In this document: piece after piece, positions 1 through 58,030 of the stretch
Layout of the letters: each line of letters starts with the position of its first letter
Position numbering within the stretch: position 1 is the first letter of the stretch
DNA from: Clostridia bacterium
GTDB taxonomy: Bacteria; Bacillota; Clostridia; Christensenellales; Aristaeellaceae
Assembly (NCBI GenBank): GCA_017526525.1
Contig: JAFXRG010000030.1
Coordinates: forward strand, 1 to 58,030
Length of the DNA: 58,030 nt
Reading direction: 5' to 3'
Translations under genes and position numbers: made by a program
Notes under the pieces: model-generated
What the model was told of the DNA's origin: nothing
What the model saw: the letters and a program-made list of their open reading frames with translations, nothing else
The model's database searches: none

Positions 1-29
1 AGCCCCTTCGGCCACTTGGGTACTTCTCC
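1..29 (-). tRNA. Partial class II tRNA, probably tRNA-Ser(GCU)
   Basis: The reverse complement starts GGAGAAGTACCCAAGTGG and continues into a D-arm like those of tRNA-Ser(GCU). Only the acceptor 5' strand and D-arm lie inside the window; the anticodon is outside, so the identity is inferred from the 5' half only. It lies 10 nt downstream of tRNA-Ser(UGA) on the same strand. Confidence 0.6.
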
Positions 30-39
30 ATGTCAAGGC

Positions 40-128
40 TGGCGGAGCGAGAGGGATTCGAACCCCCGGTACCTTTCGGTATCACTGGTTTTCAAGACCA
101 GCGCCTTCAACCGCTCGGCCATCGCTCC
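40..128 (-). tRNA. tRNA-Ser(UGA)
   Basis: The reverse strand folds into a full class II tRNA: acceptor GGAGCGA pairs with TCGCTCC, discriminator G, encoded CCA at 40-42. The anticodon stem CTGGT/ACCAG encloses loop CTTGAAA with anticodon TGA, followed by a long variable arm and the T-arm GGTTCGAATCC. Confidence 0.96.
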
Positions 129-147
129 AGAGCTAACCAGCTCGATT

Positions 148-176
148 ATATTATCACGAGTTTCATGAAGCGTCAA
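148..176 (-). promoter_or_regulatory. Putative promoter of the tRNA-Ser genes
   Basis: On the minus strand TTGACG (-35) is separated by 17 nt from TAATAT (-10), ending 20 nt before the tRNA-Ser 5' end. The spacing and position fit a sigma-70 type tRNA promoter. An overlapping GATAAT/TATAAT register is also possible. Confidence 0.5.
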
Positions 177-302
177 GAGAAATCTGACAGGCTCACAGCC
201 AAATTCCTGCGATCCGGCTCCGGACATGTTTGTGTCATTGACGGGATGTGGTATTATTTTTTCGGAGCGAATTCAGAAAGCGAAGGGAAAAGAAAGAATT
301 CC

Positions 303-1199
303 ATGGAGTATACCGTGAAGGCAGAGGAAGCCGGCAAACGCGTTCGGGAGATTCTGCGCATCAGCATGGGCGTGAGCTACACTGCCATGAAAAGCGCCAA
401 GTGGAACGGTCGAATCCGGCTCAACGGGGAAAACGTATATACCGATACCCGGGTTGAGGCAGGGGATACGGTTTGCATTGACTGGGCGGAGGAAACGCCC
501 GCGTACCGGCCCCGCCCCTTTGCAATGCAGCTGAATCCCGTCTGGGAGGACGACGCCCTGATCATTCTGTCCAAGCCGGCGCCGCTGGCCAGCCAAAGCA
601 GCCGGAACCATCCGGACGACAGCCTGGAAAACGCGGTGTACACCTACTTCGGATGTCCGGAAAACTTCGTTTTTCGTCCGGTAAACCGCCTGGACCGGGG
701 GACGAGCGGCCTGATGGTGATTGCCAGGAATCCGCATGCCCAGCATCTGATGCAGAAGGAGCTGCATACGCCCCGGTTCCGGCGGAGGTACCTGGCATGG
801 ACAGACGGGATGCCGGAGCCGCCGGAAGGAATGATTGATCTGCCGATTGCAAAAGCCCCGGGAGCATCGGTCCGGCGGATCGTGAGCCCGGAGGGGAAAC
901 CCTCCCGGACCCGGTACCGGGTTCTGGAGGAAAAGGACGGCGGCGCCCTGGTGCTGCTGGAGCTTGAAACAGGGCGGACACACCAGATCCGGGTGCACCT
1001 GAGCGCCATCGGGTGCCCGGTCCGGGGCGATTTCCTGTATGGGCAGGAGCGGCCGGAAGAATTTCCCGAACGGTTTGCATTGCACAGCGCCGTGCTGGAC
1101 ATGGTTCATCCCATGACGGGGGAGAGAATCTGCCTGACGTCCCTGCCGGACTGGGCGGACGGGATACAGGATTCTGTTCTTTTGATGGACTTTGATTGA
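303..1199 (+). CDS. RluA-family pseudouridine synthase
   Basis: A 298-residue protein that should isomerise uridine to pseudouridine in rRNA or tRNA. The N-terminal part (about residues 1-60) resembles an S4-like RNA-binding domain. The catalytic core carries the RluA motif II as NRLDRGTSGLM, with the catalytic Asp; the usual HRLD begins with Asn here. The later GRTHQIRVHLSAIGCPVRGD motif is intact. I chose ATG 303, not the longer open frame starting at 30, because the longer version would read through tRNA-Ser on the other strand and the S4-like domain starts here. The specific RNA target (RluD, RluC or YlyB-like) cannot be set from sequence. Confidence 0.9.
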   Translation: MEYTVKAEEAGKRVREILRISMGVSYTAMKSAKWNGRIRLNGENVYTDTRVEAGDTVCIDWAEETPAYRPRPFAMQLNPVWEDDALIILSKPAPLASQSSRNHPDDSLENAVYTYFGCPENFVFRPVNRLDRGTSGLMVIARNPHAQHLMQKELHTPRFRRRYLAWTDGMPEPPEGMIDLPIAKAPGASVRRIVSPEGKPSRTRYRVLEEKDGGALVLLELETGRTHQIRVHLSAIGCPVRGDFLYGQERPEEFPERFALHSAVLDMVHPMTGERICLTSLPDWADGIQDSVLLMDFD

Positions 1200-1224
1200 C
1201 TTTGCGGCACGATATTTGTATATT
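1196..1224 (+). promoter_or_regulatory. Putative promoter of the ligase-iorAB operon
   Basis: TTGACT, a 17-nt spacer and TATATT, each box matching the sigma-70 consensus at five of six positions. The -35 overlaps the stop codon of the preceding gene and the start codon of the ligase lies about 60 nt further downstream. Confidence 0.65.
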
Positions 1225-1285
1225 GAAGAACATGCGGAACAAAAGAATCCTGCAGCGCACTATTTCTGAAGGGAAGAACTGACGA

Positions 1286-2920
1286 ATGACAATTATCGAA
1301 CTTCTGGAAAGAAATGCCAGACAATGGCCGAATGATACGGCGCTTGTGGAAATCAACCCCGACCAGCCGGAGACCCGGCGGGTCACCTGGCACGATTTTG
1401 AACTGGTGGAACCGAGCACAAAAAAGAAACACTACCGCCGGGAGATTACCTGGGCGGTTTTTGATGAGAAAGCCAACCGTGTGGCCAACATGCTGAAAAA
1501 CTACAACATCGGCAAGGGGAAAAAGGTTGCCATCCTGCTGATGAACTGCATCGACTGGCTGCCGATTTACTTCGGCATCCTGAAGACCGGAGCGCTGGCC
1601 GTGCCCATGAACTTCCGTTACGCGGCCAATGAGATTGAATACTGCCTGAAGCTTTCCGAAAGCAATATGCTGATTTTCGGGCCGGAATTTATCGGCCGGG
1701 TGGAGGAAATCGTGGACCGGATTCCCGGCGTGGACCTGGTTTTTGAGGGCCAGGGATGCCCCGGATTTGCGGATGACCTGACAGAGCTGATCAATGAATG
1801 CTCCAGCTCTTTCCCGCTGTGCAGCCTGACGGAGGAGGACGACGCAGCTATTTATTTCTCCTCCGGAACCACCGGCTTCCCGAAGGCGATCCTGCATAAG
1901 CACCGGAGCCTGATTCATTCCGCACGGGTGGAACAGGAGCATCACGGACAAACAAAGGATGACTGCTTCCTCTGCATTCCGCCGCTTTACCATACCGGCG
2001 CGAAAATGCACTGGTTCGGCAGCCTGATTTCCGGCAGCAAGGCTGTGATTCTGAAGGGAACACGTCCCCAGACGATTCTTGAAGCGGTCAGCCGGGAAAA
2101 GTGCACTATCGTCTGGCTGCTGGTGCCGTGGGCCCAGGACATCCTGACGGCGCTGGACAGCGGAGAACTGAAGCTGGAGGATTACCAGCTGGACCAGTGG
2201 CGGCTGATGCATATCGGCGCGCAGCCGGTGCCCCAGAGCCTGATTCACCGCTGGCTTCAGTATTTTCCGAACCACCAGTATGATACCAACTACGGACTGA
2301 GCGAATCCATCGGCCCCGGCGCGGTGCACCTGGGCATTGAAAACGTCCGGAAGGTTGGCGCCATCGGTATTCCCGGATACGGATGGCAGACGAAGATCAT
2401 TCATCCGGACGGAAGCATTGTGAAACAGGGCGAGGTTGGCGAGCTGTGCCTGAAAGGCCCGGGCGTCATGGTTTGTTACTATAACAATCCGCAGGCTACC
2501 GCCGAAACCCTCCGGGACGGATGGCTGCTGACCGGCGACATGGCCAAGCAGGATGAGGAAGGTTTCATCTATCTGGTGGACCGGAAGAAGGACGTGGTCA
2601 TCACCGGCGGCGAAAACCTGTATCCGGTGGAAATCGAAAACTTCATGGCGGCCTATCCGCCCATCAAGGATGTGGCTGTGATCGGCCTGCCCGACGCGCG
2701 GCTGGGTGAAATTGCCGCGGCCATTGTGGAACTGGTTCCAGGCGCCACCGCTACGGTGGAGGATATTCAGGAATTCTGCATGGGCATGCCGCGGTACAAG
2801 CGGCCCCGGAAGATTATTCTTGCGCCTGTGCCCCGGAACGCGACCGGAAAGATTGAAAAACCGAAGCTGCGGAAAATGTACGGCGGCGAGGGCCTGGTGG
2901 ATTCCCAGAACAGAAGCTGA
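1286..2920 (+). CDS. AMP-forming acyl-CoA synthetase (probable aryl/fatty acid-CoA ligase)
   Basis: A 544-residue member of the ANL adenylating superfamily, which makes acyl-CoA from acid, ATP and CoA through an acyl-AMP. The phosphate loop is YFSSGTTGFPK (about residue 190). The core also has a GLSE motif, the hinge region LTGDMAKQDEEGFIYLVDRK, and the C-terminal catalytic lysine in NATGKIEKPKLR. It is followed 60 nt later by iorA. Known family: indolepyruvate ferredoxin oxidoreductase produces aryl-acetyl-CoA, so an aryl-acetate substrate is a reasonable inference from the neighbourhood. The chain preference itself is not visible in the sequence. Confidence 0.85.
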   Translation: MTIIELLERNARQWPNDTALVEINPDQPETRRVTWHDFELVEPSTKKKHYRREITWAVFDEKANRVANMLKNYNIGKGKKVAILLMNCIDWLPIYFGILKTGALAVPMNFRYAANEIEYCLKLSESNMLIFGPEFIGRVEEIVDRIPGVDLVFEGQGCPGFADDLTELINECSSSFPLCSLTEEDDAAIYFSSGTTGFPKAILHKHRSLIHSARVEQEHHGQTKDDCFLCIPPLYHTGAKMHWFGSLISGSKAVILKGTRPQTILEAVSREKCTIVWLLVPWAQDILTALDSGELKLEDYQLDQWRLMHIGAQPVPQSLIHRWLQYFPNHQYDTNYGLSESIGPGAVHLGIENVRKVGAIGIPGYGWQTKIIHPDGSIVKQGEVGELCLKGPGVMVCYYNNPQATAETLRDGWLLTGDMAKQDEEGFIYLVDRKKDVVITGGENLYPVEIENFMAAYPPIKDVAVIGLPDARLGEIAAAIVELVPGATATVEDIQEFCMGMPRYKRPRKIILAPVPRNATGKIEKPKLRKMYGGEGLVDSQNRS

Positions 2921-2980
2921 CGGGTCCGCTTTCGTGAAAAAAGGACCGCGGCAAAGAATCACAGGGAATGGAGACTGGAT

Positions 2981-4738
2981 ATGAAAAAGTTAGTTATCGG
3001 AAATGAAGCGGTGGCATGGGGACTTTACAACGGGGGTATCGGACTGGTATCCAGCTATCCGGGAACTCCCTCCACGGAGATTACGGAGTTTCTTGCGAAG
3101 CATGACGATATTCATTCCGAATGGGCACCGAACGAAAAAGTGGCTATGGAAACGGCTTTCGGCGCCAGCCTGGCCGGCATGCGCAGCGTGTGCGCCATGA
3201 AGCATGTGGGCCTGAACGTGGCGGCGGATCCGCTTTTCACCATGAGCTACACGGGGGTGACTGCCGGCATGGTGATCTGCGTGGCGGACGACCCGGCCAT
3301 GCATTCCAGCCAGAATGAGCAGGATTCCCGGCACTATGCCATCGCGGCCAAAGTGCCTATGCTGGAGCCTTCCGATTCGGCGGAAGCCTATATGTTTGCG
3401 AAGAACGCCCTGGCCCTGAGCGAGGAATACGATACGCCGGTGTTGCTGCGGATGTGCACGCGGATTGCACACAGCCAGTGCGTTGTGGATATCGGGGAGC
3501 GGGAGGAGGTTCCGCTGAAGGACTACGTCAAACAGCCCGCCAAGTACATCATGATGCCCGGATACGCAAAGCTTCGTCATCCGGTGGTGGAGGAACGGAC
3601 GGAAAAACTGAAGGCACTGGCGGAAAACTGCGCCTTCAACCGGGTGGAAATGGCGGAAAACCGCGAGATTGGCATTATTACATCCGGGTGCAGCTACCTT
3701 TACGTCCGGGAAGTTTTCGGGGACAGCGTCAGCGTGCTGAAGATCGGTATGCCGAACCCGCTGCCGGAAAAACTGATCCGTGATTTCGCGGCCCAGGTCG
3801 GAAAACTGTATGTGATTGAAGAACTGGATCCGGTGATTGAAAATCACGTGAAGGCACTGGGCATCGAGGTGACGGGCAAAAAGCTGTTCAGCGCTGTCGG
3901 CGAGTTCAGCCAGAAGACCATCCGGGACGCTTTCCTGAAGGAAGGCCTGAAGATCGCGGAGATCCCGGAAGCCCAGGGATCGGCCCCTGCCGTACCCGGC
4001 CGGCCGCCGATGATGTGCTCCGGATGTCCGCACAGGGGAATGTATTACACCCTGGTGAAAAACAAAATTACCGTGATCGGTGATATTGGATGCTATACGC
4101 TGGGAGCGGTGGCCCCGCTGAACGCGCTGGATTCGACCCTTTGCATGGGCGCCAGCGTCAGCGGCATTCACGGGTTCAACGCGGCCCGGGGCAGGGAAAC
4201 GGAGAAAAAGACCGTGGCGGTCATCGGCGACAGCACGTTTATGCACAGCGGTATGACCGGCCTTGTAAACATCGCCTATAATGCCACTAATTCCACGGTG
4301 ATCATTCTGGACAATTCCATTACCGGCATGACCGGCCACCAGCAGAACCCCACCACCGGATACAACATCAAGGGGGATCCGGCAGCCAAGGTGGATCTGG
4401 AGGCGCTCTGCCGGGCGCTGGGCATCAACCGGGTACGGGTGGTGGATCCCTATGACCTGAAGGCCTGCGAGGAAGCCGTTCTGGAAGAGCTGGCGGCGGA
4501 GGAACCCTCCGTAATCATTTCCCGGCGGCCCTGCGTGCTGCTGAAGTACGTGAAGCCGAAAAAGCCGCTGGAGGTGGATCCGGACAAATGCCGCGGATGC
4601 CGCAAGTGCATGAAGATGGGCTGCCCGTCCATCAGCTTCAGGGAAGGAAAAGCGCACATTGACAATACGCTGTGCATCGGCTGCGGCGTTTGCGGACAGC
4701 TGTGCGCGTTCGGCGCGATCGGAGGGAATGCAGAATGA
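2981..4738 (+). CDS. iorA: Indolepyruvate ferredoxin oxidoreductase, alpha subunit
   Basis: A 585-residue TPP enzyme subunit that oxidatively decarboxylates aryl-pyruvates to aryl-acetyl-CoA, reducing ferredoxin, or runs in reverse as a reductive carboxylase. The N-terminal pyrimidine-binding half begins with the SSYPGTPSTEITEF segment. The TPP-binding region runs from GDIGCYTLG through VIGDSTFMHSGMTG (about residues 365-430). The C-terminus carries two [4Fe-4S] motifs: CRGCRKCMKMGCP and CIGCGVCGQLC. Its stop overlaps the iorB start in an ATGA, indicating translational coupling. Length and domain order are typical of IorA. Confidence 0.95.
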   Translation: MKKLVIGNEAVAWGLYNGGIGLVSSYPGTPSTEITEFLAKHDDIHSEWAPNEKVAMETAFGASLAGMRSVCAMKHVGLNVAADPLFTMSYTGVTAGMVICVADDPAMHSSQNEQDSRHYAIAAKVPMLEPSDSAEAYMFAKNALALSEEYDTPVLLRMCTRIAHSQCVVDIGEREEVPLKDYVKQPAKYIMMPGYAKLRHPVVEERTEKLKALAENCAFNRVEMAENREIGIITSGCSYLYVREVFGDSVSVLKIGMPNPLPEKLIRDFAAQVGKLYVIEELDPVIENHVKALGIEVTGKKLFSAVGEFSQKTIRDAFLKEGLKIAEIPEAQGSAPAVPGRPPMMCSGCPHRGMYYTLVKNKITVIGDIGCYTLGAVAPLNALDSTLCMGASVSGIHGFNAARGRETEKKTVAVIGDSTFMHSGMTGLVNIAYNATNSTVIILDNSITGMTGHQQNPTTGYNIKGDPAAKVDLEALCRALGINRVRVVDPYDLKACEEAVLEELAAEEPSVIISRRPCVLLKYVKPKKPLEVDPDKCRGCRKCMKMGCPSISFREGKAHIDNTLCIGCGVCGQLCAFGAIGGNAE

Positions 4739-5304
4739 AAACCACGAGTGTTATGATTGTCGGTGTGGGCGGACAGGGAAGCCTGCTGGCTTCCAGATTG
4801 CTGGGAACCCTTCTGACGGATGAAGGATACGATGTGAAGGTCAGCGAGGTCCACGGCATGAGCCAGCGGGGCGGAAGCGTTGTGACCTATGTCCGGTTCG
4901 GTGACAAGGTATATTCTCCCATTGTGACAGAGGGAGAATGTGATTTCATCATCAGCTTTGAAAAGCTGGAAGCTGCCCGGTACGCGGGATGCCTTCGCAA
5001 GGGCGGGAAGATCATTGTGAATACACAGGAAATTGATCCCATGCCTGTGATCACAGGAGCGGCGGAGTATCCGCAGAAGGTGCTGGAGGAGCTGAAAGCC
5101 GCCGGGTTTGACGTGGACGACTTTGACGCGCTGGCTCCGGCTATGGAAGCCGGCAGCGCAAAGGCCGTGAACATCGTCCTGATGGGGCATTTTGCGAAAT
5201 GCACGGACATTCCGAAGGAAAAGTGGATCAATGCCCTGAAAAAGGTGATTCAGCCCAGGTTCCTGGAAATGAACCTGAAAGCCTTCGAACTGGGGTATCA
5301 ATAA
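4735..5304 (+). CDS. iorB: Indolepyruvate ferredoxin oxidoreductase, beta subunit
   Basis: A 189-residue gamma-type subunit of the 2-oxoacid:ferredoxin oxidoreductase family, starting VMIVGVGGQGSLLASRLLG, the usual glycine-rich opening, followed by SEVHGMSQRGGSV. It partners IorA. The ATG at 4735 overlaps the iorA stop by 4 nt, and an upstream in-frame start at 4672 would lie inside iorA. There is no obvious plus-strand terminator after it; the hairpin at 5310-5332 has its T-run on the other strand. Confidence 0.95.
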   Translation: MKTTSVMIVGVGGQGSLLASRLLGTLLTDEGYDVKVSEVHGMSQRGGSVVTYVRFGDKVYSPIVTEGECDFIISFEKLEAARYAGCLRKGGKIIVNTQEIDPMPVITGAAEYPQKVLEELKAAGFDVDDFDALAPAMEAGSAKAVNIVLMGHFAKCTDIPKEKWINALKKVIQPRFLEMNLKAFELGYQ

Positions 5305-5332
5305 GAAAACCGCCTGATGCATGATCAGGCGG
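5303..5332 (-). terminator. Rho-independent terminator of the GGDEF-EAL gene
   Basis: A 9-bp perfect stem, CCGCCTGAT with ATCAGGCGG around a 5-nt loop (5310-5332), is followed on the minus strand by TTTTCTTA. It lies 17 nt after the minus-strand stop codon at 5349 and separates two convergent genes. Confidence 0.8.
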
Positions 5333-5348
5333 GGAAGGTAACGACCGG

Positions 5349-7127
5349 TCAGGATTCGGTCTGCGGAGGGAGCTTCTGCAGGCCGAATTTTTTTCTTTCA
5401 GCGTCTGTTTCATAACGGCCCACATAGGATTCTCCCCGGACAATATAAAGAATCGTATCCAGGGAAACGGGACGGCGGAAAAGAAATCCCTGGCCGAGAT
5501 CGCAGCCGGCGGATTGAAGGAATTCCTTCTGCTCCTCGGTTTCCAGGCCTTCCGCCAGGGTCTGGATTCCCATGGCCTGCGCAATGGAAACCATGGCTTT
5601 GATGATTTCACGGTTAATGCCGCCGCGGTCATCAAGGTGCTGGATGAGAGCCATATCAAACTTGATCAGATCCACTTCAAAACGGCTGAAGACATTCAGG
5701 GAGGAATAGCCGCTGCCGAAGTCGTCCAGCCAGAGCTGATAGCCGAGAGAACGCAGGCGCTTCAGCTGTTCATGAAAGCTTTCCGTGGCGGTGGCCATAT
5801 CCTGTTCGGTGATTTCAACGATCAGGCTGCTGCGGGGGATCAGCTGATCCGCGCCGGTGGAATGATAAAGGGATTCGATTTCTTCCGGAATATCGCAATA
5901 ATCAAAATCCTGTGCGCTGAAATTGACGGAAACCGGAAGCAGGGGAAGGTTGGCTTCCAGCCGGGTATTCAGTTCCAGCAGCACCTGCTTTACCATGTAA
6001 AGATCCAGTTTGTACAGCAGATGGTATTTTTCAAGAACGGGAATGAAGTCCCCGGGAGAAATGGTTCCGCGGGCCGGATCATTCCAGCGGGCCAAAGCTT
6101 CAAAAGCGGCGGTTTTACCGGTTTGCATCCGGCAGATTCCCTGATAGAAGACCCGGATCCAGTGTTCCCCGAGGGCACGATCCAGGTTTTCAACAATATA
6201 GCGCTGATTCCAGTATTCCGCATCCTTCTGGGGAGAATAAATGCGGAAGATCCGGTTCAGATCGCTGCCGATGCGCTTCAGGGCGTTCCTGGCGTGATCC
6301 ATTCCCTGGAAGACATTCATTTTTCCGCTGAGTTCCACCACGCCGGACTGAATGCCGGTGGTGTTGCCGGGAGCATTCATCCGGATCTGCCGGTTGATGC
6401 CTGTCAGGAGACGGTCCACTTCCTGTTCTCCGGGGAACACATCGATGAGCAGGAAATGATCGTCAGCCCCGCGGGTCAGGAAGGAGCCCGGGAAGGTTTT
6501 ATTCAGCGTTTCGGCAACCAGGCAGAGCAGATCGTTGCCCTTGGCAAAACCGTACTGATTGTTGTAAAACTGCATGGAATTCACATCGGAATAAATCAGC
6601 ATGGGGGTTTTGCCGTCCAGGCGGATGGCCTGCACCCGTTCATCGGCAAATTCCTGGAAATAATTGATATTGGGCAGACCGGTCAGCGGATCCCGGTAGA
6701 AATGATCCTTCCGGAAGAAATGGTAGGTTTCCTCCATCCGGACAAAATCCTCCCCGAAATTGGTGATATCCTGATAGGTCAGAAGCGCTACATCCACGGC
6801 GCCCGGCAGGTTGCACCAGTATCCTGTGGAGTGAATGACATGATACCCGTCCGGATGACGGCTGCGGAACACGACATTATAATCCGATTCGCGCTCCGCA
6901 AAGGAAAGGGTAACCTGCTTGATCCGGCCTGCGTCATCCGGATGCATTCCGTCAAACTTGCTGCTTTTCAGCAGTGGAAGCAGTTTTTCCCGACTGACTT
7001 CCAGTTGGGCACAAAGCCCGTCGGATACCAGGATGGGGTCGATTCTATTGTCGATTTTCTGATAAACCGCAAAAGGAACCTGCATGGATTCATATGCTTT
7101 CCTGAGTTCTTCCGGAAACTGATACAT
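5349..7127 (-). CDS. PAS-GGDEF-EAL protein, probable c-di-GMP phosphodiesterase
   Basis: A 592-residue soluble protein. Residues about 15-125 look PAS-like. A GGDEF domain starts at DPLTGLPN (147), but its active-site loop reads RGADDHF (219-225) in place of GGDEF, so cyclase activity is unlikely. The EAL domain (about 325-570) keeps EAL at 343-345, NFSAQDF, DDFGSGYSS, the K-D of LIKFD and AEGLET, so c-di-GMP hydrolysis is likely. The start at 7127 has GAGGTG about 9 nt upstream; an earlier in-frame start at 7172 lacks such a site. It is transcribed divergently from adenine deaminase. Confidence 0.92.
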   Translation of the reverse strand: MYQFPEELRKAYESMQVPFAVYQKIDNRIDPILVSDGLCAQLEVSREKLLPLLKSSKFDGMHPDDAGRIKQVTLSFAERESDYNVVFRSRHPDGYHVIHSTGYWCNLPGAVDVALLTYQDITNFGEDFVRMEETYHFFRKDHFYRDPLTGLPNINYFQEFADERVQAIRLDGKTPMLIYSDVNSMQFYNNQYGFAKGNDLLCLVAETLNKTFPGSFLTRGADDHFLLIDVFPGEQEVDRLLTGINRQIRMNAPGNTTGIQSGVVELSGKMNVFQGMDHARNALKRIGSDLNRIFRIYSPQKDAEYWNQRYIVENLDRALGEHWIRVFYQGICRMQTGKTAAFEALARWNDPARGTISPGDFIPVLEKYHLLYKLDLYMVKQVLLELNTRLEANLPLLPVSVNFSAQDFDYCDIPEEIESLYHSTGADQLIPRSSLIVEITEQDMATATESFHEQLKRLRSLGYQLWLDDFGSGYSSLNVFSRFEVDLIKFDMALIQHLDDRGGINREIIKAMVSIAQAMGIQTLAEGLETEEQKEFLQSAGCDLGQGFLFRRPVSLDTILYIVRGESYVGRYETDAERKKFGLQKLPPQTES

Positions 7128-7198
7128 GATCCGAACACCTCGCGCTGACAATCTGCCGCCCCGCGGGATCAAAGTGTTTTTTTTCTTGATTTTGTACT

Positions 7199-7227
7199 AT
7201 TATAACCGAACATCCGGAAGAATACAA
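7199..7227 (-). promoter_or_regulatory. Putative promoter of the GGDEF-EAL gene
   Basis: On the minus strand a consensus TATAAT (7199-7204) sits 17 nt after TTGTAT (7222-7227). The -10 box overlaps a PurR-box-like sequence at 7202-7214. Confidence 0.5.
7202..7214 (+). promoter_or_regulatory. PurR-box-like sequence upstream of ade
   Basis: ATAACCGAACATC matches the Bacillus-type PurR box AWWWCCGAACWWT at 12 of 13 positions. It lies in the divergent gap between the GGDEF-EAL gene and adenine deaminase, about 90 nt before the predicted ade transcription start. No PurR gene is in the window, so its function is inference. Confidence 0.4.
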
Positions 7228-7266
7228 CAGTGTGCCGAAGAAAAAACAGACCCCCAAAACTTATGC

Positions 7267-7295
7267 TGGACTGAATGAACCGAATCATCTATAAT
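7267..7295 (+). promoter_or_regulatory. Putative promoter of ade
   Basis: TGGACT, a 17-nt spacer, then a perfect TATAAT at 7290-7295. The leader of about 75 nt ends in GAGGTG before the ATG. I see no purine riboswitch fold in the leader. Confidence 0.65.
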
Positions 7296-7376
7296 AGATA
7301 AAACAACTGAGCGCGATTTATAAACAGATTCTGATCCACCGCATCCATCAAAAAACGGAAGAAACGAGGTGTATCA

Positions 7377-9083
7377 ATGGAACTGGAAAAATATATCGGA
7401 TGTTCCGAAGCTTCACGCAAAATTATCCCGGCTGACCTGGTGCTGAAAAACGCCAGTATCGTCAACGTGTTTACCGACCGGGTTGAAAAGGGAAACATTG
7501 CCATCAAAAACGGCATGATCGTCGGCATCGGCGACTATGAAGGCAAAGAAGAAATTGATATCGGCGGACAGTATGTAACCAGCGGGTTCATCAACGCGCA
7601 TATCCATCTGGAATCCACCATGGTGAATCCGCAGGTGCTTGTTGCCCAGGCGGCTATGCACGGCACGACGACCTTTATTGTGGATCCGCACGAGGCAGCC
7701 AACGTTTCCGGCCGGGACGGGATTGATTATATCCTGGACCAGACCAGGCATTCTCCCGCCCATGTTTATGTGATGGCGGCATCCTGCGTTCCCGCAACTC
7801 CGGTGGATGACAACGGATTCCGGCTGACTGCGCGGGAAATGGAGCCCTACCTGAAAAACCGGAGGGTGCTGGGCCTCGGAGAGGTGATGGATACCAAGGC
7901 AGTGATCAACGGGGATCCGGAAATGAACGCCAAACTTCAGCTGTTTGACGGAAAAATCAAGGACGGCCATGCACCCGAATTGTCCGAAACAGAGCTGGCA
8001 GCCTATGTGATGGCCGGAATCACCACGGATCACGAAGGCACCAGCTACGAATACATCATGCGGGAACGCGGAATGGGAATGTTCTGCCTGATCCGGGAGG
8101 GCAGCGCCGCCCGGAACCTGGAGGCAATTGTCAAGGGCATTGTGGAGAACAACACCAATACCGAAGGCTTTGGTTTCTGCACGGACGACCGCCACATTGA
8201 TGATGTGATCCGGGAAGGAGATATTGACAATAACGTGCGGAAGGCGGTCAGCATGGGCATCAGCCCGATTGCCGCGGTAAAAATGGCGACAATCCAGCCG
8301 GCACGCTGTTACGGCCTGCGGAGAACCGGCGCCATCGCACCGGGCTTTGACGCGGATCTCGTGGTATGGGATTCCCTCAAGGATTTCAACGCACAAATGG
8401 TATTTTACAACGGACGCCGCATTGACGATATGCTGCGGATCAAACCGGCGCCCTGCCCGCCGCAGCTGACGGATACCATCCGGTTGGCACAGATTGATCC
8501 GAAAAAGCTGGAAATCCGGCCCGGCCCGGTGCCTTTTCCGGTGATCCGCATGATTCCCGGGGAAATCCTTACCGAACGGGTGGATATGATCCTTCCCGGA
8601 ACAGAGAACGGCGGGGCGTTTGTACCGGACGGAAACCTCAACAAAATTGCGACTTTCGAGCGCCATCACTATACCGGGAAGATCGGGGCCGGCGCCGTGG
8701 TGGGATTCGGCATCCGGGGAGGCGCCATTGCCTCATCGGTTTCCCATGACAGCCACAATATTATCGCCATCGGCGACAATGATGAGGATATCCTGACCGC
8801 AGTGCGGGAACTGGAGAGAACGCACGGCGGATACACGGTGGTGGAACACGGGGAGGTTTTTGACACCCTGGAGCTTCCGATCATGGGACTGATTTCCGAC
8901 CGCAGCTACAGCTATGTCAGCAAAAAAGTGCGGCGTATGACCGCAAAAGCGCATAAGATGGGCGTGCCCAGGGATATGGAACCCTTTATTACGCTCTCTT
9001 TTATGGCCCTGCCGGTTATTCCGGAGATCCGCTGTACCCCGCGGGGCGTTTTTTCCGTCAGCGAATGGAAAATGCTGACCTGA
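7377..9083 (+). CDS. ade: Adenine deaminase
   Basis: A 568-residue metal-dependent amidohydrolase converting adenine to hypoxanthine and ammonia. It has the N-terminal metal motif in INAHIHLESTMV (about residues 72-83), then VDPHEAANVSG, a conserved GLGEVMD and TDDRHIDD, followed by the C-terminal small domain typical of the Ade family (GFGIRGGAIASSVSHDSHNI). Length fits the bacterial family. It has its own promoter. Functionally it feeds adenine into the purine pathway encoded just downstream. Confidence 0.96.
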   Translation: MELEKYIGCSEASRKIIPADLVLKNASIVNVFTDRVEKGNIAIKNGMIVGIGDYEGKEEIDIGGQYVTSGFINAHIHLESTMVNPQVLVAQAAMHGTTTFIVDPHEAANVSGRDGIDYILDQTRHSPAHVYVMAASCVPATPVDDNGFRLTAREMEPYLKNRRVLGLGEVMDTKAVINGDPEMNAKLQLFDGKIKDGHAPELSETELAAYVMAGITTDHEGTSYEYIMRERGMGMFCLIREGSAARNLEAIVKGIVENNTNTEGFGFCTDDRHIDDVIREGDIDNNVRKAVSMGISPIAAVKMATIQPARCYGLRRTGAIAPGFDADLVVWDSLKDFNAQMVFYNGRRIDDMLRIKPAPCPPQLTDTIRLAQIDPKKLEIRPGPVPFPVIRMIPGEILTERVDMILPGTENGGAFVPDGNLNKIATFERHHYTGKIGAGAVVGFGIRGGAIASSVSHDSHNIIAIGDNDEDILTAVRELERTHGGYTVVEHGEVFDTLELPIMGLISDRSYSYVSKKVRRMTAKAHKMGVPRDMEPFITLSFMALPVIPEIRCTPRGVFSVSEWKMLT

Positions 9084-9116
9084 TTTTCCGGCGGCCTTCC
9101 CCCGGGAAGGCGGAAA
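9084..9116 (+). terminator. Weak terminator-like hairpin after ade
   Basis: GCCTTCC and GGAAGGC enclose a CCCG loop, and an outer TTTTCC/GGAAAA pair extends the stem across a small bulge. No uninterrupted T-run follows directly (a TTTTT occurs 8 nt later), so termination may be partial. Confidence 0.35.
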
Positions 9117-9121
9117 ACAAA

Positions 9122-9150
9122 TTGCTTTTTCCAGGGAATCATGCGATAAT
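9122..9150 (+). promoter_or_regulatory. Putative promoter of the purine-degradation operon
   Basis: TTGCTT, a 17-nt spacer and GATAAT. It precedes guaD by 70 nt, and the next terminator I recognise on this strand is at 28274, so this may drive the whole 19-kb cluster. Confidence 0.5.
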
Positions 9151-9172
9151 CACGGCAGCAAAAAAAACAAAA

Positions 9173-9184
9173 TTCCTGCAGGAA
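9173..9184. promoter_or_regulatory. Perfect 12-bp palindrome, candidate operator
   Basis: TTCCTGCAGGAA is a perfect palindrome located about 15-25 nt downstream of the predicted transcription start of the guaD operon, a position suited to repression. The cognate regulator is unknown. Confidence 0.35.
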
Positions 9185-9220
9185 ACTGCACTCTGAATCA
9201 GACGAGGGATAGCTTCCACG

Positions 9221-10498
9221 ATGAGTAATTATGTTCTGAAAGGCCATATTTGCCATACGCCTGACCTGAACGGCCCGGAAATCCGGGAAAATGCCTATGT
9301 TGTATGCGAAAACGGGATCTGCAGGGGAGTTTTTGACGAGATTCCGGAACGCTTCCGGGGAATTGAAGTGACGGATTGCACGAACCAGCTTATTATTCCG
9401 GGAATGATGGACCTGCATACGCATGCTTCCCAGTTTGCCTTTCGGGGAACCGGAATGGACTGCGAACTGCTGGACTGGCTGAACCGATACGCTTTTCCGG
9501 AAGAAAGCCGGTTTTCGGATCCTGCATACGCGGAAAAAGCCTACGGCCTTTTTGCCCAAACCATGCGGCAGGGAGCGACAACCCGGGTGGTCCTTTTCGG
9601 GACCGTTCATACCGACGCCAGCCTCCTTCTGATGGACTGCATGGAAAAAAGCGGACTGGTCAGTTATGTGGGCAAGGTCAACATGGACCGGAACGCACCG
9701 CCGGAACTGCAGGAGGAAAGCGCATTCCGCTCCGCGGAAGAAACCAGGCGGTTTATCCGGGAGAGCGCTGCGCGGGGATACCGGAAAACAAAACCTATTA
9801 TTACGCCGCGGTTTGTGATCAGCTGCACGGATGAGCTCCTGAAAGAGCTTGGAAAAATCCGGAAGGAACACGGATTGCCGGTACAATCCCATCTGTCCGA
9901 GAATCAGGAGGAAATCAAAACGACCGCAGCGCTGACGCCGGAAGCGGATTTTTACGGGGACGCCTACGACCGGGCGGGGCTTTTCGGACGGGACGGAAAG
10001 ACGGTGATGGCGCATTGCGTTTATTCCGGCGCAGAGGAAACGGAACGGATTCGTGAAAACGGTGTGTGGATTGCCCATTGCCCGGCTTCCAACATGAATA
10101 TCGCTTCCGGAATTGCGCCGATCCGACGGTACCTGGAACAGGGGCTGCGCGTGGGCCTGGGGACGGACATGGCCGGAGGAAATTCGGAGTCCATGTTCCA
10201 GGCCGTGGTGGATGCCATACAGGTGTCCAAGATGTACTGGCGGTACATTGACCGGGACGCGGCGCCCCTGAAGTTCCATGAAGCCTTTTACATGGCAACA
10301 AAAGGCGGAGGCGCGTTCTTCGGGAAGACGGGCAGTTTTGAGGAAGGATATGCTTTTGACGCGCTGGTGCTGGACGATACCTGCCTCCCGTGCGCACGGG
10401 AGATGCCGGTAGCAGAACGGCTGGAAAAAGCATTTTATACACGGATGGACCAGCAGGGAATCCGGATGAAATTTGTCGACGGCGAACGGATTCTGTAA
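9221..10498 (+). CDS. guaD: Guanine deaminase / COG0402 amidohydrolase
   Basis: A 425-residue amidohydrolase expected to deaminate guanine to xanthine. Metal motif PGMMDLHTHASQ is at about residues 58-69, followed by the QSHLSEN motif, MAHCVYS and GLGTDMAGGNSESMF (about 310-325), which is the characteristic guanine-deaminase block. First gene of the long operon; the next start is 20 nt after its stop. The close COG0402 relatives also include other aminohydrolases, but the GGNSxSM block and the purine setting favour guanine. Confidence 0.88.
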   Translation: MSNYVLKGHICHTPDLNGPEIRENAYVVCENGICRGVFDEIPERFRGIEVTDCTNQLIIPGMMDLHTHASQFAFRGTGMDCELLDWLNRYAFPEESRFSDPAYAEKAYGLFAQTMRQGATTRVVLFGTVHTDASLLLMDCMEKSGLVSYVGKVNMDRNAPPELQEESAFRSAEETRRFIRESAARGYRKTKPIITPRFVISCTDELLKELGKIRKEHGLPVQSHLSENQEEIKTTAALTPEADFYGDAYDRAGLFGRDGKTVMAHCVYSGAEETERIRENGVWIAHCPASNMNIASGIAPIRRYLEQGLRVGLGTDMAGGNSESMFQAVVDAIQVSKMYWRYIDRDAAPLKFHEAFYMATKGGGAFFGKTGSFEEGYAFDALVLDDTCLPCAREMPVAERLEKAFYTRMDQQGIRMKFVDGERIL

Positions 10499-10517
10499 TC
10501 AGAGAGGGGGAAAACCG

Positions 10518-12815
10518 GTGTACGCAGGAAAAAGCGTAAAAAGAGTGGATGCCCTGGACAAAGTGACAGGGAGAACCCGATATACAGACGACCTTTGTGA
10601 CCGGAGTGCATATATCGCCAGGATTCTGCACTCGACCATCGCCAACGGACGTGTGGTTTCCATTGACACATCCGAGGCGGAGAAGGTTCCGGGGGTCGTA
10701 AAGATCCTGACCTGCTTTGATCTGAAGGAGAAGCACTATTTTCCGACGGCGGGGCATCCGTGGTCAACGGATCCGGCGCACCAGGACGTGGCGGACCGCC
10801 TGGTCCTGACAGAACGCGTCCGGTTTTACGGGGATGACATCGCAGCGGTCGTTGCGGAGGACGAGGTTGCCGCTGCCCAGGCTTTGCGGCTGATCCACGT
10901 GGAATATGAGGAATATCCGTTTGTGCTGGATGTACAGAAAGCCATGGAAGACGGAGCTCCGCTGCTGCACGAGGAGTACCCCAATAATATTCTCAAACAC
11001 ACCCAGATCCGGAACGGCGACTATGAGAAAGCCATTCAGGAACCCGGCCTGATCCGGGTGGAAGGCTGGTATGAAACGCCGGTGGTGCAGCACTGCCATA
11101 TTGAAAACTTTATCTGCTACGCGGAGATGGAGGGAGACCGGATTCACGTGGTCAGTTCCACCCAGATTCCCCATATTGTCCGGCGGATCGTCGGGCAGGC
11201 GCTGGGAATTGAATGGGGCAGGGTCCGGGTGGTGAAACCCTACATCGGCGGCGGATTCGGAAACAAGCAGGATATCCTGTATGAACCCCTGTGCGCCTGG
11301 CTTTGCATGCAGATCGGGGGTCATCTTGTGAAACTGGATGTACCCCGGGAGGAAACCTTCGTCTGCAACCGGACCCGCCATTCGATCCGGAACCATATTA
11401 TTTCATGGGTCCGGCCGGACGGAACCTACGCGGCCAGGAAACTGGAGTCTTTTTCGGACCAGGGCGCTTATGCTTCCCATGGGCACAGCATCTGCGCCAA
11501 GGGCGCCGGTGCGTTTCCGCAGCTGTATCCCTGCGACAATGTGGAAGTGGACGCCTACACCGTTTTTACCAACAAACCGGTTGCGGGCGCCATGCGGGGA
11601 TACGGAATTCCGCAGGCCATGTGGGCGGTGGAATCCCATACGGAAGACGTGGCGGCAGCTATCGGGGCGGATCCGCTGGAATTTCGCCGGCGCAACCTGA
11701 TGCCGGTGGGGTATAAAGACGACTTCTCCAAAAACGAGAACTATTCGGATTCCTTCAATCAATGCCTGGACAAGGCGATGAAAGCGATTGACTATGAACG
11801 GAAGGTAAAGGAATACGAACATCAGACCGGGGACGTGCGCCGGGGAATCGGCATGGCCGTGTTCTGGTACAACACGGCAGTGTGGCCGATTTCGCTGGAA
11901 TCTTCATCCTGCCGGATGGTGCTGAACCAGGACGGATCCTTCCAGCTGCAGATCGGCGAAACAGAGATCGGCCAGGGCGCCGATACGGCGTTTGCCCAGA
12001 TGGCAGCGGACGTGGTGGGCGTTCCGATGGAAAAAGTACACGTGGTTTCCTGCCAGGATACGGACGTGACCCCCTTCGGAACCAGCGCCTATGCTTCCCG
12101 GCAGACTTACGTGGCCGGCTTCTCCATCCGGCAGACCGGCCTGCTGCTGAAAGAAAGAATCCTGGATTACGCCCACCTGCTGACCCGGATGCCGGTATTC
12201 AACCTGGACATTGAGGATGGAAACATTGTGCGTACCACCGACGGCCGCAAGCTGATGACGCTGGCAGAGCTGGCAACGGAAGCCCTTTACAGCCTGACGG
12301 ACAGCCGCCATATTACGGCGGAAAGCACCTATCAGATCAAATCCAACGCGTATTCTTTCGGCTGTACGATTGCTGAGGTTGAAGTGGATATTCCCATGTG
12401 CAAAGCCCGGCTGCTGAATGTGGTGAACTGCCACGACGCGGGAAAGCTGATCAATCCCGCACTGGCGGAGGCCCAGGTACACGGCGGCATGAGCATGGGA
12501 ATCGGATTCGGGCTTACCGAAAAACTGATTTTTGATGAAAAGACCGGACGCCCCCTGAACAACAACCTGCTGGACTATAAACTGTCCACCTTCCTGGACC
12601 ATCCCAGGCTGATGGCTGAATTTGTTGAGAATCCGGAACCCACCAGCGCCTTCGGAACCAAGAGCCTGGGAGAACCGCCGGCCTGTTCGGTGGCCCCGGC
12701 GATCCGGAACGCGATTTTCCATGCCACCGGCGTGGCAGTGAACAATGCACCGGCGGATGCCCACAATCTGTTCCGGGCATTTACGGAAGCGGGACTTATT
12801 CACGATGAAAGATAA
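10518..12815 (+). CDS. xdhA: Xanthine dehydrogenase, molybdenum subunit XdhA
   Basis: A 765-residue large subunit of a three-component molybdenum hydroxylase, close in length to E. coli XdhA. Aldehyde-oxidase a/b-hammerhead domain at about residues 10-120, then the Mo-binding domain with GGGFGNKQD (about 240), AMRGYGIPQ (about 355) and the C-terminal GTKSLGEPP (about 712) containing the catalytic glutamate. The start is GTG 10518, preceded by AGAGAGGGGG; a longer in-frame ATG at 10473 lies inside guaD. xdhB follows after 14 nt. The likely substrate is hypoxanthine/xanthine, inferred from the family and neighbours. Confidence 0.93.
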   Translation: MYAGKSVKRVDALDKVTGRTRYTDDLCDRSAYIARILHSTIANGRVVSIDTSEAEKVPGVVKILTCFDLKEKHYFPTAGHPWSTDPAHQDVADRLVLTERVRFYGDDIAAVVAEDEVAAAQALRLIHVEYEEYPFVLDVQKAMEDGAPLLHEEYPNNILKHTQIRNGDYEKAIQEPGLIRVEGWYETPVVQHCHIENFICYAEMEGDRIHVVSSTQIPHIVRRIVGQALGIEWGRVRVVKPYIGGGFGNKQDILYEPLCAWLCMQIGGHLVKLDVPREETFVCNRTRHSIRNHIISWVRPDGTYAARKLESFSDQGAYASHGHSICAKGAGAFPQLYPCDNVEVDAYTVFTNKPVAGAMRGYGIPQAMWAVESHTEDVAAAIGADPLEFRRRNLMPVGYKDDFSKNENYSDSFNQCLDKAMKAIDYERKVKEYEHQTGDVRRGIGMAVFWYNTAVWPISLESSSCRMVLNQDGSFQLQIGETEIGQGADTAFAQMAADVVGVPMEKVHVVSCQDTDVTPFGTSAYASRQTYVAGFSIRQTGLLLKERILDYAHLLTRMPVFNLDIEDGNIVRTTDGRKLMTLAELATEALYSLTDSRHITAESTYQIKSNAYSFGCTIAEVEVDIPMCKARLLNVVNCHDAGKLINPALAEAQVHGGMSMGIGFGLTEKLIFDEKTGRPLNNNLLDYKLSTFLDHPRLMAEFVENPEPTSAFGTKSLGEPPACSVAPAIRNAIFHATGVAVNNAPADAHNLFRAFTEAGLIHDER

Positions 12816-12829
12816 GGAGACGGGCCGCC

Positions 12830-13717
12830 ATGTATGATATTAAAGCATTGTATGAAGCTGAAAGCATACCGGATGCCGTGCGGCTGCTGCAGGAACATCC
12901 GGAAGCACAGATTATTGCCGGGGGAAGCGATGTCCTGGTTCAGATTCGCGAAGGAAAACGGGCCGGGGCGGAACTGGTGAGTATCTACGGAATTGACGAG
13001 ATGCGCGGCGTATGCCTGGACGGGGAAGGCGCCATCCGGATCGGATCACTGACAAGCTTTTCGCACATTGCCGCTTCCCCTGTGATCCGGGAGCACATTC
13101 CGGTGCTGGGTGAGGCGGTCAGCCTGGTGGGCGGACCGCAGATCCGGAACATCGGAACGATCGGCGGGAATACCTGCAACGGCGTAACAAGCGCAGATTC
13201 CGCCTCCACGCTGTTTGCCTGGGACGCTGAGGTGGAGCTGACGGGTCCGGAAGGAATCCGCCGGATTCCGATCCGGGAATTCTATATCCGGGCGGGAAAG
13301 GTGGACCTGAAGCCGGCAGAGCTGCAGACAGCGATTCTCATTCCGAAAAAAGCCTACGAGGGCTATCACGGCAACTATATCAAGTATGCCATGCGGGAAG
13401 CCATGGATATTGCCAACCTGGGCTGCTCGGTGAACGTTTCCCTGACCGGTGACAAAAAAACGATCCGGGACGTCCGGATTGCTTACGGCGTGGCGGGACC
13501 GATTCCGATGCGGGCAGAGACGGCGGAAAAAACGGCCAGGGGGCGCGAAGTGAATCCGGAAACCGTGAAAGCGTTTGCCCGGGCCGTTCTTGAGGATATT
13601 CATCCCCGGGACAGCTGGCGGGCGGCAAAGGCTTTCCGGGAGCATATTGCGGTGGAAATGGCAAAACGCGCCCTGACGACATCCATTACCCTGGCTGGAG
13701 GTGAAATCCGTGAATAA
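12830..13717 (+). CDS. xdhB: Xanthine dehydrogenase, FAD subunit XdhB
   Basis: A 295-residue FAD-binding subunit of the CO-dehydrogenase flavoprotein family. Typical FAD motifs are AGGSDVLVQIREGK (about residues 31-44) and IRNIGTIGGNTCNG (about 105-118), followed by the C-terminal CODH FAD domain. It takes electrons from the XdhC iron-sulfur centres, normally to NAD+. No CxxC [4Fe-4S] insertion of the HcrB type is present. It overlaps the next gene by 8 nt. Confidence 0.94.
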   Translation: MYDIKALYEAESIPDAVRLLQEHPEAQIIAGGSDVLVQIREGKRAGAELVSIYGIDEMRGVCLDGEGAIRIGSLTSFSHIAASPVIREHIPVLGEAVSLVGGPQIRNIGTIGGNTCNGVTSADSASTLFAWDAEVELTGPEGIRRIPIREFYIRAGKVDLKPAELQTAILIPKKAYEGYHGNYIKYAMREAMDIANLGCSVNVSLTGDKKTIRDVRIAYGVAGPIPMRAETAEKTARGREVNPETVKAFARAVLEDIHPRDSWRAAKAFREHIAVEMAKRALTTSITLAGGEIRE

Positions 13718-14219
13718 GCAGTACAAACTGGTGCGCTGTACCATCAACGGGAAAGAACGGGAGACCATGGTGGATGTTCGCGCTTCCCTGACGGATATGC
13801 TGCGGAACGATTTCCGGCTGACCAGCGTGAAAAAAGGCTGCGAGGTGGGAGAATGCGGCGCATGCAACGTGCTGATCAACGGGGAGTGCTTCAACTCCTG
13901 TATTTACCTGGCAGCGTGGGCGGACGGAAAAGAGATCCTGACCCTGGAGGGACTGGAAGGTCCGAACGGGGAAATATCCGACATCCAGCAGGCGTTCATT
14001 GACGAGGCGGCGGTTCAGTGCGGCTTCTGTACGCCGGGAGCGATCATGAGCGCGGTGGAAATCCTGAACGAGGGGCGGGAACTTTCGGACGAGGAAATCC
14101 GGATCCGGATGTCCGGGCACCTCTGCCGCTGCACCGGGTATGAAAACATTTTCCGCGCTGTAAAGAAAACGATGCTGAAACGGCTGGCAGCCGCATCCGG
14201 AAACCGGCAGGGTGAATAA
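13710..14219 (+). CDS. xdhC: Xanthine dehydrogenase, 2x[2Fe-2S] subunit XdhC
   Basis: A 169-residue iron-sulfur subunit. The plant-type ferredoxin motif is GCEVGECGACNVLINGEC, and the second cluster motif is QCGFCTPG followed by CRCTGY. I chose GTG 13710 since GGAGG lies 8 nt upstream; another GTG at 13701 overlaps that ribosome site. It overlaps xdhB, so the three subunits are translationally coupled in A-B-C order, as in E. coli. This is the small structural subunit, not the XdhC maturation factor encoded at 31430. Confidence 0.94.
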   Translation: MNKQYKLVRCTINGKERETMVDVRASLTDMLRNDFRLTSVKKGCEVGECGACNVLINGECFNSCIYLAAWADGKEILTLEGLEGPNGEISDIQQAFIDEAAVQCGFCTPGAIMSAVEILNEGRELSDEEIRIRMSGHLCRCTGYENIFRAVKKTMLKRLAAASGNRQGE

Positions 14220-14258
14220 GCCGGGCCGGGCAGACACAGACAAGGGGAGAAATCAGAT

Positions 14259-15584
14259 ATGCTGCTGATCGGAAACGGACGGGTGATTACCCGGGACCCG
14301 GAGAAACCCTACCTGGAAAAAGGCGCGGTGGTTACGGACGATGCGAAGATTGCCGCGGTGGGGGAAGAGGAGGAACTGAAGAAAAAGTATCCAGAGGCGC
14401 AATATGTGGACGCGGACGGCGGGGTGATTATGCCCGGGCTGATCAACGCCCACACGCATATTTATTCCGGACTGGCCCGGGGACTCTCCATACCGGGCTA
14501 CAACCCGACAAACTTTTTTGAAATCCTCGACGGCATGTGGTGGCATATTGACCGGCACCTGACGCTGGACGGAACACGGGCTTCCGCCTATGCGACGATC
14601 CTGGACTGTATCCGAAACGGCGTAACGGCCATTTTTGACCACCATGCCAGCTTCGGGGAAATTCCGGGATCCCTGTTTGCCATCCGGGATGTGGCGAAAG
14701 AGACCGGGATGCGCGCCTGCCTTTGCTATGAAGTATCCGAACGGGACGGGGAGGAAAAGACCCGGCAGGGCATCCGGGAAAACGCGGATTTTGCGAAATG
14801 GGCAAAGGAAGCGGATGACCCGATGATCAAAGCCATGTTCGGCGGGCACGCACTTTTTACGATTTCGGACAGAACTTTTGAGGAAATGGTCAAAGCCAAC
14901 GACGGCATGACCGGCTTCCACATCCATGTGGCGGAGGGCATGAACGACGTGTACGACAGCCTGCGGAATTACGGCTGCCGCCCGGTGAACCGGCTGCTGT
15001 ACAACGGAATCCTGGGGGACAGGACGCTGCTGGGACATTGCATTCATGTGAGTCCGGCCGAAATGGATATCATCCGGGAAACCGGGACCATGGCGGTGAA
15101 CAATCCCGAATCCAACATGGGCAACGCGGTGGGATGCGCCCCGGTGCTGCAGATGATGAAAAAGGGAATCACTGTGGGCATGGGCACGGATGCCTACACC
15201 CACGATATGCTGGAAAGCATGAAAGTATTCCTGATTATCCAGCGGCACAACGCCGCCATGCCGAACGTGGCCTGGGGCGAGGACGTGGCCATGCAGTTTA
15301 CAAACAACCGGATCATTGCGGAGAAGTATTTCGGGGTTCCCCTGGGAATCCTGAAGGAAGGCGCGGCGGCGGACGTGATCGTGATGGATTACAAACCCTT
15401 TACTCCTTTCAGCGACGCCAACATCGACGGGCATATGCTGTTCGGCATGAACGGACGGAACTGCCGCACGACGATCATCAACGGACGGCTTCTTTATCAC
15501 AACCGCCGGTTTACCGCGCTGGATGAAGACCGCATCAACGCCTGGACGATGGAACAGAGCAAAAAACTGTGGGCGGAACTCTGA
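14259..15584 (+). CDS. ssnA: Putative aminohydrolase SsnA
   Basis: A 441-residue COG0402 amidohydrolase matching the SsnA family, linked with selenium-dependent molybdenum hydroxylases. Motifs: PGLINAHTHIYSGLARG (about 58-74), FHIHVAEG, LLGHCIHVS, and GMGTDAYTHDM (about 307-317). It belongs to the anaerobic urate-degradation gene set; its exact step is not settled by the sequence. The next gene, ygfK, starts 27 nt downstream, as in E. coli where ygfK and ssnA are also adjacent. Confidence 0.92.
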   Translation: MLLIGNGRVITRDPEKPYLEKGAVVTDDAKIAAVGEEEELKKKYPEAQYVDADGGVIMPGLINAHTHIYSGLARGLSIPGYNPTNFFEILDGMWWHIDRHLTLDGTRASAYATILDCIRNGVTAIFDHHASFGEIPGSLFAIRDVAKETGMRACLCYEVSERDGEEKTRQGIRENADFAKWAKEADDPMIKAMFGGHALFTISDRTFEEMVKANDGMTGFHIHVAEGMNDVYDSLRNYGCRPVNRLLYNGILGDRTLLGHCIHVSPAEMDIIRETGTMAVNNPESNMGNAVGCAPVLQMMKKGITVGMGTDAYTHDMLESMKVFLIIQRHNAAMPNVAWGEDVAMQFTNNRIIAEKYFGVPLGILKEGAAADVIVMDYKPFTPFSDANIDGHMLFGMNGRNCRTTIINGRLLYHNRRFTALDEDRINAWTMEQSKKLWAEL

Positions 15585-15610
15585 CTGCCGGAACGTTAAG
15601 GAGAATGACG

Positions 15611-18601
15611 ATGAGCGATATTATGCGCCCCATATCCTTCGGACAACTGATGAACCGGGCTCTGGACGAGTACCGGAAAAATGGCACGGTTTTCGGTGTG
15701 GCAGACCCTGTGAAGCATCGGAACGGGCAGGCACTGCCGATTTTTGAGGAAAAGATAGAAGCGCCTTTCGGACCGGCTGCCGGGCCTCATACACAGCTGG
15801 CCCAGAACATTATTGCGGCTTATGCGGCCGGGGCACGGTTCTTTGAACTGAAGACCGTGCAGCAGATGGACGGACCGGAACTGGCTGCCTGCATCAGCAA
15901 GCCCTGCATTACTGCCGGAGACGAGTGCTACAACTGCGAATGGTCCACGGAGCTTTATGTGGAGCAGGCCTTCGCGGAATATGTAAAGGCCTGGGTGGCG
16001 TGCAAGCTGCTGGCCCGGGAGCTGGAGCTGGGAGATCCGGATGCTTTTGTTTTCAACATGTCGGTGGGCTATGACCTGAAAGGAATCCGGACCGAAAAAA
16101 TTAACCGCTTTATTGACGGCATGACCGAGGCAAAGGATACGGATGCATTCAGGGAATGCATCGGATGGGCCCTGGAAAACCTTCACCGGTTCCGGAACGT
16201 GGACGAGGCATACGTACGGAGTATTCCTTCCCGGATTTCACGTTCCATCACGGAGTCCACCCTGCACGGCTGCCCGCCGGAGGAAATTGAGCGGATTGCA
16301 GGGTACCTGATTTCCGAAAAGCACCTGAATACATACATCAAACTCAATCCGACGCTGCTGGGTTATGAATTTGCCCGGAAAAGACTGGATGAACTGGGCT
16401 TTGACTATGTGAGCTTTGACGACAGGCATTTCCGGGAGGACCTGCAGTGGGAGGACGCCGTTCCGATGCTGGAAAGGCTGACAGAACTGGCCCGGAAGAA
16501 CGGAACGGAATTCGGGGTTAAGCTGACCAACACGTTCCCGGTGGACGTGAAGCAGGGAGAACTGCCCAGCGAGGAAATGTATATGGCCGGGCGCGCCCTT
16601 TTCCCGCTGACCGTCCATCTCGCGGCAAGGATCAGCGAGACCTTTGACGGAAAAATGCGCATTTCCTATTCAGGCGGAGCGGAAAACCGCAATATCGAAG
16701 CGCTTTTCAGGGCTGGGATCTGGCCGATTACCATGGCCACCACCCTGCTGAAGCCGGGCGGATACCAGCGCCTGAGCCAGATTGCGGAGAAGCTGGCGGA
16801 CTGCGGCAGCGAACGCTTCCGGGAAGTGGATGTCCGGGCGGTGAAGGCACTGGATGAGGGTGTGTATACTGCCGGACTGTACCGGAAAGAGGAAAAACCG
16901 CAGCCGGAACGGAAAAACGGACGGAAGCTGCCGCTGTTTGACTGCTTTACGGCGCCGTGCAGGGAAGGCTGCCCGATTCACCAGGATATTCCGGCCTACC
17001 TGCAGGCGATGCTGGAAAATGACCCGGAGAAAGCGCTGCGGATTATCCTGGAGCGGAACCCCCTGCCCTTTATTACGGGAACGATCTGCCCCCATCACTG
17101 TGGGGACCGGTGCATGCGCGCCTATTACGAAGAGAGCCTGCATATCCGGCAGACCAAGCTGGAGGCGGCTGCGCGCGCCTTTGACCGGGTGCTGCCGGAA
17201 CTGCGGCCGGGAGAAAAAAAGAGCGGGAAGAAAGCGGCGGTGGTCGGCGCCGGGCCTGCGGGACTGGCGGCAGCCATGTTCCTCAGCCGTGCCGGGATTC
17301 CGGTAACGGTGTTTGAACGCAGGCAAACGCCCGGTGGCGTGCCGGCCCATGTGATTCCGGACTTCCGCATCAGCGGGGAAGCGATTGCAAAGGATCTTGC
17401 CATCTGCAAGGCCTTCGGGGCGGAGATCGTCTGCGGAAGGGAGATTCATTCCGTGGATGAACTGAAGGCGGAAGGCTACACGGATGTGATTATCGCGGTG
17501 GGAGCCTGGAAACACGGGCGGAACCCGCTGGAAAGCGGCGAATGCCTGGATGCGCTGGCGTTCCTGGAACAGATGAAGGCGGACCCGGAATCCCTGGACC
17601 TCGGAAAGAACATTGTTGTGCTGGGCGGCGGCAATACGGCCATGGATACGGCCCGGGCCGCCCGGAAGCTTCCGGGCAGCCCTCATGTACGGCTGGTTTA
17701 CCGCCGGACGCGGCGTTACATGCCGGCAGACGAGGAAGAACTGGACCTGGCGCTGGAGGACGGCGTGGAGTTTATGGAACTGCTGGCTCCGGTGAAACTG
17801 GAGCAGGGACAGTTGGTGTGCCATGTGATGGAACTGGGCGCACCGGACGCCAAAGGCCGGCGCTTACCGGTGGATACGGGCGAGGTACGGCGGATTCCGG
17901 CAAATACGGTGATTGCCGCCGTGGGCGAACGGGTGGATACAACGCTGTTTGAGGCCGCCGGATGCCGGATGACCGAAAAGGGACTGCCGGAGACCGACGC
18001 CGGAATGAAGACCAGCGCGGCGGGGGTTTACGCCATCGGCGACGCGCGGCGGGGCCCGGCCACGGTGGTGGAAGGCATTGCCGACGCCCAGGCAGCGGCG
18101 GTTGAAATCGCCGGGATGCGTTTTGACAGCCGGGAGAAGGACAACATCGGCAAGGCCGAGCAGTATCTGTACCGGAAAGGCGTGGTGGCGGAAAACACCG
18201 GGGAAATGCCCGACTGGCGGTGCCTGGGCTGTCCGACCCTCTGCGGAGCCTGTGCAGACGTTTGCCCCAACCGGGCCAACGCAGTGATTCATGTGCCCGG
18301 AAAATGCCAGGCGCAGATTCTCCATGTGGACGGGATGTGCAACGAATGCGGCAACTGCGCCGTGTTCTGCCCCTACGACGGCAAGCCGTACAGGGATAAA
18401 TTCACGCTTTTCTGGAATGAAGAGGATTTTGTCCGCAGCGAAAACGAAGGTTTCCTGCTGATGGGGGAAGACCGGGTAATGCTGCGGCTGGACGGCACGG
18501 TGCGGACGGTCAGGACGGAAGAAATTGACGGTATATCAAAAGACGCGGCGGATCTGATCCGGACCGTAATCGGGGAATACAGCTGCCTGATTCGTCCCTG
18601 A
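15611..18601 (+). CDS. ygfK: YgfK-type flavin/iron-sulfur oxidoreductase (annotated as putative selenate reductase subunit)
   Basis: A 996-residue multidomain protein. The first about 430 residues form a dihydroorotate-dehydrogenase-like barrel. A GltD-type module begins with the cysteine motifs CREGCPIHQD and CPHHCGDRC, then FAD-binding VVGAGPAGLAAAMFLSRAG (about 540) and NADPH-binding VLGGGNTAMDTARAAR. The C-terminus holds ferredoxin-like cysteines CLGCPTLCGACADVCP and CNECGNCAVFCP (about 870-920). Start 15611 is chosen because AAGGAG lies 7 nt upstream. The name selenate reductase is historical; here the context is reductive purine catabolism, electron exchange with the XdhD hydroxylase being likely but inferred. 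Confidence 0.9.
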   Translation: MSDIMRPISFGQLMNRALDEYRKNGTVFGVADPVKHRNGQALPIFEEKIEAPFGPAAGPHTQLAQNIIAAYAAGARFFELKTVQQMDGPELAACISKPCITAGDECYNCEWSTELYVEQAFAEYVKAWVACKLLARELELGDPDAFVFNMSVGYDLKGIRTEKINRFIDGMTEAKDTDAFRECIGWALENLHRFRNVDEAYVRSIPSRISRSITESTLHGCPPEEIERIAGYLISEKHLNTYIKLNPTLLGYEFARKRLDELGFDYVSFDDRHFREDLQWEDAVPMLERLTELARKNGTEFGVKLTNTFPVDVKQGELPSEEMYMAGRALFPLTVHLAARISETFDGKMRISYSGGAENRNIEALFRAGIWPITMATTLLKPGGYQRLSQIAEKLADCGSERFREVDVRAVKALDEGVYTAGLYRKEEKPQPERKNGRKLPLFDCFTAPCREGCPIHQDIPAYLQAMLENDPEKALRIILERNPLPFITGTICPHHCGDRCMRAYYEESLHIRQTKLEAAARAFDRVLPELRPGEKKSGKKAAVVGAGPAGLAAAMFLSRAGIPVTVFERRQTPGGVPAHVIPDFRISGEAIAKDLAICKAFGAEIVCGREIHSVDELKAEGYTDVIIAVGAWKHGRNPLESGECLDALAFLEQMKADPESLDLGKNIVVLGGGNTAMDTARAARKLPGSPHVRLVYRRTRRYMPADEEELDLALEDGVEFMELLAPVKLEQGQLVCHVMELGAPDAKGRRLPVDTGEVRRIPANTVIAAVGERVDTTLFEAAGCRMTEKGLPETDAGMKTSAAGVYAIGDARRGPATVVEGIADAQAAAVEIAGMRFDSREKDNIGKAEQYLYRKGVVAENTGEMPDWRCLGCPTLCGACADVCPNRANAVIHVPGKCQAQILHVDGMCNECGNCAVFCPYDGKPYRDKFTLFWNEEDFVRSENEGFLLMGEDRVMLRLDGTVRTVRTEEIDGISKDAADLIRTVIGEYSCLIRP

Positions 18602-18672
18602 AACAGAAGGGCAGCGGAAAAACCGGGAGCAAAGGATCACACGGAACCGCGGAAGGAGGCCGGGAAAGAAAC

Positions 18673-19878
18673 ATGGATAAAATCAAATGGGTTTTCAATG
18701 AAATGCCGAAAAGCGAAGACAAGTACCTGCCGCTGATGGAAACGGAACGGATCCGGGAGGTGAAAGCCTTCCATGAGAGCTTTCCGCAGTACACGGTGAC
18801 CCCGCTGGCCCGGCTGGACGGCATGGCGAAGCGGCTGGGACTGGGCGGTTTGTTTGTGAAGGACGAGAGCTGGCGGTTCGGGCTCAACGCCTTTAAGGTG
18901 CTGGGCGGATCCTTTGCCATGGCCCGGTATATCGCCGGGGAAACCGGGAAGCGCATTGCCGACATGACCTACGACTACATGACGGGAGAACAGCTGCTGA
19001 AGGATTTCGGACAGGCCACCTTTTTCACCGCCACGGACGGAAACCACGGCCGGGGCGTGGCCTGGGCGGCCCGGAAGCTGGGCCAGAAGGCAGTGGTGCA
19101 TATGCCGAAGGACACGGTGCAGATGCGCTACGACAACGTGGCCCGGGAAGGCGCAACCGTTACCATTGACAACCTGAATTATGACGACTGCGTTCGGGTG
19201 GCCGCGAAAGAGGCTGCGGAAACGGAACACGGAATCGTGCTGCAGGATACCGCTTGGGAAGGCTACGAGGAGGCGCCGTCCTGGATTATGCAGGGATACG
19301 GAACCCTGATCCTGGAAGCGGCGGAACAGCTGCGGGCACTGGAAGTGAACCGGCCGTCCCATGTGTTTGTGCAGGCCGGCGTCGGCTGCCTGGCCGGGGC
19401 CGTGGTGGGCTTCTTTGCCAACCTGTTTCCGACAGAACCGCCGAAGTTCATCGTCATGGAGGCGGAAAAGGCGGCGTGCCTGTATGAGGGCGCATGCCGG
19501 AAGGACGGAAAACCCGCGGTGGTCGGCGGGGACCTGGAAACCATCATGGCCGGACTGGCCTGCGGTGAGCCGAACATCATCAGCTGGGACATCCTCCGCA
19601 ATCACGCGGACGCTTTCCTGGCCTGCCCGGACTGGGCAAGCGCGAAGGGAATGCGGATGCTGGCGGCGCCGGTAAAGGGGGATCCGGCCGTGACCAGCGG
19701 CGAATCCGGTGCGGTAGGCATGGGCGTGGTGAACGCGCTGATGACGGACCCGGACTACGCGGAACTGAAGGAAAAGCTCGGCCTGGATTCATACAGCAAT
19801 GTGCTGCTGATTTCGACGGAAGGGGATACGGATCCGGTGAAGTACCGGGAAATCGTCTGGGACGGGAAGAACGGATAA
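18673..19878 (+). CDS. ygeX: Diaminopropionate ammonia-lyase
   Basis: A 401-residue PLP enzyme of fold type II that splits 2,3-diaminopropionate into pyruvate and two ammonia. The Schiff-base lysine lies in LNAFKVLGGSFA (about residue 75); the ATDGNHGRGVAWAARKLG and glycine-rich GVGCLAGAVVG segments bind substrate and PLP phosphate. Length equals the E. coli enzyme. A GGAGG-containing ribosome site precedes the ATG after a 71-nt gap in which I see nothing else. It supplies the carbon and nitrogen end products of the pathway. Confidence 0.96.
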   Translation: MDKIKWVFNEMPKSEDKYLPLMETERIREVKAFHESFPQYTVTPLARLDGMAKRLGLGGLFVKDESWRFGLNAFKVLGGSFAMARYIAGETGKRIADMTYDYMTGEQLLKDFGQATFFTATDGNHGRGVAWAARKLGQKAVVHMPKDTVQMRYDNVAREGATVTIDNLNYDDCVRVAAKEAAETEHGIVLQDTAWEGYEEAPSWIMQGYGTLILEAAEQLRALEVNRPSHVFVQAGVGCLAGAVVGFFANLFPTEPPKFIVMEAEKAACLYEGACRKDGKPAVVGGDLETIMAGLACGEPNIISWDILRNHADAFLACPDWASAKGMRMLAAPVKGDPAVTSGESGAVGMGVVNALMTDPDYAELKEKLGLDSYSNVLLISTEGDTDPVKYREIVWDGKNG

Positions 19879-19923
19879 CCGGGAGACGGCCCCATGAATT
19901 CAAAAGGACGGAGGGAAAAACCA

Positions 19924-21285
19924 ATGGCACTGAATTATGACGCGATCAAAGCGGCCGCGGAAGGATACCGGGAGGATATGGTGCGCTTTCTGCGGAAGAT
20001 GATTTCCTTTCCCAGCGAGAGCTGCGAGGAGAAGGAAGTTGTTGCCTGCATCAAAGCGGAACTGGAAAAGCTCGGCTATGACAAGGTGGAAGTGGACGGC
20101 CTGGGAAATGTGATCGGCTGGATGGGCGAGGGAGAAAAAATCATCGCCATCGATTCCCATATCGACACAGTGGGAATCGGAAACCGGGAGAACTGGACGG
20201 CGGATCCCTACGAGGGCTATGAAACCGACGAGATCATTTACGGCCGCGGCGGTTCAGACCAGGAAGGCGGCATGGCCAGCGCGGCATACGGCGTACGGAT
20301 TATGAAGGACCTGGGACTGATTCCCGACGGATACAAAATTATGGTCGTGGGCTCCGTTCAGGAAGAGGACTGCGACGGCATGTGCTGGCAGTATATCGTG
20401 AACAAGGACGGAATCCGGCCGGAATTCGTGATTTCCACAGAGCCGACGGACGGCGGTATTTATCGCGGACACCGGGGCAGGATGGAAATCCGGGTGGATG
20501 TGAAGGGCGTTTCCTGCCACGGCAGCGCGCCGGAACGCGGGGACAATGCGATTTACAAAATGGCGGACATCCTGCAGAACATCCGGGAACTCAACAACAA
20601 CGGATGCAGTGAAAGTACCGCGATCAAAGGCCTTGTGAAAATGCTCGATCCCAAATACAATCCGGATCACTATGAGGATGCCCGGTTCCTTGGCCGCGGA
20701 ACCTGCACGGTGTCCCAGATTTACTTCACGTCCCCCAGCCGGTGCGCGGTGGCGGATTCCTGTTCTGTTTCCGTGGACCGCCGGATGACCGCCGGGGAAA
20801 CCTGGGAAAGCTGCCTGCAGGAAATCCGGGACCTGCCGGCTGTTAAAAAGTACGGGGAAGATGTGCAGGTGTCCATGTACAGCTATGACCGGCCCTCCTG
20901 GACCGGGGAGGTTTATGAAACGGAAGCGTATTTCCCCACCTGGATCAACCGGGACAGCGCGGCCCATGTGAAGGCGCTGGTGGATGCCCATAAAGCACTT
21001 TTCGGGGAGAAACGCATCGGCGCTCCCAGCGCCATGGCCACCCGGGAGGGAAGACCGCTGACGGACAAATGGACGTTCTCCACCAACGGGGTAGCGATCC
21101 AGGGAAGGCACGGCATTCCCTGCGTGGGCTTCGGCCCCGGCGCAGAAAGCCAGGCCCACGCGCCCAATGAAATCACCTGGAAACAGGACCTGGTGACCTG
21201 CGCGGCTTTGTATGCGGCGGCGATTCACCTGTATCCGCAGGAGGAGCAGACGGGGGATGTGACGCAGTTCCGGGCAAAGGTTTGA
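19924..21285 (+). CDS. ygeY: YgeY-family M20 hydrolase, selenium-metabolism linked
   Basis: A 453-residue M20/ArgE-DapE-type metallohydrolase. Metal motifs are SHIDTVG (HxD, about residue 79), [10 protein letters not shown] and SVQEEDCDG (the EE pair), with a dimerisation domain containing [14 protein letters not shown]. Start 19924 follows GGAGGG at good spacing; the in-frame ATG at 19894 has no clear site. In the urate-degradation set YgeY is thought to cleave an ureido/carbamoyl diaminopropionate intermediate ahead of YgeX. This role is from family knowledge, not from visible residues. Confidence 0.93.
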
Positions 21286-21337
21286 CGGATTCCGCCGCGG
21301 GACGGATGATAACGATGATGGAAGGGGAGAAGATCAT

Positions 21338-22537
21338 ATGGTATACCGGACACAGGAATTTATTGACAGACTGAACCAGCTGCACTTCAGCGGCATGTAC
21401 GACGGGGACTTTTTCCTGACATGGGAAAAGACCGACGAGGAAATCGCGGCGGTATTTGCTGTTGCGGACGCGCTGCGGGCCCTCCGTGAAAACAATATCT
21501 CCACGAAGATTTTTGAATCCGGGCTGGGGGTTTCCCTGTTCCGGGACAATTCCACCCGCACCCGGTTTTCCTTTGCCTCCGCCTGCAACCTGCTGGGCCT
21601 GGAGGTACAGGACCTGGACGAGGGCAAGAGCCAGATTGCCCACGGCGAGACGGTGCGGGAAACGGCCAATATGATTTCCTTCATGGCGGATGCCATCGGC
21701 ATCCGGGACGACATGTACATCGGCAAGGGAAACCGGTACATGCGCGATGTGGTGAAGGCCGTAACGGAGGGACACCGCCAGGGCGTCCTGGAACAGAAGC
21801 CCACGCTGGTGAACCTGCAATGCGACATTGACCACCCTACTCAGTGCATGGCGGACATGCTGCACGTGATTCACGAGTTCGGCGGGGTTGAAAACCTGAA
21901 AGGGAAAAAGGTTGCCATGACCTGGGCTTATTCTCCCAGCTACGGTAAGCCCCTGTCCGTGCCCCAGGGCGTGATTGGCCTGATGACCCGTTTCGGGATG
22001 GACGTGGTGCTGGCACATCCGGAAGGATACGAAGTGATGCCTGAGGTAGAGGAAGTGGCAAGGGCCAACGCGGCGAAGAGCGGCGGAAGCTTTACGAAGA
22101 CCGGATCCATGGCGGAGGCTTTCAGGGACGCGGACATCGTTTATCCCAAGAGCTGGGCGCCCTTTGCGGCGATGGAAAAGCGCACGGATCTGTATGCGAA
22201 GGGAGATACCGAAGGCATTAAGGCACTGGAAAAGGTGCTGCTGGCGCAAAATGCCGAACACAAGGACTGGTGCTGCACGGAAGAGCTGATGGCCACGACC
22301 CGCGGCGGAAAGGCCCTGTACCTGCACTGCCTGCCGGCGGACATCAACGGCGTCAGCTGCGAGGACGGCGAGGTGGAGGCCTCCGTGTTTGACCGCTACC
22401 GCACACCGCTGTACAAGCAGGCCAGCTTCAAGCCCTACATCATTGCGGCCATGATTTTCCTGGCCAAGGTGAAGGAGCCCCAGACGATGCTGAAGGCCCT
22501 GGAGGATCGCGGAACGGAAAGGCTATTCCGGAAATAA
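21338..22537 (+). CDS. ygeW: Knotted carbamoyltransferase YgeW
   Basis: A 399-residue aspartate/ornithine carbamoyltransferase paralogue. Carbamoyl-phosphate motif STRTR (about 71-75), DHPTQ (about 164-168) and HCLPAD (about 330) are intact. It is known in the urate/purine set, where it is believed to work phosphorolytically, giving carbamoyl phosphate to the carbamate kinase encoded next. Length is typical for YgeW. The gap to arcC contains a strong hairpin. Confidence 0.95.
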   Translation: MVYRTQEFIDRLNQLHFSGMYDGDFFLTWEKTDEEIAAVFAVADALRALRENNISTKIFESGLGVSLFRDNSTRTRFSFASACNLLGLEVQDLDEGKSQIAHGETVRETANMISFMADAIGIRDDMYIGKGNRYMRDVVKAVTEGHRQGVLEQKPTLVNLQCDIDHPTQCMADMLHVIHEFGGVENLKGKKVAMTWAYSPSYGKPLSVPQGVIGLMTRFGMDVVLAHPEGYEVMPEVEEVARANAAKSGGSFTKTGSMAEAFRDADIVYPKSWAPFAAMEKRTDLYAKGDTEGIKALEKVLLAQNAEHKDWCCTEELMATTRGGKALYLHCLPADINGVSCEDGEVEASVFDRYRTPLYKQASFKPYIIAAMIFLAKVKEPQTMLKALEDRGTERLFRK

Positions 22538-22547
22538 AAACCGAACA

Positions 22548-22584
22548 GCACAGGCCGGCCGGACTTTCCGCCGGCTTTCTGTGC
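22548..22584 (+). other. Intercistronic hairpin between ygeW and carbamate kinase
   Basis: GCACAG pairs with CTGTGC as an outer stem; inside, GCCGG/CCGGC and CGG/CCG pair around an ACTTT loop, with a TTT bulge. It ends just before the arcC ribosome site, so it could tune mRNA stability or translation. It lacks a terminal T-run and is not a standard terminator. Confidence 0.5.
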
Positions 22585-22600
22585 ATGAAGGAGAAAAACC

Positions 22601-23542
22601 ATGGGAAAAAGAATCGTGATTGCCCTGGGCGGAAATGCGCTGGGGAAAAACCTGCCGGAGCAGATGAAAGCGGTCAAGATTACGGCTCGTGCCATCGTGG
22701 ATCTCATTGAGGAAGGCAACGAGGTTGTAATCTGCCATGGAAACGGGCCCCAGGTTGGAATGATTCAGAACGCCATGGCGGAGCTGACGCGCTCCGATCC
22801 GCAGAAGTATACTCCGTGCCCCCTGTCGGTCTGCGTGGCGATGAGCCAGGGCTATATCGGCTATGACCTGCAGAACGCCATGCGGGAGGAAATGCTGGAC
22901 CGCGGGATCCTGAAAGGCGCGGCGACCGTGCTGACCCAGGTGGAGGTGGACCCGGAGGATCCGGCGTTCCTGTATCCGACAAAGCCGATCGGCCCGTTTA
23001 TGACCGAGGAGGAAGCACGTGCCATGAAGGAAAAATACGGGCTGAACATCATGGAGGACGCCGGCCGCGGCTGGCGCTGGGTCGTGGCCAGTCCGGAACC
23101 GAAGGGAATTGTGGAGATCGACACCATCCGTTCCCTGGTGGAAACCGACCACGTTGTGGTGGCCTGCGGCGGAGGCGGAATTCCGGTTTTCCGGACTGAC
23201 GGGCACCACCTGAAAGGCGCGGCGGCGGTGATTGACAAGGATTTTGCGGCGGCGGTGCTGGCAAAGCAGCTGGACGCGGATTTGCTGATTATCCTGACTG
23301 CGGTGGAAAAGGTTGCCATTCACTTCGGAAAGCCAGACCAGCAGGACCTGGATACGCTGACGGCGAAGGAAACGGAAAAGTATATCGAAGCCGGGGAGTT
23401 TGCCCCGGGGTCCATGCTGCCGAAGGTGAAGGCGGCGCTGTCCTTTGCGGAATCGGCACCGGGACGGAAAACCCTGATTACCCTGCTGGAAAAAGCCAGG
23501 GACGGAATCAACGGAAGGACGGGAACCGTCATTACCAGCTGA
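22601..23542 (+). CDS. arcC: Carbamate kinase
   Basis: A 313-residue amino-acid-kinase fold enzyme that converts carbamoyl phosphate and ADP to ATP and carbamate. Motifs ALGGNALGKN (about 7-16), CHGNGPQVG, GGGGIPVF and IDKDFAAAVLAKQLDADLL are complete. Directly follows ygeW, so substrate-level phosphorylation from ureido groups is the likely role. The E. coli purine cluster equivalent is yqeA. There is no arginine deiminase or ornithine carbamoyltransferase here, which argues against an arginine pathway role. Confidence 0.96.
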   Translation: MGKRIVIALGGNALGKNLPEQMKAVKITARAIVDLIEEGNEVVICHGNGPQVGMIQNAMAELTRSDPQKYTPCPLSVCVAMSQGYIGYDLQNAMREEMLDRGILKGAATVLTQVEVDPEDPAFLYPTKPIGPFMTEEEARAMKEKYGLNIMEDAGRGWRWVVASPEPKGIVEIDTIRSLVETDHVVVACGGGGIPVFRTDGHHLKGAAAVIDKDFAAAVLAKQLDADLLIILTAVEKVAIHFGKPDQQDLDTLTAKETEKYIEAGEFAPGSMLPKVKAALSFAESAPGRKTLITLLEKARDGINGRTGTVITS

Positions 23543-23596
23543 GGCTGATGCCGCGGAAGGAAAACGTTCTGAATGACATGGAAAGAGGAAACCCCT

Positions 23597-26176
23597 ATGC
23601 CTGAAATGTTTCAGTTCACGGTAAACGATACGCTGTGCTCCACCGAAAAGGACAAGCCGCTGCTTCGCTATCTGAGGGACGACCTGCATCTGCATTCCGT
23701 CAAGGACGGGTGCAGCGAGGGCGCCTGCGGCACCTGTACGATTCTCGTGGACGGAGCGGCGGTCAAGTCCTGCATCCTCACGACCCGGAAGGCGGCGGGA
23801 AAGAGCATCCGCACCGTGGAAGGCCTGACGGATTTTGAAAAGGAAGCGTTTGTTTACGCCTTCGGCACCAGCGGATCGGTGCAGTGCGGATTCTGTACGC
23901 CGGGCATGGTGATGGCCGGAAAGGCGCTGATTGACCGGAACCCGAACCCTTCGGAGGAGGAAATCCGGAAAGCCATCCGGGGAAATATCTGCCGCTGTAC
24001 AGGCTACCGGAAGATCATTGACGGCATCCGGCTGGCGGCATCCATTCTCCGGGGAGAGACGAAAATTGACCCGGAAGCGGAAAAAGGCGATCACTACGGG
24101 GTCGGCACCCGGGCTTTCCGGGTGGATGTCCGGGACAAGGTCCTGGGAACCGGACGGTATCCGGACGATGTTGAGATGGAGGGAATGATTCATCTTTCCG
24201 CCGTCCGCTCGGAATACGCGAGGGCCCGGGTGCTGTCCATTGACGCAGCGGAAGCACTGGCTATGGAAGGCGTGGTCGGGGTGCTGACGGCGAAGGACGT
24301 TCCGCACAACAAGGTGGGGCATATTCAGCAGGACTGGGACGTTATGATCGCCGAGGGGGATGTGACCCGATGCGTGGGGGACGCCATCTGCCTGGTGGCT
24401 GCTGAAACGGAGGAAATACTGAAGGCGGCGAAGGAAAAAATCCGGATCCGGTATGAGGTGCTCCAGCCGGTAACTTCCATTGCCGAGGCCATGGCGCCGG
24501 ATGCGCCGAAGGTGCACAGCGGCGGCAACCTGTGCCAGACACGGCATGTAACCCGGGGAGACGCGGCGGCTGCGCTGGCGGCCTCTGCCTATACCGTTAC
24601 AAAGTCCTTCAGCACCCCCTTTACGGAGCACGCGTTCCTGGAACCGGAGTGCGCAGTGGCTTTCCCGTACAAAGACGGGATCAAGATCCTGAGCACAGAC
24701 CAGGGTGTTTATGACACACGCAAGGAAACCGCCATCATGTTCGGCTGGAATCCGGAGAAAATTGTGGTGGAGAATATGCTGGTAGGGGGCGGCTTCGGCG
24801 GAAAGGAGGATGTGTCCGTCCAGCACATCTGCGCGCTGGCAGCATGGATTTTCAAACGTCCCGTCAAGGCCCGCTTCAGCCGGCAGGAATCCATCAACTT
24901 TCATCCGAAACGGCACGCTATGGAGGGGACTTTTACCCTGGGCTGCGATGAAAACGGAATCTTTACCGGCCTGGATTGCGACATTTACTTTGATACCGGC
25001 GCGTACGCCTCGCTGTGCGGTCCGGTGCTTGAACGGGCCTGCACCCATTCCGTCGGTCCCTACTGCTACCAGAACACGGACATCCGCGGATACGGATATT
25101 ATACGAACAATCCTCCGGCCGGCGCGTTCCGGGGATTCGGCGTCTGCCAAAGTGAGTTTGCCCTGGAGTCGATGATCAACCTGCTGGCGGAGAAAGTCGG
25201 CATATCGCCCTGGGAAATCCGATTCCGGAACGCTGTAGAACCCGGAAAGGTCCTGCCGAACGGGCAGGTTGCAGACTGCTCCACCGCCCTGAAGGAAACG
25301 CTGCTGGCGGTGCGGGATGTCTATGAAGCCAACCGTTCCCATGCGGGGATCGCCTGCGCCATGAAGAATTCCGGCGTGGGTGTCGGCCTGCCGGACAAGG
25401 GACGGGCAAGGCTGGTGATTGAGAACGGGGAATGTGTGATCCATTGCGCCGCGTCGGATATCGGACAGGGATGCCTGACGGTGTTCTGCCAGGACGTGGC
25501 TGAAGCGACCGGTTTGCCGCTTTCGAAAATACGCAACGGCAGGGGAAGCACGGAGACAGCGCCGGATTCGGGCACGACCTCCGGCTCCCGGCAGACCCTG
25601 CTGTCCGGCGAAGCCGTGCGGCAGGCAGCCCTGCAGCTGAAAGCAGCCCTGGAGGAGGCCGGCGGGGATCTTTCCGCGCTGAACGGAAGGGAATTCTTTT
25701 ACGAATACTTTGAACCGACGGACAAGCTGGGAGCGGATGAACCCAATCCCAAGAGCCACATTGCCTATGGCTATGCAACGCACGTGGCGGTGCTGGATGA
25801 GGATGGCCGGGTGAAGGAGATTTATGCAGCCCACGACTCCGGCAAGGTTGTGAACCCCGTTTCCATTCAGGGACAGATTGAAGGCGGGGTGCTGATGAGC
25901 ATGGGCTATGCGCTGACGGAGGACTTTCCGCTGGAAAACGGGGTTCCGAAGGCTAAATTCGGCACGCTGGGACTGCTGCGGGCACCGCAGATTCCGGAAA
26001 TCCATGCCATCTATGTGGAAAAGGAAGAACTGCTTCCGGTTGCGTACGGGGCAAAGGGCATCGGCGAGATTTCCGCAATCCCGACCGCGCCGGCCATACA
26101 GGGCGCTTACTATGCCCGGGACGGAATATTCCGCACGAAACTTCCGCTGGAGGGAACACCGTACCGGAAGGGATAA
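23597..26176 (+). CDS. xdhD: Selenium-dependent molybdenum hydroxylase (XdhD-type), Fe-S and Mo domains fused
   Basis: An 859-residue fusion. N-terminal [2Fe-2S] motifs KDGCSEGACGTCTILVDG and QCGFCTPGMVMAGK with CRCTGYRKI occupy about residues 1-155; the rest is the molybdopterin domain with GGGFGGKEDVSVQ (about 397), AFRGFGVCQSEFALE and GAKGIGE (about 817, catalytic Glu). No FAD domain, so electrons must pass to another protein such as YgfK. Start 23597 is preferred over 23573 because GAGG precedes it. It fits the selenium-dependent xanthine dehydrogenase family; the labile selenium ligand itself cannot be seen in sequence. Confidence 0.93.
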   Translation: MPEMFQFTVNDTLCSTEKDKPLLRYLRDDLHLHSVKDGCSEGACGTCTILVDGAAVKSCILTTRKAAGKSIRTVEGLTDFEKEAFVYAFGTSGSVQCGFCTPGMVMAGKALIDRNPNPSEEEIRKAIRGNICRCTGYRKIIDGIRLAASILRGETKIDPEAEKGDHYGVGTRAFRVDVRDKVLGTGRYPDDVEMEGMIHLSAVRSEYARARVLSIDAAEALAMEGVVGVLTAKDVPHNKVGHIQQDWDVMIAEGDVTRCVGDAICLVAAETEEILKAAKEKIRIRYEVLQPVTSIAEAMAPDAPKVHSGGNLCQTRHVTRGDAAAALAASAYTVTKSFSTPFTEHAFLEPECAVAFPYKDGIKILSTDQGVYDTRKETAIMFGWNPEKIVVENMLVGGGFGGKEDVSVQHICALAAWIFKRPVKARFSRQESINFHPKRHAMEGTFTLGCDENGIFTGLDCDIYFDTGAYASLCGPVLERACTHSVGPYCYQNTDIRGYGYYTNNPPAGAFRGFGVCQSEFALESMINLLAEKVGISPWEIRFRNAVEPGKVLPNGQVADCSTALKETLLAVRDVYEANRSHAGIACAMKNSGVGVGLPDKGRARLVIENGECVIHCAASDIGQGCLTVFCQDVAEATGLPLSKIRNGRGSTETAPDSGTTSGSRQTLLSGEAVRQAALQLKAALEEAGGDLSALNGREFFYEYFEPTDKLGADEPNPKSHIAYGYATHVAVLDEDGRVKEIYAAHDSGKVVNPVSIQGQIEGGVLMSMGYALTEDFPLENGVPKAKFGTLGLLRAPQIPEIHAIYVEKEELLPVAYGAKGIGEISAIPTAPAIQGAYYARDGIFRTKLPLEGTPYRKG

Positions 26177-26195
26177 CCACGGGAGGGATAACAGC

Positions 26196-27596
26196 ATGAA
26201 AACACGAATCTTCGGCGGAACCGTTGTTACGGAACAGGGTGTTTTCCGGAAGGATATTCTGATCGGGGACGGACGGATCCTGAAGACTGCGGAAACCATC
26301 GATGAAAATGATCCGGATGCCGCCGGCGCCGAAGAAATCAACGCGGCGGGCAAACTGATCCTGCCGGGAGCGGTGGATATTCACACGCATATGGACCTGG
26401 ACGTGGGGATTGCACGGGCGATCGATGACTTTTATTCCGGAACCGTGGCGGCGGCCTGCGGCGGAACCACTGCCATTGTGGACCATATGGCCTTTGGGCC
26501 GAAGGGCTGCAGCCCATGGCACCAGGTGAAGGAATATCATCGCCTGGCGGACGGAAATGCCGTGGTTGACTACGGCTTTCACGGGGTGCTGCAGTCCGCG
26601 GACAGCGCGGCGCTGGACGACATGGCGGAGATTGCCCGGACGGAGGGTATTACCAGCTTCAAGGTTTACATGACCTATGACGGGCGGCTGGACGACCTGG
26701 AACTGATGCGGGTGCTGGAACGGGCCGGGAAGGAGCATATCCTGATCTGTGCCCACTGCGAAAACCACGGGATTGTGACCTTTTTCCGGGAAAAATTCGT
26801 ACGGGAAGGAAAGACGGAAACCCGGTGGCATCCCGTGAGCCGGCCGGCGGAAGCCGAAGCGGAGGCGGTAAGCAGGCTTCTGGCCCTGGCCCGGGCGGCG
26901 GGGGAGGCGCCCGTGTATATTGTCCATCTTTCGTCCCGCCGGGGACTGGAGGAGTTCCGCAGGGCGAAGAAAGCCGGGCAGGAGCATATCGGCGCGGAGA
27001 CATGCCCCCAGTATCTGCTGCTGGATGAGAAACTGTACAACGATCCGCAGGAAGGCCTGAAGGCTGTCATGGCACCGCCGCTCCGCCGGCAGGCGGACCG
27101 GGACGCGCTTTGGCAGGCACTGGCAGAAAATGAAACGGACACGGTGGCGACGGATCACTGCCCCTTTACCTTTGCCGGACAGAAGCAGCAGGGCGCAGAG
27201 GACTTTACAAAGTGCCCCAGCGGCGCGCCGGGTGTGGAGGAACGGCTGATTCTGCTGTATTCCGAAGGCGTCGTTAAGGGACGGATTACCCTGCCGCAGA
27301 TGGTGAAATATGCCTGTACGAATCCCGCACGGGTGGCGGGACTCTATCCGCGGAAGGGAACGGTTGAAACCGGCGCAGACGCGGACCTGGTCCTGCTGGA
27401 TCCGGAGAAGGAATGGACGATGACAACCGGACGGCTGCACGGGAAAGCGGACTATACCTGCTATGAGGGCATGAAAATCCGCGGCGCGGTGGAACGCGTC
27501 ATCCTTCGCGGAAAGACCATTGTGCTGAACGGAAACTATATCGGAACGCGCGGAGACGGGCTGTACCTGCGCCGCGGAACCAGCTCGCTGGCGTGA
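26196..27596 (+). CDS. hyuA: Hydantoinase/dihydropyrimidinase-like amidohydrolase HyuA
   Basis: A 466-residue cyclic amidohydrolase. Dinuclear metal residues are visible: HTH in VDIHTHMDLD (about 60-64), the carboxylated lysine in ITSFKVYMTYDG (about 155), His in CAHCENHG and VHLSSRRG, and Asp in ATDHCPF. It should open cyclic ureides such as hydantoins in the purine pathway. The open frame extends upstream into xdhD, but ATG 26196 follows GGGAGG and starts at the conserved N-terminus. E. coli hyuA sits in the equivalent cluster. Confidence 0.94.
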   Translation: MKTRIFGGTVVTEQGVFRKDILIGDGRILKTAETIDENDPDAAGAEEINAAGKLILPGAVDIHTHMDLDVGIARAIDDFYSGTVAAACGGTTAIVDHMAFGPKGCSPWHQVKEYHRLADGNAVVDYGFHGVLQSADSAALDDMAEIARTEGITSFKVYMTYDGRLDDLELMRVLERAGKEHILICAHCENHGIVTFFREKFVREGKTETRWHPVSRPAEAEAEAVSRLLALARAAGEAPVYIVHLSSRRGLEEFRRAKKAGQEHIGAETCPQYLLLDEKLYNDPQEGLKAVMAPPLRRQADRDALWQALAENETDTVATDHCPFTFAGQKQQGAEDFTKCPSGAPGVEERLILLYSEGVVKGRITLPQMVKYACTNPARVAGLYPRKGTVETGADADLVLLDPEKEWTMTTGRLHGKADYTCYEGMKIRGAVERVILRGKTIVLNGNYIGTRGDGLYLRRGTSSLA

Positions 27597-27606
27597 AGGA
27601 GGATCC

Positions 27607-28224
27607 ATGCCTGAAGAAACACGGGAAATCGGATGTGTTGTCATGGCGTCCGGACTGTCTGAACGGTACGGCAGGAACAAGCTGCTGGAAAAGCTTGACG
27701 GAAGGGAGATCATCCTGCATACGGCAGGGAGCCTGACCGGGGCAGGACTGACGCCGCTGATTGTGACCCGGAGCGCGGAAGTGAAATCGCTGGCGGAGCG
27801 GGAAGGAATCCGCTGCGTCCTGCACGACGGACCGAAAAAGAGCGATACCATCCACGCGGGGCTTGAAAACCTGGATCCGGACCTGGCAGGGTACCTTTTT
27901 ATTCCCGGCGACCAGCCCCTGGTGCGGCCGACCTCCCTGCGGAGGATGGCGGAACAGTTTGCGGAACATCCGCAAAGGGCGGTGCGGCTGAGCTTTGAGG
28001 GAATTGCGGGAAGCCCTGTCCTGTTTCCAGCTTCCTGCCGGGAGAAGCTGATGGCATACCGCGGGGACCGGGGCGGGATCGAGGTGCTGAAGGCGGAACA
28101 AATTCCCTGCGATTTCACGGAGGCGGAATTTGCCTGGGAACTGTGGGATGTGGATACCCCCGGGAGTATGGAAAAGGTCAGAGCGGTTTGCGCCGGCAGG
28201 CAGGGCGGAGGCATTTCCCCGTGA
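27607..28224 (+). CDS. ygfJ: MocA/YgfJ-like molybdenum cofactor nucleotidyltransferase
   Basis: A 205-residue MobA/MocA-family protein. It keeps the nucleotide-binding opening VVMASGLSERYGRNKLLEKL (15-34) and the metal motif FIPGDQPLVRP, then GSPVLFP. Family members transfer CMP or GMP to molybdopterin to give the dinucleotide form used by hydroxylases. In clusters of selenium-dependent hydroxylases it is commonly the last or near-last gene. It begins 11 nt after hyuA and is followed by a terminator at 28274, so it ends the operon. Confidence 0.9.
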   Translation: MPEETREIGCVVMASGLSERYGRNKLLEKLDGREIILHTAGSLTGAGLTPLIVTRSAEVKSLAEREGIRCVLHDGPKKSDTIHAGLENLDPDLAGYLFIPGDQPLVRPTSLRRMAEQFAEHPQRAVRLSFEGIAGSPVLFPASCREKLMAYRGDRGGIEVLKAEQIPCDFTEAEFAWELWDVDTPGSMEKVRAVCAGRQGGGISP

Positions 28225-28273
28225 AAGACGGAAAGAAGACCGCTCCGCGGTTTGCCGGGCTGCTTTCCCGGGT

Positions 28274-28304
28274 GCCGGAGGAAAGGATCCTTCCGGCTTT
28301 TTTT
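28274..28304 (+). terminator. Rho-independent terminator of the purine-degradation operon
   Basis: GCCGGAGG pairs with CCTTCCGGC, with one bulged T, around an AAAGGAT loop, followed by seven T residues. It lies 50 nt after the ygfJ stop. Confidence 0.8.
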
Positions 28305-28332
28305 CATCTGCGGAGGAGAGGGACGAAGGCCC

Positions 28333-28361
28333 TTGACATGCATTCATCCGTAATCTACAAT
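28333..28361 (+). promoter_or_regulatory. Strong promoter of the modE-like/selD/yqeB operon
   Basis: A perfect TTGACA, 17-nt spacer, and TACAAT. This is the closest match to the sigma-70 consensus in the window. The GTG start of the regulator is about 70 nt downstream. Confidence 0.8.
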
Positions 28362-28367
28362 AGCAAT

Positions 28368-28391
28368 GGTTATTTATTTGAAAATATAACG
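28368..28391. promoter_or_regulatory. Candidate ModE-like operator
   Basis: GGTTATTTA, 6 nt, AATATAACG resembles the proteobacterial ModE site CGCTATATA-N6-TATATAACG: the right arm matches at 8 of 9 positions and the left at 6 of 9. It lies at the predicted transcription start, immediately upstream of a ModE-like gene, suggesting autorepression. Motif use in Clostridia is inference. Confidence 0.45.
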
Positions 28392-28431
28392 CTATCCGTA
28401 CGGCTTCGCGACAGATCAAGGAGGCATTTCT

Positions 28432-28815
28432 GTGGACATCGGGCAGGAAAGGCGTACCCCTGTGACAGCACGGGTCAAGCTGACGCTGTGCACGGATGAC
28501 CGGTTTTTTGGCCCGGGTGTGTGCGAGCTGCTGGAAAAAATACGGGAAACCGGCTCGATCCGGGCTGCCGCAAACCGGATGGATCTCTCCTATACAAAAG
28601 CGTGGAAAATCCTGAACCGGGCGGAAGAGGAACTGGGAACTTCCCTGATTACCCGGGTCAGCGGCGGACGGAACGGAGGCAGCTCCACCCTTACAGAAGC
28701 CGGCGGAAGGGCCGTGAGGGATTTCAGGGAAATCGAAACCAGGGTGCGGGAATACGCCAGCGAACAGCTGAAGGCGCATTACCGGACGTTCATGCCGGAA
28801 GAACAGGAGAAATAA
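28432..28815 (+). CDS. ModE-like winged-helix regulator (DNA-binding domain only)
   Basis: A 127-residue protein with the LysR/ModE-type HTH: GSIRAAANRMDLSYTKAWKI followed by LGTSLITRVSGGRNGGSSTLTEAG. It corresponds to the N-terminal domain of ModE; the molybdate-binding TOBE domains are absent, so any metal sensing must be done otherwise. Start is GTG 28432 with AAGGAGG 7 nt upstream. selD begins 3 nt after its stop, linking it to selenium activation. Target genes unknown; the inverted repeat at its own promoter is the first candidate. Confidence 0.87.
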   Translation: MDIGQERRTPVTARVKLTLCTDDRFFGPGVCELLEKIRETGSIRAAANRMDLSYTKAWKILNRAEEELGTSLITRVSGGRNGGSSTLTEAGGRAVRDFREIETRVREYASEQLKAHYRTFMPEEQEK

Positions 28816-28818
28816 GCA

Positions 28819-29862
28819 ATGGAAACCGAAGCAAAACTGACGAGACTTGCATCCTGCGCCGGGTGCGGCGCCAAGGTCGGAGCCGGTACGCTGGCTTCGC
28901 TGCTGAAGGATTTCAAAACACGGACGGATCCGCGGCTGGTGGTTGGCTTTGACAAGAGCGATGATGCCAGCGTTTATGTGATCAACGATGAGACTGCGCT
29001 GATTCAGACGGTGGACTTTTTTCCGCCGATCGTGGACGATCCCTACCTGTTCGGCCAGATTGCAGCGACCAATGCCATTTCAGACGTTTACGCCATGGGC
29101 GGGGAACCGAAACTGGCGCTGAACGTGCTGTGCGTGACGGAAAACATGGAAGAGGAATGGGTCCGGGAAATCCTCCGGGGCGGCTATGACAAGGCCTATG
29201 AAGCCGGGGTGATCATTTCCGGCGGGCACACGATTCACGGCAGTGAGCCGCTGTATGGCCTGGCGGTGACCGGCTTCGCAAAGCCGGAAAAGATCAGGCG
29301 GAACGATGCGGCAAAGCCCGGAGACGTCCTGATCCTGACAAAGAAGCTGGGGGTCGGGATCCTGACCACGGCGGCGAAGGCCGGGATGATGACGGATCCG
29401 GCGGTGATGGACCGGCTGTACCGGCAGATGACACAGCTGAATAAGGATGCCTGCGGGATCATGCAGCAATACCGGGTTCACAGCTGTACGGATGTGACGG
29501 GATTCGGACTGATGGGGCACAGCTGCGAGATGGCCCAGGGCAGCGGGTGTACGCTGCATCTCCGGACGGAACGGGTGCCCCTGCATCCGGAAGCGCTGGA
29601 GTACGCGGACATGGGACTGGTGCCGGCGGGAGCCTACCGGAACCGGGATTTTGCCGAAAAGGCGTCAGAGATCCGCGGCACCGTTTCCCGGCCGATGCAG
29701 GATGTCCTCTATGATCCCCAGACCAGCGGGGGACTGCTGATCGCCGTGGACGGCCGGGACGGGGAAGCGCTGCTGCGGGCACTGCGGGATGTGATTCCCG
29801 CGGCGGCGGAAATCGGATACGTCACGGAAGCGGAAGACAAAGCTATCATCGTTGAAGGGTGA
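28819..29862 (+). CDS. selD: Selenophosphate synthase
   Basis: A 347-residue ATP-dependent enzyme making selenophosphate from selenide. The active site is in the SCAGCGAKVGAG segment, with Cys16 and Lys19 at the catalytic positions; a normal cysteine codon is used, not selenocysteine. GFDKSDDASVYVI, TVDFFPPIVDDPYLFG and SGGHTIHG (ATP/metal) and DPQTSGGLL are conserved. No selA, selB or tRNA-Sec is in the window; the neighbours instead point to use of selenium for labile Mo-Se hydroxylases. Confidence 0.96.
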   Translation: METEAKLTRLASCAGCGAKVGAGTLASLLKDFKTRTDPRLVVGFDKSDDASVYVINDETALIQTVDFFPPIVDDPYLFGQIAATNAISDVYAMGGEPKLALNVLCVTENMEEEWVREILRGGYDKAYEAGVIISGGHTIHGSEPLYGLAVTGFAKPEKIRRNDAAKPGDVLILTKKLGVGILTTAAKAGMMTDPAVMDRLYRQMTQLNKDACGIMQQYRVHSCTDVTGFGLMGHSCEMAQGSGCTLHLRTERVPLHPEALEYADMGLVPAGAYRNRDFAEKASEIRGTVSRPMQDVLYDPQTSGGLLIAVDGRDGEALLRALRDVIPAAAEIGYVTEAEDKAIIVEG

Positions 29863-29869
29863 AACGGCC

Positions 29870-30685
29870 ATGATTATTGTTCGCGGAGCGGGAGACCTCA
29901 GCACGGGCACCATCCACCGGCTTTTCCGGGCCGGATTCCGGGTGCTGGCACTGGAAACGGAACGGCCTGCTGCCATCCGGCGGCAGGTTGCCTTTTCAGA
30001 GGCGGTTTATGACGGCACGGCTACGGTGGAGAACGTGACGGCGGTCCGGATCGGGACGGCGGAGGAGGCGGAAGACGCCTGGCGCCGGGGGCAGGTTCCG
30101 CTGCTGGTGGATCCTGCCGGGGACAGCATCCGGCAGCTGAAACCGGAGGCAGTGGTGGACGCGATTCTGGCAAAGAAAAACCTCGGAACCACCATGGACA
30201 TGGCAGAACTGACCATTGCCCTGGGTCCGGGATTTGAAGCGGGGAAAGACGTTCATTATGTGATTGAGACGATGAGGGGACACAACCTCGGCCGGATCAT
30301 ACCGCAGGGCTGCGCGGCACCGAACACCGGCATTCCCGGCATCATCGGCGGATACGGCGCGGAACGGGTGATTCATTCGCCGGCGGCCGGAACCTTCAGG
30401 CAGATGCGGGAAATCGGGGACACGGTACAGGCGGGGGAAACGATCGGCACCGTGGACTGCGGGAATGAAAGAATCCCTGTACGCACGCAGATTTCCGGAA
30501 TCCTTCGGGGGATTATCCGGGACGGATTTCCTGTGACAGAAGGCTTCAAGCTGGCGGACACGGATCCCCGGCTGGAAGAGAAGAAAAACTGCTTTACGAT
30601 TTCCGACAAAGCCCGGTGTATTGCCGGAAGCGTGCTGGAGCTGGTTACCGCGGCAACAGTGAACAGGGGAACGCATCCCGGCTGA
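29870..30685 (+). CDS. yqeB: YqeB, selenium-dependent molybdenum hydroxylase maturation protein (EF2563 family)
   Basis: A 271-residue member of the EF2563/YqeB family, a genomic marker for selenium-dependent molybdenum hydroxylases. It opens MIIVRGAGDLSTGTIHRLFRAG, a Rossmann-like glycine motif, and contains LGTTMDMAELTIALGPGF and a C-terminal biotinyl-like HSPAAGTFRQMREIGDTVQAGE segment. Biochemical role unproven. ATG 29870 is chosen; a TTG at 29852 overlapping selD is an alternative. Its 3' end overlaps the convergent yqeC by 41 bp. Confidence 0.92.
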   Translation: MIIVRGAGDLSTGTIHRLFRAGFRVLALETERPAAIRRQVAFSEAVYDGTATVENVTAVRIGTAEEAEDAWRRGQVPLLVDPAGDSIRQLKPEAVVDAILAKKNLGTTMDMAELTIALGPGFEAGKDVHYVIETMRGHNLGRIIPQGCAAPNTGIPGIIGGYGAERVIHSPAAGTFRQMREIGDTVQAGETIGTVDCGNERIPVRTQISGILRGIIRDGFPVTEGFKLADTDPRLEEKKNCFTISDKARCIAGSVLELVTAATVNRGTHPG

Positions 30686-31316
30686 TCAAGTCACAGAGAA
30701 GGCGGACATCTCCCGGATCCGCGGCATCCGCCTGATTGACCAGATAACAGTCCGCCAGGTTTTCCCGGTTGATGACGGCCGCAATATGTTCCGGACGAAC
30801 CGCTTCATCCGGCGTGATCCCTGCCAGGGAGGAAAAAAGCTCCGGACAGTGGCAGACTTCGGAAACCGGTTTTCCGATTCCGGAAGCACCGATGATTCCC
30901 ACCGTCACGGAAGAAACGGCCGGTATGACCGGCTCCGTGGAACGGTGGGCTTTGAGCGGGCGGCGGGCGGAACCGTCCGCTTCCACCAGAATATGATCCG
31001 CCTCAGAAAGCAATGCTTCAAACGGAACGGTACCGGAAGGGTCCGACAGCTTGCCGTCCGGACCGGGACGGCCCAGGCAGACGACCCGGTTCCGGAGCAG
31101 GAGGGAACGTAGTTTCCGGAGCGTTGGCTCCCGGCCGGCAGGATCGGTTTCCGCCAGCGGAAGATCCGCGAAGGGGAGAATATGGGTGGAGGTTGTCAGG
31201 AGCACGGTACCGGGCAGACGTCCGGACCAATAACGCAGGAAAGCGGTTTTGCCGCCGCTGCCGATGACGGAAATAAGCTTTCCGGCAGCGCGGAATTCAT
31301 CAAAGGGTCTGTACAT
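30645..31316 (-). CDS. yqeC: YqeC, selenium-dependent hydroxylase accessory protein
   Basis: A 223-residue protein of the YqeC family with a P-loop-like IGSGGKTAFLRYW at about residues 18-30 (GSGGKT), a TTSTHI motif and VEADGSARRPLKAH, resembling a nucleotide-dependent maturase. It co-occurs with YqeB and SelD in organisms with selenium-dependent molybdenum hydroxylases; function otherwise unknown. It is on the opposite strand to the rest of the maturation genes, with its own promoter, and its last 41 bp overlap yqeB. Confidence 0.9.
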   Translation of the reverse strand: MYRPFDEFRAAGKLISVIGSGGKTAFLRYWSGRLPGTVLLTTSTHILPFADLPLAETDPAGREPTLRKLRSLLLRNRVVCLGRPGPDGKLSDPSGTVPFEALLSEADHILVEADGSARRPLKAHRSTEPVIPAVSSVTVGIIGASGIGKPVSEVCHCPELFSSLAGITPDEAVRPEHIAAVINRENLADCYLVNQADAADPGDVRLLCDLISRDAFPCSLLPR

Positions 31317-31364
31317 GGTGCCAGCAGCCTCCCGGGAACGCTGTTCCGCTTTTTTATCGGTTCC

Positions 31365-31392
31365 ATGATAACACAGTTTCCGACAGGGTCAA
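31365..31392 (-). promoter_or_regulatory. Putative promoter of yqeC
   Basis: On the minus strand TTGACC, a 16-nt spacer and TATCAT, about 50 nt upstream of the yqeC start. I see no equally good promoter on the plus strand for the divergent gene at 31430. Confidence 0.5.
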
Positions 31393-31429
31393 AAAACTAT
31401 TTTTCCCGTGACAGCAAAGGAGGAAAGCC

Positions 31430-32485
31430 ATGCCGGGATTCTTTGAGTATATCGCATCCGGAAAGGAAAACGGATCTCTGACGGCCGCCTGGATCCTTGA
31501 AGGGGAAAACGCCGGCAGCGCTGCGGTTTTTCGCCGGGAGATGAAAGGATTTTTTCCTGTGTTCCGGGAGGAAAGCTTTCCGGAGGATACCGCACAGGAA
31601 ATCTGCGGGATTCCGCCTGAACGGACAGGCGTCCTGGAGACGGCGGGCGGCCGCGTTTTCCTGGAACGGCTTCCCGGGCAAAAAAAGCTGGTGATCTGCG
31701 GCGCCGGCCATGTGGCCCAGTCCCTGATTCGCCTGTGCCGGACGCTGGATTATGAAATCACGGTGACAGAAGACCGGGAGGAATACGCGGAGAAAGCCCG
31801 GGAAGCCGGCGCCCACCGCGTGATCTGCAGGCCGTTCGGGGAAGCGCTGGACGAAATGGACGGCGATTTTTCAACCGCCTTTGTGATTATGACCCGGGAG
31901 CATGCCCATGACATGGAATGCCTGAAACGAATTCTTGGGAAAAACTACGCGTATGCGGGTATGATGGGAAGCCGCAGCAGGACGGCACAGATCCGGGAAG
32001 AGCTGCTTGCGGAAGGCTTCGATTCCGGGAAAACGGAAGCGCTGCACATGCCGATCGGATTGCCGATCGGTTCCAGGACTCCGGAAGAAATCGCGGTTTC
32101 CGTGGCGGCGGAACTGATTTCGGTGCTGAATGCATCCGAATCCGGAGAAGGGTTTCCGCCCGGCATGGCGGAAGAGCTTGCGGCGACTTCCCGGGGCGTG
32201 CTGGCGATGATTGTGGAGAAAAACGGCGAAGCTCCGCGAAAACCGGGAACAAAAATGCTTGTGAGAAGCGACGGAAGCGCTTTGGGAACCATCGGCGGCG
32301 GAAGCGCGGAGGCTGCGATTCTGCGTACTGCGGGGAAAATGATCCGGGACGGGGAACGGGAAAGCCGGCTGATCCGGATCAGCATGAAAAAAGGAACGAT
32401 GTACTGCGGGGGAGAAATAACGGTTTTCCTGATGCCACTGGAAAACGGGCAGCAACAGGGCCGGGAGAAAGGAAAGACACAATGA
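31430..32485 (+). CDS. XdhC/CoxI-family hydroxylase maturation factor with reversed domain order
   Basis: A 351-residue protein related to XdhC/CoxI factors, which load and sulfurate (here possibly selenate) the molybdenum cofactor. The NAD-type Rossmann domain comes first (KKLVICGAGHVAQSLIRLCR, about residue 86, through AYAGMMGSRSRTAQIREELL), and the XdhC_CoxI domain (KMLVRSDGSALGTIGGGSAEAAIL, about 280-305) lies at the C-terminus. In classical XdhC the order is the opposite. AGGAGG precedes the ATG. The stop overlaps the next gene by 4 nt. Confidence 0.88.
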   Translation: MPGFFEYIASGKENGSLTAAWILEGENAGSAAVFRREMKGFFPVFREESFPEDTAQEICGIPPERTGVLETAGGRVFLERLPGQKKLVICGAGHVAQSLIRLCRTLDYEITVTEDREEYAEKAREAGAHRVICRPFGEALDEMDGDFSTAFVIMTREHAHDMECLKRILGKNYAYAGMMGSRSRTAQIREELLAEGFDSGKTEALHMPIGLPIGSRTPEEIAVSVAAELISVLNASESGEGFPPGMAEELAATSRGVLAMIVEKNGEAPRKPGTKMLVRSDGSALGTIGGGSAEAAILRTAGKMIRDGERESRLIRISMKKGTMYCGGEITVFLMPLENGQQQGREKGKTQ

Positions 32486-33504
32486 AGCTGATCAGAACCG
32501 AGGAAGCCGTCGGGCACGTGCTGTGCCACGATATGACGCAGATTATTCCCGGTGTATACAAAGATGCCCGGTTCCGCAAGGGCCATATTGTGACGGAAGA
32601 GGATATTCCGGTTCTTCTTGCCATGGGCAAGGAAAACCTGTATGTATGGGAAAAAACGGAAGGAATGCTTCACGAGGATGAGGCAGCGCAGCGGCTGTGC
32701 AATCTGTGCATCGGAGAGCATATGCGCCCGTCGGCTGTGAAAGAGGGAAAGATTGAACTGACCGCAGATACGGACGGCCTTTTTGAGGTGGATACAGAAC
32801 GGCTGTACGCGGTTAACGCAATTGACGAGCTGATGATTGCCACAAGGCATACGGATACTGCAGTGCATCCGGGAGACAAGCTGGCGGGTATGCGGGTGAT
32901 TCCCCTGGTGATTGACGAGGAAAAACTGATCCGGGCGGAACAGGCGGCGGGCAGCCGGCCGATTCTTCGGGTCACTCCCTGGAAACTGAAAACAGCCGCG
33001 ATCATCACTACCGGCAGCGAAGTGGCCAAAGGACTGATCCGGGACAGTTTCACTCCGGTCGTTCAGCAGAAACTGGCTGCTTTCGGCATTGGGACGGTGA
33101 GTCATACCCTGGCGGGGGATGACCAGGAGCGGATCCGGGACGAAATCATCCGGGCGCATGAGGCAGGAACCGATCTGATTCTCTGTACCGGCGGCATGAG
33201 CGTGGATCCGGACGACCGGACTCCCGGGGCCATTGCCCGCAGCGGCGTAAAGGTTGTAACCTACGGCGCACCGACCCTGCCCGGCGCCATGTTCTGCCTG
33301 GGGTATTATGAGGACGGGACGCCGGTGGCCGGTTTGCCGGGCTGCGTTATGTACGCAGCGGCGACGATTTTTGACCTGGTGATGCCCCGGATTGCCGCGG
33401 GGGTTTCCCTGACGCGGGAGGATTTCATCCGGCTCGGCCACGGCGGGCTGTGCCTGGGGTGCGAAACCTGCCATTATCCCGTATGCTCTTTTGGCCGAGG
33501 ATAA
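32482..33504 (+). CDS. MoeA-like molybdopterin-binding protein with Cys-rich C-terminus
   Basis: A 340-residue protein with a MoCF-biosynthesis domain: TTGSEVAKGLIRDSFTPVV, LCTGGMSVDPDDRTPGAIA and LPGCVMYAA, the residues that bind molybdopterin in MoeA/MogA. It lacks part of the MoeA N-terminal region. The tail contains CLGCETCHYPVC, a four-cysteine cluster close to the C-terminus that suggests metal, Fe-S or persulfide/selenide chemistry. ATG 32482 overlaps the previous stop (ATGA). Presumably inserts molybdate or handles the activated cofactor for the hydroxylases. Confidence 0.87.
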   Translation: MKLIRTEEAVGHVLCHDMTQIIPGVYKDARFRKGHIVTEEDIPVLLAMGKENLYVWEKTEGMLHEDEAAQRLCNLCIGEHMRPSAVKEGKIELTADTDGLFEVDTERLYAVNAIDELMIATRHTDTAVHPGDKLAGMRVIPLVIDEEKLIRAEQAAGSRPILRVTPWKLKTAAIITTGSEVAKGLIRDSFTPVVQQKLAAFGIGTVSHTLAGDDQERIRDEIIRAHEAGTDLILCTGGMSVDPDDRTPGAIARSGVKVVTYGAPTLPGAMFCLGYYEDGTPVAGLPGCVMYAAATIFDLVMPRIAAGVSLTREDFIRLGHGGLCLGCETCHYPVCSFGRG

Positions 33505-33508
33505 GCAA

Positions 33509-34486
33509 ATGACGATGAAAGACCGATACGGCCGGACAATCAACTATATGCGGATTTCCGTTACAGACCGGTGCAACCTGCAGTGCAGGTACTGCATGCC
33601 GGACGTGAACGGGCACCTGCCCATGGACCGCCTGCTCACCTATGAGGAGATTGCTTTCGTCTGCGCCCAGGCGGCAAGCCTGGGAATCGACCGGTTCAGG
33701 ATTACGGGCGGAGAACCGCTGGTCAGGAAAGACTGCGAGGTGCTGGTTGACCTGCTGAAACAGGTTCCGGGGATCCGGCAGGTTGCGCTGACGACCAACG
33801 GGGTGCTGCTGGGCGAACAACTGGACGGGCTGACAAAGGCCGGACTGGATGCCGTGAACGTCAGCCTGGATACGCTGGACCGTGCACAGTACAGGGCAAT
33901 CACGGGCAGGGATGAACTGAACCGGGTGCTTGACTCCGTATACCGGGCTGCCGGAAGACTGCCGGTGAAAATCAACTGTGTGGTTCAGAAGGGGATCAAT
34001 GAGGACGCACCGGTGAAGCTGGCAACGCTGGCCAGGGAGCTGCCGCTGGACGTTCGGTTTATTGAACTGATGCCCATCGGCGCCGGAACGGACCTGGAAA
34101 CCGTGCCGAACACGGAGGTCCTGGCCATGATCGAGGAACAATACGGCAAAACGGTGGAGGACGCCCGGCCCCGGGGAAACGGGCCGGCGGTTTACCGGCG
34201 TCCCGATGGATTTACAGGCCGGATCGGGTTTATCAGCGCGGTGCACGGGAAGTTCTGCAGCACATGCAACCGGATGCGGCTGACATCCACCGGGGAGCTG
34301 AAGCCGTGCTTATGCTATGGCGATACGGTTCCCCTCCGGGAAATCCTGCGGGACGGCATTGCGGAGAAGGAGGAACGGATTCGGGCAAAAATCCGGGAGG
34401 CTGTGATGATGAAGCCGGAAGCCCATTGCTTTGAACACAGGGAGAACGTGACGGAACACAGGAAAATGGCTCAGATAGGAGGCTGA
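33509..34486 (+). CDS. moaA: GTP 3',8-cyclase
   Basis: A 325-residue radical SAM enzyme that starts molybdopterin synthesis from GTP. The SAM cluster is C22-x3-C26-x2-C29 ([12 protein letters not shown]), followed by [10 protein letters not shown]; the C-terminal cluster [20 protein letters not shown] binds the second [4Fe-4S]. GAGG lies 8 nt before ATG 33509; a second ATG 6 nt further has poorer spacing. The usual terminal GG is present (QIGG). Starts 4 nt after the MoeA-like stop, within the cofactor operon. Confidence 0.96.
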
Positions 34487-34488
34487 AG

Positions 34489-34992
34489 ATGGAATTTACC
34501 CATTTTGACCCGGGCGGCAAAGCCTGGATGGTGGATGTGAGCGGGAAGGACGATACCCGGCGGGAAGCAGTTGCGGCGGGCGTGATCAGGATGAGCCGGG
34601 AATGCTTTGACCGGGTGGCTGCAGGCACCATGGAGAAGGGCGATGTGCTGGGAACAGCACGGATTGCCGGAATTACAGGTGCGAAAAAGACATCGGACCT
34701 GATTCCGCTGTGCCATATTCTGGCCCTGACAAAAGCGGCTGTTGAGTTTGAACTGCTGCCGGAGGAATGCGCGGTCCGGGCGGTCTGCTCCGCGGGAACC
34801 GTCGGGAAAACAGGTGTGGAGATGGAAGCGCTGACAGGCGTCAGCTGTGCCCTGCTGACCATTTATGATATGTGCAAGGCAGTGGATAAAACCATGGAAA
34901 TCGGACAGATCATGCTTGTGGAAAAGAGCGGCGGAAGAAGCGGGCTGTTTGTGAACCCGCGTACAGGCAACGGGAAAGCAGGTGAACGGTAG
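34489..34992 (+). CDS. moaC: Cyclic pyranopterin monophosphate synthase
   Basis: A 167-residue MoaC which, with MoaA, forms cyclic pyranopterin monophosphate. Conserved blocks [11 protein letters not shown] (about 64-74) and [20 protein letters not shown] with CKAVDK are complete. It starts 2 nt after moaA and its 3' end overlaps the MOSC-MogA gene by 11 nt. MoaD, MoaE and MoeB, needed for the next step, are not in the window. Confidence 0.96.
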
Positions 34993-35941
34993 GGTGGAAC
35001 TGCAGGGAAAGGTCAGGGCAGTCTGTATCAGTCCGGAAAAAGGAACGGAAAAACGTCCGGTGGAGAAGGGTGTCTTCATCAGGGATTACGGAATCGAAAA
35101 GGACGCCCATGCCGGGAACGGACACCGACAGGTAAGTCTGCTTTCCTATGACAGCGTACAGGAGTTCAACCGGCGGGGCGGCGGCGTAACGGACGGCGCC
35201 TTCGGAGAGAATCTCCTGGTGGAGGGGTTGGACCTGAAACAATTGCCCGTGGACTCGATCCTCCGGTGCGGGACGGTAGTGCTCCGCGTGACCCAGATCG
35301 GCAAGGACTGCCACAGCGACTGCGCAATCCGCCGGCGGACCGGAGACTGCATTATGCCGCGGGAAGGCGTGTTTGCAGAGGTGCTGGCTGGCGGGGAAAT
35401 CCTGCCCGGAGACCGGATGACAGCAGAAATGCCGGATCCGGGGCGGCCGTTCCGGGCGGCGGTGATCACCCTGAGCGACAAAGGGGCCCGGGGAGAACGG
35501 GAGGATGCCAGCGGGCCTGAAGCGGTCCGGATGTTGAAGGAGGCAGGATATGAAATCATTGAGACCCTCCTGCTTCCGGATGAACCGGAGATGCTGAAAA
35601 AGGCCCTGTGCCGCCTGGCGGATCAGCGGCAGGCGGATCTGATCCTTACCAGCGGCGGAACGGGTTTTTCACCGCGGGACCGGACACCGGAGGCCACCAT
35701 GGCCGTTGCGGACCGGAACGCGCCGGGCATTGCGGAATACATCCGGATGAAATCCATGGAAGTGACAAAGCGGGCCATGCTGGGCAGGGGCGTGTCTGTG
35801 ATCCGGAAAAAAACACTGATTATCAACCTGCCGGGGAGCCCGAAGGCGGTCAGGGAAAGCCTTGGATTTATTCTTGATTCGCTGGAGCATGGGCTGAGCG
35901 TGCTGCGAAACAGCGTGAATGAATGCGGAAGCAATCCGTAA
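34982..35941 (+). CDS. MOSC domain fused to MogA/MoaB-type molybdopterin adenylyltransferase
   Basis: A 319-residue two-domain protein. Residues about 5-150 form a MOSC (sulfur-carrier) domain, with [25 protein letters not shown] and [10 protein letters not shown] containing the candidate carrier cysteines. Residues about 155-310 are a MogA-like domain: [40 protein letters not shown] and [14 protein letters not shown]. This joins cofactor adenylation with sulfur or selenium handling. GTG 34982 is given; a GTG at 34994 is an alternative. Confidence 0.9.
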
Positions 35942-35968
35942 AGAATCATCGGGAAAGGAAGAGCTTTC

Positions 35969-36793
35969 ATGAAAAAGATCCTGGTGCTTATCCTGTGCGC
36001 CGCTCTGATGACGGCGGCCTGTTCCGCCGCGACGGAAGAAGTGAAAACAGAAGTAGTTGTTTTCGCGGCGGCCTCGCTGACGGAAGCCCTGACGGAGATC
36101 AAAACCCTGTACGAAGAAACACATCCGGAAATTACGCTCGTTTTTAATTTTGACTCCTCCGGGACGCTGAAAACGCAGATACAGGAAGGCGCGCTGTGCG
36201 ACGTGTTTATATCGGCAGCGCCCAAGCAAATGAACCAGCTGGACATTTCCAAAGACGAAGAGAAGAATCCGGACAGGCTGGATTATGTGCTGAAAGACAG
36301 CCGGACAGACCTGCTGGAAAACAAGGTGGCCCTGGTGGCACCGGCCGGAAATCCGAAGGGCATCAAAAGCTTTGATGAACTGGCACAGCGGCTGAAGAAT
36401 GACGGAATCCTGATGGCAACGGGGAATTCTGATGTGCCTGTTGGACAGTATACGCAAAAGATCCTGGCGTATTACGGGCTGAACGAAGAAGAACTGGCGA
36501 AAGCCGGAAGGATTACCTACGGATCCAACGTGAAGGAAGTGACCACCCAGGTTACGGAGGCCAGCGTCGACTGCGGTGTGGTTTACGGCACGGATGCTTT
36601 CAGCGCGGGGCTGGATGTGATCGATACGGCGACGGCGGAAATGTGCGGACAGGTGATTTATCCGGCGGCAGTGATGAAAAACAGCACGGTGCAGGAGGCT
36701 GCGCGGGCTTTCCTGGATTATCTCAGGGAAGAAGAGGCTGTACAGGTTTTTGAAGGAATCGGATTTTCGGCAATCAAAACGGAGCAGGAATAA
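35969..36793 (+). CDS. modA: Molybdate ABC transporter substrate-binding lipoprotein
   Basis: A 274-residue extracytoplasmic molybdate-binding protein. A signal peptide with lipobox LMTAAC gives lipidation at Cys18. VVVFAAASLTEALTEI, FNFDSSGTLKTQI and the later GNSDVPVGQYTQKIL segments are the oxyanion-binding features of ModA. AAGGAAG precedes the ATG. modB follows after 3 nt. Tungstate binding cannot be excluded. Confidence 0.95.
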   Translation: MKKILVLILCAALMTAACSAATEEVKTEVVVFAAASLTEALTEIKTLYEETHPEITLVFNFDSSGTLKTQIQEGALCDVFISAAPKQMNQLDISKDEEKNPDRLDYVLKDSRTDLLENKVALVAPAGNPKGIKSFDELAQRLKNDGILMATGNSDVPVGQYTQKILAYYGLNEEELAKAGRITYGSNVKEVTTQVTEASVDCGVVYGTDAFSAGLDVIDTATAEMCGQVIYPAAVMKNSTVQEAARAFLDYLREEEAVQVFEGIGFSAIKTEQE

Positions 36794-36796
36794 AAC

Positions 36797-37474
36797 ATGA
36801 TCGATTTGTTTCCACTCTGGAATTCTTTGCGGATCGCCGCAGTCAGCAGCGTGATTGTGTTTTTCACGGGCATTTTTGCGGCGTATAAGGCAGCCAGGAT
36901 GCCCCGCCTGCTCAAGGGCATCCTGGACGTAATCCTGACGCTGCCGCTGGTTCTGCCGCCCACCGTCTGCGGCTGGGTTTTGCTGCGGCTTTTCGGAAAC
37001 CGCCGTCCGGTGGGACAGCTTCTGACGCAGATCGGCATCCGGCTGGTGATGAACTGGCCGGGCGGCGTGGCGGCGGCGGTTGTGGTGGCTTTTCCGCTGA
37101 TGTACCGGACCGCCCGTGGAGCCTTTGAAAGCTTTGATGAGAACCTGGCGTGGGCAGGCCAGACGCTGGGCCTGTCCAACACCTGGATTTTCTGGCGGAT
37201 CAGGATGCGCGCCTGCAGGCAGGGAATCCTGGCAGGAACGGTGCTGGCTTTTGCCCGGGCACTGGGCGAGTACGGTGCAACCAGCATGCTGATCGGCTAT
37301 ACACCGGGCAGGACGGCAACGGTTTCCACAACGGTGTATCAACTGTGGCGGACCAATGATGAAAGCGGCGCGCTTTTCTGGGTGGCAGTAAACCTGGCCA
37401 TCTCTGCAGTTGTGCTGCTGGCAGTGAACCTGCTGGAAAAACGAAACAGGAGACAGGAATGGCACTTGAAGTAA
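36797..37474 (+). CDS. modB: Molybdate ABC transporter permease
   Basis: A 225-residue integral membrane protein with about five to six hydrophobic helices and the permease EAA-type loop in WAGQTLGLSNTWIFWRIRMR. LTLPLVLPPTVCGW is characteristic of ModB. It overlaps the ATPase gene by 16 nt, giving translational coupling. Confidence 0.95.
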   Translation: MIDLFPLWNSLRIAAVSSVIVFFTGIFAAYKAARMPRLLKGILDVILTLPLVLPPTVCGWVLLRLFGNRRPVGQLLTQIGIRLVMNWPGGVAAAVVVAFPLMYRTARGAFESFDENLAWAGQTLGLSNTWIFWRIRMRACRQGILAGTVLAFARALGEYGATSMLIGYTPGRTATVSTTVYQLWRTNDESGALFWVAVNLAISAVVLLAVNLLEKRNRRQEWHLK

Positions 37475-38499
37475 ACATCGTGAAAAGGCTCGGGGATTTC
37501 TGCCTCCGTACTGCTTTTTCCTGCGAAAAGGAGTTCATGGGGATCCTGGGCGCTTCCGGCAGCGGCAAGAGCTTGACCCTGAAATGCATAGCAGGAATCG
37601 AAAAACCGGACCGGGGCCGGATTGTGCTGGACGGTAAGGTGCTGTTTGATTCTGAAAAGAAGATCAACCTTCCGCCCCAGCAGCGCCGCGTTGGCTACCT
37701 TTTCCAGACCTGCGCGCTGTTTCCGGGCATGACGGTCAGACAGAACATTCTCTGCGGGCTGCGGCGGGAGAAAGACCGGGAAATCCGGGAAAAGCTGGCA
37801 GATGAGATGCTAGGCCTGCTCCGGATCCGGGACATTGCCGGCCAGAAGCCGGAAACGCTGTCCGGCGGCCAGGCACAGCGGACCGCCCTGGGCAGAATCC
37901 TGGTGAACAAACCCGATCTGCTGATGCTGGATGAACCGTTTTCCGCCCTGGATGCCCACCTGCGGCTAAAACTGCAGACGGAGCTGAAAAACCTCCTGAC
38001 CGGGTACGGCGGAGGAATCCTGATGGTGACCCATGACCGGGACGAAGCCTATCGCCTGTGCAGCCGGCTGGGGGTGATGGACCGGGGACAGATGCTGGCC
38101 GTCAAGGAAACAAAGGCGCTTTTTGCGGATCCGGAAACCCGTGCTGCCGCAGTGCTGACGGGCTGCAAGAACATTGCCGGTGCCCGGAGAACCGGCGAGC
38201 GGGAAGTGTTTGTTCCGGAATGGAACATTCACCTGGTTACGGAAAAAACGGTTCGGGACGGACTGCAGGCAGTGGGCATCCGGGCCCATGATTTCCAGCC
38301 GGGAATTCCGGAAAACCGGTTTCCTGTCCGGATCGGGCAGGAAATGGAAGAACCCTTTGAATGGATCAGCGAGTTCCGGTTCGCGGATCAGGACCCGGGA
38401 AGCCCGGCAGTATGGTGGCGGTATTCCAGGGCAGCAAGGCCGGAAACGCCCCCGCAGGCCCTGGGGGTGCTGCCGGAAAAGGTCCTGCTGCTGTACTGA
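37459..38499 (+). CDS. modC: Molybdate ABC transporter ATP-binding protein
   Basis: A 346-residue ATPase. Walker A GASGSGKS (31-38), Q-loop LFQTCALFPGMT, signature LSGGQAQR (usually LSGGQQQR), Walker B LLMLDEPFSALD and the switch histidine in VTHDRDEAYR. The C-terminal part replaces the usual TOBE regulatory domain with a shorter, divergent segment. A terminator-like hairpin follows, but its T-run is on the minus strand. Confidence 0.94.
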   Translation: MALEVNIVKRLGDFCLRTAFSCEKEFMGILGASGSGKSLTLKCIAGIEKPDRGRIVLDGKVLFDSEKKINLPPQQRRVGYLFQTCALFPGMTVRQNILCGLRREKDREIREKLADEMLGLLRIRDIAGQKPETLSGGQAQRTALGRILVNKPDLLMLDEPFSALDAHLRLKLQTELKNLLTGYGGGILMVTHDRDEAYRLCSRLGVMDRGQMLAVKETKALFADPETRAAAVLTGCKNIAGARRTGEREVFVPEWNIHLVTEKTVRDGLQAVGIRAHDFQPGIPENRFPVRIGQEMEEPFEWISEFRFADQDPGSPAVWWRYSRAARPETPPQALGVLPEKVLLLY

Positions 38500-38524
38500 A
38501 AAAAACCTGCCGATTCCGGCAGGT
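38499..38524 (-). terminator. Rho-independent terminator of the yedE operon
   Basis: ACCTGCCG and CGGCAGGT around an ATTC loop (38505-38524), followed on the minus strand by seven T residues. It lies 30 nt after the minus-strand DUF3343 stop. The same hairpin could also stabilise the modC mRNA end. Confidence 0.8.
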
Positions 38525-38553
38525 ACAGGAAATATGCAAAGGGAAACAGGCTG

Positions 38554-38790
38554 TCAGAAATTCGAGAAGAGGATCTGATAGCCTGTTTCCGTTTCCAGGG
38601 CGATCTGTTCCATTTCTTCGGTGCGGGGAAGAAGATCCTCACGGTCCGCTTCCATCCGGACACAGGTGCCGCAGCTGCTGGAAAGTGCCCGGGGAACCGG
38701 CATCATCCGGGCGGAGATACCGGCTGTATCACAGAGCTTTTTGCAGTGCATTGCGCCGTAATGGGAAAAGAAGGTGGCAATGTAAATCAT
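38554..38790 (-). CDS. Putative Se/S carrier protein (DUF3343 family)
   Basis: A 78-residue protein of the DUF3343 family. It has C16-x3-C20 near the N-terminus and a SSCGTC (CxxC) motif at about 41-46, consistent with a small chalcogen carrier. The family is typically encoded next to YedE and selenium-related desulfurases. Start ATG overlaps the TusA-like gene stop by 4 nt. Carrier activity is inferred from context. Confidence 0.88.
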   Translation of the reverse strand: MIYIATFFSHYGAMHCKKLCDTAGISARMMPVPRALSSSCGTCVRMEADREDLLPRTEEMEQIALETETGYQILFSNF

Positions 38791-38993
38791 TTTCGGATTG
38801 CCAGGGTAAACTCGCCGTCCGCTTCAGTGACGGACACCTTGTAGCCCTGATGCTCCGCATAGCGGGTGACGTTTTCTTTGGATACCCGATTGTCCACTTT
38901 GATTTCATAGGCGGCTTCACCGCTCTTCATGGCCTGGCTGATCAGAATAACCGGCTCCGGGCAGGAAAGGCCGCGCGCATCAATGGTTGTCAT
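38787..38993 (-). CDS. TusA/SirA-family sulfur (selenium) carrier
   Basis: A 68-residue protein with the TusA signature DARGLSCPEPVI, Cys11 being the persulfide-carrying residue. It is short but complete. Encoded between YedE and DUF3343 on the minus strand, so it probably accepts imported selenium or passes it to SelD; the selenium specificity is inference. Confidence 0.92.
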   Translation of the reverse strand: MTTIDARGLSCPEPVILISQAMKSGEAAYEIKVDNRVSKENVTRYAEHQGYKVSVTEADGEFTLAIRK

Positions 38994-39002
38994 ATTGCTT
39001 CT

Positions 39003-40091
39003 TTATCCTTTCTTTTTATTCCGGGCGATATTGCATTCGCCGATGAGAATGACCACGACGATGCCGATGATTACGGCAATTTTTCCGGCGTCCGTGGGGC
39101 CGGCCGCACTGGAGGCCAGGCCGAAGTTGTGGGCAAAGGCGGCACCGAGCAGGAGCCCGACAACGGTCAGGGCACTGTCGGAATTACCTTCACCGGCCAG
39201 GACCAGCTGGCGCAGGGGGCAGCCGCCCAGCAGCACGCAGGCAAAACCTGTAAGCAGCATGCCCAGGGCATTCCAGACACCGTCCATATGAGCAACCGGC
39301 TGCCCTTCAAAGCCCAGGGAGAAATAGGCGGCGTCGGGTTTTACCGCGGTAAAGACCAGGTTCATGATCAGAGCTGAGGCAAAGATGGCAATGAACCCGA
39401 AAAGCAGTTTGAACTCCCTGAAAAGGATCGCGTCCCGGATACCGCCAACCATGCAGAGGCGGGTATATTGGGCCAGGCCGCCGACGATCAGACCGGCCAG
39501 CAGGCTGATCCAGAGCGCCGCGCGCATGGAGCCGGGGCCGCTTTCCGAGAAGGCCAGGAGGGAAGGAAACGCCAGGAGCAGAATCAGCAGAACCACTGCA
39601 ACGGCCGGCATGGCGGCGCCTTCCGACGCCGGCAGCCTGTACGTGCGCTTCAGGGAATAGCCGCGCTTCAGGTAGAAGATGCCGCAGACGATGCCGGCGG
39701 CAAAACCGACCAGACCCAGGAGCGCATTCAGGTCTCCGCCCGCCAGACGCAGGATCATGCGGAAGGGGCAGCCCAGGAACATCAGGCAGCCGATCATGAC
39801 AAAGAAACCAAGAACCAGCCGCGTCATCGGGGAGCTGCCGCCCCGGGGAGAAAACTCCTTCCGGGTCAGGGAAAGCAGGAAACTTCCCAGGATGATGCCG
39901 ATGATTTCCGGACGAATATACTGGACAACCCCCGCTGAATGAAGCTTCAGCCCGCCGGCTGTATCACGGATAAAGCAGGCAATGCAGAATCCCATGTTTT
40001 TGGGATTGCCAAGAAGAACCAGCGCGGAAGCGATTACGCCGATGACCGCACCGGCAAGGATAATCCAAAGTTTTTCCCTGGATTTGTTCAT
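39003..40091 (-). CDS. yedE: YedE-family putative selenium transporter
   Basis: A 362-residue membrane protein with about ten hydrophobic segments and two YeeE/YedE repeats, each carrying conserved cysteines: GFCIAC, FLGCPFRM, TRLCMVGG and LLGGCPLRQL. Known members of this selenium-metabolism subfamily occur with SelD and the small Se carriers. The TusA-like gene starts 9 nt after its stop. The transported species (selenite, selenide or thiosulfate-like) is not resolvable. Confidence 0.93.
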   Translation of the reverse strand: MNKSREKLWIILAGAVIGVIASALVLLGNPKNMGFCIACFIRDTAGGLKLHSAGVVQYIRPEIIGIILGSFLLSLTRKEFSPRGGSSPMTRLVLGFFVMIGCLMFLGCPFRMILRLAGGDLNALLGLVGFAAGIVCGIFYLKRGYSLKRTYRLPASEGAAMPAVAVVLLILLLAFPSLLAFSESGPGSMRAALWISLLAGLIVGGLAQYTRLCMVGGIRDAILFREFKLLFGFIAIFASALIMNLVFTAVKPDAAYFSLGFEGQPVAHMDGVWNALGMLLTGFACVLLGGCPLRQLVLAGEGNSDSALTVVGLLLGAAFAHNFGLASSAAGPTDAGKIAVIIGIVVVILIGECNIARNKKKG

Positions 40092-40143
40092 TTGGTTTCA
40101 CTCCCTGTCTGAAGCACACTGCGGGCTTCATTTGTCGGAATAA

Positions 40144-40172
40144 AGCATATCATCGATTCCGGTACAAGTCCA
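40144..40172 (-). promoter_or_regulatory. Putative promoter of the yedE operon
   Basis: On the minus strand TGGACT, 17 nt and TATGCT, ending about 50 nt before the yedE start. The -35 hexamer is identical to that of ade. Confidence 0.45.
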
Positions 40173-40188
40173 ATTGCATTTATCAGGA

Positions 40189-40217
40189 TTGGTTTATTAT
40201 TTATTATATGATATAAT
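40189..40217 (+). promoter_or_regulatory. Putative promoter of the desulfurase-lysR operon
   Basis: TTGGTT, 17-nt spacer and a perfect TATAAT at 40212-40217. A long AT-rich palindrome at 40197-40223 covers the -10 and most of the spacer. Confidence 0.6.
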
Positions 40218-40223
40218 AAATAA
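40197..40223. promoter_or_regulatory. Perfect AT-rich palindrome over the -10 box, candidate operator
   Basis: Two 13-nt arms, TTATTTATTATAT and ATATAATAAATAA, are exact reverse complements around a single G. It overlaps the -10 box of the desulfurase promoter, and the LysR regulator encoded in the same operon is the nearest candidate ligand. Confidence 0.55.
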
Positions 40224-40242
40224 AAAAAGAGGAGTCTGACGT

Positions 40243-41421
40243 ATGCAGAGAATTTACCTGGATCAGGCCAGCACCAGTTTTCCGAAGGCGCCGGGCACCG
40301 CGGAGGCGGTATTCCGGTATATGACAGAATGCGGGTGCAACATCAGCCGCGGCGGATACAAAGGCGCCTACGCGGCGGAGGAACTGGTCTATGATACCCG
40401 GACGCTGCTGTGTCGCCTGTTCGGATGCCGGGACGATGACCCGAAAAAGGCCGTGCTGACCCATAACGTGACAGAAAGCCTCAATATACTGATCAAGGGA
40501 ATGCTGAAGCCGGGAGATCATGTTCTGGTTTCTTCCATGGAACACAATGCCGTGATGCGGCCCCTGGGCCAATGCGCAAAACAGGGTGTCCGTTTTACCC
40601 GGGTTCCCTGCGCGGAGGACGGAACCATGAATCCGGCGGACCTGGAAGCAAGGATCGAAGAAAATACCCGGGCGGTGGTTATGCTCCACGCGAGCAATGT
40701 ATGCGGAACGATCCTGCCGGCGGCGGAGATCGGCAGGATCTGCCGACGGAAAGGGATCCGGTTTATCCTGGATACGGCACAGACGGCAGGAATTGTGCCG
40801 CTGGATATGGCGGCCATGGGCGTTGACGCGCTGGCGTTCACCGGACACAAAGGACTGCTGGGCCCCCAGGGGACCGGCGGATTCCTGATCAGGGAAGAGC
40901 TGGCCGCGGAAATGGAGCCGCTGATTTCCGGCGGCACCGGAAGCATCAGCCATACGGAGGAGGTTCCGGATTTCCTGCCGGACCGGTTTGAGGCGGGAAC
41001 GATGAACCTTCCGGGTATCGCCGGACTGCATGCTTCCCTGACCTGGCTGACGGACCGGCCGGAAGGGAGCATCCTGCAGCATGAGCTGCATCTGACGGAG
41101 CAATTCCTCCGGGGAATGGAGGCCCTGGAGGAAGAAGGGCTGATCCGCGTGACCGGAAAGCACGGCACGGAAGGCAGGACCGGGGTGGTGTCCATTCTGC
41201 CGCTGCATACGGATCCGGCGGAGCTGGCCTTCCGGCTGGATGAACAATACGGAATCGCGACACGGGTGGGGCTGCACTGCGCGCCTGCGGCCCATCAGAC
41301 CCTGGGAACCTGGCCGACAGGAACCGTCCGGTTCTCCTTCGGGATTTTCAATACGGAAGAAGAAACAGACGAGGCGGTTCGGGCAGTCTCCGCACTGTGC
41401 CGGAAGGAAAGGCGGGAATGA
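40243..41421 (+). CDS. Cysteine desulfurase / selenocysteine lyase family protein (EF2568 type)
   Basis: A 392-residue aminotransferase class V protein. PLP lysine K203 lies in TGHKGLLGPQGTGG, the PLP aspartate in ILDTAQTAG, and the catalytic cysteine C346 in GLHCAPAAHQTLGT. This matches the EF2568-like family, which in many genomes sits with SelD, YqeB and selenium-dependent hydroxylases. It may mobilise S or Se from cysteine or selenocysteine to the carriers or to SelD. The lysR gene begins 4 nt after the stop. Confidence 0.92.
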   Translation: MQRIYLDQASTSFPKAPGTAEAVFRYMTECGCNISRGGYKGAYAAEELVYDTRTLLCRLFGCRDDDPKKAVLTHNVTESLNILIKGMLKPGDHVLVSSMEHNAVMRPLGQCAKQGVRFTRVPCAEDGTMNPADLEARIEENTRAVVMLHASNVCGTILPAAEIGRICRRKGIRFILDTAQTAGIVPLDMAAMGVDALAFTGHKGLLGPQGTGGFLIREELAAEMEPLISGGTGSISHTEEVPDFLPDRFEAGTMNLPGIAGLHASLTWLTDRPEGSILQHELHLTEQFLRGMEALEEEGLIRVTGKHGTEGRTGVVSILPLHTDPAELAFRLDEQYGIATRVGLHCAPAAHQTLGTWPTGTVRFSFGIFNTEEETDEAVRAVSALCRKERRE

Positions 41422-41424
41422 CGC

Positions 41425-42342
41425 ATGGAAATGAAGCATCTTCTTTCCTATACGACGGTGGTGCGGCTGGGCAGCTTCAGCCGTGCGGCCGGGGAGCTTT
41501 ACATTGCCCAGCCGACCATCAGCCTCCATGTTCGCCAGCTGGAAGAGGAGCTGGGGACAAAACTTCTGATCCGGACGACGAAAAGCCTGGAAGTTACGGA
41601 AACGGGCCGGGAGGTCTACGACTACGCGGTCAGCATTCTGCAGCTGAAGGACCGGATCCGGGAAAGATGCTCCGGCGGAGAGCGGGGCATTGTACGGCTG
41701 GGAGCTTCCACGATTCCTTCCGCCTACATCCTGCCGGAGGTTCTGCCCGCGTATGTGAAAACGCATCCGACTACCTATTTCACCATCGACCAGGGGGACA
41801 GCCGGTCCGTGACGCAAAAACTGGCGGAAGGCGTCATTGACATCGCGCTGACCGGCATGAAGCCGGCTTTGCCGGATCTTGCCGCAGAACCGTTTTACGA
41901 GGATACCGTTGTGATTATTACGCCGGTCCGGGAACCGTTCCTGTCCATGAAGGAAAAAGGAAACGCATCGCTGGAGAAGCTTTTTGCGGAACCGGTTATT
42001 CTTCGGGAAGAGGGAAGCGGAAGCCTGAAGGCAGCCAGCGCCTTCCTGGCCAACGCAGGTTTTTCCGAGGAACGGCTGCGGATCGCGGCGCGGACAAACG
42101 ATCCGGAAGCGATCAAAAACCTTGTGGCGCAGGGACTCGGTATTTCCATGATCTCCTCCAAGGCTGCCGAGGACTACAGCCGGGAGAACCGGCTGCTTGT
42201 TTTTTCCTTTCCGGAAATTGCCGGACGCCGTCTGCTGTATATCGTGACCAAAAAGCATGCAGTCCTGTCGGAAGGGGCTGAGAGATTCCTGCGGCATCTG
42301 CGGCAATTTTATGCTGCGCCGGAAACCAGACGAAGAATGTGA
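41425..42342 (+). CDS. LysR-family regulator linked to selenium metabolism
   Basis: A 305-residue LTTR. HTH at about residues 3-60 (LGSFSRAAGELYIAQPTISLHVRQLEEELG), then a substrate-binding-like domain beginning RLGASTIPSAYILP. Its placement directly behind the EF2568-type desulfurase fits the selenium-associated LysR group. Candidate targets are the divergent yedE/desulfurase promoters and xpt, where an LTTR-like inverted repeat lies. The effector is unknown. Confidence 0.9.
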   Translation: MEMKHLLSYTTVVRLGSFSRAAGELYIAQPTISLHVRQLEEELGTKLLIRTTKSLEVTETGREVYDYAVSILQLKDRIRERCSGGERGIVRLGASTIPSAYILPEVLPAYVKTHPTTYFTIDQGDSRSVTQKLAEGVIDIALTGMKPALPDLAAEPFYEDTVVIITPVREPFLSMKEKGNASLEKLFAEPVILREEGSGSLKAASAFLANAGFSEERLRIAARTNDPEAIKNLVAQGLGISMISSKAAEDYSRENRLLVFSFPEIAGRRLLYIVTKKHAVLSEGAERFLRHLRQFYAAPETRRRM

Positions 42343-42364
42343 TTTAACAATTTTGGCATATATT

Positions 42365-42389
42365 CTTTATTGAAATATCCCAAATAAAG
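42365..42389. promoter_or_regulatory. LTTR-like inverted repeat at the xpt promoter
   Basis: CTTTATT and AATAAAG are exact inverted arms with an 11-nt spacer, giving the T-N11-A pattern typical of LysR regulators. It covers the -35 box and most of the spacer of the xpt promoter and lies 22 nt after the lysR stop. Confidence 0.4.
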
Positions 42390-42398
42390 GCGTATAAT
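42370..42398 (+). promoter_or_regulatory. Putative promoter of xpt and the BMP transporter
   Basis: TTGAAA, 17-nt spacer and a perfect TATAAT. Transcription would start near 42405, leaving a leader of under 40 nt, too short for a purine riboswitch. Confidence 0.75.
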
Positions 42399-42416
42399 TT
42401 TCTCATTCCAGAACGA

Positions 42417-42429
42417 AATGTTCGGATTT
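42417..42429 (-). promoter_or_regulatory. Perfect PurR box in the xpt leader
   Basis: The minus strand reads AAATCCGAACATT, which matches AWWWCCGAACWWT at all 13 positions. It lies just downstream of the predicted transcription start. An imperfect facing half (CCAGAAC) lies next to it on the plus strand, closer than the usual PurR box spacing. Confidence 0.55.
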
Positions 42430-42441
42430 TTGGAGGAAATG

Positions 42442-43026
42442 ATGGAAGCGCTGCGCCGGATGATCCTGGAAAAAGGCAAGGGAATCGGGAATGATATCGT
42501 AAAAGTGGACATGTTCCTGAACCATCGGATTGACACAAACCTTCTTTTTCAGATGGGAGAGGCCTGGGCGGAGGAGTTTCGCGCCGAAAAACCGGAAATG
42601 GTGCTGACCGTCGAAGCAAGCGGAATTGCCATGGCCGTGGCGGCAGCCCATGCGCTGGGAGACATCCCGGTGGTTTTCGCCAAAAAAAGCGCCACCATGG
42701 TCCAGAACGAGGATGTGGTGCAGGCACCGGTCTATTCTTTCACCCATAAAACGCAAAACATGATCCGGATTGAGCGGCAGTACCTGCCGGAAGGCTCCCG
42801 GGTCCTGATCATTGACGACTTTCTCGCGGACGGCCAGGCGGCCCGGGGGCTGATCAACCTGTGCTGGCAGCAGGGCGCGATTGTGGTCGGGGTCGGCATC
42901 GCCGTGGAAAAAGGCTTCCAGCCCGGCGGAAAAGCCCTTCGGGAATCCGGGATCCATCTCAAGTCTTTGGCAGTCGTTGACGGAATACAGGACGGCAACA
43001 TCGTCCTGAGGCCGGAAGAAGACTGA
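42442..43026 (+). CDS. xpt: Xanthine phosphoribosyltransferase
   Basis: A 194-residue type I PRTase converting xanthine and PRPP to XMP. It starts MEALRRMILEKGKGIGNDIV like Bacillus Xpt, and has the PRPP loop VLIIDDFLADGQAARGL (about 123-139) and VEASGIAMAVAAA. GGAGG lies 5 nt before ATG 42442; ATGs at 42418 and 42439 are less likely. Its presence beside a purine importer supports salvage of xanthine when it is not degraded. Confidence 0.95.
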   Translation: MEALRRMILEKGKGIGNDIVKVDMFLNHRIDTNLLFQMGEAWAEEFRAEKPEMVLTVEASGIAMAVAAAHALGDIPVVFAKKSATMVQNEDVVQAPVYSFTHKTQNMIRIERQYLPEGSRVLIIDDFLADGQAARGLINLCWQQGAIVVGVGIAVEKGFQPGGKALRESGIHLKSLAVVDGIQDGNIVLRPEED

Positions 43027-43072
43027 TCCAATAGAAATCCATTTTCCAGAAGAAAGAGGAGGAAAAGAACAC

Positions 43073-44251
43073 ATGAAGAAGATTATTGCTCTGGTTCTGG
43101 TTCTTGCCCTGTGCCTGGGCGCCGTGAGCGTCATGGCAGAGGGAACCAAGGTGAAGGTTGGCTTCATCTTCCTGCATGATGAGAACTCCACCTATGACCT
43201 GAACTTCATCAACGCCGCGAAAGAAGCCTGTGAGAAGCTGGGCGTCGAGTACGTGCTGAAGCCCAACATCGGCGAGAGCGAAGCCTGCTACGAAGTGGCT
43301 GCTGACCTGGCGGATGCCGGCTGCAACATCGTCTTCGCCGACAGCTTCGGCCATGAAGACTACATGATCCAGGCTGCCAAGGAATATCCGAATGTACAGT
43401 TCTGCCATGCTACCGGCACCAAGGCCCACACCGAAGGCCTGGCAAACTTCCACAATGCTTTCGCCAGCATCTACGAAGGCCGCTACCTGGGCGGCATCGC
43501 AGCCGGCATGAAGCTGAACCAGCTGATTGAAGAAGGCAAGATCACCGCTGACCAGGCCAAACTGGGCTACATCGGCGCCTTCACTTACGCGGAAGTTATC
43601 TCCGGCTACACCTCCTTCTTCCTGGGCGCACGGAGTGTCTGCCCCTCCGCCACGATGGAAGTGACCTTCACCGGTTCCTGGTACGATCCCGCACTGGAAC
43701 AGGAAGGCGCTATCAAACTGATCAATGACAAATGCGTTGTGATTTCCGAGCATGCTGACTCCATGGGTGCTCCTTCCGAGTGCGAGAAGAACAACATCCC
43801 CTTCGTGTTCTACAACGGCTCCGCCAAGGATGCCTGCCCGAACACCTACATCGTAGCCAGCCGGATCAACTGGGCTCCCTACTTTGAGCTGATCATCAAC
43901 GCTGTGGCCAACGGCGAAACCATCCCCGTTGACTATACCGGAGACATCGCTTCCAACAGCGTGCTGCTGGCCGAGCTGAACGAAACCGCTGCCGCTCCCG
44001 GAACCGCCGAAGCCATTGAAGAAGCCAAAGCCAAAATGCTGAACGGCGAGCTGAAGGTTTTCGACACCGCCACCTGGGCCAAGGACGGCGCTGCCCTGAG
44101 CAGCTACATGGCTGACGTGGACACCGATGCTGCCTACACCCCTGACACCGAAGTGATCGCGGACGGTTATTTCCATGAATCCGAATACCGCAGTGCTCCT
44201 TACTTCGATGTGCAGATTGACGGCATCACGCTGCTGGACACCGCATTCTGA
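43073..44251 (+). CDS. BMP-family (PnrA-like) nucleoside/purine-binding protein
   Basis: A 392-residue solute-binding protein with a signal peptide ending near VMA-EG. Typical BMP features: KVGFIFLHDENSTYDLNFI, IGESEACYE, FADSFGHEDYMI and YLGGIAAGMK. Unlike most BMP proteins there is no lipobox cysteine. Its codon use is heavily biased to GCC, AAC, CTG and GGC, more than the neighbours, suggesting high expression. AGGAGG precedes the ATG. Purine nucleosides or bases are likely ligands, from family and context. Confidence 0.91.
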   Translation: MKKIIALVLVLALCLGAVSVMAEGTKVKVGFIFLHDENSTYDLNFINAAKEACEKLGVEYVLKPNIGESEACYEVAADLADAGCNIVFADSFGHEDYMIQAAKEYPNVQFCHATGTKAHTEGLANFHNAFASIYEGRYLGGIAAGMKLNQLIEEGKITADQAKLGYIGAFTYAEVISGYTSFFLGARSVCPSATMEVTFTGSWYDPALEQEGAIKLINDKCVVISEHADSMGAPSECEKNNIPFVFYNGSAKDACPNTYIVASRINWAPYFELIINAVANGETIPVDYTGDIASNSVLLAELNETAAAPGTAEAIEEAKAKMLNGELKVFDTATWAKDGAALSSYMADVDTDAAYTPDTEVIADGYFHESEYRSAPYFDVQIDGITLLDTAF

Positions 44252-44267
44252 TTGAACAACTACAGCA

Positions 44268-44296
44268 AAGGGTCCCGGTGTGTTGCTGGGACCCTT
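44268..44296 (+). terminator. Intercistronic hairpin after the BMP gene (attenuator-like)
   Basis: AAGGGTCCC pairs with GGGACCCTT, extended by two inner pairs, around a short loop; CCTCTCATTTTCC follows. This may be a partial terminator that keeps the binding protein more abundant than the transporter. Confidence 0.5.
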
Positions 44297-44308
44297 CCTC
44301 TCATTTTC

Positions 44309-44355
44309 CGCAAAGGGCAGTACAGACAAGCGAGCTTTCTGTATTGCCCTTTGTG
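44309..44355. repeat. Long stem-loop (18-bp stem)
   Basis: AAAGGGCAGTACAGA pairs with TCTGTATTGCCCTTT, with one G-T wobble, around an 11-nt loop; three outer pairs extend it to 18 bp. It lies between the BMP gene and the ATPase gene. It could be a REP-like element or an mRNA-stabilising structure; no second copy is seen in this window. Confidence 0.6.
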
Positions 44356-44382
44356 AAAACCAAAAAGCAGGAGGACGGGCGT

Positions 44383-45918
44383 TTGAAAACATCGGCTGCA
44401 GTGGAAATGCGGGACATCACCAAAAGATTCGGATCCAATGTGATCGCGAATGACGAAGTTTCGCTGGACATTTACCGCGGGGAGATCCTGGCACTGCTGG
44501 GGGAGAACGGAAGCGGAAAGACTACCCTGATGAACATGCTGGCAGGAATCTATTTTCCTGATTCAGGCACGATTCGTGTTAACGGCAGGCCGGTGGTGAT
44601 CTCTTCCCCGAAAAAGGCCCAGGAGCTTGGTATCGGCATGATCCACCAGCATTTTAAGCTGGTGGATGTACTGACCGCTGCCGAAAACATCATTCTGGGC
44701 CTGGAAGGGAAGATGGACCTGAAAAACGCCGCCCGGCAGATCAGGAAGATCTGCGACACTTACGGCTTTGAGGTGGACCCGGACCAGAAGATCTACAACA
44801 TGTCCGTTTCCCAGAAGCAGACGGTTGAAATCGTTAAGGTGCTGTACCGCGGGGCGGACATCCTGATCCTGGATGAACCGACCGCCGTGCTGACTCCGCA
44901 GGAGACCGAGAAGCTCTTCACGGTGCTGAGGAACATGCGGGATGACGGAAAGGCCATCGTCATTATCACCCACAAACTGAACGAGGTTGAAGCCCTGTCG
45001 GACAGAGTGACCGTCCTGCGGACCGGCCGGTTTATCGTCTCGATGGAAACAAAGAAAACCAATGCCCAGGAAATGACCAACATGATGGTCGGCCGGACGG
45101 TTTCCCTGAACATCAACCGGACGGAGGTGACAGACCGGCAGCTGCGGCTGGAACTCCGGGACGTTTCCGTGCGGAATGAAGAAGGCCTGCTGAAGCTGGA
45201 CCATGTTTCCTTTGAAGCCTACGGCGGAGAGATCCTCGGAATTGCCGGCATTTCCGGCGCCGGGCAGAAGGAACTTCTGGAATCGATTTACGGCCTGCAG
45301 CGCCCGGAGGAAGGGAGTATCCTGTTTCATTCCCCGGACTCGGACGAGGTTATCGACCTGAAAAAGAAAAATACCAACGAGATCCGTAAGCTGGGCCTGT
45401 GCCTGAACTTTGTGCCGGAGGACCGGCTGGGGATGGGCCTGGTCGGCAGCATGGACATTACGGACAACATGATGCTGCGCAATTACCGGAGCGGCCGGTA
45501 CGGATTCCTGAACCGGAAGAAGCCCAGGGAGCAGGCGGAACAGATTATCCGCGACCTGGGAGTGATTACCCCCGGCACGAGCATGCCGGTGCGCCGGCTC
45601 TCCGGCGGGAACGTGCAGAAGGTGCTGGTGGGCCGGGAAATTGCCCAGAACCCGAAATTGCTGATGGCCGCCTATCCGGTACGCGGGCTGGATATCAATT
45701 CCTCCTACACGATCTACAACCTGCTGAACCAGCAGAAGGAGCAGGGCGTGGCGGTCATCTATGTGGGCGAGGACCTGGATGTGCTGATCGAGCTGAGCGA
45801 CCGGATCCTGGTGCTGTGCGGCGGAAAGGTCAGCGGAATTGTGGACGGAAGAACCGCGGACAAACAACAGATTGGCATGCTGATGACTCGGGTGGGAGGT
45901 GAACAGGATGGCCGGTAA
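44383..45918 (+). CDS. Nucleoside ABC transporter ATP-binding protein (double NBD)
   Basis: A 511-residue tandem ATPase of the YufO/NupA and sugar-type class. NBD1: Walker A GENGSGKT, signature-like MSVSQKQTVEIVKVL, Walker B LILDEPTAVLTPQE. NBD2 has a degenerate Walker A (GISGAGQKE), signature LSGGNVQK and Walker-B-like LLMAAYPVRGLDI with no DE pair, typical of the family. The start is TTG 44383, since AGGAGG lies 8 nt upstream; the longer open frame from 44278 would run through both hairpins. Confidence 0.92.
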   Translation: MKTSAAVEMRDITKRFGSNVIANDEVSLDIYRGEILALLGENGSGKTTLMNMLAGIYFPDSGTIRVNGRPVVISSPKKAQELGIGMIHQHFKLVDVLTAAENIILGLEGKMDLKNAARQIRKICDTYGFEVDPDQKIYNMSVSQKQTVEIVKVLYRGADILILDEPTAVLTPQETEKLFTVLRNMRDDGKAIVIITHKLNEVEALSDRVTVLRTGRFIVSMETKKTNAQEMTNMMVGRTVSLNINRTEVTDRQLRLELRDVSVRNEEGLLKLDHVSFEAYGGEILGIAGISGAGQKELLESIYGLQRPEEGSILFHSPDSDEVIDLKKKNTNEIRKLGLCLNFVPEDRLGMGLVGSMDITDNMMLRNYRSGRYGFLNRKKPREQAEQIIRDLGVITPGTSMPVRRLSGGNVQKVLVGREIAQNPKLLMAAYPVRGLDINSSYTIYNLLNQQKEQGVAVIYVGEDLDVLIELSDRILVLCGGKVSGIVDGRTADKQQIGMLMTRVGGEQDGR

Positions 45919-47020
45919 AGAAAAACAGCCGTTAATCCGCATCACCCGAAGGGCCGCCCTGCCCTGGTACCAAAGCTGGGGAATCCGGGCCGGCGCCGTC
46001 CTGATATCGGTGCTCGTATGCGCACTGATCACTGTTGTGACGACCGGGGAGAACCCGCTGAGCGTGTTTGAAACGATCTTTAACGCTTCCTTTTCCACAC
46101 AGCGGCGTATCTGGGTGCTGTTCCAGAACATTGCGATGCTGCTGAGCGTTTCCCTGGCAGTGGTTCCGGCATTCAAAATGCGCTTCTGGAACCTGGGCGG
46201 CGAAGGACAGATCCTGGCCGGCGCCCTGGCGACCACCGCCTGCATGATCTGCCTGCGGGAAACGCTGCCCAACGGCCTGCTGATTCCGGTCAGCTTCATC
46301 TGCAGCATTGCCGCCGGTGCCCTGTGGGGCCTGATTCCGGCGTTTTTCAAGGCCAAATGGGGAACCAATGAAACCCTGTTTACCCTGATGATGAATTATA
46401 TCGCAATTCAGCTGGTATCCTTTTTCATCATCGTATGGGAAATGCCCAAGGGCGCCGGGCAGATCGGCATTATCAACCAGAGCAGCGGGATCGGCTGGCT
46501 GCCGGCGATCGGCGGTCAGAAATACCTGCTGAACATCCTGATTGTCGCGGTGCTGACCGGGCTCATGTTCATCTACATGAACTATTCCAAGCATGGATAT
46601 GAAATCACTGTGGTGGGCGAGAGCGTGCGAACCGCGCAGTATGCCGGCATCAAGGTTGAAAAGGTCATTATCCGGACCATGATCCTTTCCGGCGCGCTGT
46701 GCGGACTGACCGGATTCCTCCTGGTGAGCGGAACAGACCATACGCTGACCACGACGATTACCGGAGGACGGGGCTTCACCGCCGTTATGGTAGCATGGCT
46801 GGCAAAGTTTAACCCGATCTGGATGATCCTGACATCCTTCCTGCTGGTTTTCCTGGATAAAGGCGCAGGAGAAATTTCCACGAATTTCGGCCTGAACCGG
46901 TCTTTCTCGGATATCCTGACCGGGGTGATCCTGTTCTTTATCATCGGCAGCGAGTTCTTCATCAACTACCGGATGAGCTTCCGGCATTCCGCCAAAAAGG
47001 AGGAAGAACGCCATGTTTGA
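45908..47020 (+). CDS. Nucleoside ABC transporter permease (NupB-like)
   Basis: A 370-residue membrane protein with about ten hydrophobic helices and the FKMRFWNLGGEGQILAGAL motif of BPD_transp_2 permeases. ATG 45908 is preceded by GGGAGG at 8 nt; GTG 45899 is also in frame. It overlaps the ATPase gene by 11 nt and the second permease by 8 nt. Confidence 0.93.
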   Translation: MAGKEKQPLIRITRRAALPWYQSWGIRAGAVLISVLVCALITVVTTGENPLSVFETIFNASFSTQRRIWVLFQNIAMLLSVSLAVVPAFKMRFWNLGGEGQILAGALATTACMICLRETLPNGLLIPVSFICSIAAGALWGLIPAFFKAKWGTNETLFTLMMNYIAIQLVSFFIIVWEMPKGAGQIGIINQSSGIGWLPAIGGQKYLLNILIVAVLTGLMFIYMNYSKHGYEITVVGESVRTAQYAGIKVEKVIIRTMILSGALCGLTGFLLVSGTDHTLTTTITGGRGFTAVMVAWLAKFNPIWMILTSFLLVFLDKGAGEISTNFGLNRSFSDILTGVILFFIIGSEFFINYRMSFRHSAKKEEERHV

Positions 47021-48008
47021 TTTCCTCTCCTTTATTCCACGGGCTGTTATGCAGGGAATTCCGCTGCTTTACGGCAGCACAGGCGAAACGCTGACGGAGA
47101 AATCCGGCAATCTGAACCTTGGTATTCCCGGAATCATGTATGTCGGTGCCATCAGCGGCGTTATCGGCGCATTTGCCTATGAATCCTCACTTACGAACCC
47201 GGAAGCATTCAGCGGTGTCCTGGCGGTGGCGATCACCCTGGTTTCGACAATCCTGGGGTCCCTGCTGATGGGACTGCTGTACTGCTTCCTGACGGTGACG
47301 CTGCGGGCGAACCAGAACGTAACCGGCCTGGCGATGACCACTTTCGGCGTAGGCTTCGGCAACTTCTTCGGCGGCAGCCTGATTAAGCTGAGCGGAAACA
47401 GCATGCCTTACCTGGCCCTGAGCAGGACGAGCATGGCTTTCCGGACAGCGATGCCCGGAGCGGATACCACCGGCTGGTTCGGGCAGCTGTTCCTTTCCTA
47501 CGGATTCCTGGCTTACCTGGCGATCATCCTTTCACTGGTTGCTTCCTTCGTGCTGAAACGGACCCGGATCGGCCTGCACCTGCGGGCCGTGGGCGAGAAT
47601 CCGGCGACCGCGGACGCAGCGGGCATCAGCGTGAATCGGTATAAGTACACGGCGACCTGCATCGGCAGCGTCATCGCGGGACTCGGCGGACTGTACTATG
47701 TGATGGACTATGCCAGCGGAATCTGGAGCAACAACGCTTTCGGCGACCGCGGGTGGCTGGCCATCGCCCTGGTGATTTTCACCATCTGGCGGCCGGTCCG
47801 GGGCATTTTTTCCGCATTCCTGTTCGGCGGACTGTACATCCTGCATATGTATATCCCGACGGGCACGGACCTGGCGGTCAAGGAGCTGTACAAGATGGCA
47901 CCGTACGTGGTGACGATCATCGTGCTGGTGTTCTCCAGTATCCGGAACAACCGGGAGAAACAACCGCCGGCCAGCCTGGGACTCAGCTATTTCCGCGAGG
48001 AAAGGTAG
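47013..48008 (+). CDS. Nucleoside ABC transporter permease (NupC-like)
   Basis: A 331-residue BPD_transp_2 permease. The early segment ETLTEKSGNLNLGIPGIMYVGA and AVGENPATADAAGISVNRYKY are characteristic of the nucleoside uptake subfamily. It completes the BMP-ATPase-permease-permease importer. It ends 81 nt before degV. Confidence 0.94.
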   Translation: MFDFLSFIPRAVMQGIPLLYGSTGETLTEKSGNLNLGIPGIMYVGAISGVIGAFAYESSLTNPEAFSGVLAVAITLVSTILGSLLMGLLYCFLTVTLRANQNVTGLAMTTFGVGFGNFFGGSLIKLSGNSMPYLALSRTSMAFRTAMPGADTTGWFGQLFLSYGFLAYLAIILSLVASFVLKRTRIGLHLRAVGENPATADAAGISVNRYKYTATCIGSVIAGLGGLYYVMDYASGIWSNNAFGDRGWLAIALVIFTIWRPVRGIFSAFLFGGLYILHMYIPTGTDLAVKELYKMAPYVVTIIVLVFSSIRNNREKQPPASLGLSYFREER

Positions 48009-48089
48009 GCCGGTGCCCTCATTGACGCAGCGAACACGCTTGCGTGCGGGGAATCCATGAAAAGTGTTAAAAAGCAGAGGTGGTTTGTT

Positions 48090-48935
48090 GTGAATGTTCG
48101 GATTACGGCGGACAGTACTTGTGATTTGAGTCCGGAACTGGTTCGGAAATACGGGATTGGGATTGCTCCTTTGAGCGTGATTATTGACGGAGAGGTTTTC
48201 CATGACGGCGTGGATGTGACGCCGCGGGATATCTTCCGGGCGGTGGAAGCCGGAAAATCCGTGCGGACCGCGGCTGTAAACACCTACGAATACCGGGAGT
48301 TTTTCAGCCGGCAGCTGGAAGACTGCGATGAGGTTGTGCATCTTTGCATCAGCAGCGAGTTTTCCACCTGCTACAATGATGCTGTGGAGGCCGCACGGCA
48401 GCTGCAGGGCGTTTACGTGGTGGACAGCCGGAATCTGTCCACCGGAACCGGACTGCTGGTGCTGGAAGGAGCTGAAATGGCTGCGGCGGGAAGGGACGGA
48501 AAGGAAATCGCGGAAACCCTGAAAAGCCGGACCGGGCTGGTGGATGCCAGCTTTACGGTGCGTACGGTGGATTACCTGCGCAGGGGCGGCCGCTGCAGCG
48601 GACTGGAAGCCCTCGGGGCAAAGCTTCTTCATATCCACCCCTCCATTCTGGTGCGGGAAGGAAAAATGCATCCCGGCGAAAAATACCGGGGACGGTACGA
48701 GCATTACCTGAAGCATTACATTGCGGACACGCTGGCAGACGACGGCTCCATCGATTTCAACCGGGTATTTGTGACCCATTCCCCCAGCGAGGAGGGGTTG
48801 GTCCGTTTCGCCGTAGACACGGTGAAAAGCTATGGCCTGTTCCGCGAGGTACTGGAAACCATGGCCGGATGCACGGTCTGTACCCACTGCGGACCGGACA
48901 CGCTGGGAATTCTGTTTATGCGGAAGGCGAAATGA
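48090..48935 (+). CDS. DegV-family fatty-acid-binding protein
   Basis: A 281-residue DegV protein. The N-terminus VRITADSTCDLSPELV, the SRNLSTGTGLLVLEGAEMA region, RRGGRCSG and the C-terminal THCGPDTLGILF are diagnostic; the family binds fatty acids for the FakA kinase. I chose GTG 48090, with AGAGG upstream, over ATG 48057, since the conserved DegV fold starts right there. No FakA gene is in the window. Confidence 0.92.
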   Translation: MNVRITADSTCDLSPELVRKYGIGIAPLSVIIDGEVFHDGVDVTPRDIFRAVEAGKSVRTAAVNTYEYREFFSRQLEDCDEVVHLCISSEFSTCYNDAVEAARQLQGVYVVDSRNLSTGTGLLVLEGAEMAAAGRDGKEIAETLKSRTGLVDASFTVRTVDYLRRGGRCSGLEALGAKLLHIHPSILVREGKMHPGEKYRGRYEHYLKHYIADTLADDGSIDFNRVFVTHSPSEEGLVRFAVDTVKSYGLFREVLETMAGCTVCTHCGPDTLGILFMRKAK

Positions 48936-48945
48936 GGACGGGCTT

Positions 48946-49371
48946 ATGAAATCAAATCCGAAAACGCTGGCCGGGGTGATTGTGCTGGTCATTCTCGCGG
49001 CGGCGCTGGGGTTCATGCTGAGCCGGCTGATTCCCACAGCGGGGGAAGTGGCGCGGGAAAACAGCCTGACGCCGACCCCGCTGCCGGAAGTGCCCGCCAA
49101 CGTGATGGCGGTGACGCCGGATCCGGCGGCGCCGACCCCGGAACCGATCCTGCGTACCGGATCCCGCGGGGAAGAAGTGAAGACCCTGCAGAGCAGGCTT
49201 TACGCGCTGGGGTATTACACAGACGAAATTGACGGACAATTCGGCGCGGGAACCAAAACAGCCGTGATCGAATTCCAGAAGGCCAACGGGCTGGAGGCGG
49301 ACGGCATGGTGGGAAGCGAAACCAGCAGCATCCTTTACTCTCCCCAGGCAAAGTCCAGGCCTGCGGAATAA
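48946..49371 (+). CDS. Membrane-anchored peptidoglycan-binding-domain protein
   Basis: A 141-residue protein with one N-terminal hydrophobic helix (about residues 7-28), a short Pro/Thr-rich linker (TPTPLPEVPAN and APTPEP) and a C-terminal PG_binding_1 domain (GSRGEEVKTLQSRLYALGYYTDEIDGQFG). It would be surface-anchored and bind the cell wall. GAGG precedes ATG 48946. It begins 10 nt after degV. Confidence 0.87.
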   Translation: MKSNPKTLAGVIVLVILAAALGFMLSRLIPTAGEVARENSLTPTPLPEVPANVMAVTPDPAAPTPEPILRTGSRGEEVKTLQSRLYALGYYTDEIDGQFGAGTKTAVIEFQKANGLEADGMVGSETSSILYSPQAKSRPAE

Positions 49372-49396
49372 AAAAACAGCTGCCAACCGGCAGCTG
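49367..49396 (-). terminator. Rho-independent terminator of the O-antigen-ligase-like gene
   Basis: CAGCTGCC and GGCAGCTG around AACC (49377-49396), followed on the minus strand by seven T residues and ATT. It lies about 40 nt past the stop codon at 49436. Confidence 0.75.
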
Positions 49397-49405
49397 CCAG
49401 CGACG

Positions 49406-49429
49406 AACGCCCTCCAGCGGGAGGGCGTT
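49406..49429. terminator. Second hairpin between convergent genes
   Basis: AACGCCCTCC and GGAGGGCGTT form a 10-bp stem with a 4-nt loop, just 6 nt from the minus-strand stop codon. No T-run on either side, so it probably assists the neighbouring terminator or protects mRNA ends. Confidence 0.5.
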
Positions 49430-49435
49430 CCGCTG

Positions 49436-50755
49436 TTACACGGAGGGAGGGTTTTCCTCCCGGAGCGCTTGGGGATCCGGAGAAGCGTTTTTTTCCTTCC
49501 GGAAACGGACCAGGGAAAGGCCCAGCACCACCCAGAACATGGGAGCCACAATACAGACCGAGAAGGAAAGCAGCGCCTGAACGCCGTAACACAGGACCCC
49601 GTCCCGCCAGGCGGCGGTTCCAAAACAGCCGGCCAGGACCAGCACCGCGAAGAAGAGGAAGGCCGGTATACCGCCGTTGATCACCAGGGCCAGGTATTCA
49701 CAGTGCGGACTGTCAAAGTACTCAATGAGCCGCGGCGCTTCCGGATGCACCAGGAAGTAGTTTTTCAGAAAGGCATTAAAGCGCAGCACAAACGTATCCG
49801 GTCCGGAACCGAGGAACCAGCGGCCGTCCTCCCGCAGCATCCGGAGGGAATAGGACCAGACGCCGATGCGGCCGCTGCCGAAGGTGACCTGAGGCCTCCC
49901 GTGCAGGATTTCATGCAGCTCCCACAGGGGCCCCGACGAGGCGGGGAAGAACCAGACAAACAGCAGGAAGAGGACCAGGAGCAAAAGAAGGCAGGGAAAG
50001 CGGAAACGGACCGGAAGCAGCCGGACCAGGGTCCAGACGACCAGCACCGCGAGGGTCAGAAGCGCAAGATCCACCCGGATGGTAACCAGGAGGTACACCG
50101 TGAGCGCGAAGGCGGCCAGGAGCACCGCAAAAAGGCATTTTGACTGCCGGGCCAGGAAAAGGCGGCCGGCAGCTTCGGCCAGGGCGGGCAGGAAAAGCCC
50201 GCAGACGATCAGCAGATAGCCGGCGCACATATCCACATGGCCGATGGTGCCCTGAAACATCGGCTCAACCGCATAGCTGTATTTTGCGGGATAAAGCCCC
50301 AGCGGGTTCAGCCCGATACGCTGCAGCAGGACCACCGTAAAGAAAAGGGCAACGCCGCCGGCGGCGGAATAAAGCACCGGCTCCTTCCGGACCCGGGCGC
50401 AGGAGAACATCAGGAAAAGGGACAGATAACAAAGCTGGGACGCCAGCCCCTCCCGCCGGCCGGCACCAATCCACCAGGATTCAACCGGATAGGGGCTGAA
50501 TAGCGTGCTGAGCGCCAGCCACAGCAGCAGCCCGCCGCCGCAGAGCAGGGAAAGCAGGGAGGGACGGGACAGACGGCGGAAGCATCCGTCCGCCAGGAAA
50601 CCCAGCAGGCTGATTCCCGTGAGGACCAGCATGAAAATCCATTTATCCCGGGTCATGGTGGAAAAGGAACCGGTTTGCAGCAGGGGAAACAGCCCGAGCC
50701 AGAGGCATGCGGAGAGGGTCATGCCGATTCCGTATTTTGTTTGTCCTGCCTGCAT
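49436..50755 (-). CDS. O-antigen ligase / Wzy-like polytopic membrane protein
   Basis: A 439-residue membrane protein with about eleven to twelve hydrophobic segments and a large extracellular loop carrying the Wzy_C-like FGSGRIGVWSYSLRMLREDGRWFLGSGPDTF and HCEYLALVINGG blocks. Such proteins ligate or polymerise surface polysaccharides. GGAGGG lies 8 nt before the start. No other glycan genes adjoin it, so the substrate is unknown. Confidence 0.85.
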   Translation of the reverse strand: MQAGQTKYGIGMTLSACLWLGLFPLLQTGSFSTMTRDKWIFMLVLTGISLLGFLADGCFRRLSRPSLLSLLCGGGLLLWLALSTLFSPYPVESWWIGAGRREGLASQLCYLSLFLMFSCARVRKEPVLYSAAGGVALFFTVVLLQRIGLNPLGLYPAKYSYAVEPMFQGTIGHVDMCAGYLLIVCGLFLPALAEAAGRLFLARQSKCLFAVLLAAFALTVYLLVTIRVDLALLTLAVLVVWTLVRLLPVRFRFPCLLLLLVLFLLFVWFFPASSGPLWELHEILHGRPQVTFGSGRIGVWSYSLRMLREDGRWFLGSGPDTFVLRFNAFLKNYFLVHPEAPRLIEYFDSPHCEYLALVINGGIPAFLFFAVLVLAGCFGTAAWRDGVLCYGVQALLSFSVCIVAPMFWVVLGLSLVRFRKEKNASPDPQALREENPPSV

Positions 50756-50770
50756 GAACGTCCCTCCGTT

Positions 50771-50799
50771 CGTTGTATTTCAAAAGGGTTTGTGATAAT
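50771..50799 (+). promoter_or_regulatory. Putative promoter of the sugar-type ABC operon
   Basis: An extended -10, TGTGATAAT, with a poor -35 (CGTTGT) 17 nt upstream. It lies about 85 nt before the ATPase start. Confidence 0.35.
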
Positions 50800-50883
50800 A
50801 TTTCACCATGGGATTGTACAAAAGCAGTATACATCAACCGGATCATTTGCCGCAAGAACGGCTGTCGAAAGGAAGAGAACGCC

Positions 50884-51969
50884 ATGAAGGTTGTGCTGGA
50901 GGATCTGACCAAGCGCTTTCCCGCCAGAAGCAGGAAGGATAAAGACGTGACGGCTGTGGATCATTTCAATTTTGAAATACCGGACGGACAGCTGATCGGC
51001 CTGCTGGGACCCAGCGGATGCGGGAAAAGTACAACGCTGAACCTGATCAGCGGACTGGAGACGCCGACCTCCGGGCGGATTCTTTTCGGCGAGGAGGACG
51101 TTACGGATTTTCCGCCCGAAGCCCGGGGCGTAGGCCTTGTGTTTCAGAACTATGCGCTGTATCCCCACCTGACGGTGGAGGAGAACATTATTTTTCCGCT
51201 TCAGAACCTGAAGGGCGACCGGAAGATGACGAAGGAAGCCATGCACGACAAGGCGGTGGAAGTCGCCAAGCTGGTGCAGATTGACGCGCTGATGGAACGC
51301 AAGCCGAAGGAGCTTTCCGGCGGACAGCAGCAGCGGGTTGCGATTGCGCGGGCCCTGGTGAAAATTCCTCGGGTTCTGCTCCTGGACGAACCGCTGAGCA
51401 ACCTGGACGCGCGGCTGAGGTTGCAGACCCGGGAGGAATTGCGCAGGATTCAGCGGGAGACAGGGGTTACCACGATTTTTGTGACCCACGACCAGGAAGA
51501 GGCCATGAGCATCAGCGACCTGATCATTGTCATGAAGGACGGCAAGGTGCATCAGATCGGAAAACCCCAGGATGTATATGACGAACCGGCAAACCTGTTT
51601 GTGGCGCAATTCCTCGGGACGCCCCAGATCAATGTTTTTGAGGGAGAAATCCGGAACGGAAAGGTTTATATCGGGGATGAGGCTGTGCTGGATGCTGCCG
51701 GAAAGACCGACCGGAAGATCTGGGTCGGCATCCGCCCGGAAGGTTTTATTCCGGATCCGGAAGGACCTTTTACCTGCCGGATGGATCGGGTGGAGGTGAT
51801 GGGCCGCGACGTCAGCGTGGTTTCCACTCATGACCGGATGACCGGGAAATGCATCCGGTCCATCGTCAGCGCGGAAAACCGGTTCGATCCGGAACAGCGG
51901 GAGGTCCGCTTCCGGCTGAAGCCTTACAAGGTTTTCCTGTTTGACAGGGAGAGCGAGGAACGGGTATGA
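50884..51969 (+). CDS. UgpC/MsmK-type ABC transporter ATP-binding protein
   Basis: A 361-residue ATPase of the carbohydrate importer class: Walker A GPSGCGKS, Q-loop VFQNYALYPHLTV, signature LSGGQQQR, Walker B LLLDEPLSNLDARLR and switch VTHDQEEA, then a C-terminal TOBE-like domain. The open frame extends upstream, but ATG 50884 gives the normal start. The stop overlaps the next gene (ATGA), so the ATPase leads the operon, which is less common than having it elsewhere. Confidence 0.93.
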   Translation: MKVVLEDLTKRFPARSRKDKDVTAVDHFNFEIPDGQLIGLLGPSGCGKSTTLNLISGLETPTSGRILFGEEDVTDFPPEARGVGLVFQNYALYPHLTVEENIIFPLQNLKGDRKMTKEAMHDKAVEVAKLVQIDALMERKPKELSGGQQQRVAIARALVKIPRVLLLDEPLSNLDARLRLQTREELRRIQRETGVTTIFVTHDQEEAMSISDLIIVMKDGKVHQIGKPQDVYDEPANLFVAQFLGTPQINVFEGEIRNGKVYIGDEAVLDAAGKTDRKIWVGIRPEGFIPDPEGPFTCRMDRVEVMGRDVSVVSTHDRMTGKCIRSIVSAENRFDPEQREVRFRLKPYKVFLFDRESEERV

Positions 51970-52859
51970 AGAAAAACAATCTGAAGGCCTGGCTTTATCT
52001 GCTGCCGGCCATTCTGTTCCTGGGCGTTTTTATGCTGTATCCGCTGGTGGACGTCTGTATTTATTCCCTGGAGGAAAACTTCCATTTCGTGAGCCAGAAA
52101 TATACCGGAATCGGACTGGGTAATTTTACGCACGTGCTGACGGATCCCTATTTCGTTTCGGCCCTGAAAAACACGCTGATCCTGGTGGCGGTTACGGTGC
52201 CGGTCAGCACGGGGCTGAGCCTGCTGATTGCCCTGGGACTGAGCTCTGTCAAGGCGGTCAAGAAACTGTTTCAGACGATTTATTTCCTGCCCTATGTGAC
52301 CAACACCCTGGCCGTAGGCCTGGTGTTCTGGCTGCTGTTCCGGAACACGGAGCATACGGACGGTCTGATCAGTTCCCTGATAACCCTGATGGGCGGGGAA
52401 TCCGTGAACTTTATCGAGGGCACCTACTGGCAGAAAATGATGGTGACATGCCTGTACACCATCTGGATTGTTATGCCCTTCAAGATCCTGATCCTGACCA
52501 GCGCGCTGGCCAGCGTCAATCCGGAATACTACAAGGCGGCACGGGTGGACGGTGCCGGCAGCGCCCGGATTTTCCGGAAGATTACGCTGCCCATGATCAG
52601 CCCGACGGTTTTCTACCTGATCATCACCGGCTTTATCGGCGCCTTCAAGGCTTACAGCGATGAGGTGGCCCTTTTCGGAACCAACCTGAACGTGGCGGGA
52701 ATGAACACCATTGTGGGCTATGTTTACGACATGCTTTACAGTGACAGCGGCGGATATCCCGGATATGCCGCGGCAGCCGCGCTGCTGCTTTTCGCCATCG
52801 TGTTTACAATTACGTATGTGAACCTTCGTTTCAGCCGGAACAAGGTTCAGTACATGTGA
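51966..52859 (+). CDS. Sugar-type ABC transporter permease (UgpA/MalF-like)
   Basis: A 297-residue permease with six predicted helices and the EAA loop YKAARVDGAGSARIFRKITLPM (about 190-210). It starts within the ATPase stop codon. Ligand unknown: sugars or sugar-phosphates are usual, but not shown here. Confidence 0.93.
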   Translation: MKKNNLKAWLYLLPAILFLGVFMLYPLVDVCIYSLEENFHFVSQKYTGIGLGNFTHVLTDPYFVSALKNTLILVAVTVPVSTGLSLLIALGLSSVKAVKKLFQTIYFLPYVTNTLAVGLVFWLLFRNTEHTDGLISSLITLMGGESVNFIEGTYWQKMMVTCLYTIWIVMPFKILILTSALASVNPEYYKAARVDGAGSARIFRKITLPMISPTVFYLIITGFIGAFKAYSDEVALFGTNLNVAGMNTIVGYVYDMLYSDSGGYPGYAAAAALLLFAIVFTITYVNLRFSRNKVQYM

Positions 52860-52874
52860 CGGGAGGCGGGCCGG

Positions 52875-53717
52875 ATGAATGAGAAAAAAGGCAGCAGCCT
52901 GTCCAGAACCCTGATTATTGTCTTCCTGGCACTCTGGGCGCTGGTGGTGCTCTTTCCCTTCTACTGGATGGTGCTGACCAGCTTCAAGGATACCACCCTG
53001 TTCATGGACGAAAAGGTTCCCACATTCTTCACTACGGAGCCGACCCTGGCCAATTACGGAAAGGCATTCACGGAGGTTCCGCTGGGTAAGTTCCTGCTGA
53101 ACACCCTGATTTTTACCGTAGTCACCACCGGACTGATGATGGTGGTGATTGTACCGGCGGCCTTCGCTTTTGCCCGGCTGCAGTTCCGGGGAAAAACCCT
53201 GGTGTTTTCCCTGTTCCTGAGCCTGATGATGATTCCGACGGAACTGGTGATCATTACCAACTATGCCACCATCGTTCACTGGAACATGCGGAACACCTTC
53301 CTGGGACTGATCCTTCCTTCGGTGACGAGCGTGTTCTATATCTACCTGCTGAAGGAAAACTTTGAGGCCATTCCGGACGAACTGTACAACGCGGCGCGGG
53401 TGGACGGCACCAGCGATCTGAAGTACATGCTGAAGGTAATGGTGCCCATCAGCCAGCCGACCATCGTTACCATTGTGATTCTGAAAGTTATTGAATGCTG
53501 GAACAGCTACATCTGGCCCCGGCAGATTACGGACAAGCAGGGCTATTTCCTGGTTTCCCAGGGAATTCAGAGCATCCGGGAGAGCGGCTACGGCCGGGAG
53601 GACATTCCGGCGATGATGGCTGCGGTGGTGGTGGTCAGCGTGCCGCTGATTATTCTTTTCCTGATTTTCAGGGACAAGATCATGGCGGGAGTTTCAAGAG
53701 GCGGAACCAAGGGATAA
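52875..53717 (+). CDS. Sugar-type ABC transporter permease (UgpE/MalG-like)
   Basis: A 280-residue permease with six predicted helices and the EAA loop YNAARVDGTSDLKYMLKVMVPI. GGGAGG precedes the ATG. It pairs with the upstream permease and the downstream binding protein. Confidence 0.93.
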   Translation: MNEKKGSSLSRTLIIVFLALWALVVLFPFYWMVLTSFKDTTLFMDEKVPTFFTTEPTLANYGKAFTEVPLGKFLLNTLIFTVVTTGLMMVVIVPAAFAFARLQFRGKTLVFSLFLSLMMIPTELVIITNYATIVHWNMRNTFLGLILPSVTSVFYIYLLKENFEAIPDELYNAARVDGTSDLKYMLKVMVPISQPTIVTIVILKVIECWNSYIWPRQITDKQGYFLVSQGIQSIRESGYGREDIPAMMAAVVVVSVPLIILFLIFRDKIMAGVSRGGTKG

Positions 53718-53758
53718 GACCGCCCGCGGCGGGAGCTTCAGAAAGGAAGCACGTGAAA

Positions 53759-55480
53759 ATGAAGAAGAGAAAAACAGCGGTTCTGGGATTGCTGCTGGCA
53801 CTTGTGCTGGCAGTGCTCAGCGGGTGCCACGGGACGCTGGAGCAGAAAACGGTAGCGGAACCGGACGCGCCGGAAACCGCATCGAAGATTCCGGTCGCCC
53901 TGGAGGAAGACAAAAAGATTGAGCTGAACTTCTGGGCCAAGAATGATACCAACAAGGTTCAGACGGCCGTGTATACAGACGCCATTGAAGAGTTCCAGAA
54001 GCTGTATCCGAACATCCGGGTGAACATCCGGCTGTACGCGGACTACGGACGGATTTTCAACGACGTGATCACCAACATTGCCACGGATACGACGCCGAAC
54101 ATCTGCATTACCTATCCGGACCATATTGCCACCTACCTGACCGGCAAGGACGTCATGCTTCCGCTGGACGACTGGATGGAGGATCCGCGGTTCGGCCTGG
54201 GCGGGAGCGAGCTGAGGTTCGACTCTCCGAAACGGGAGGAGATCGCGCCGAAGTTCCTGGAGGAATGCGTGATCCAGGGCGGAACCTACGCGCTGCCCTA
54301 TATGCGTTCCACGGAAGCCCTGTACATCAACCGGGACCTGGTGGAAAAACTGGGATATGAGGTGCCGGACGTCCCGACCTGGGATTTCGTCTGGGAAGTC
54401 AGCGAAAAGGCCATGGAAAAGGACGAAAACGGACTGTTCAAAGTCAACGGTCAGAAGGTGATGATCCCGTTTATTTACAAAAGCACGGATAACATGATGA
54501 TCACCCAGCTGCGGCAGAAGGATGCCGGATACTCCACGGAAGACGGCAGTGTGCTGCTTTTCAACGACACCACGGCGGAACTGCTGAAGGAAGTTTATAC
54601 ACATGCCAGGAGCCGCGCCTTTTCCACCTTTGCCATCAGCAGCTATCCCGGAAACTTCCTGAACGCTGGGCAGTGCATTTTTGCCGTGGACTCCACGGCG
54701 GGCGCCACCTGGATGGGCAGCAACGCCCCGATGCTGGATATTCACAAGGAGCAGGTAGTTCCTTTCACCACCGCGGTGCGGCCGGTGCCGCAGTTCAATC
54801 CGGAAGCGCCGCTGATGATCAGCCAGGGTCCTAGTATCTGCGTGTTCAACAAGAAGGATCCGCAGGAGGTCCTGGCCAGCTGGCTGTTTGCGCAGTATAT
54901 GCTGACCAACAAGGTCCAGCTCGCCTATGCGGAAACGGAAGGCTATCTGCCGGTCACCCTGAAGGCGCAGCAGTCTCCGGAATACCAGGAATACCTCGGA
55001 CGGAAGGGCGAGAACAACCAGGAGTACTACGATATCAAGATTGAAGCCAGCGAGCTGCTGATGAAGCACCTGAACGACACCTTTGTGACGCCGGTTTTCA
55101 ACGGAAGCGCCAGCCTGCGGTCCGCGGCGGGACAGCTGGTTGAAAACGTATGTAAGGGCGCCCGCCGGAAGGAAGAGATGAACGACGCATACATCCGCAA
55201 GCAGTACAGCGATGTGCGGAACCTTTTCCGGCTGGATCAGATCAAGGTAACCGCTCCGGCAGCGGAAAACACGGAGCCCGAGGAAACGGAACAGCCGCCG
55301 GCCGGGGAAAATCCGCCGGCAGAAGAGGAACAGAAACCGGAGGCGGAACCCGGGAGCGGAACCGGATGGGGAGACCTTCCGGCAGCTTCCCAAATCCTGC
55401 TGATCAGCCTGCCCGTCATCTGGATCGCGATGGGTGCATTCGACTTTTACAGAACGAAAAAAAGCCGGAGAAAGAATTGA
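53759..55480 (+). CDS. Extracellular solute-binding lipoprotein with C-terminal membrane helix
   Basis: A 573-residue SBP. The signal peptide ends in lipobox LSGC. The binding domain resembles family 1 solute-binding proteins (NFWAKNDTNKVQTAVYTDAIEEFQ onward, to about residue 510). A Glu/Pro-rich linker (about residues 500-540) leads to a hydrophobic helix ILLISLPVIWIAMGAFDFY and a basic tail KKSRRKN. GTG 53753 is an alternative start. The second anchor is unusual for an SBP. Confidence 0.88.
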   Translation: MKKRKTAVLGLLLALVLAVLSGCHGTLEQKTVAEPDAPETASKIPVALEEDKKIELNFWAKNDTNKVQTAVYTDAIEEFQKLYPNIRVNIRLYADYGRIFNDVITNIATDTTPNICITYPDHIATYLTGKDVMLPLDDWMEDPRFGLGGSELRFDSPKREEIAPKFLEECVIQGGTYALPYMRSTEALYINRDLVEKLGYEVPDVPTWDFVWEVSEKAMEKDENGLFKVNGQKVMIPFIYKSTDNMMITQLRQKDAGYSTEDGSVLLFNDTTAELLKEVYTHARSRAFSTFAISSYPGNFLNAGQCIFAVDSTAGATWMGSNAPMLDIHKEQVVPFTTAVRPVPQFNPEAPLMISQGPSICVFNKKDPQEVLASWLFAQYMLTNKVQLAYAETEGYLPVTLKAQQSPEYQEYLGRKGENNQEYYDIKIEASELLMKHLNDTFVTPVFNGSASLRSAAGQLVENVCKGARRKEEMNDAYIRKQYSDVRNLFRLDQIKVTAPAAENTEPEETEQPPAGENPPAEEEQKPEAEPGSGTGWGDLPAASQILLISLPVIWIAMGAFDFYRTKKSRRKN

Positions 55481-55505
55481 AAAAAAAGGATTTTTGATGT
55501 ATGAT
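55477..55505 (+). promoter_or_regulatory. Putative promoter of the coiled-coil lipoprotein gene
   Basis: TTGAAA, 17 nt, TATGAT, each box matching at five of six positions. The -35 overlaps the stop codon of the preceding SBP gene. Confidence 0.6.
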
Positions 55506-55552
55506 ATGGGCAATTGCCGGAGACGGCAAAACGAGAGAGGAGAAAAGGGATT

Positions 55553-56584
55553 ATGAAGAGGTCTGTGAAGCTGATTCTGGCCGTTGCCGCGGTACTGGTT
55601 CTCACGCTGTGCGTGCTGAGCGGATGCAGTGACAACACCCAGAGCAAGATTGATGAGGCGGTTAAGGCTGCGAAAGAAGCCGCTCTCAAGGAAAAGGATG
55701 AAGCCGTTGCTGCCGTGAAGGCTGAACTGGAAGCTGCCCAGAGCAAGACTGACGAAGCGGTCAAGACTGCCACGGAAGCCGCTGCCAAGGAAAAGGACGA
55801 TGCCGTTGCCGCCGCCAAGGCTGCCGGAGACGAAGCCCTGAAGGCTGCCCAGGAAGCTGCGGATGCGACCAAGGCTGAACTGGAAGCGAAGATTGCCAGC
55901 CTGGAAAAACAGGTGAAACTGTATACCACCCCTGTGATGGATCATAAGGCATATGCCGATGCCGCCATCGACGATATTGTCTGCGTGGAAACCTACGTGC
56001 AGGCAACCCAGAGCTGGTGGGACAACAAGATCACCGTGTATGCCCAGAGCAAGGACGGCGCTTACTTCATCTACAACATGACCTGCTCCGAGGAGGATTC
56101 CAAGAAGCTGACCGCGGGCGCGAAGATCCGCGTGCTGGGCTACAAGAGCGAGTGGGCCGGCGAAGTTGAAATCACCGACGCGGTGTTCACGGTTCTCGAG
56201 GGCGACACCTTTGTTGCCGAAGCGGAAGACCTTACGGACCTGCTGGGCAAGGATGAGCTGATTGCGCACCAGAACGAAAAGGTTCTGTTCAAGGGACTGA
56301 CCGTTGCGGCGCAGGATGACGGCGCACCCTTCAACTACAAGAACGCCGAAAACAAGACCGATGACCTGTATGTGCGCTTCACCAAGGGAGACCTGACCAT
56401 GAACTTCTGCGTGGAGTTCTATCTCTGCGGCCAGGACAGCGAAGCCTACAAGGCGGTTGAAGCCCTGCAGGTGGGCGATGTGGTGGATATCGAAGCGTAC
56501 CTGTACTGGTACGAAGGCGCCAATGCCCATATCATCAAGGTAACCAAGGCCGAAGCTGCCGAAACGGAAACGAAGGCCGAATAA
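55553..56584 (+). CDS. Coiled-coil lipoprotein with OB-fold-like C-terminal domain
   Basis: A 343-residue lipoprotein: signal peptide with lipobox LSGC, then an Ala/Glu/Lys-rich coiled coil (about residues 25-105) with repeated AAKEKDxAVAA-like patterns, and a C-terminal part of about 230 residues rich in beta strands (for example KITVYAQSKDGAYFIYNM, then DVVDIEAYLYWYEG). The C-terminal half looks like two OB-like modules, but I do not recognise a named family. A strong terminator follows. Confidence 0.8.
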   Translation: MKRSVKLILAVAAVLVLTLCVLSGCSDNTQSKIDEAVKAAKEAALKEKDEAVAAVKAELEAAQSKTDEAVKTATEAAAKEKDDAVAAAKAAGDEALKAAQEAADATKAELEAKIASLEKQVKLYTTPVMDHKAYADAAIDDIVCVETYVQATQSWWDNKITVYAQSKDGAYFIYNMTCSEEDSKKLTAGAKIRVLGYKSEWAGEVEITDAVFTVLEGDTFVAEAEDLTDLLGKDELIAHQNEKVLFKGLTVAAQDDGAPFNYKNAENKTDDLYVRFTKGDLTMNFCVEFYLCGQDSEAYKAVEALQVGDVVDIEAYLYWYEGANAHIIKVTKAEAAETETKAE

Positions 56585-56602
56585 TTCCGGACGGAATCCA
56601 TG

Positions 56603-56639
56603 CCGTGGGACGAAGAAACGTCCCACGGTTTTTCTTTTT
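56603..56639 (+). terminator. Strong rho-independent terminator
   Basis: CCGTGGGACG and CGTCCCACGG form a 10-bp perfect stem around a 6-nt loop, followed by TTTTTCTTTTT. Confidence 0.92.
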
Positions 56640-56655
56640 CCGATGAAGATTTTCT

Positions 56656-56685
56656 TTGTCTTTTTCCTCCAAATTGTGATATGAT
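56656..56685 (+). promoter_or_regulatory. Putative promoter of the terminal coiled-coil gene
   Basis: TTGTCT, an 18-nt spacer and TATGAT, the same -10 as the preceding gene. The 5' leader is about 50 nt. Confidence 0.45.
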
Positions 56686-56740
56686 AAAAGAAAGTCGTGC
56701 GTAACCCAAAAAGTGAAGAAGGAACAGGAGGAGTTTCAAA

Positions 56741-57772
56741 GTGAAGAAAAACACAGCGGTATCCATCATCTCGGTTCTGGCGGTGATTGCAATTGTCTTC
56801 GGCATCCTGTACTTTACAAACAGCGCGGATAAGGGAAAGCAGATTGACGAGCTTTCAGCCGGAGTTGCGGGGCAGAAAACGCAGATTGAGGCGCTGACGA
56901 AGGACACGGAGACCATGGCAGCGCAGATTGAGGGCATGATCAAGGATTCGGACGAAAAGGCTGCGCTGATCGAAACCCTGACCAAGGATACGGAAGAGAA
57001 AGCCGCCCAGATCGAAACCCTGACCAAGGACGCGGCGGACAAGGCGGCCCAGGTGGAAAGCCTGACGAAGGACGCGGAAGAGAAAGCGGCCCAGGTGGAA
57101 AGCCTGACCAAGGGTACGGAAGAGAAAGCCGCCCAGATCGAAACCCTGGCCAAGGACGCGGCGGACAAGGCGACCCAGGTGGAAACGCTGACGAAGGACA
57201 CGGAAGAGAAGGCAGCGCAGATTCAGACGCTGACCACAGAAATCGAAACCCTGAAAAAGGACGCGGAAACCAAAGATGTGACGATTGAGGCGCTGACGAA
57301 GGATGCATCCGACAAGGCAGCCCTGTCGGAAAAGCTGACCAAGGAAGCGGAAGCGAAGGCCGCGGAAATTGAAACCCTGAAGAAGGAAGCGGACAAACTG
57401 GCGGGACAGATTGAAGCATTCCAGGCAAACGAAAAGGATCTTACCGGTCAGATCGAGACGCTGACCAAGGAAGCGGCCGACAAAGCGGCGATTGCCGAGA
57501 CGCTGACCGGTGAAGCGGAAACCATGAAGGCTGAGGCGAAAAAACTGACCGAAAGCCTGACGGAGCAGAGCCGGAAAGCGGAGCAGCTCGATGCGGACCT
57601 GAAGAAGAAGACCGAAGAGGCCGCCACGCTGACCGCGGAAAAGGACGAACTGCTGAAAAAGCTGAATTATACGGAAATGAAAGAAGAAGATCTGCTGGCG
57701 GTGGTCAAGGAACTGACGGAGCCGCTGAAGAAACTCGGATATACGCTTGAAGTGAAGAAGGAAAATCCGTAA
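56741..57772 (+). CDS. Membrane-anchored coiled-coil protein with 14-residue repeats
   Basis: A 343-residue protein with one N-terminal hydrophobic helix (residues about 7-26) and then an almost wholly helical body. Residues 48-159 hold eight tandem 14-residue units of the type QIETLTKDxxxKAA, two heptads each, followed by less regular coiled coil and a short globular tail (EEDLLAVVKELTEPLKKLGY). It starts at GTG 56741 after AGGAGGAG. It probably forms a long parallel coil outside the membrane; function unknown. Confidence 0.85.
   Translation: MKKNTAVSIISVLAVIAIVFGILYFTNSADKGKQIDELSAGVAGQKTQIEALTKDTETMAAQIEGMIKDSDEKAALIETLTKDTEEKAAQIETLTKDAADKAAQVESLTKDAEEKAAQVESLTKGTEEKAAQIETLAKDAADKATQVETLTKDTEEKAAQIQTLTTEIETLKKDAETKDVTIEALTKDASDKAALSEKLTKEAEAKAAEIETLKKEADKLAGQIEAFQANEKDLTGQIETLTKEAADKAAIAETLTGEAETMKAEAKKLTESLTEQSRKAEQLDADLKKKTEEAATLTAEKDELLKKLNYTEMKEEDLLAVVKELTEPLKKLGYTLEVKKENP
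56882..57217 (+). repeat. Eight tandem 42-bp units inside the coiled-coil gene
   Basis: The reading frame repeats every 42 bp (14 codons), eight times, with units such as QIETLTKDAADKAA and QVESLTKDAEEKAA. High DNA similarity between units indicates recent expansion by slippage or recombination. Confidence 0.8.
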
Positions 57773-57782
57773 ACGGAAAAAC

Positions 57783-57817
57783 AAAGGGGCTGTGAAAAAC
57801 CACAGCTCCTTTATTTT
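57783..57817 (+). terminator. Rho-independent terminator after the coiled-coil gene
   Basis: AAAGGGGCTGTG and CACAGCTCCTTT (one G-T pair) around a 6-nt loop, then TTTATTTT. It lies 10 nt after the stop codon. Confidence 0.75.
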
Positions 57818-57836
57818 GCGGTGCAGCGCAAGACAT

Positions 57837-57873
57837 AAAAAAACCGGAACCCTTTGATTTCCTTGGGTTCCGG
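57837..57873 (-). terminator. Terminator of the tRNA-Met genes
   Basis: CCGGAACCC and GGGTTCCGG form a 9-bp stem with a 12-nt loop; on the minus strand seven T residues follow. It sits directly after the 3' end of the elongator tRNA-Met. Confidence 0.85.
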
Positions 57874-57877
57874 GCAG

Positions 57878-57951
57878 TGGCTCAAATAGGACTCGAACCT
57901 ATGACACTCCGGGTATGAACCGAATGCTCTAGCCAACTGAGCTATTGAGCC
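57878..57951 (-). tRNA. tRNA-Met(CAU), elongator
   Basis: The reverse strand folds as a 74-nt tRNA: acceptor GGCTCAA/TTGAGCC, D-stem GCTC/GAGC, anticodon stem TTCGG/CCGGA with loop TTCATAC (anticodon CAT), T-arm ATAGGTTCGAGTCCTAT, discriminator A. CCA is not encoded. A U:C-rich first pair of tRNA-Ile2 type is absent, so elongator Met is the best reading. Confidence 0.88.
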
Positions 57952-57954
57952 ATA

Positions 57955-58030
57955 TGGTTGCGGGGGAGGGATTTGAACCCCCGACCTCCGGGTTATGAGC
58001 CCGACGAGCTGCCAGCTGCTCCACCCCGCG
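57955..58030 (-). tRNA. tRNA-fMet(CAU), initiator
   Basis: Acceptor CGCGGGG/CCCCGCA has the initiator C1-A72 mismatch, and the anticodon stem has three consecutive GC pairs around CTCATAA (anticodon CAT). CCA is encoded at 57955-57957. The 5' end coincides with the window edge. Confidence 0.93.

Follow-up and report, generated by a model that had tools for sequence, protein, structure and literature searches.

A probable purine-degradation accessory island with selenium and molybdenum supply genes in a Clostridia bacterium

We analyzed a window of 58,030 nucleotides, one contig (JAFXRG010000030.1) of a 2.76 Mb assembly that is 64% complete, and found that 31 genes between ~7.2 and 42.34 kb form an accessory island of 35 kb, which is inserted upstream of the resident xpt/BMP-importer operon. 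Its gene content suggests that one unit combines purine deamination, both molybdenum hydroxylases and the urate pathway with a large part of the supply of selenium and molybdenum. The best explanation of the locus as a whole, to which we assign a probability of roughly 75%, is a purine-degradation accessory island with selenium and molybdenum supply. The locus type is already known, being of the E. coli/E. faecalis purine and selenium-molybdenum-hydroxylase kind, and the window holds an unusually complete example.

The part of this explanation that was observed directly comprises which genes are present, their order, the edges of the island and its distribution. The open reading frame list and profile searches placed 36 genes of named families between 7377 and 48008, 32 on the plus strand and 4 on the minus strand (yqeC, the DUF3343-like and TusA-like genes, and yedE); genes are on the plus strand below unless marked. 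Every family named in the original prediction for this interval was recovered, with scores well above what chance would give, and the MocA/YgfJ-like, ModE-type HTH, XdhC/CoxI and selenium LysR genes lie beyond its list. Some assignments are best matches under the NCBIfam cut-off (GuaD, MocA/YgfJ-like, ModE-type HTH, XdhC/CoxI, ModC and TusA-like). The prediction had also taken the block as a single unit reaching 48008. This was ruled out, as xpt and the BMP-type ABC importer (42418..48008; NF006671 over cut-off, PF02608) stand at the same place, with no island beside them, in 7 of the 8 island-free genus genomes fetched. These genes are genus backbone adjoining the island, outside the island proper. 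The right edge lies near 42341, from where the island-free allele L112 aligns rightwards, and the border between the selenium LysR gene and xpt is common to 3/3 carriers. The left border, GGDEF-EAL-Ade, is shared by the window and carrier G011; in carrier G004 it was not identified. The island occurs sporadically in the genus, where 3/25 genomes have YqeB over cut-off, and its absence from most members offers a natural comparison. At Rfam gathering scores tRNAs were the only matches, with no purine riboswitch among them.

The selenium genes include SelD, a selenophosphate synthase (28819..29862; TIGR00476 over cut-off), and two markers of the selenium-molybdenum cofactor trait, YqeB (29852..30685; TIGR03309 365 bits, cut-off 220) and YqeC (30645..31316, minus strand, convergent with yqeB; PF19842; TIGR03172 131.6 bits, cut-off 73.05). 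TIGR00476, TIGR03309 and TIGR03311 all score over cut-off inside 7.2 kb, and YqeC is present as well, as expected of an SDMH locus. The predicted tie to selenium-dependent molybdenum hydroxylases and anaerobic urate breakdown is supported. Further right lie a DUF3343-like Se/S carrier (38554..38790, minus strand; over cut-off on PF11823, as DUF3343 is now numbered, under the name Se_S_carrier), a TusA-like protein (38787..38993, minus strand; PF01206 over cut-off; TIGR03527 58.5 bits, cut-off 110), the putative selenium transporter YedE (39003..40091, minus strand; TIGR04112 504 bits, over cut-off), a desulfurase/selenocysteine-lyase-like protein (40243..41421; TIGR01977 over cut-off) and, as the last island gene, a selenium-metabolism LysR regulator (41425..42342; NF040786 over cut-off). 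In our model, the desulfurase, TusA-like and DUF3343-like proteins, YedE and SelD would supply selenophosphate, and YqeB and YqeC would help put selenium on the molybdenum site of the XdhABC and XdhAC-type enzymes, both of which may carry it. The selenium side and the yqeB effect are taken from work on relatives (PMC2276186, PMC11448449). An orphan SelD, serving the cofactor alone, would come without SelA. SelA (TIGR00474) gave no match in our assembly (G000, 64% complete), G004 or G011 and is present in 17/54 genomes; such misses are unsafe, as the E. barkeri assembly G058 also has no TIGR00474 match, though the species uses selenocysteine (PMC2276186).

The molybdenum genes are interspersed with these. 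They encode a MocA/YgfJ-like molybdopterin cytidylyltransferase (27607..28224; TIGR03310 105.8 bits against a cut-off of 186.45), a ModE-type HTH protein (28432..28815; TIGR00637 65.7 bits, under the 98.5 cut-off), an XdhC/CoxI maturation protein (31430..32485; PF13478 and PF02625 over cut-off, TIGR02964 151 of 162), a MoeA-like protein that carries a MoCF domain and, at its C-terminus, a motif of four cysteines (32482..33504; PF00994 over cut-off), MoaA and MoaC, predicted to turn GTP into cyclic pyranopterin monophosphate (33491..34992; TIGR02666 and TIGR00581 over cut-off), a MOSC-MogA fusion (34982..35941; PF03473 44.8 bits and PF00994, both over cut-off) and the molybdate importer ModA, ModB and ModC (35969..38499; TIGR01256 and TIGR02141 over cut-off, whereas for ModC the best matches stay below it). 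The four-cysteine motif is present in 11/13 aligned MoeA-like sequences; those of L096 and L097 end before it. ModABC, MoaA, MoaC, MOSC-MogA and the MoeA-like, MocA-like and XdhC/CoxI proteins would together account for cofactor synthesis and loading. That cofactor genes adjoin the enzymes needing them, as predicted, held in three relatives, at a single place. The original prediction named scattered copies in close relatives as evidence to the contrary, and this was borne out in part: in G011 the Moco genes lie outside the island and a MOSC gene on another contig.

Profile searches found neither MoaD nor MoaE in the block and recognized no dedicated urate/xanthine permease among the island genes. 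The window's own assembly (64% complete) gave 0 matches to MoaE (PF02391) and MoaD (TIGR01682), and the carriers G004 and G011 gave 0 to MoaE. With these two gaps, the completeness claimed for the locus is not supported in that form. In a class sample of 393 genomes, specified at 90% completeness with our 64% genome included, 94 bear MoaC; MOSC occurs in 86 of them and a divergent MoaE-like protein in 17, and all MoaE matches over cut-off are of this divergent kind. Fisher tests count genomes as independent although they are not. Four MoaC genomes have neither protein, and in one of them, G406, tblastn located a short MOSC piece adjoining moaC. MOSC occurs in fusions to MoaC or to MogA. The position held by MOSC-MogA in the window is taken in relatives by a fusion of MogA with the MoaE-like domain. 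Both fold and profile place the domain in the MOSC family (model pLDDT 90.3), and three cysteines, in GK-x-C-[HY]-x2-C ... G-x-C-[IV]-M-P, are invariant in 12/12 aligned sequences.

We tentatively propose, at somewhat less than even odds, that in Clostridia, this island included, the MOSC domain of MOSC-MogA acts as a non-orthologous molybdopterin synthase, turning the MoaC product into molybdopterin for the fused MogA. The MOSC cysteines may carry sulfur, perhaps via an iron-sulfur cluster that sulfide or the desulfurase would supply, without MoaD, and the divergent MoaE-like-MogA fusion would fill the same place in some relatives. Co-occurrence and fusions suggest this bridging of the missing step. 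The tie between MoaC and MOSC across the class, the fusions to the preceding and following steps and the MoaE-like swap point to a single candidate for the missing synthase; if the proposal is true, gut and acetogenic Clostridia form molybdenum or tungsten cofactor by a step that differs from the one in E. coli.

To the other reading, in which MOSC-MogA is unrelated to molybdopterin synthase, MOSC being a molybdoenzyme or late cofactor sulfurase and the synthase an unrecognized or unassembled MoaD/MoaE, we give about an even chance. The MOSC relatives YiiM, YcbX and mARC are molybdoenzymes (PMC6147048), and the solved folds nearest to the MOSC model are YuaD, YiiM and mARC; thus, co-occurrence with MoaC would be expected of a cofactor user too. 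The MoaE-like protein is also present in 13/86 MOSC genomes, and 7/54 XdhAC/YqeB genomes have neither protein. A missed synthase would fit the 64% completeness of our assembly and the weak MoaD-type matches in 11/80 MoaC genomes (80 of the 94 were searched, 0/80 over cut-off). On the other hand, one molybdoenzyme is not expected in 86/94 MoaC genomes, adjoining or fused to moaC and mogA, while all MoaE matches over cut-off are of one divergent type. The 54-genome counts of MoaE, MOSC and SelA took in 48/80 XdhAC loci and left out 32; as the pairs G041/G004 and G043/G011 have identical coordinates and were taken as the same, the 54 entries are 52 distinct genomes.

Candidates for an overlooked subunit were rejected. 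The gap between moaA and moaC, which could have hidden a MoaD, is in L084 and L093 a MobB-like domain joined to MoaC, judged by eye, and in L097 a short opposite-strand ORF was the only one listed. A model of divergent MoaE sequences (A1), which might have recovered proteins overlooked by the Pfam model, matched 19/393 genomes, none of them new.

Earlier authors remarked on the absence of this synthase and, in the passages available, left it without an answer for acetogens (PMC5039349) and called it 'unknown' in Geobacter metallireducens (PMC2700814). The sole form of the MOSC idea that we found in the literature is one sentence on Dehalobacter, whose Moco cluster resembles the window in having MOSC and, according to the available text, no molybdopterin synthase genes; its authors report two MOSC proteins without MoaD/MoaE and suggest that both may fulfil the synthase function (PMC4751268). 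In contrast to Dehalobacter, the window's MOSC is fused to MogA. What our analysis adds to that report is the class-wide tally of MoaC and MOSC together with the MoaE-like swap.

The purine enzymes begin with the first island gene, encoding the adenine deaminase Ade (7377..9083; TIGR01178 532 bits, over cut-off), followed by a GuaD-like guanine deaminase (9221..10498; best match TIGR02967, 340.7 bits, cut-off 375.4). These would convert adenine and guanine to hypoxanthine and xanthine, which XdhA, XdhB (FAD) and XdhC (FeS), an oxidative purine hydroxylase (10473..14219; NF043082, NF043083 and NF043084 over cut-off), would take to urate. The second hydroxylase is of XdhAC type, with FeS and Mo domains fused and no FAD subunit (23573..26176; TIGR03311 1228 bits, cut-off 830). 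It had been labelled XdhD; against the model for E. coli XdhD (TIGR03313) it reaches 252 of 1102 bits, under cut-off. Both PF02738 molybdenum-hydroxylase domains of the 64%-complete assembly fall inside the block. In a FastTree of XdhAC the window groups with L003-L005, which is a grouping and no test of transfer.

From its context, the XdhAC-type enzyme is probably a urate-to-yanthine (2,8-dioxopurine) reductase, with XdhABC as the oxidative arm. Both E. coli XdhD-YgfM and C. sporogenes XdhAC are reported to convert urate to yanthine (PMC12507026, PMC12990295), and by architecture and context the window protein may be a first enzyme of the C. sporogenes type. By TIGR03313 score and Glu606, the first enzyme is not of the E. 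coli XdhD-YgfM type. This E. coli XdhD residue has been put forward as the one orienting urate; it belongs to an insertion missing from the window protein and 80/80 relatives, and was rejected as a signature for the XdhAC-type enzyme. Where 8 kb lay on either side of XdhAC (43 of 80 loci), YgfK was nearby in 27/43 and SsnA in 28/43. We consider it unlikely that both hydroxylases are oxidative, in which case the XdhAC-type enzyme would be a second xanthine dehydrogenase, dependent on selenium, and another enzyme would bring urate into the YgfK route. TIGR03311 carries the name of such a selenium-dependent enzyme, EF2570 of E. faecalis, of the same type, is reported as a selenium-dependent xanthine dehydrogenase (PMC11448449), and YgfK is absent near XdhAC in 16/43 loci, so the enzyme could run oxidatively; the lack of a Glu606 counterpart points the same way. 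However, XdhABC with its FAD subunit is already in the window, C. sporogenes XdhAC reduces urate to yanthine (PMC12990295), and neither of the two PF02738 proteins scores over cut-off on TIGR03313, which would have marked another urate reductase candidate.

For the favored urate-reducing direction, the reductive set is complete, with all members over cut-off between 14259 and 27596: SsnA aminohydrolase (14259..15584; NF005540, TIGR03314), YgfK, an NAD(P)H-dependent yanthine reductase by homology (15569..18601; TIGR03315 1307 bits), YgeX diaminopropionate ammonia-lyase (18673..19878; TIGR03528), YgeY hydrolase (19894..21285; NF009555), YgeW carbamoyltransferase (21338..22537; TIGR03316), ArcC carbamate kinase (22601..23542; TIGR00746) and HyuA hydantoinase (26196..27596, the scan having begun at 26004; TIGR02033). 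YgfK would reduce the yanthine ring and SsnA open it, HyuA, YgeW, YgeY and YgeX would lead via diaminopropionate to pyruvate and ammonia, and YgeW with ArcC would yield ATP from carbamoyl phosphate. These reactions, like the yqeB effect, are assigned by analogy with relatives studied in the literature. That the genes form a system for selenate reduction or selenium detoxification instead is very improbable: YgfK was formerly named a selenate reductase subunit and TIGR03315 is still called 'putative selenate reductase subunit', but YgfK reduces yanthine in vitro (PMC12507026) and the genes around it encode purine deaminases and hydrolases of the urate pathway.

The annotated E. coli K-12 cluster reads xdhABC-ygeV-ygeWXY-hyuA-yqeABC-mocA-ygfK-ssnA-ygfM-xdhD-xanQ-guaD and shares XdhABC, YgeW, YgeX, YgeY, HyuA, YqeB, YqeC, YgfK, SsnA, GuaD, carbamate kinase and MocA with the window (tblastn matches in L083; annotation). 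E. coli has XdhD-YgfM, XanQ and UacT, whereas the window has the XdhAC-type enzyme without YgfM and no such permease recognized, and adds SelD, YedE, TusA-like, DUF3343, desulfurase, Moco and molybdate genes. E. faecalis EF_2563-EF_2582 shares with the window, in one region, selD, yqeB, yqeC, TusA-related, desulfurase/lyase and ygfJ genes, the EF_2570-type hydroxylase, ygeW, carbamate kinase, ygeX, ygeY, ygfK and ssnA (PMC2276186). Its MoaC, MoaA, MOSC and MogA-type genes are EF1392-EF1395, elsewhere in the genome (PMC7701990), unlike the window, whose Moco genes belong to the block and include the MOSC-MogA fusion. The Clostridioides difficile urate pathway, as far as the available text describes it, likewise has a hydroxylase without YgfM, the SsnA, HyuA, YgeY and YgeX steps, and yqeB and yqeC (PMC12507026, PMC11448449); there, UacX and UacY replace YgfK and YgeW/carbamate kinase, and yqeB, yqeC and selD are scattered. 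The islands of the carriers G004 and G011 yielded no YgeX, and the final pathway step may therefore differ in them; two fold-related PLP enzymes in these genomes are a possible replacement.

In the window, which is the complete contig C58 of a 2.76-Mb assembly that is 64% complete, profile searches bore out the purine, selenium and molybdenum families named by the original prediction, with several best matches, GuaD and ModC among them, falling below the curated cut-off. Between 7377 and 48008 there are 36 genes, 32 on the plus strand and four (yqeC, the DUF3343-like gene, the TusA-like gene and yedE) on the minus strand. The locus is of a known kind and is fuller than most. Its first reading was good overall, with the exception of the outer border and the label of one enzyme.

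YqeB scored above cut-off in 3 of 25 genomes of the genus (our own and two relatives, G004 and G011) and in 3 of 16 further genomes from the same order. We compared the region right of IorAB in eight genus genomes without a YqeB match above cut-off. Seven of them (G001, G002, G008, G010, G012, G020 and G022) have xpt and the BMP importer without the island; the contig of the eighth, G017, stops before this region. The gene order in G012, namely IorAB, GGDEF-EAL, xpt, importer and DegV, is that of the window without 7.2-42.34 kb, and its DNA can be aligned to the window from 42341 rightwards. In G011, the island lies between GGDEF-EAL and xpt, matching the window, with IorAB on a separate contig; the right-hand border of the G004 island is the same as ours. 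Because island-free relatives keep xpt and the importer and the carriers share the right border, the island spans about 7.2-42.34 kb and comprises 31 genes, and xpt and the importer are backbone, not part of a block reaching 48008 as first proposed.

The importer (43073-48008 in the window; compared with 1658-6596 of locus L124 and 7217-12416 of locus L119) occurs in two forms among the genus genomes. The BMP and permease proteins of G011 are 87-91% identical to those of the window and its ATPase 77%, and those of G004 and the island-free genomes show 46-64% identity. The G011 island is devoid of the ModE-type, XdhC/CoxI, MoeA-like, MoaA, MoaC and MOSC-MogA genes. No YgeX was found within the G004 and G011 islands, each of which carries two PLP-fold genes absent from the window (6958-9696 of L118 from G004; 15821-18625 of L123 from G011), one threonine-synthase-like (PRK08197 above cut-off) and the other weakly cysteine-synthase-like. 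These two genes may stand in for diaminopropionate ammonia-lyase; alternatively, YgeX may sit elsewhere.

In the reductive urate route as described, E. coli XdhD-YgfM or C. sporogenes XdhAC converts urate to yanthine, after which YgfK, SsnA, HyuA, YgeW, YgeY and YgeX lead to pyruvate (PMC12507026; PMC12990295). Every published step is represented in the window, the first enzyme being of the XdhAC type (23573-26176, plus strand). This protein, originally labelled XdhD, matches TIGR03311 and has fused FeS and molybdenum domains, unlike the E. coli XdhD type. XdhABC would form the oxidative arm. Where the loci of relatives extend 8 kb or more on each side, YgfK lies near XdhAC in 27/43 and SsnA in 28/43; XdhAC stands without a nearby YgfK in 16/43. 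We predict that the XdhAC-type enzyme acts reductively, from urate to yanthine. This is only likely, because E. faecalis EF2570, of the XdhAC type, is reported to be a selenium-dependent xanthine dehydrogenase (PMC11448449), and because Glu606 of E. coli XdhD lies within an insertion absent from the window enzyme and from 80/80 relatives, both of which count against a reductive role.

As for selenium, SelD, YqeB and YqeC are markers put forward by Haft and Self (PMC2276186), and comparative genomics tied YedE, LysR_Se and DUF3343 to this element (PMC5322559). SelA was matched in 17 of 54 genome handles, with no match in our own genome (G000), G004 or G011, nor in the E. barkeri assembly despite reported selenocysteine use (PMC2276186), so an orphan SelD is at most a possibility. 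A gene for a 127-aa ModE-type HTH protein (28432-28815) lies immediately 5' of selD, in a position where molybdate sensing could be tied to selenium supply.

The lasting interest of the locus is its molybdopterin-synthase gap, together with a MOSC candidate for filling it. The block holds MoaA, MoaC, MogA, MoeA-like, MocA-like and XdhC/CoxI genes and neither MoaD nor MoaE; PF02391 (MoaE) has no match in our 64% complete assembly. The candidate is the MOSC-MogA fusion at 34982-35941 (plus strand). Among genomes with XdhAC or YqeB (54 handles, 52 distinct genomes), PF02391 matches 7 and MOSC (PF03473) 43 (41 distinct); 4 have MoaE-like alone, 3 have both and 7 neither. In a class sample of 393 Clostridia genomes, MoaC occurs in 94, MOSC in 88 and MoaE in 20. 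MoaC and MOSC occur together in 86 (Fisher p 1.7e-74, uncorrected for relatedness), and only 2 of 299 MoaC-free genomes have MOSC, both matches being under or near threshold (E 1.6e-4 and 3.6e-4). MoaE-like proteins are found in 13/86 MoaC genomes having MOSC versus 4/8 without it (p 0.033). MoaD (TIGR01682) was above cut-off in 0/80 MoaC genomes searched, with weak matches in 11. As a control, the PF02391 search recovered MoaE in 11/14 well-known genomes.

The MoaE-like family is itself divergent: the 19 PF02391 matches above cut-off score only 30-41 bits, and the same 19 score 177-208 on A1, a profile model built from such sequences. Aligned with E. coli MoaE, they keep the Lys119 position, have His103 replaced and end before Lys126, three residues that matter in MoaE.

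MOSC and MoaC are no more than 300 bp apart in 46/86 genomes and no more than 6 kb apart in 68/86; in 18/86 MOSC is farther off or on a different contig. Among the loci read, MOSC-MogA fusions occur in the window, L091, L094, L095 and L109 (from G004), and L098 has MoaC fused to MOSC. The matches to these two domains give equal open-frame lengths of 299-314 aa in 11 class genomes, as would a MoaC-MOSC fusion; L098 is the one read. In seven loci (L084, L086-L089, L101 and L104), a MogA-MoaE-like fusion follows moaC, the slot of the window MOSC-MogA. The XdhAC of L004 clusters with that of the window (98, FastTree), and its source genome, G042, has MogA-MoaE-like and no MOSC match. Arguing against a clean swap, two genomes (G045 and G033) carry a solitary MOSC gene, apart from recognised Moco genes, alongside a MoaE-like protein, and in L103 a MoaE-like gene lies 2.6 kb from mogA on the opposite strand.

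Further in favour of the MOSC candidate, in E. barkeri (L035, G058), whose nicotinate hydroxylase is reported to contain molybdopterin cytosine dinucleotide (PMC2276186), MOSC adjoins moaA and MoaE has no match. In E. faecalis, EF1392-EF1395 (MoaC, MoaA, MOSC and MogA-type) are all reported as fitness-critical or important by Tn-seq (PMC7701990). A pterin-binding fold is plausible for MOSC because its structure model (pLDDT 90.3) is nearest YuaD and YiiM, with mARC weaker. C110, C114 and C123 are invariant in 12/12 aligned sequences.

A 2018 survey classes MOSC proteins as molybdoenzymes (PMC6147048). The missing synthase has been remarked on for acetogens (PMC5039349). For Geobacter metallireducens, in which moaD and moeB are present, the question was raised without an answer (PMC2700814). 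Dehalobacter is described as lacking MoaD and MoaE, whose function two MOSC proteins may take over (PMC4751268), the one occurrence of this idea in the portions of the open-licence literature searched.

The MoeA-like protein (32482-33504) carries a C-terminal C-x2-C-x2-C-x4-C motif, printed in 11/13 aligned relatives, which is a possible metal or sulfur/selenium site. Solitary MoaE-like or MOSC genes, not near recognised Moco genes, occur in L090, L085 and L127-L129. By eye, a MobB-like domain is fused to or adjoins MoaC in two relatives (L084, 1235-2206; L093, 3977-4591).
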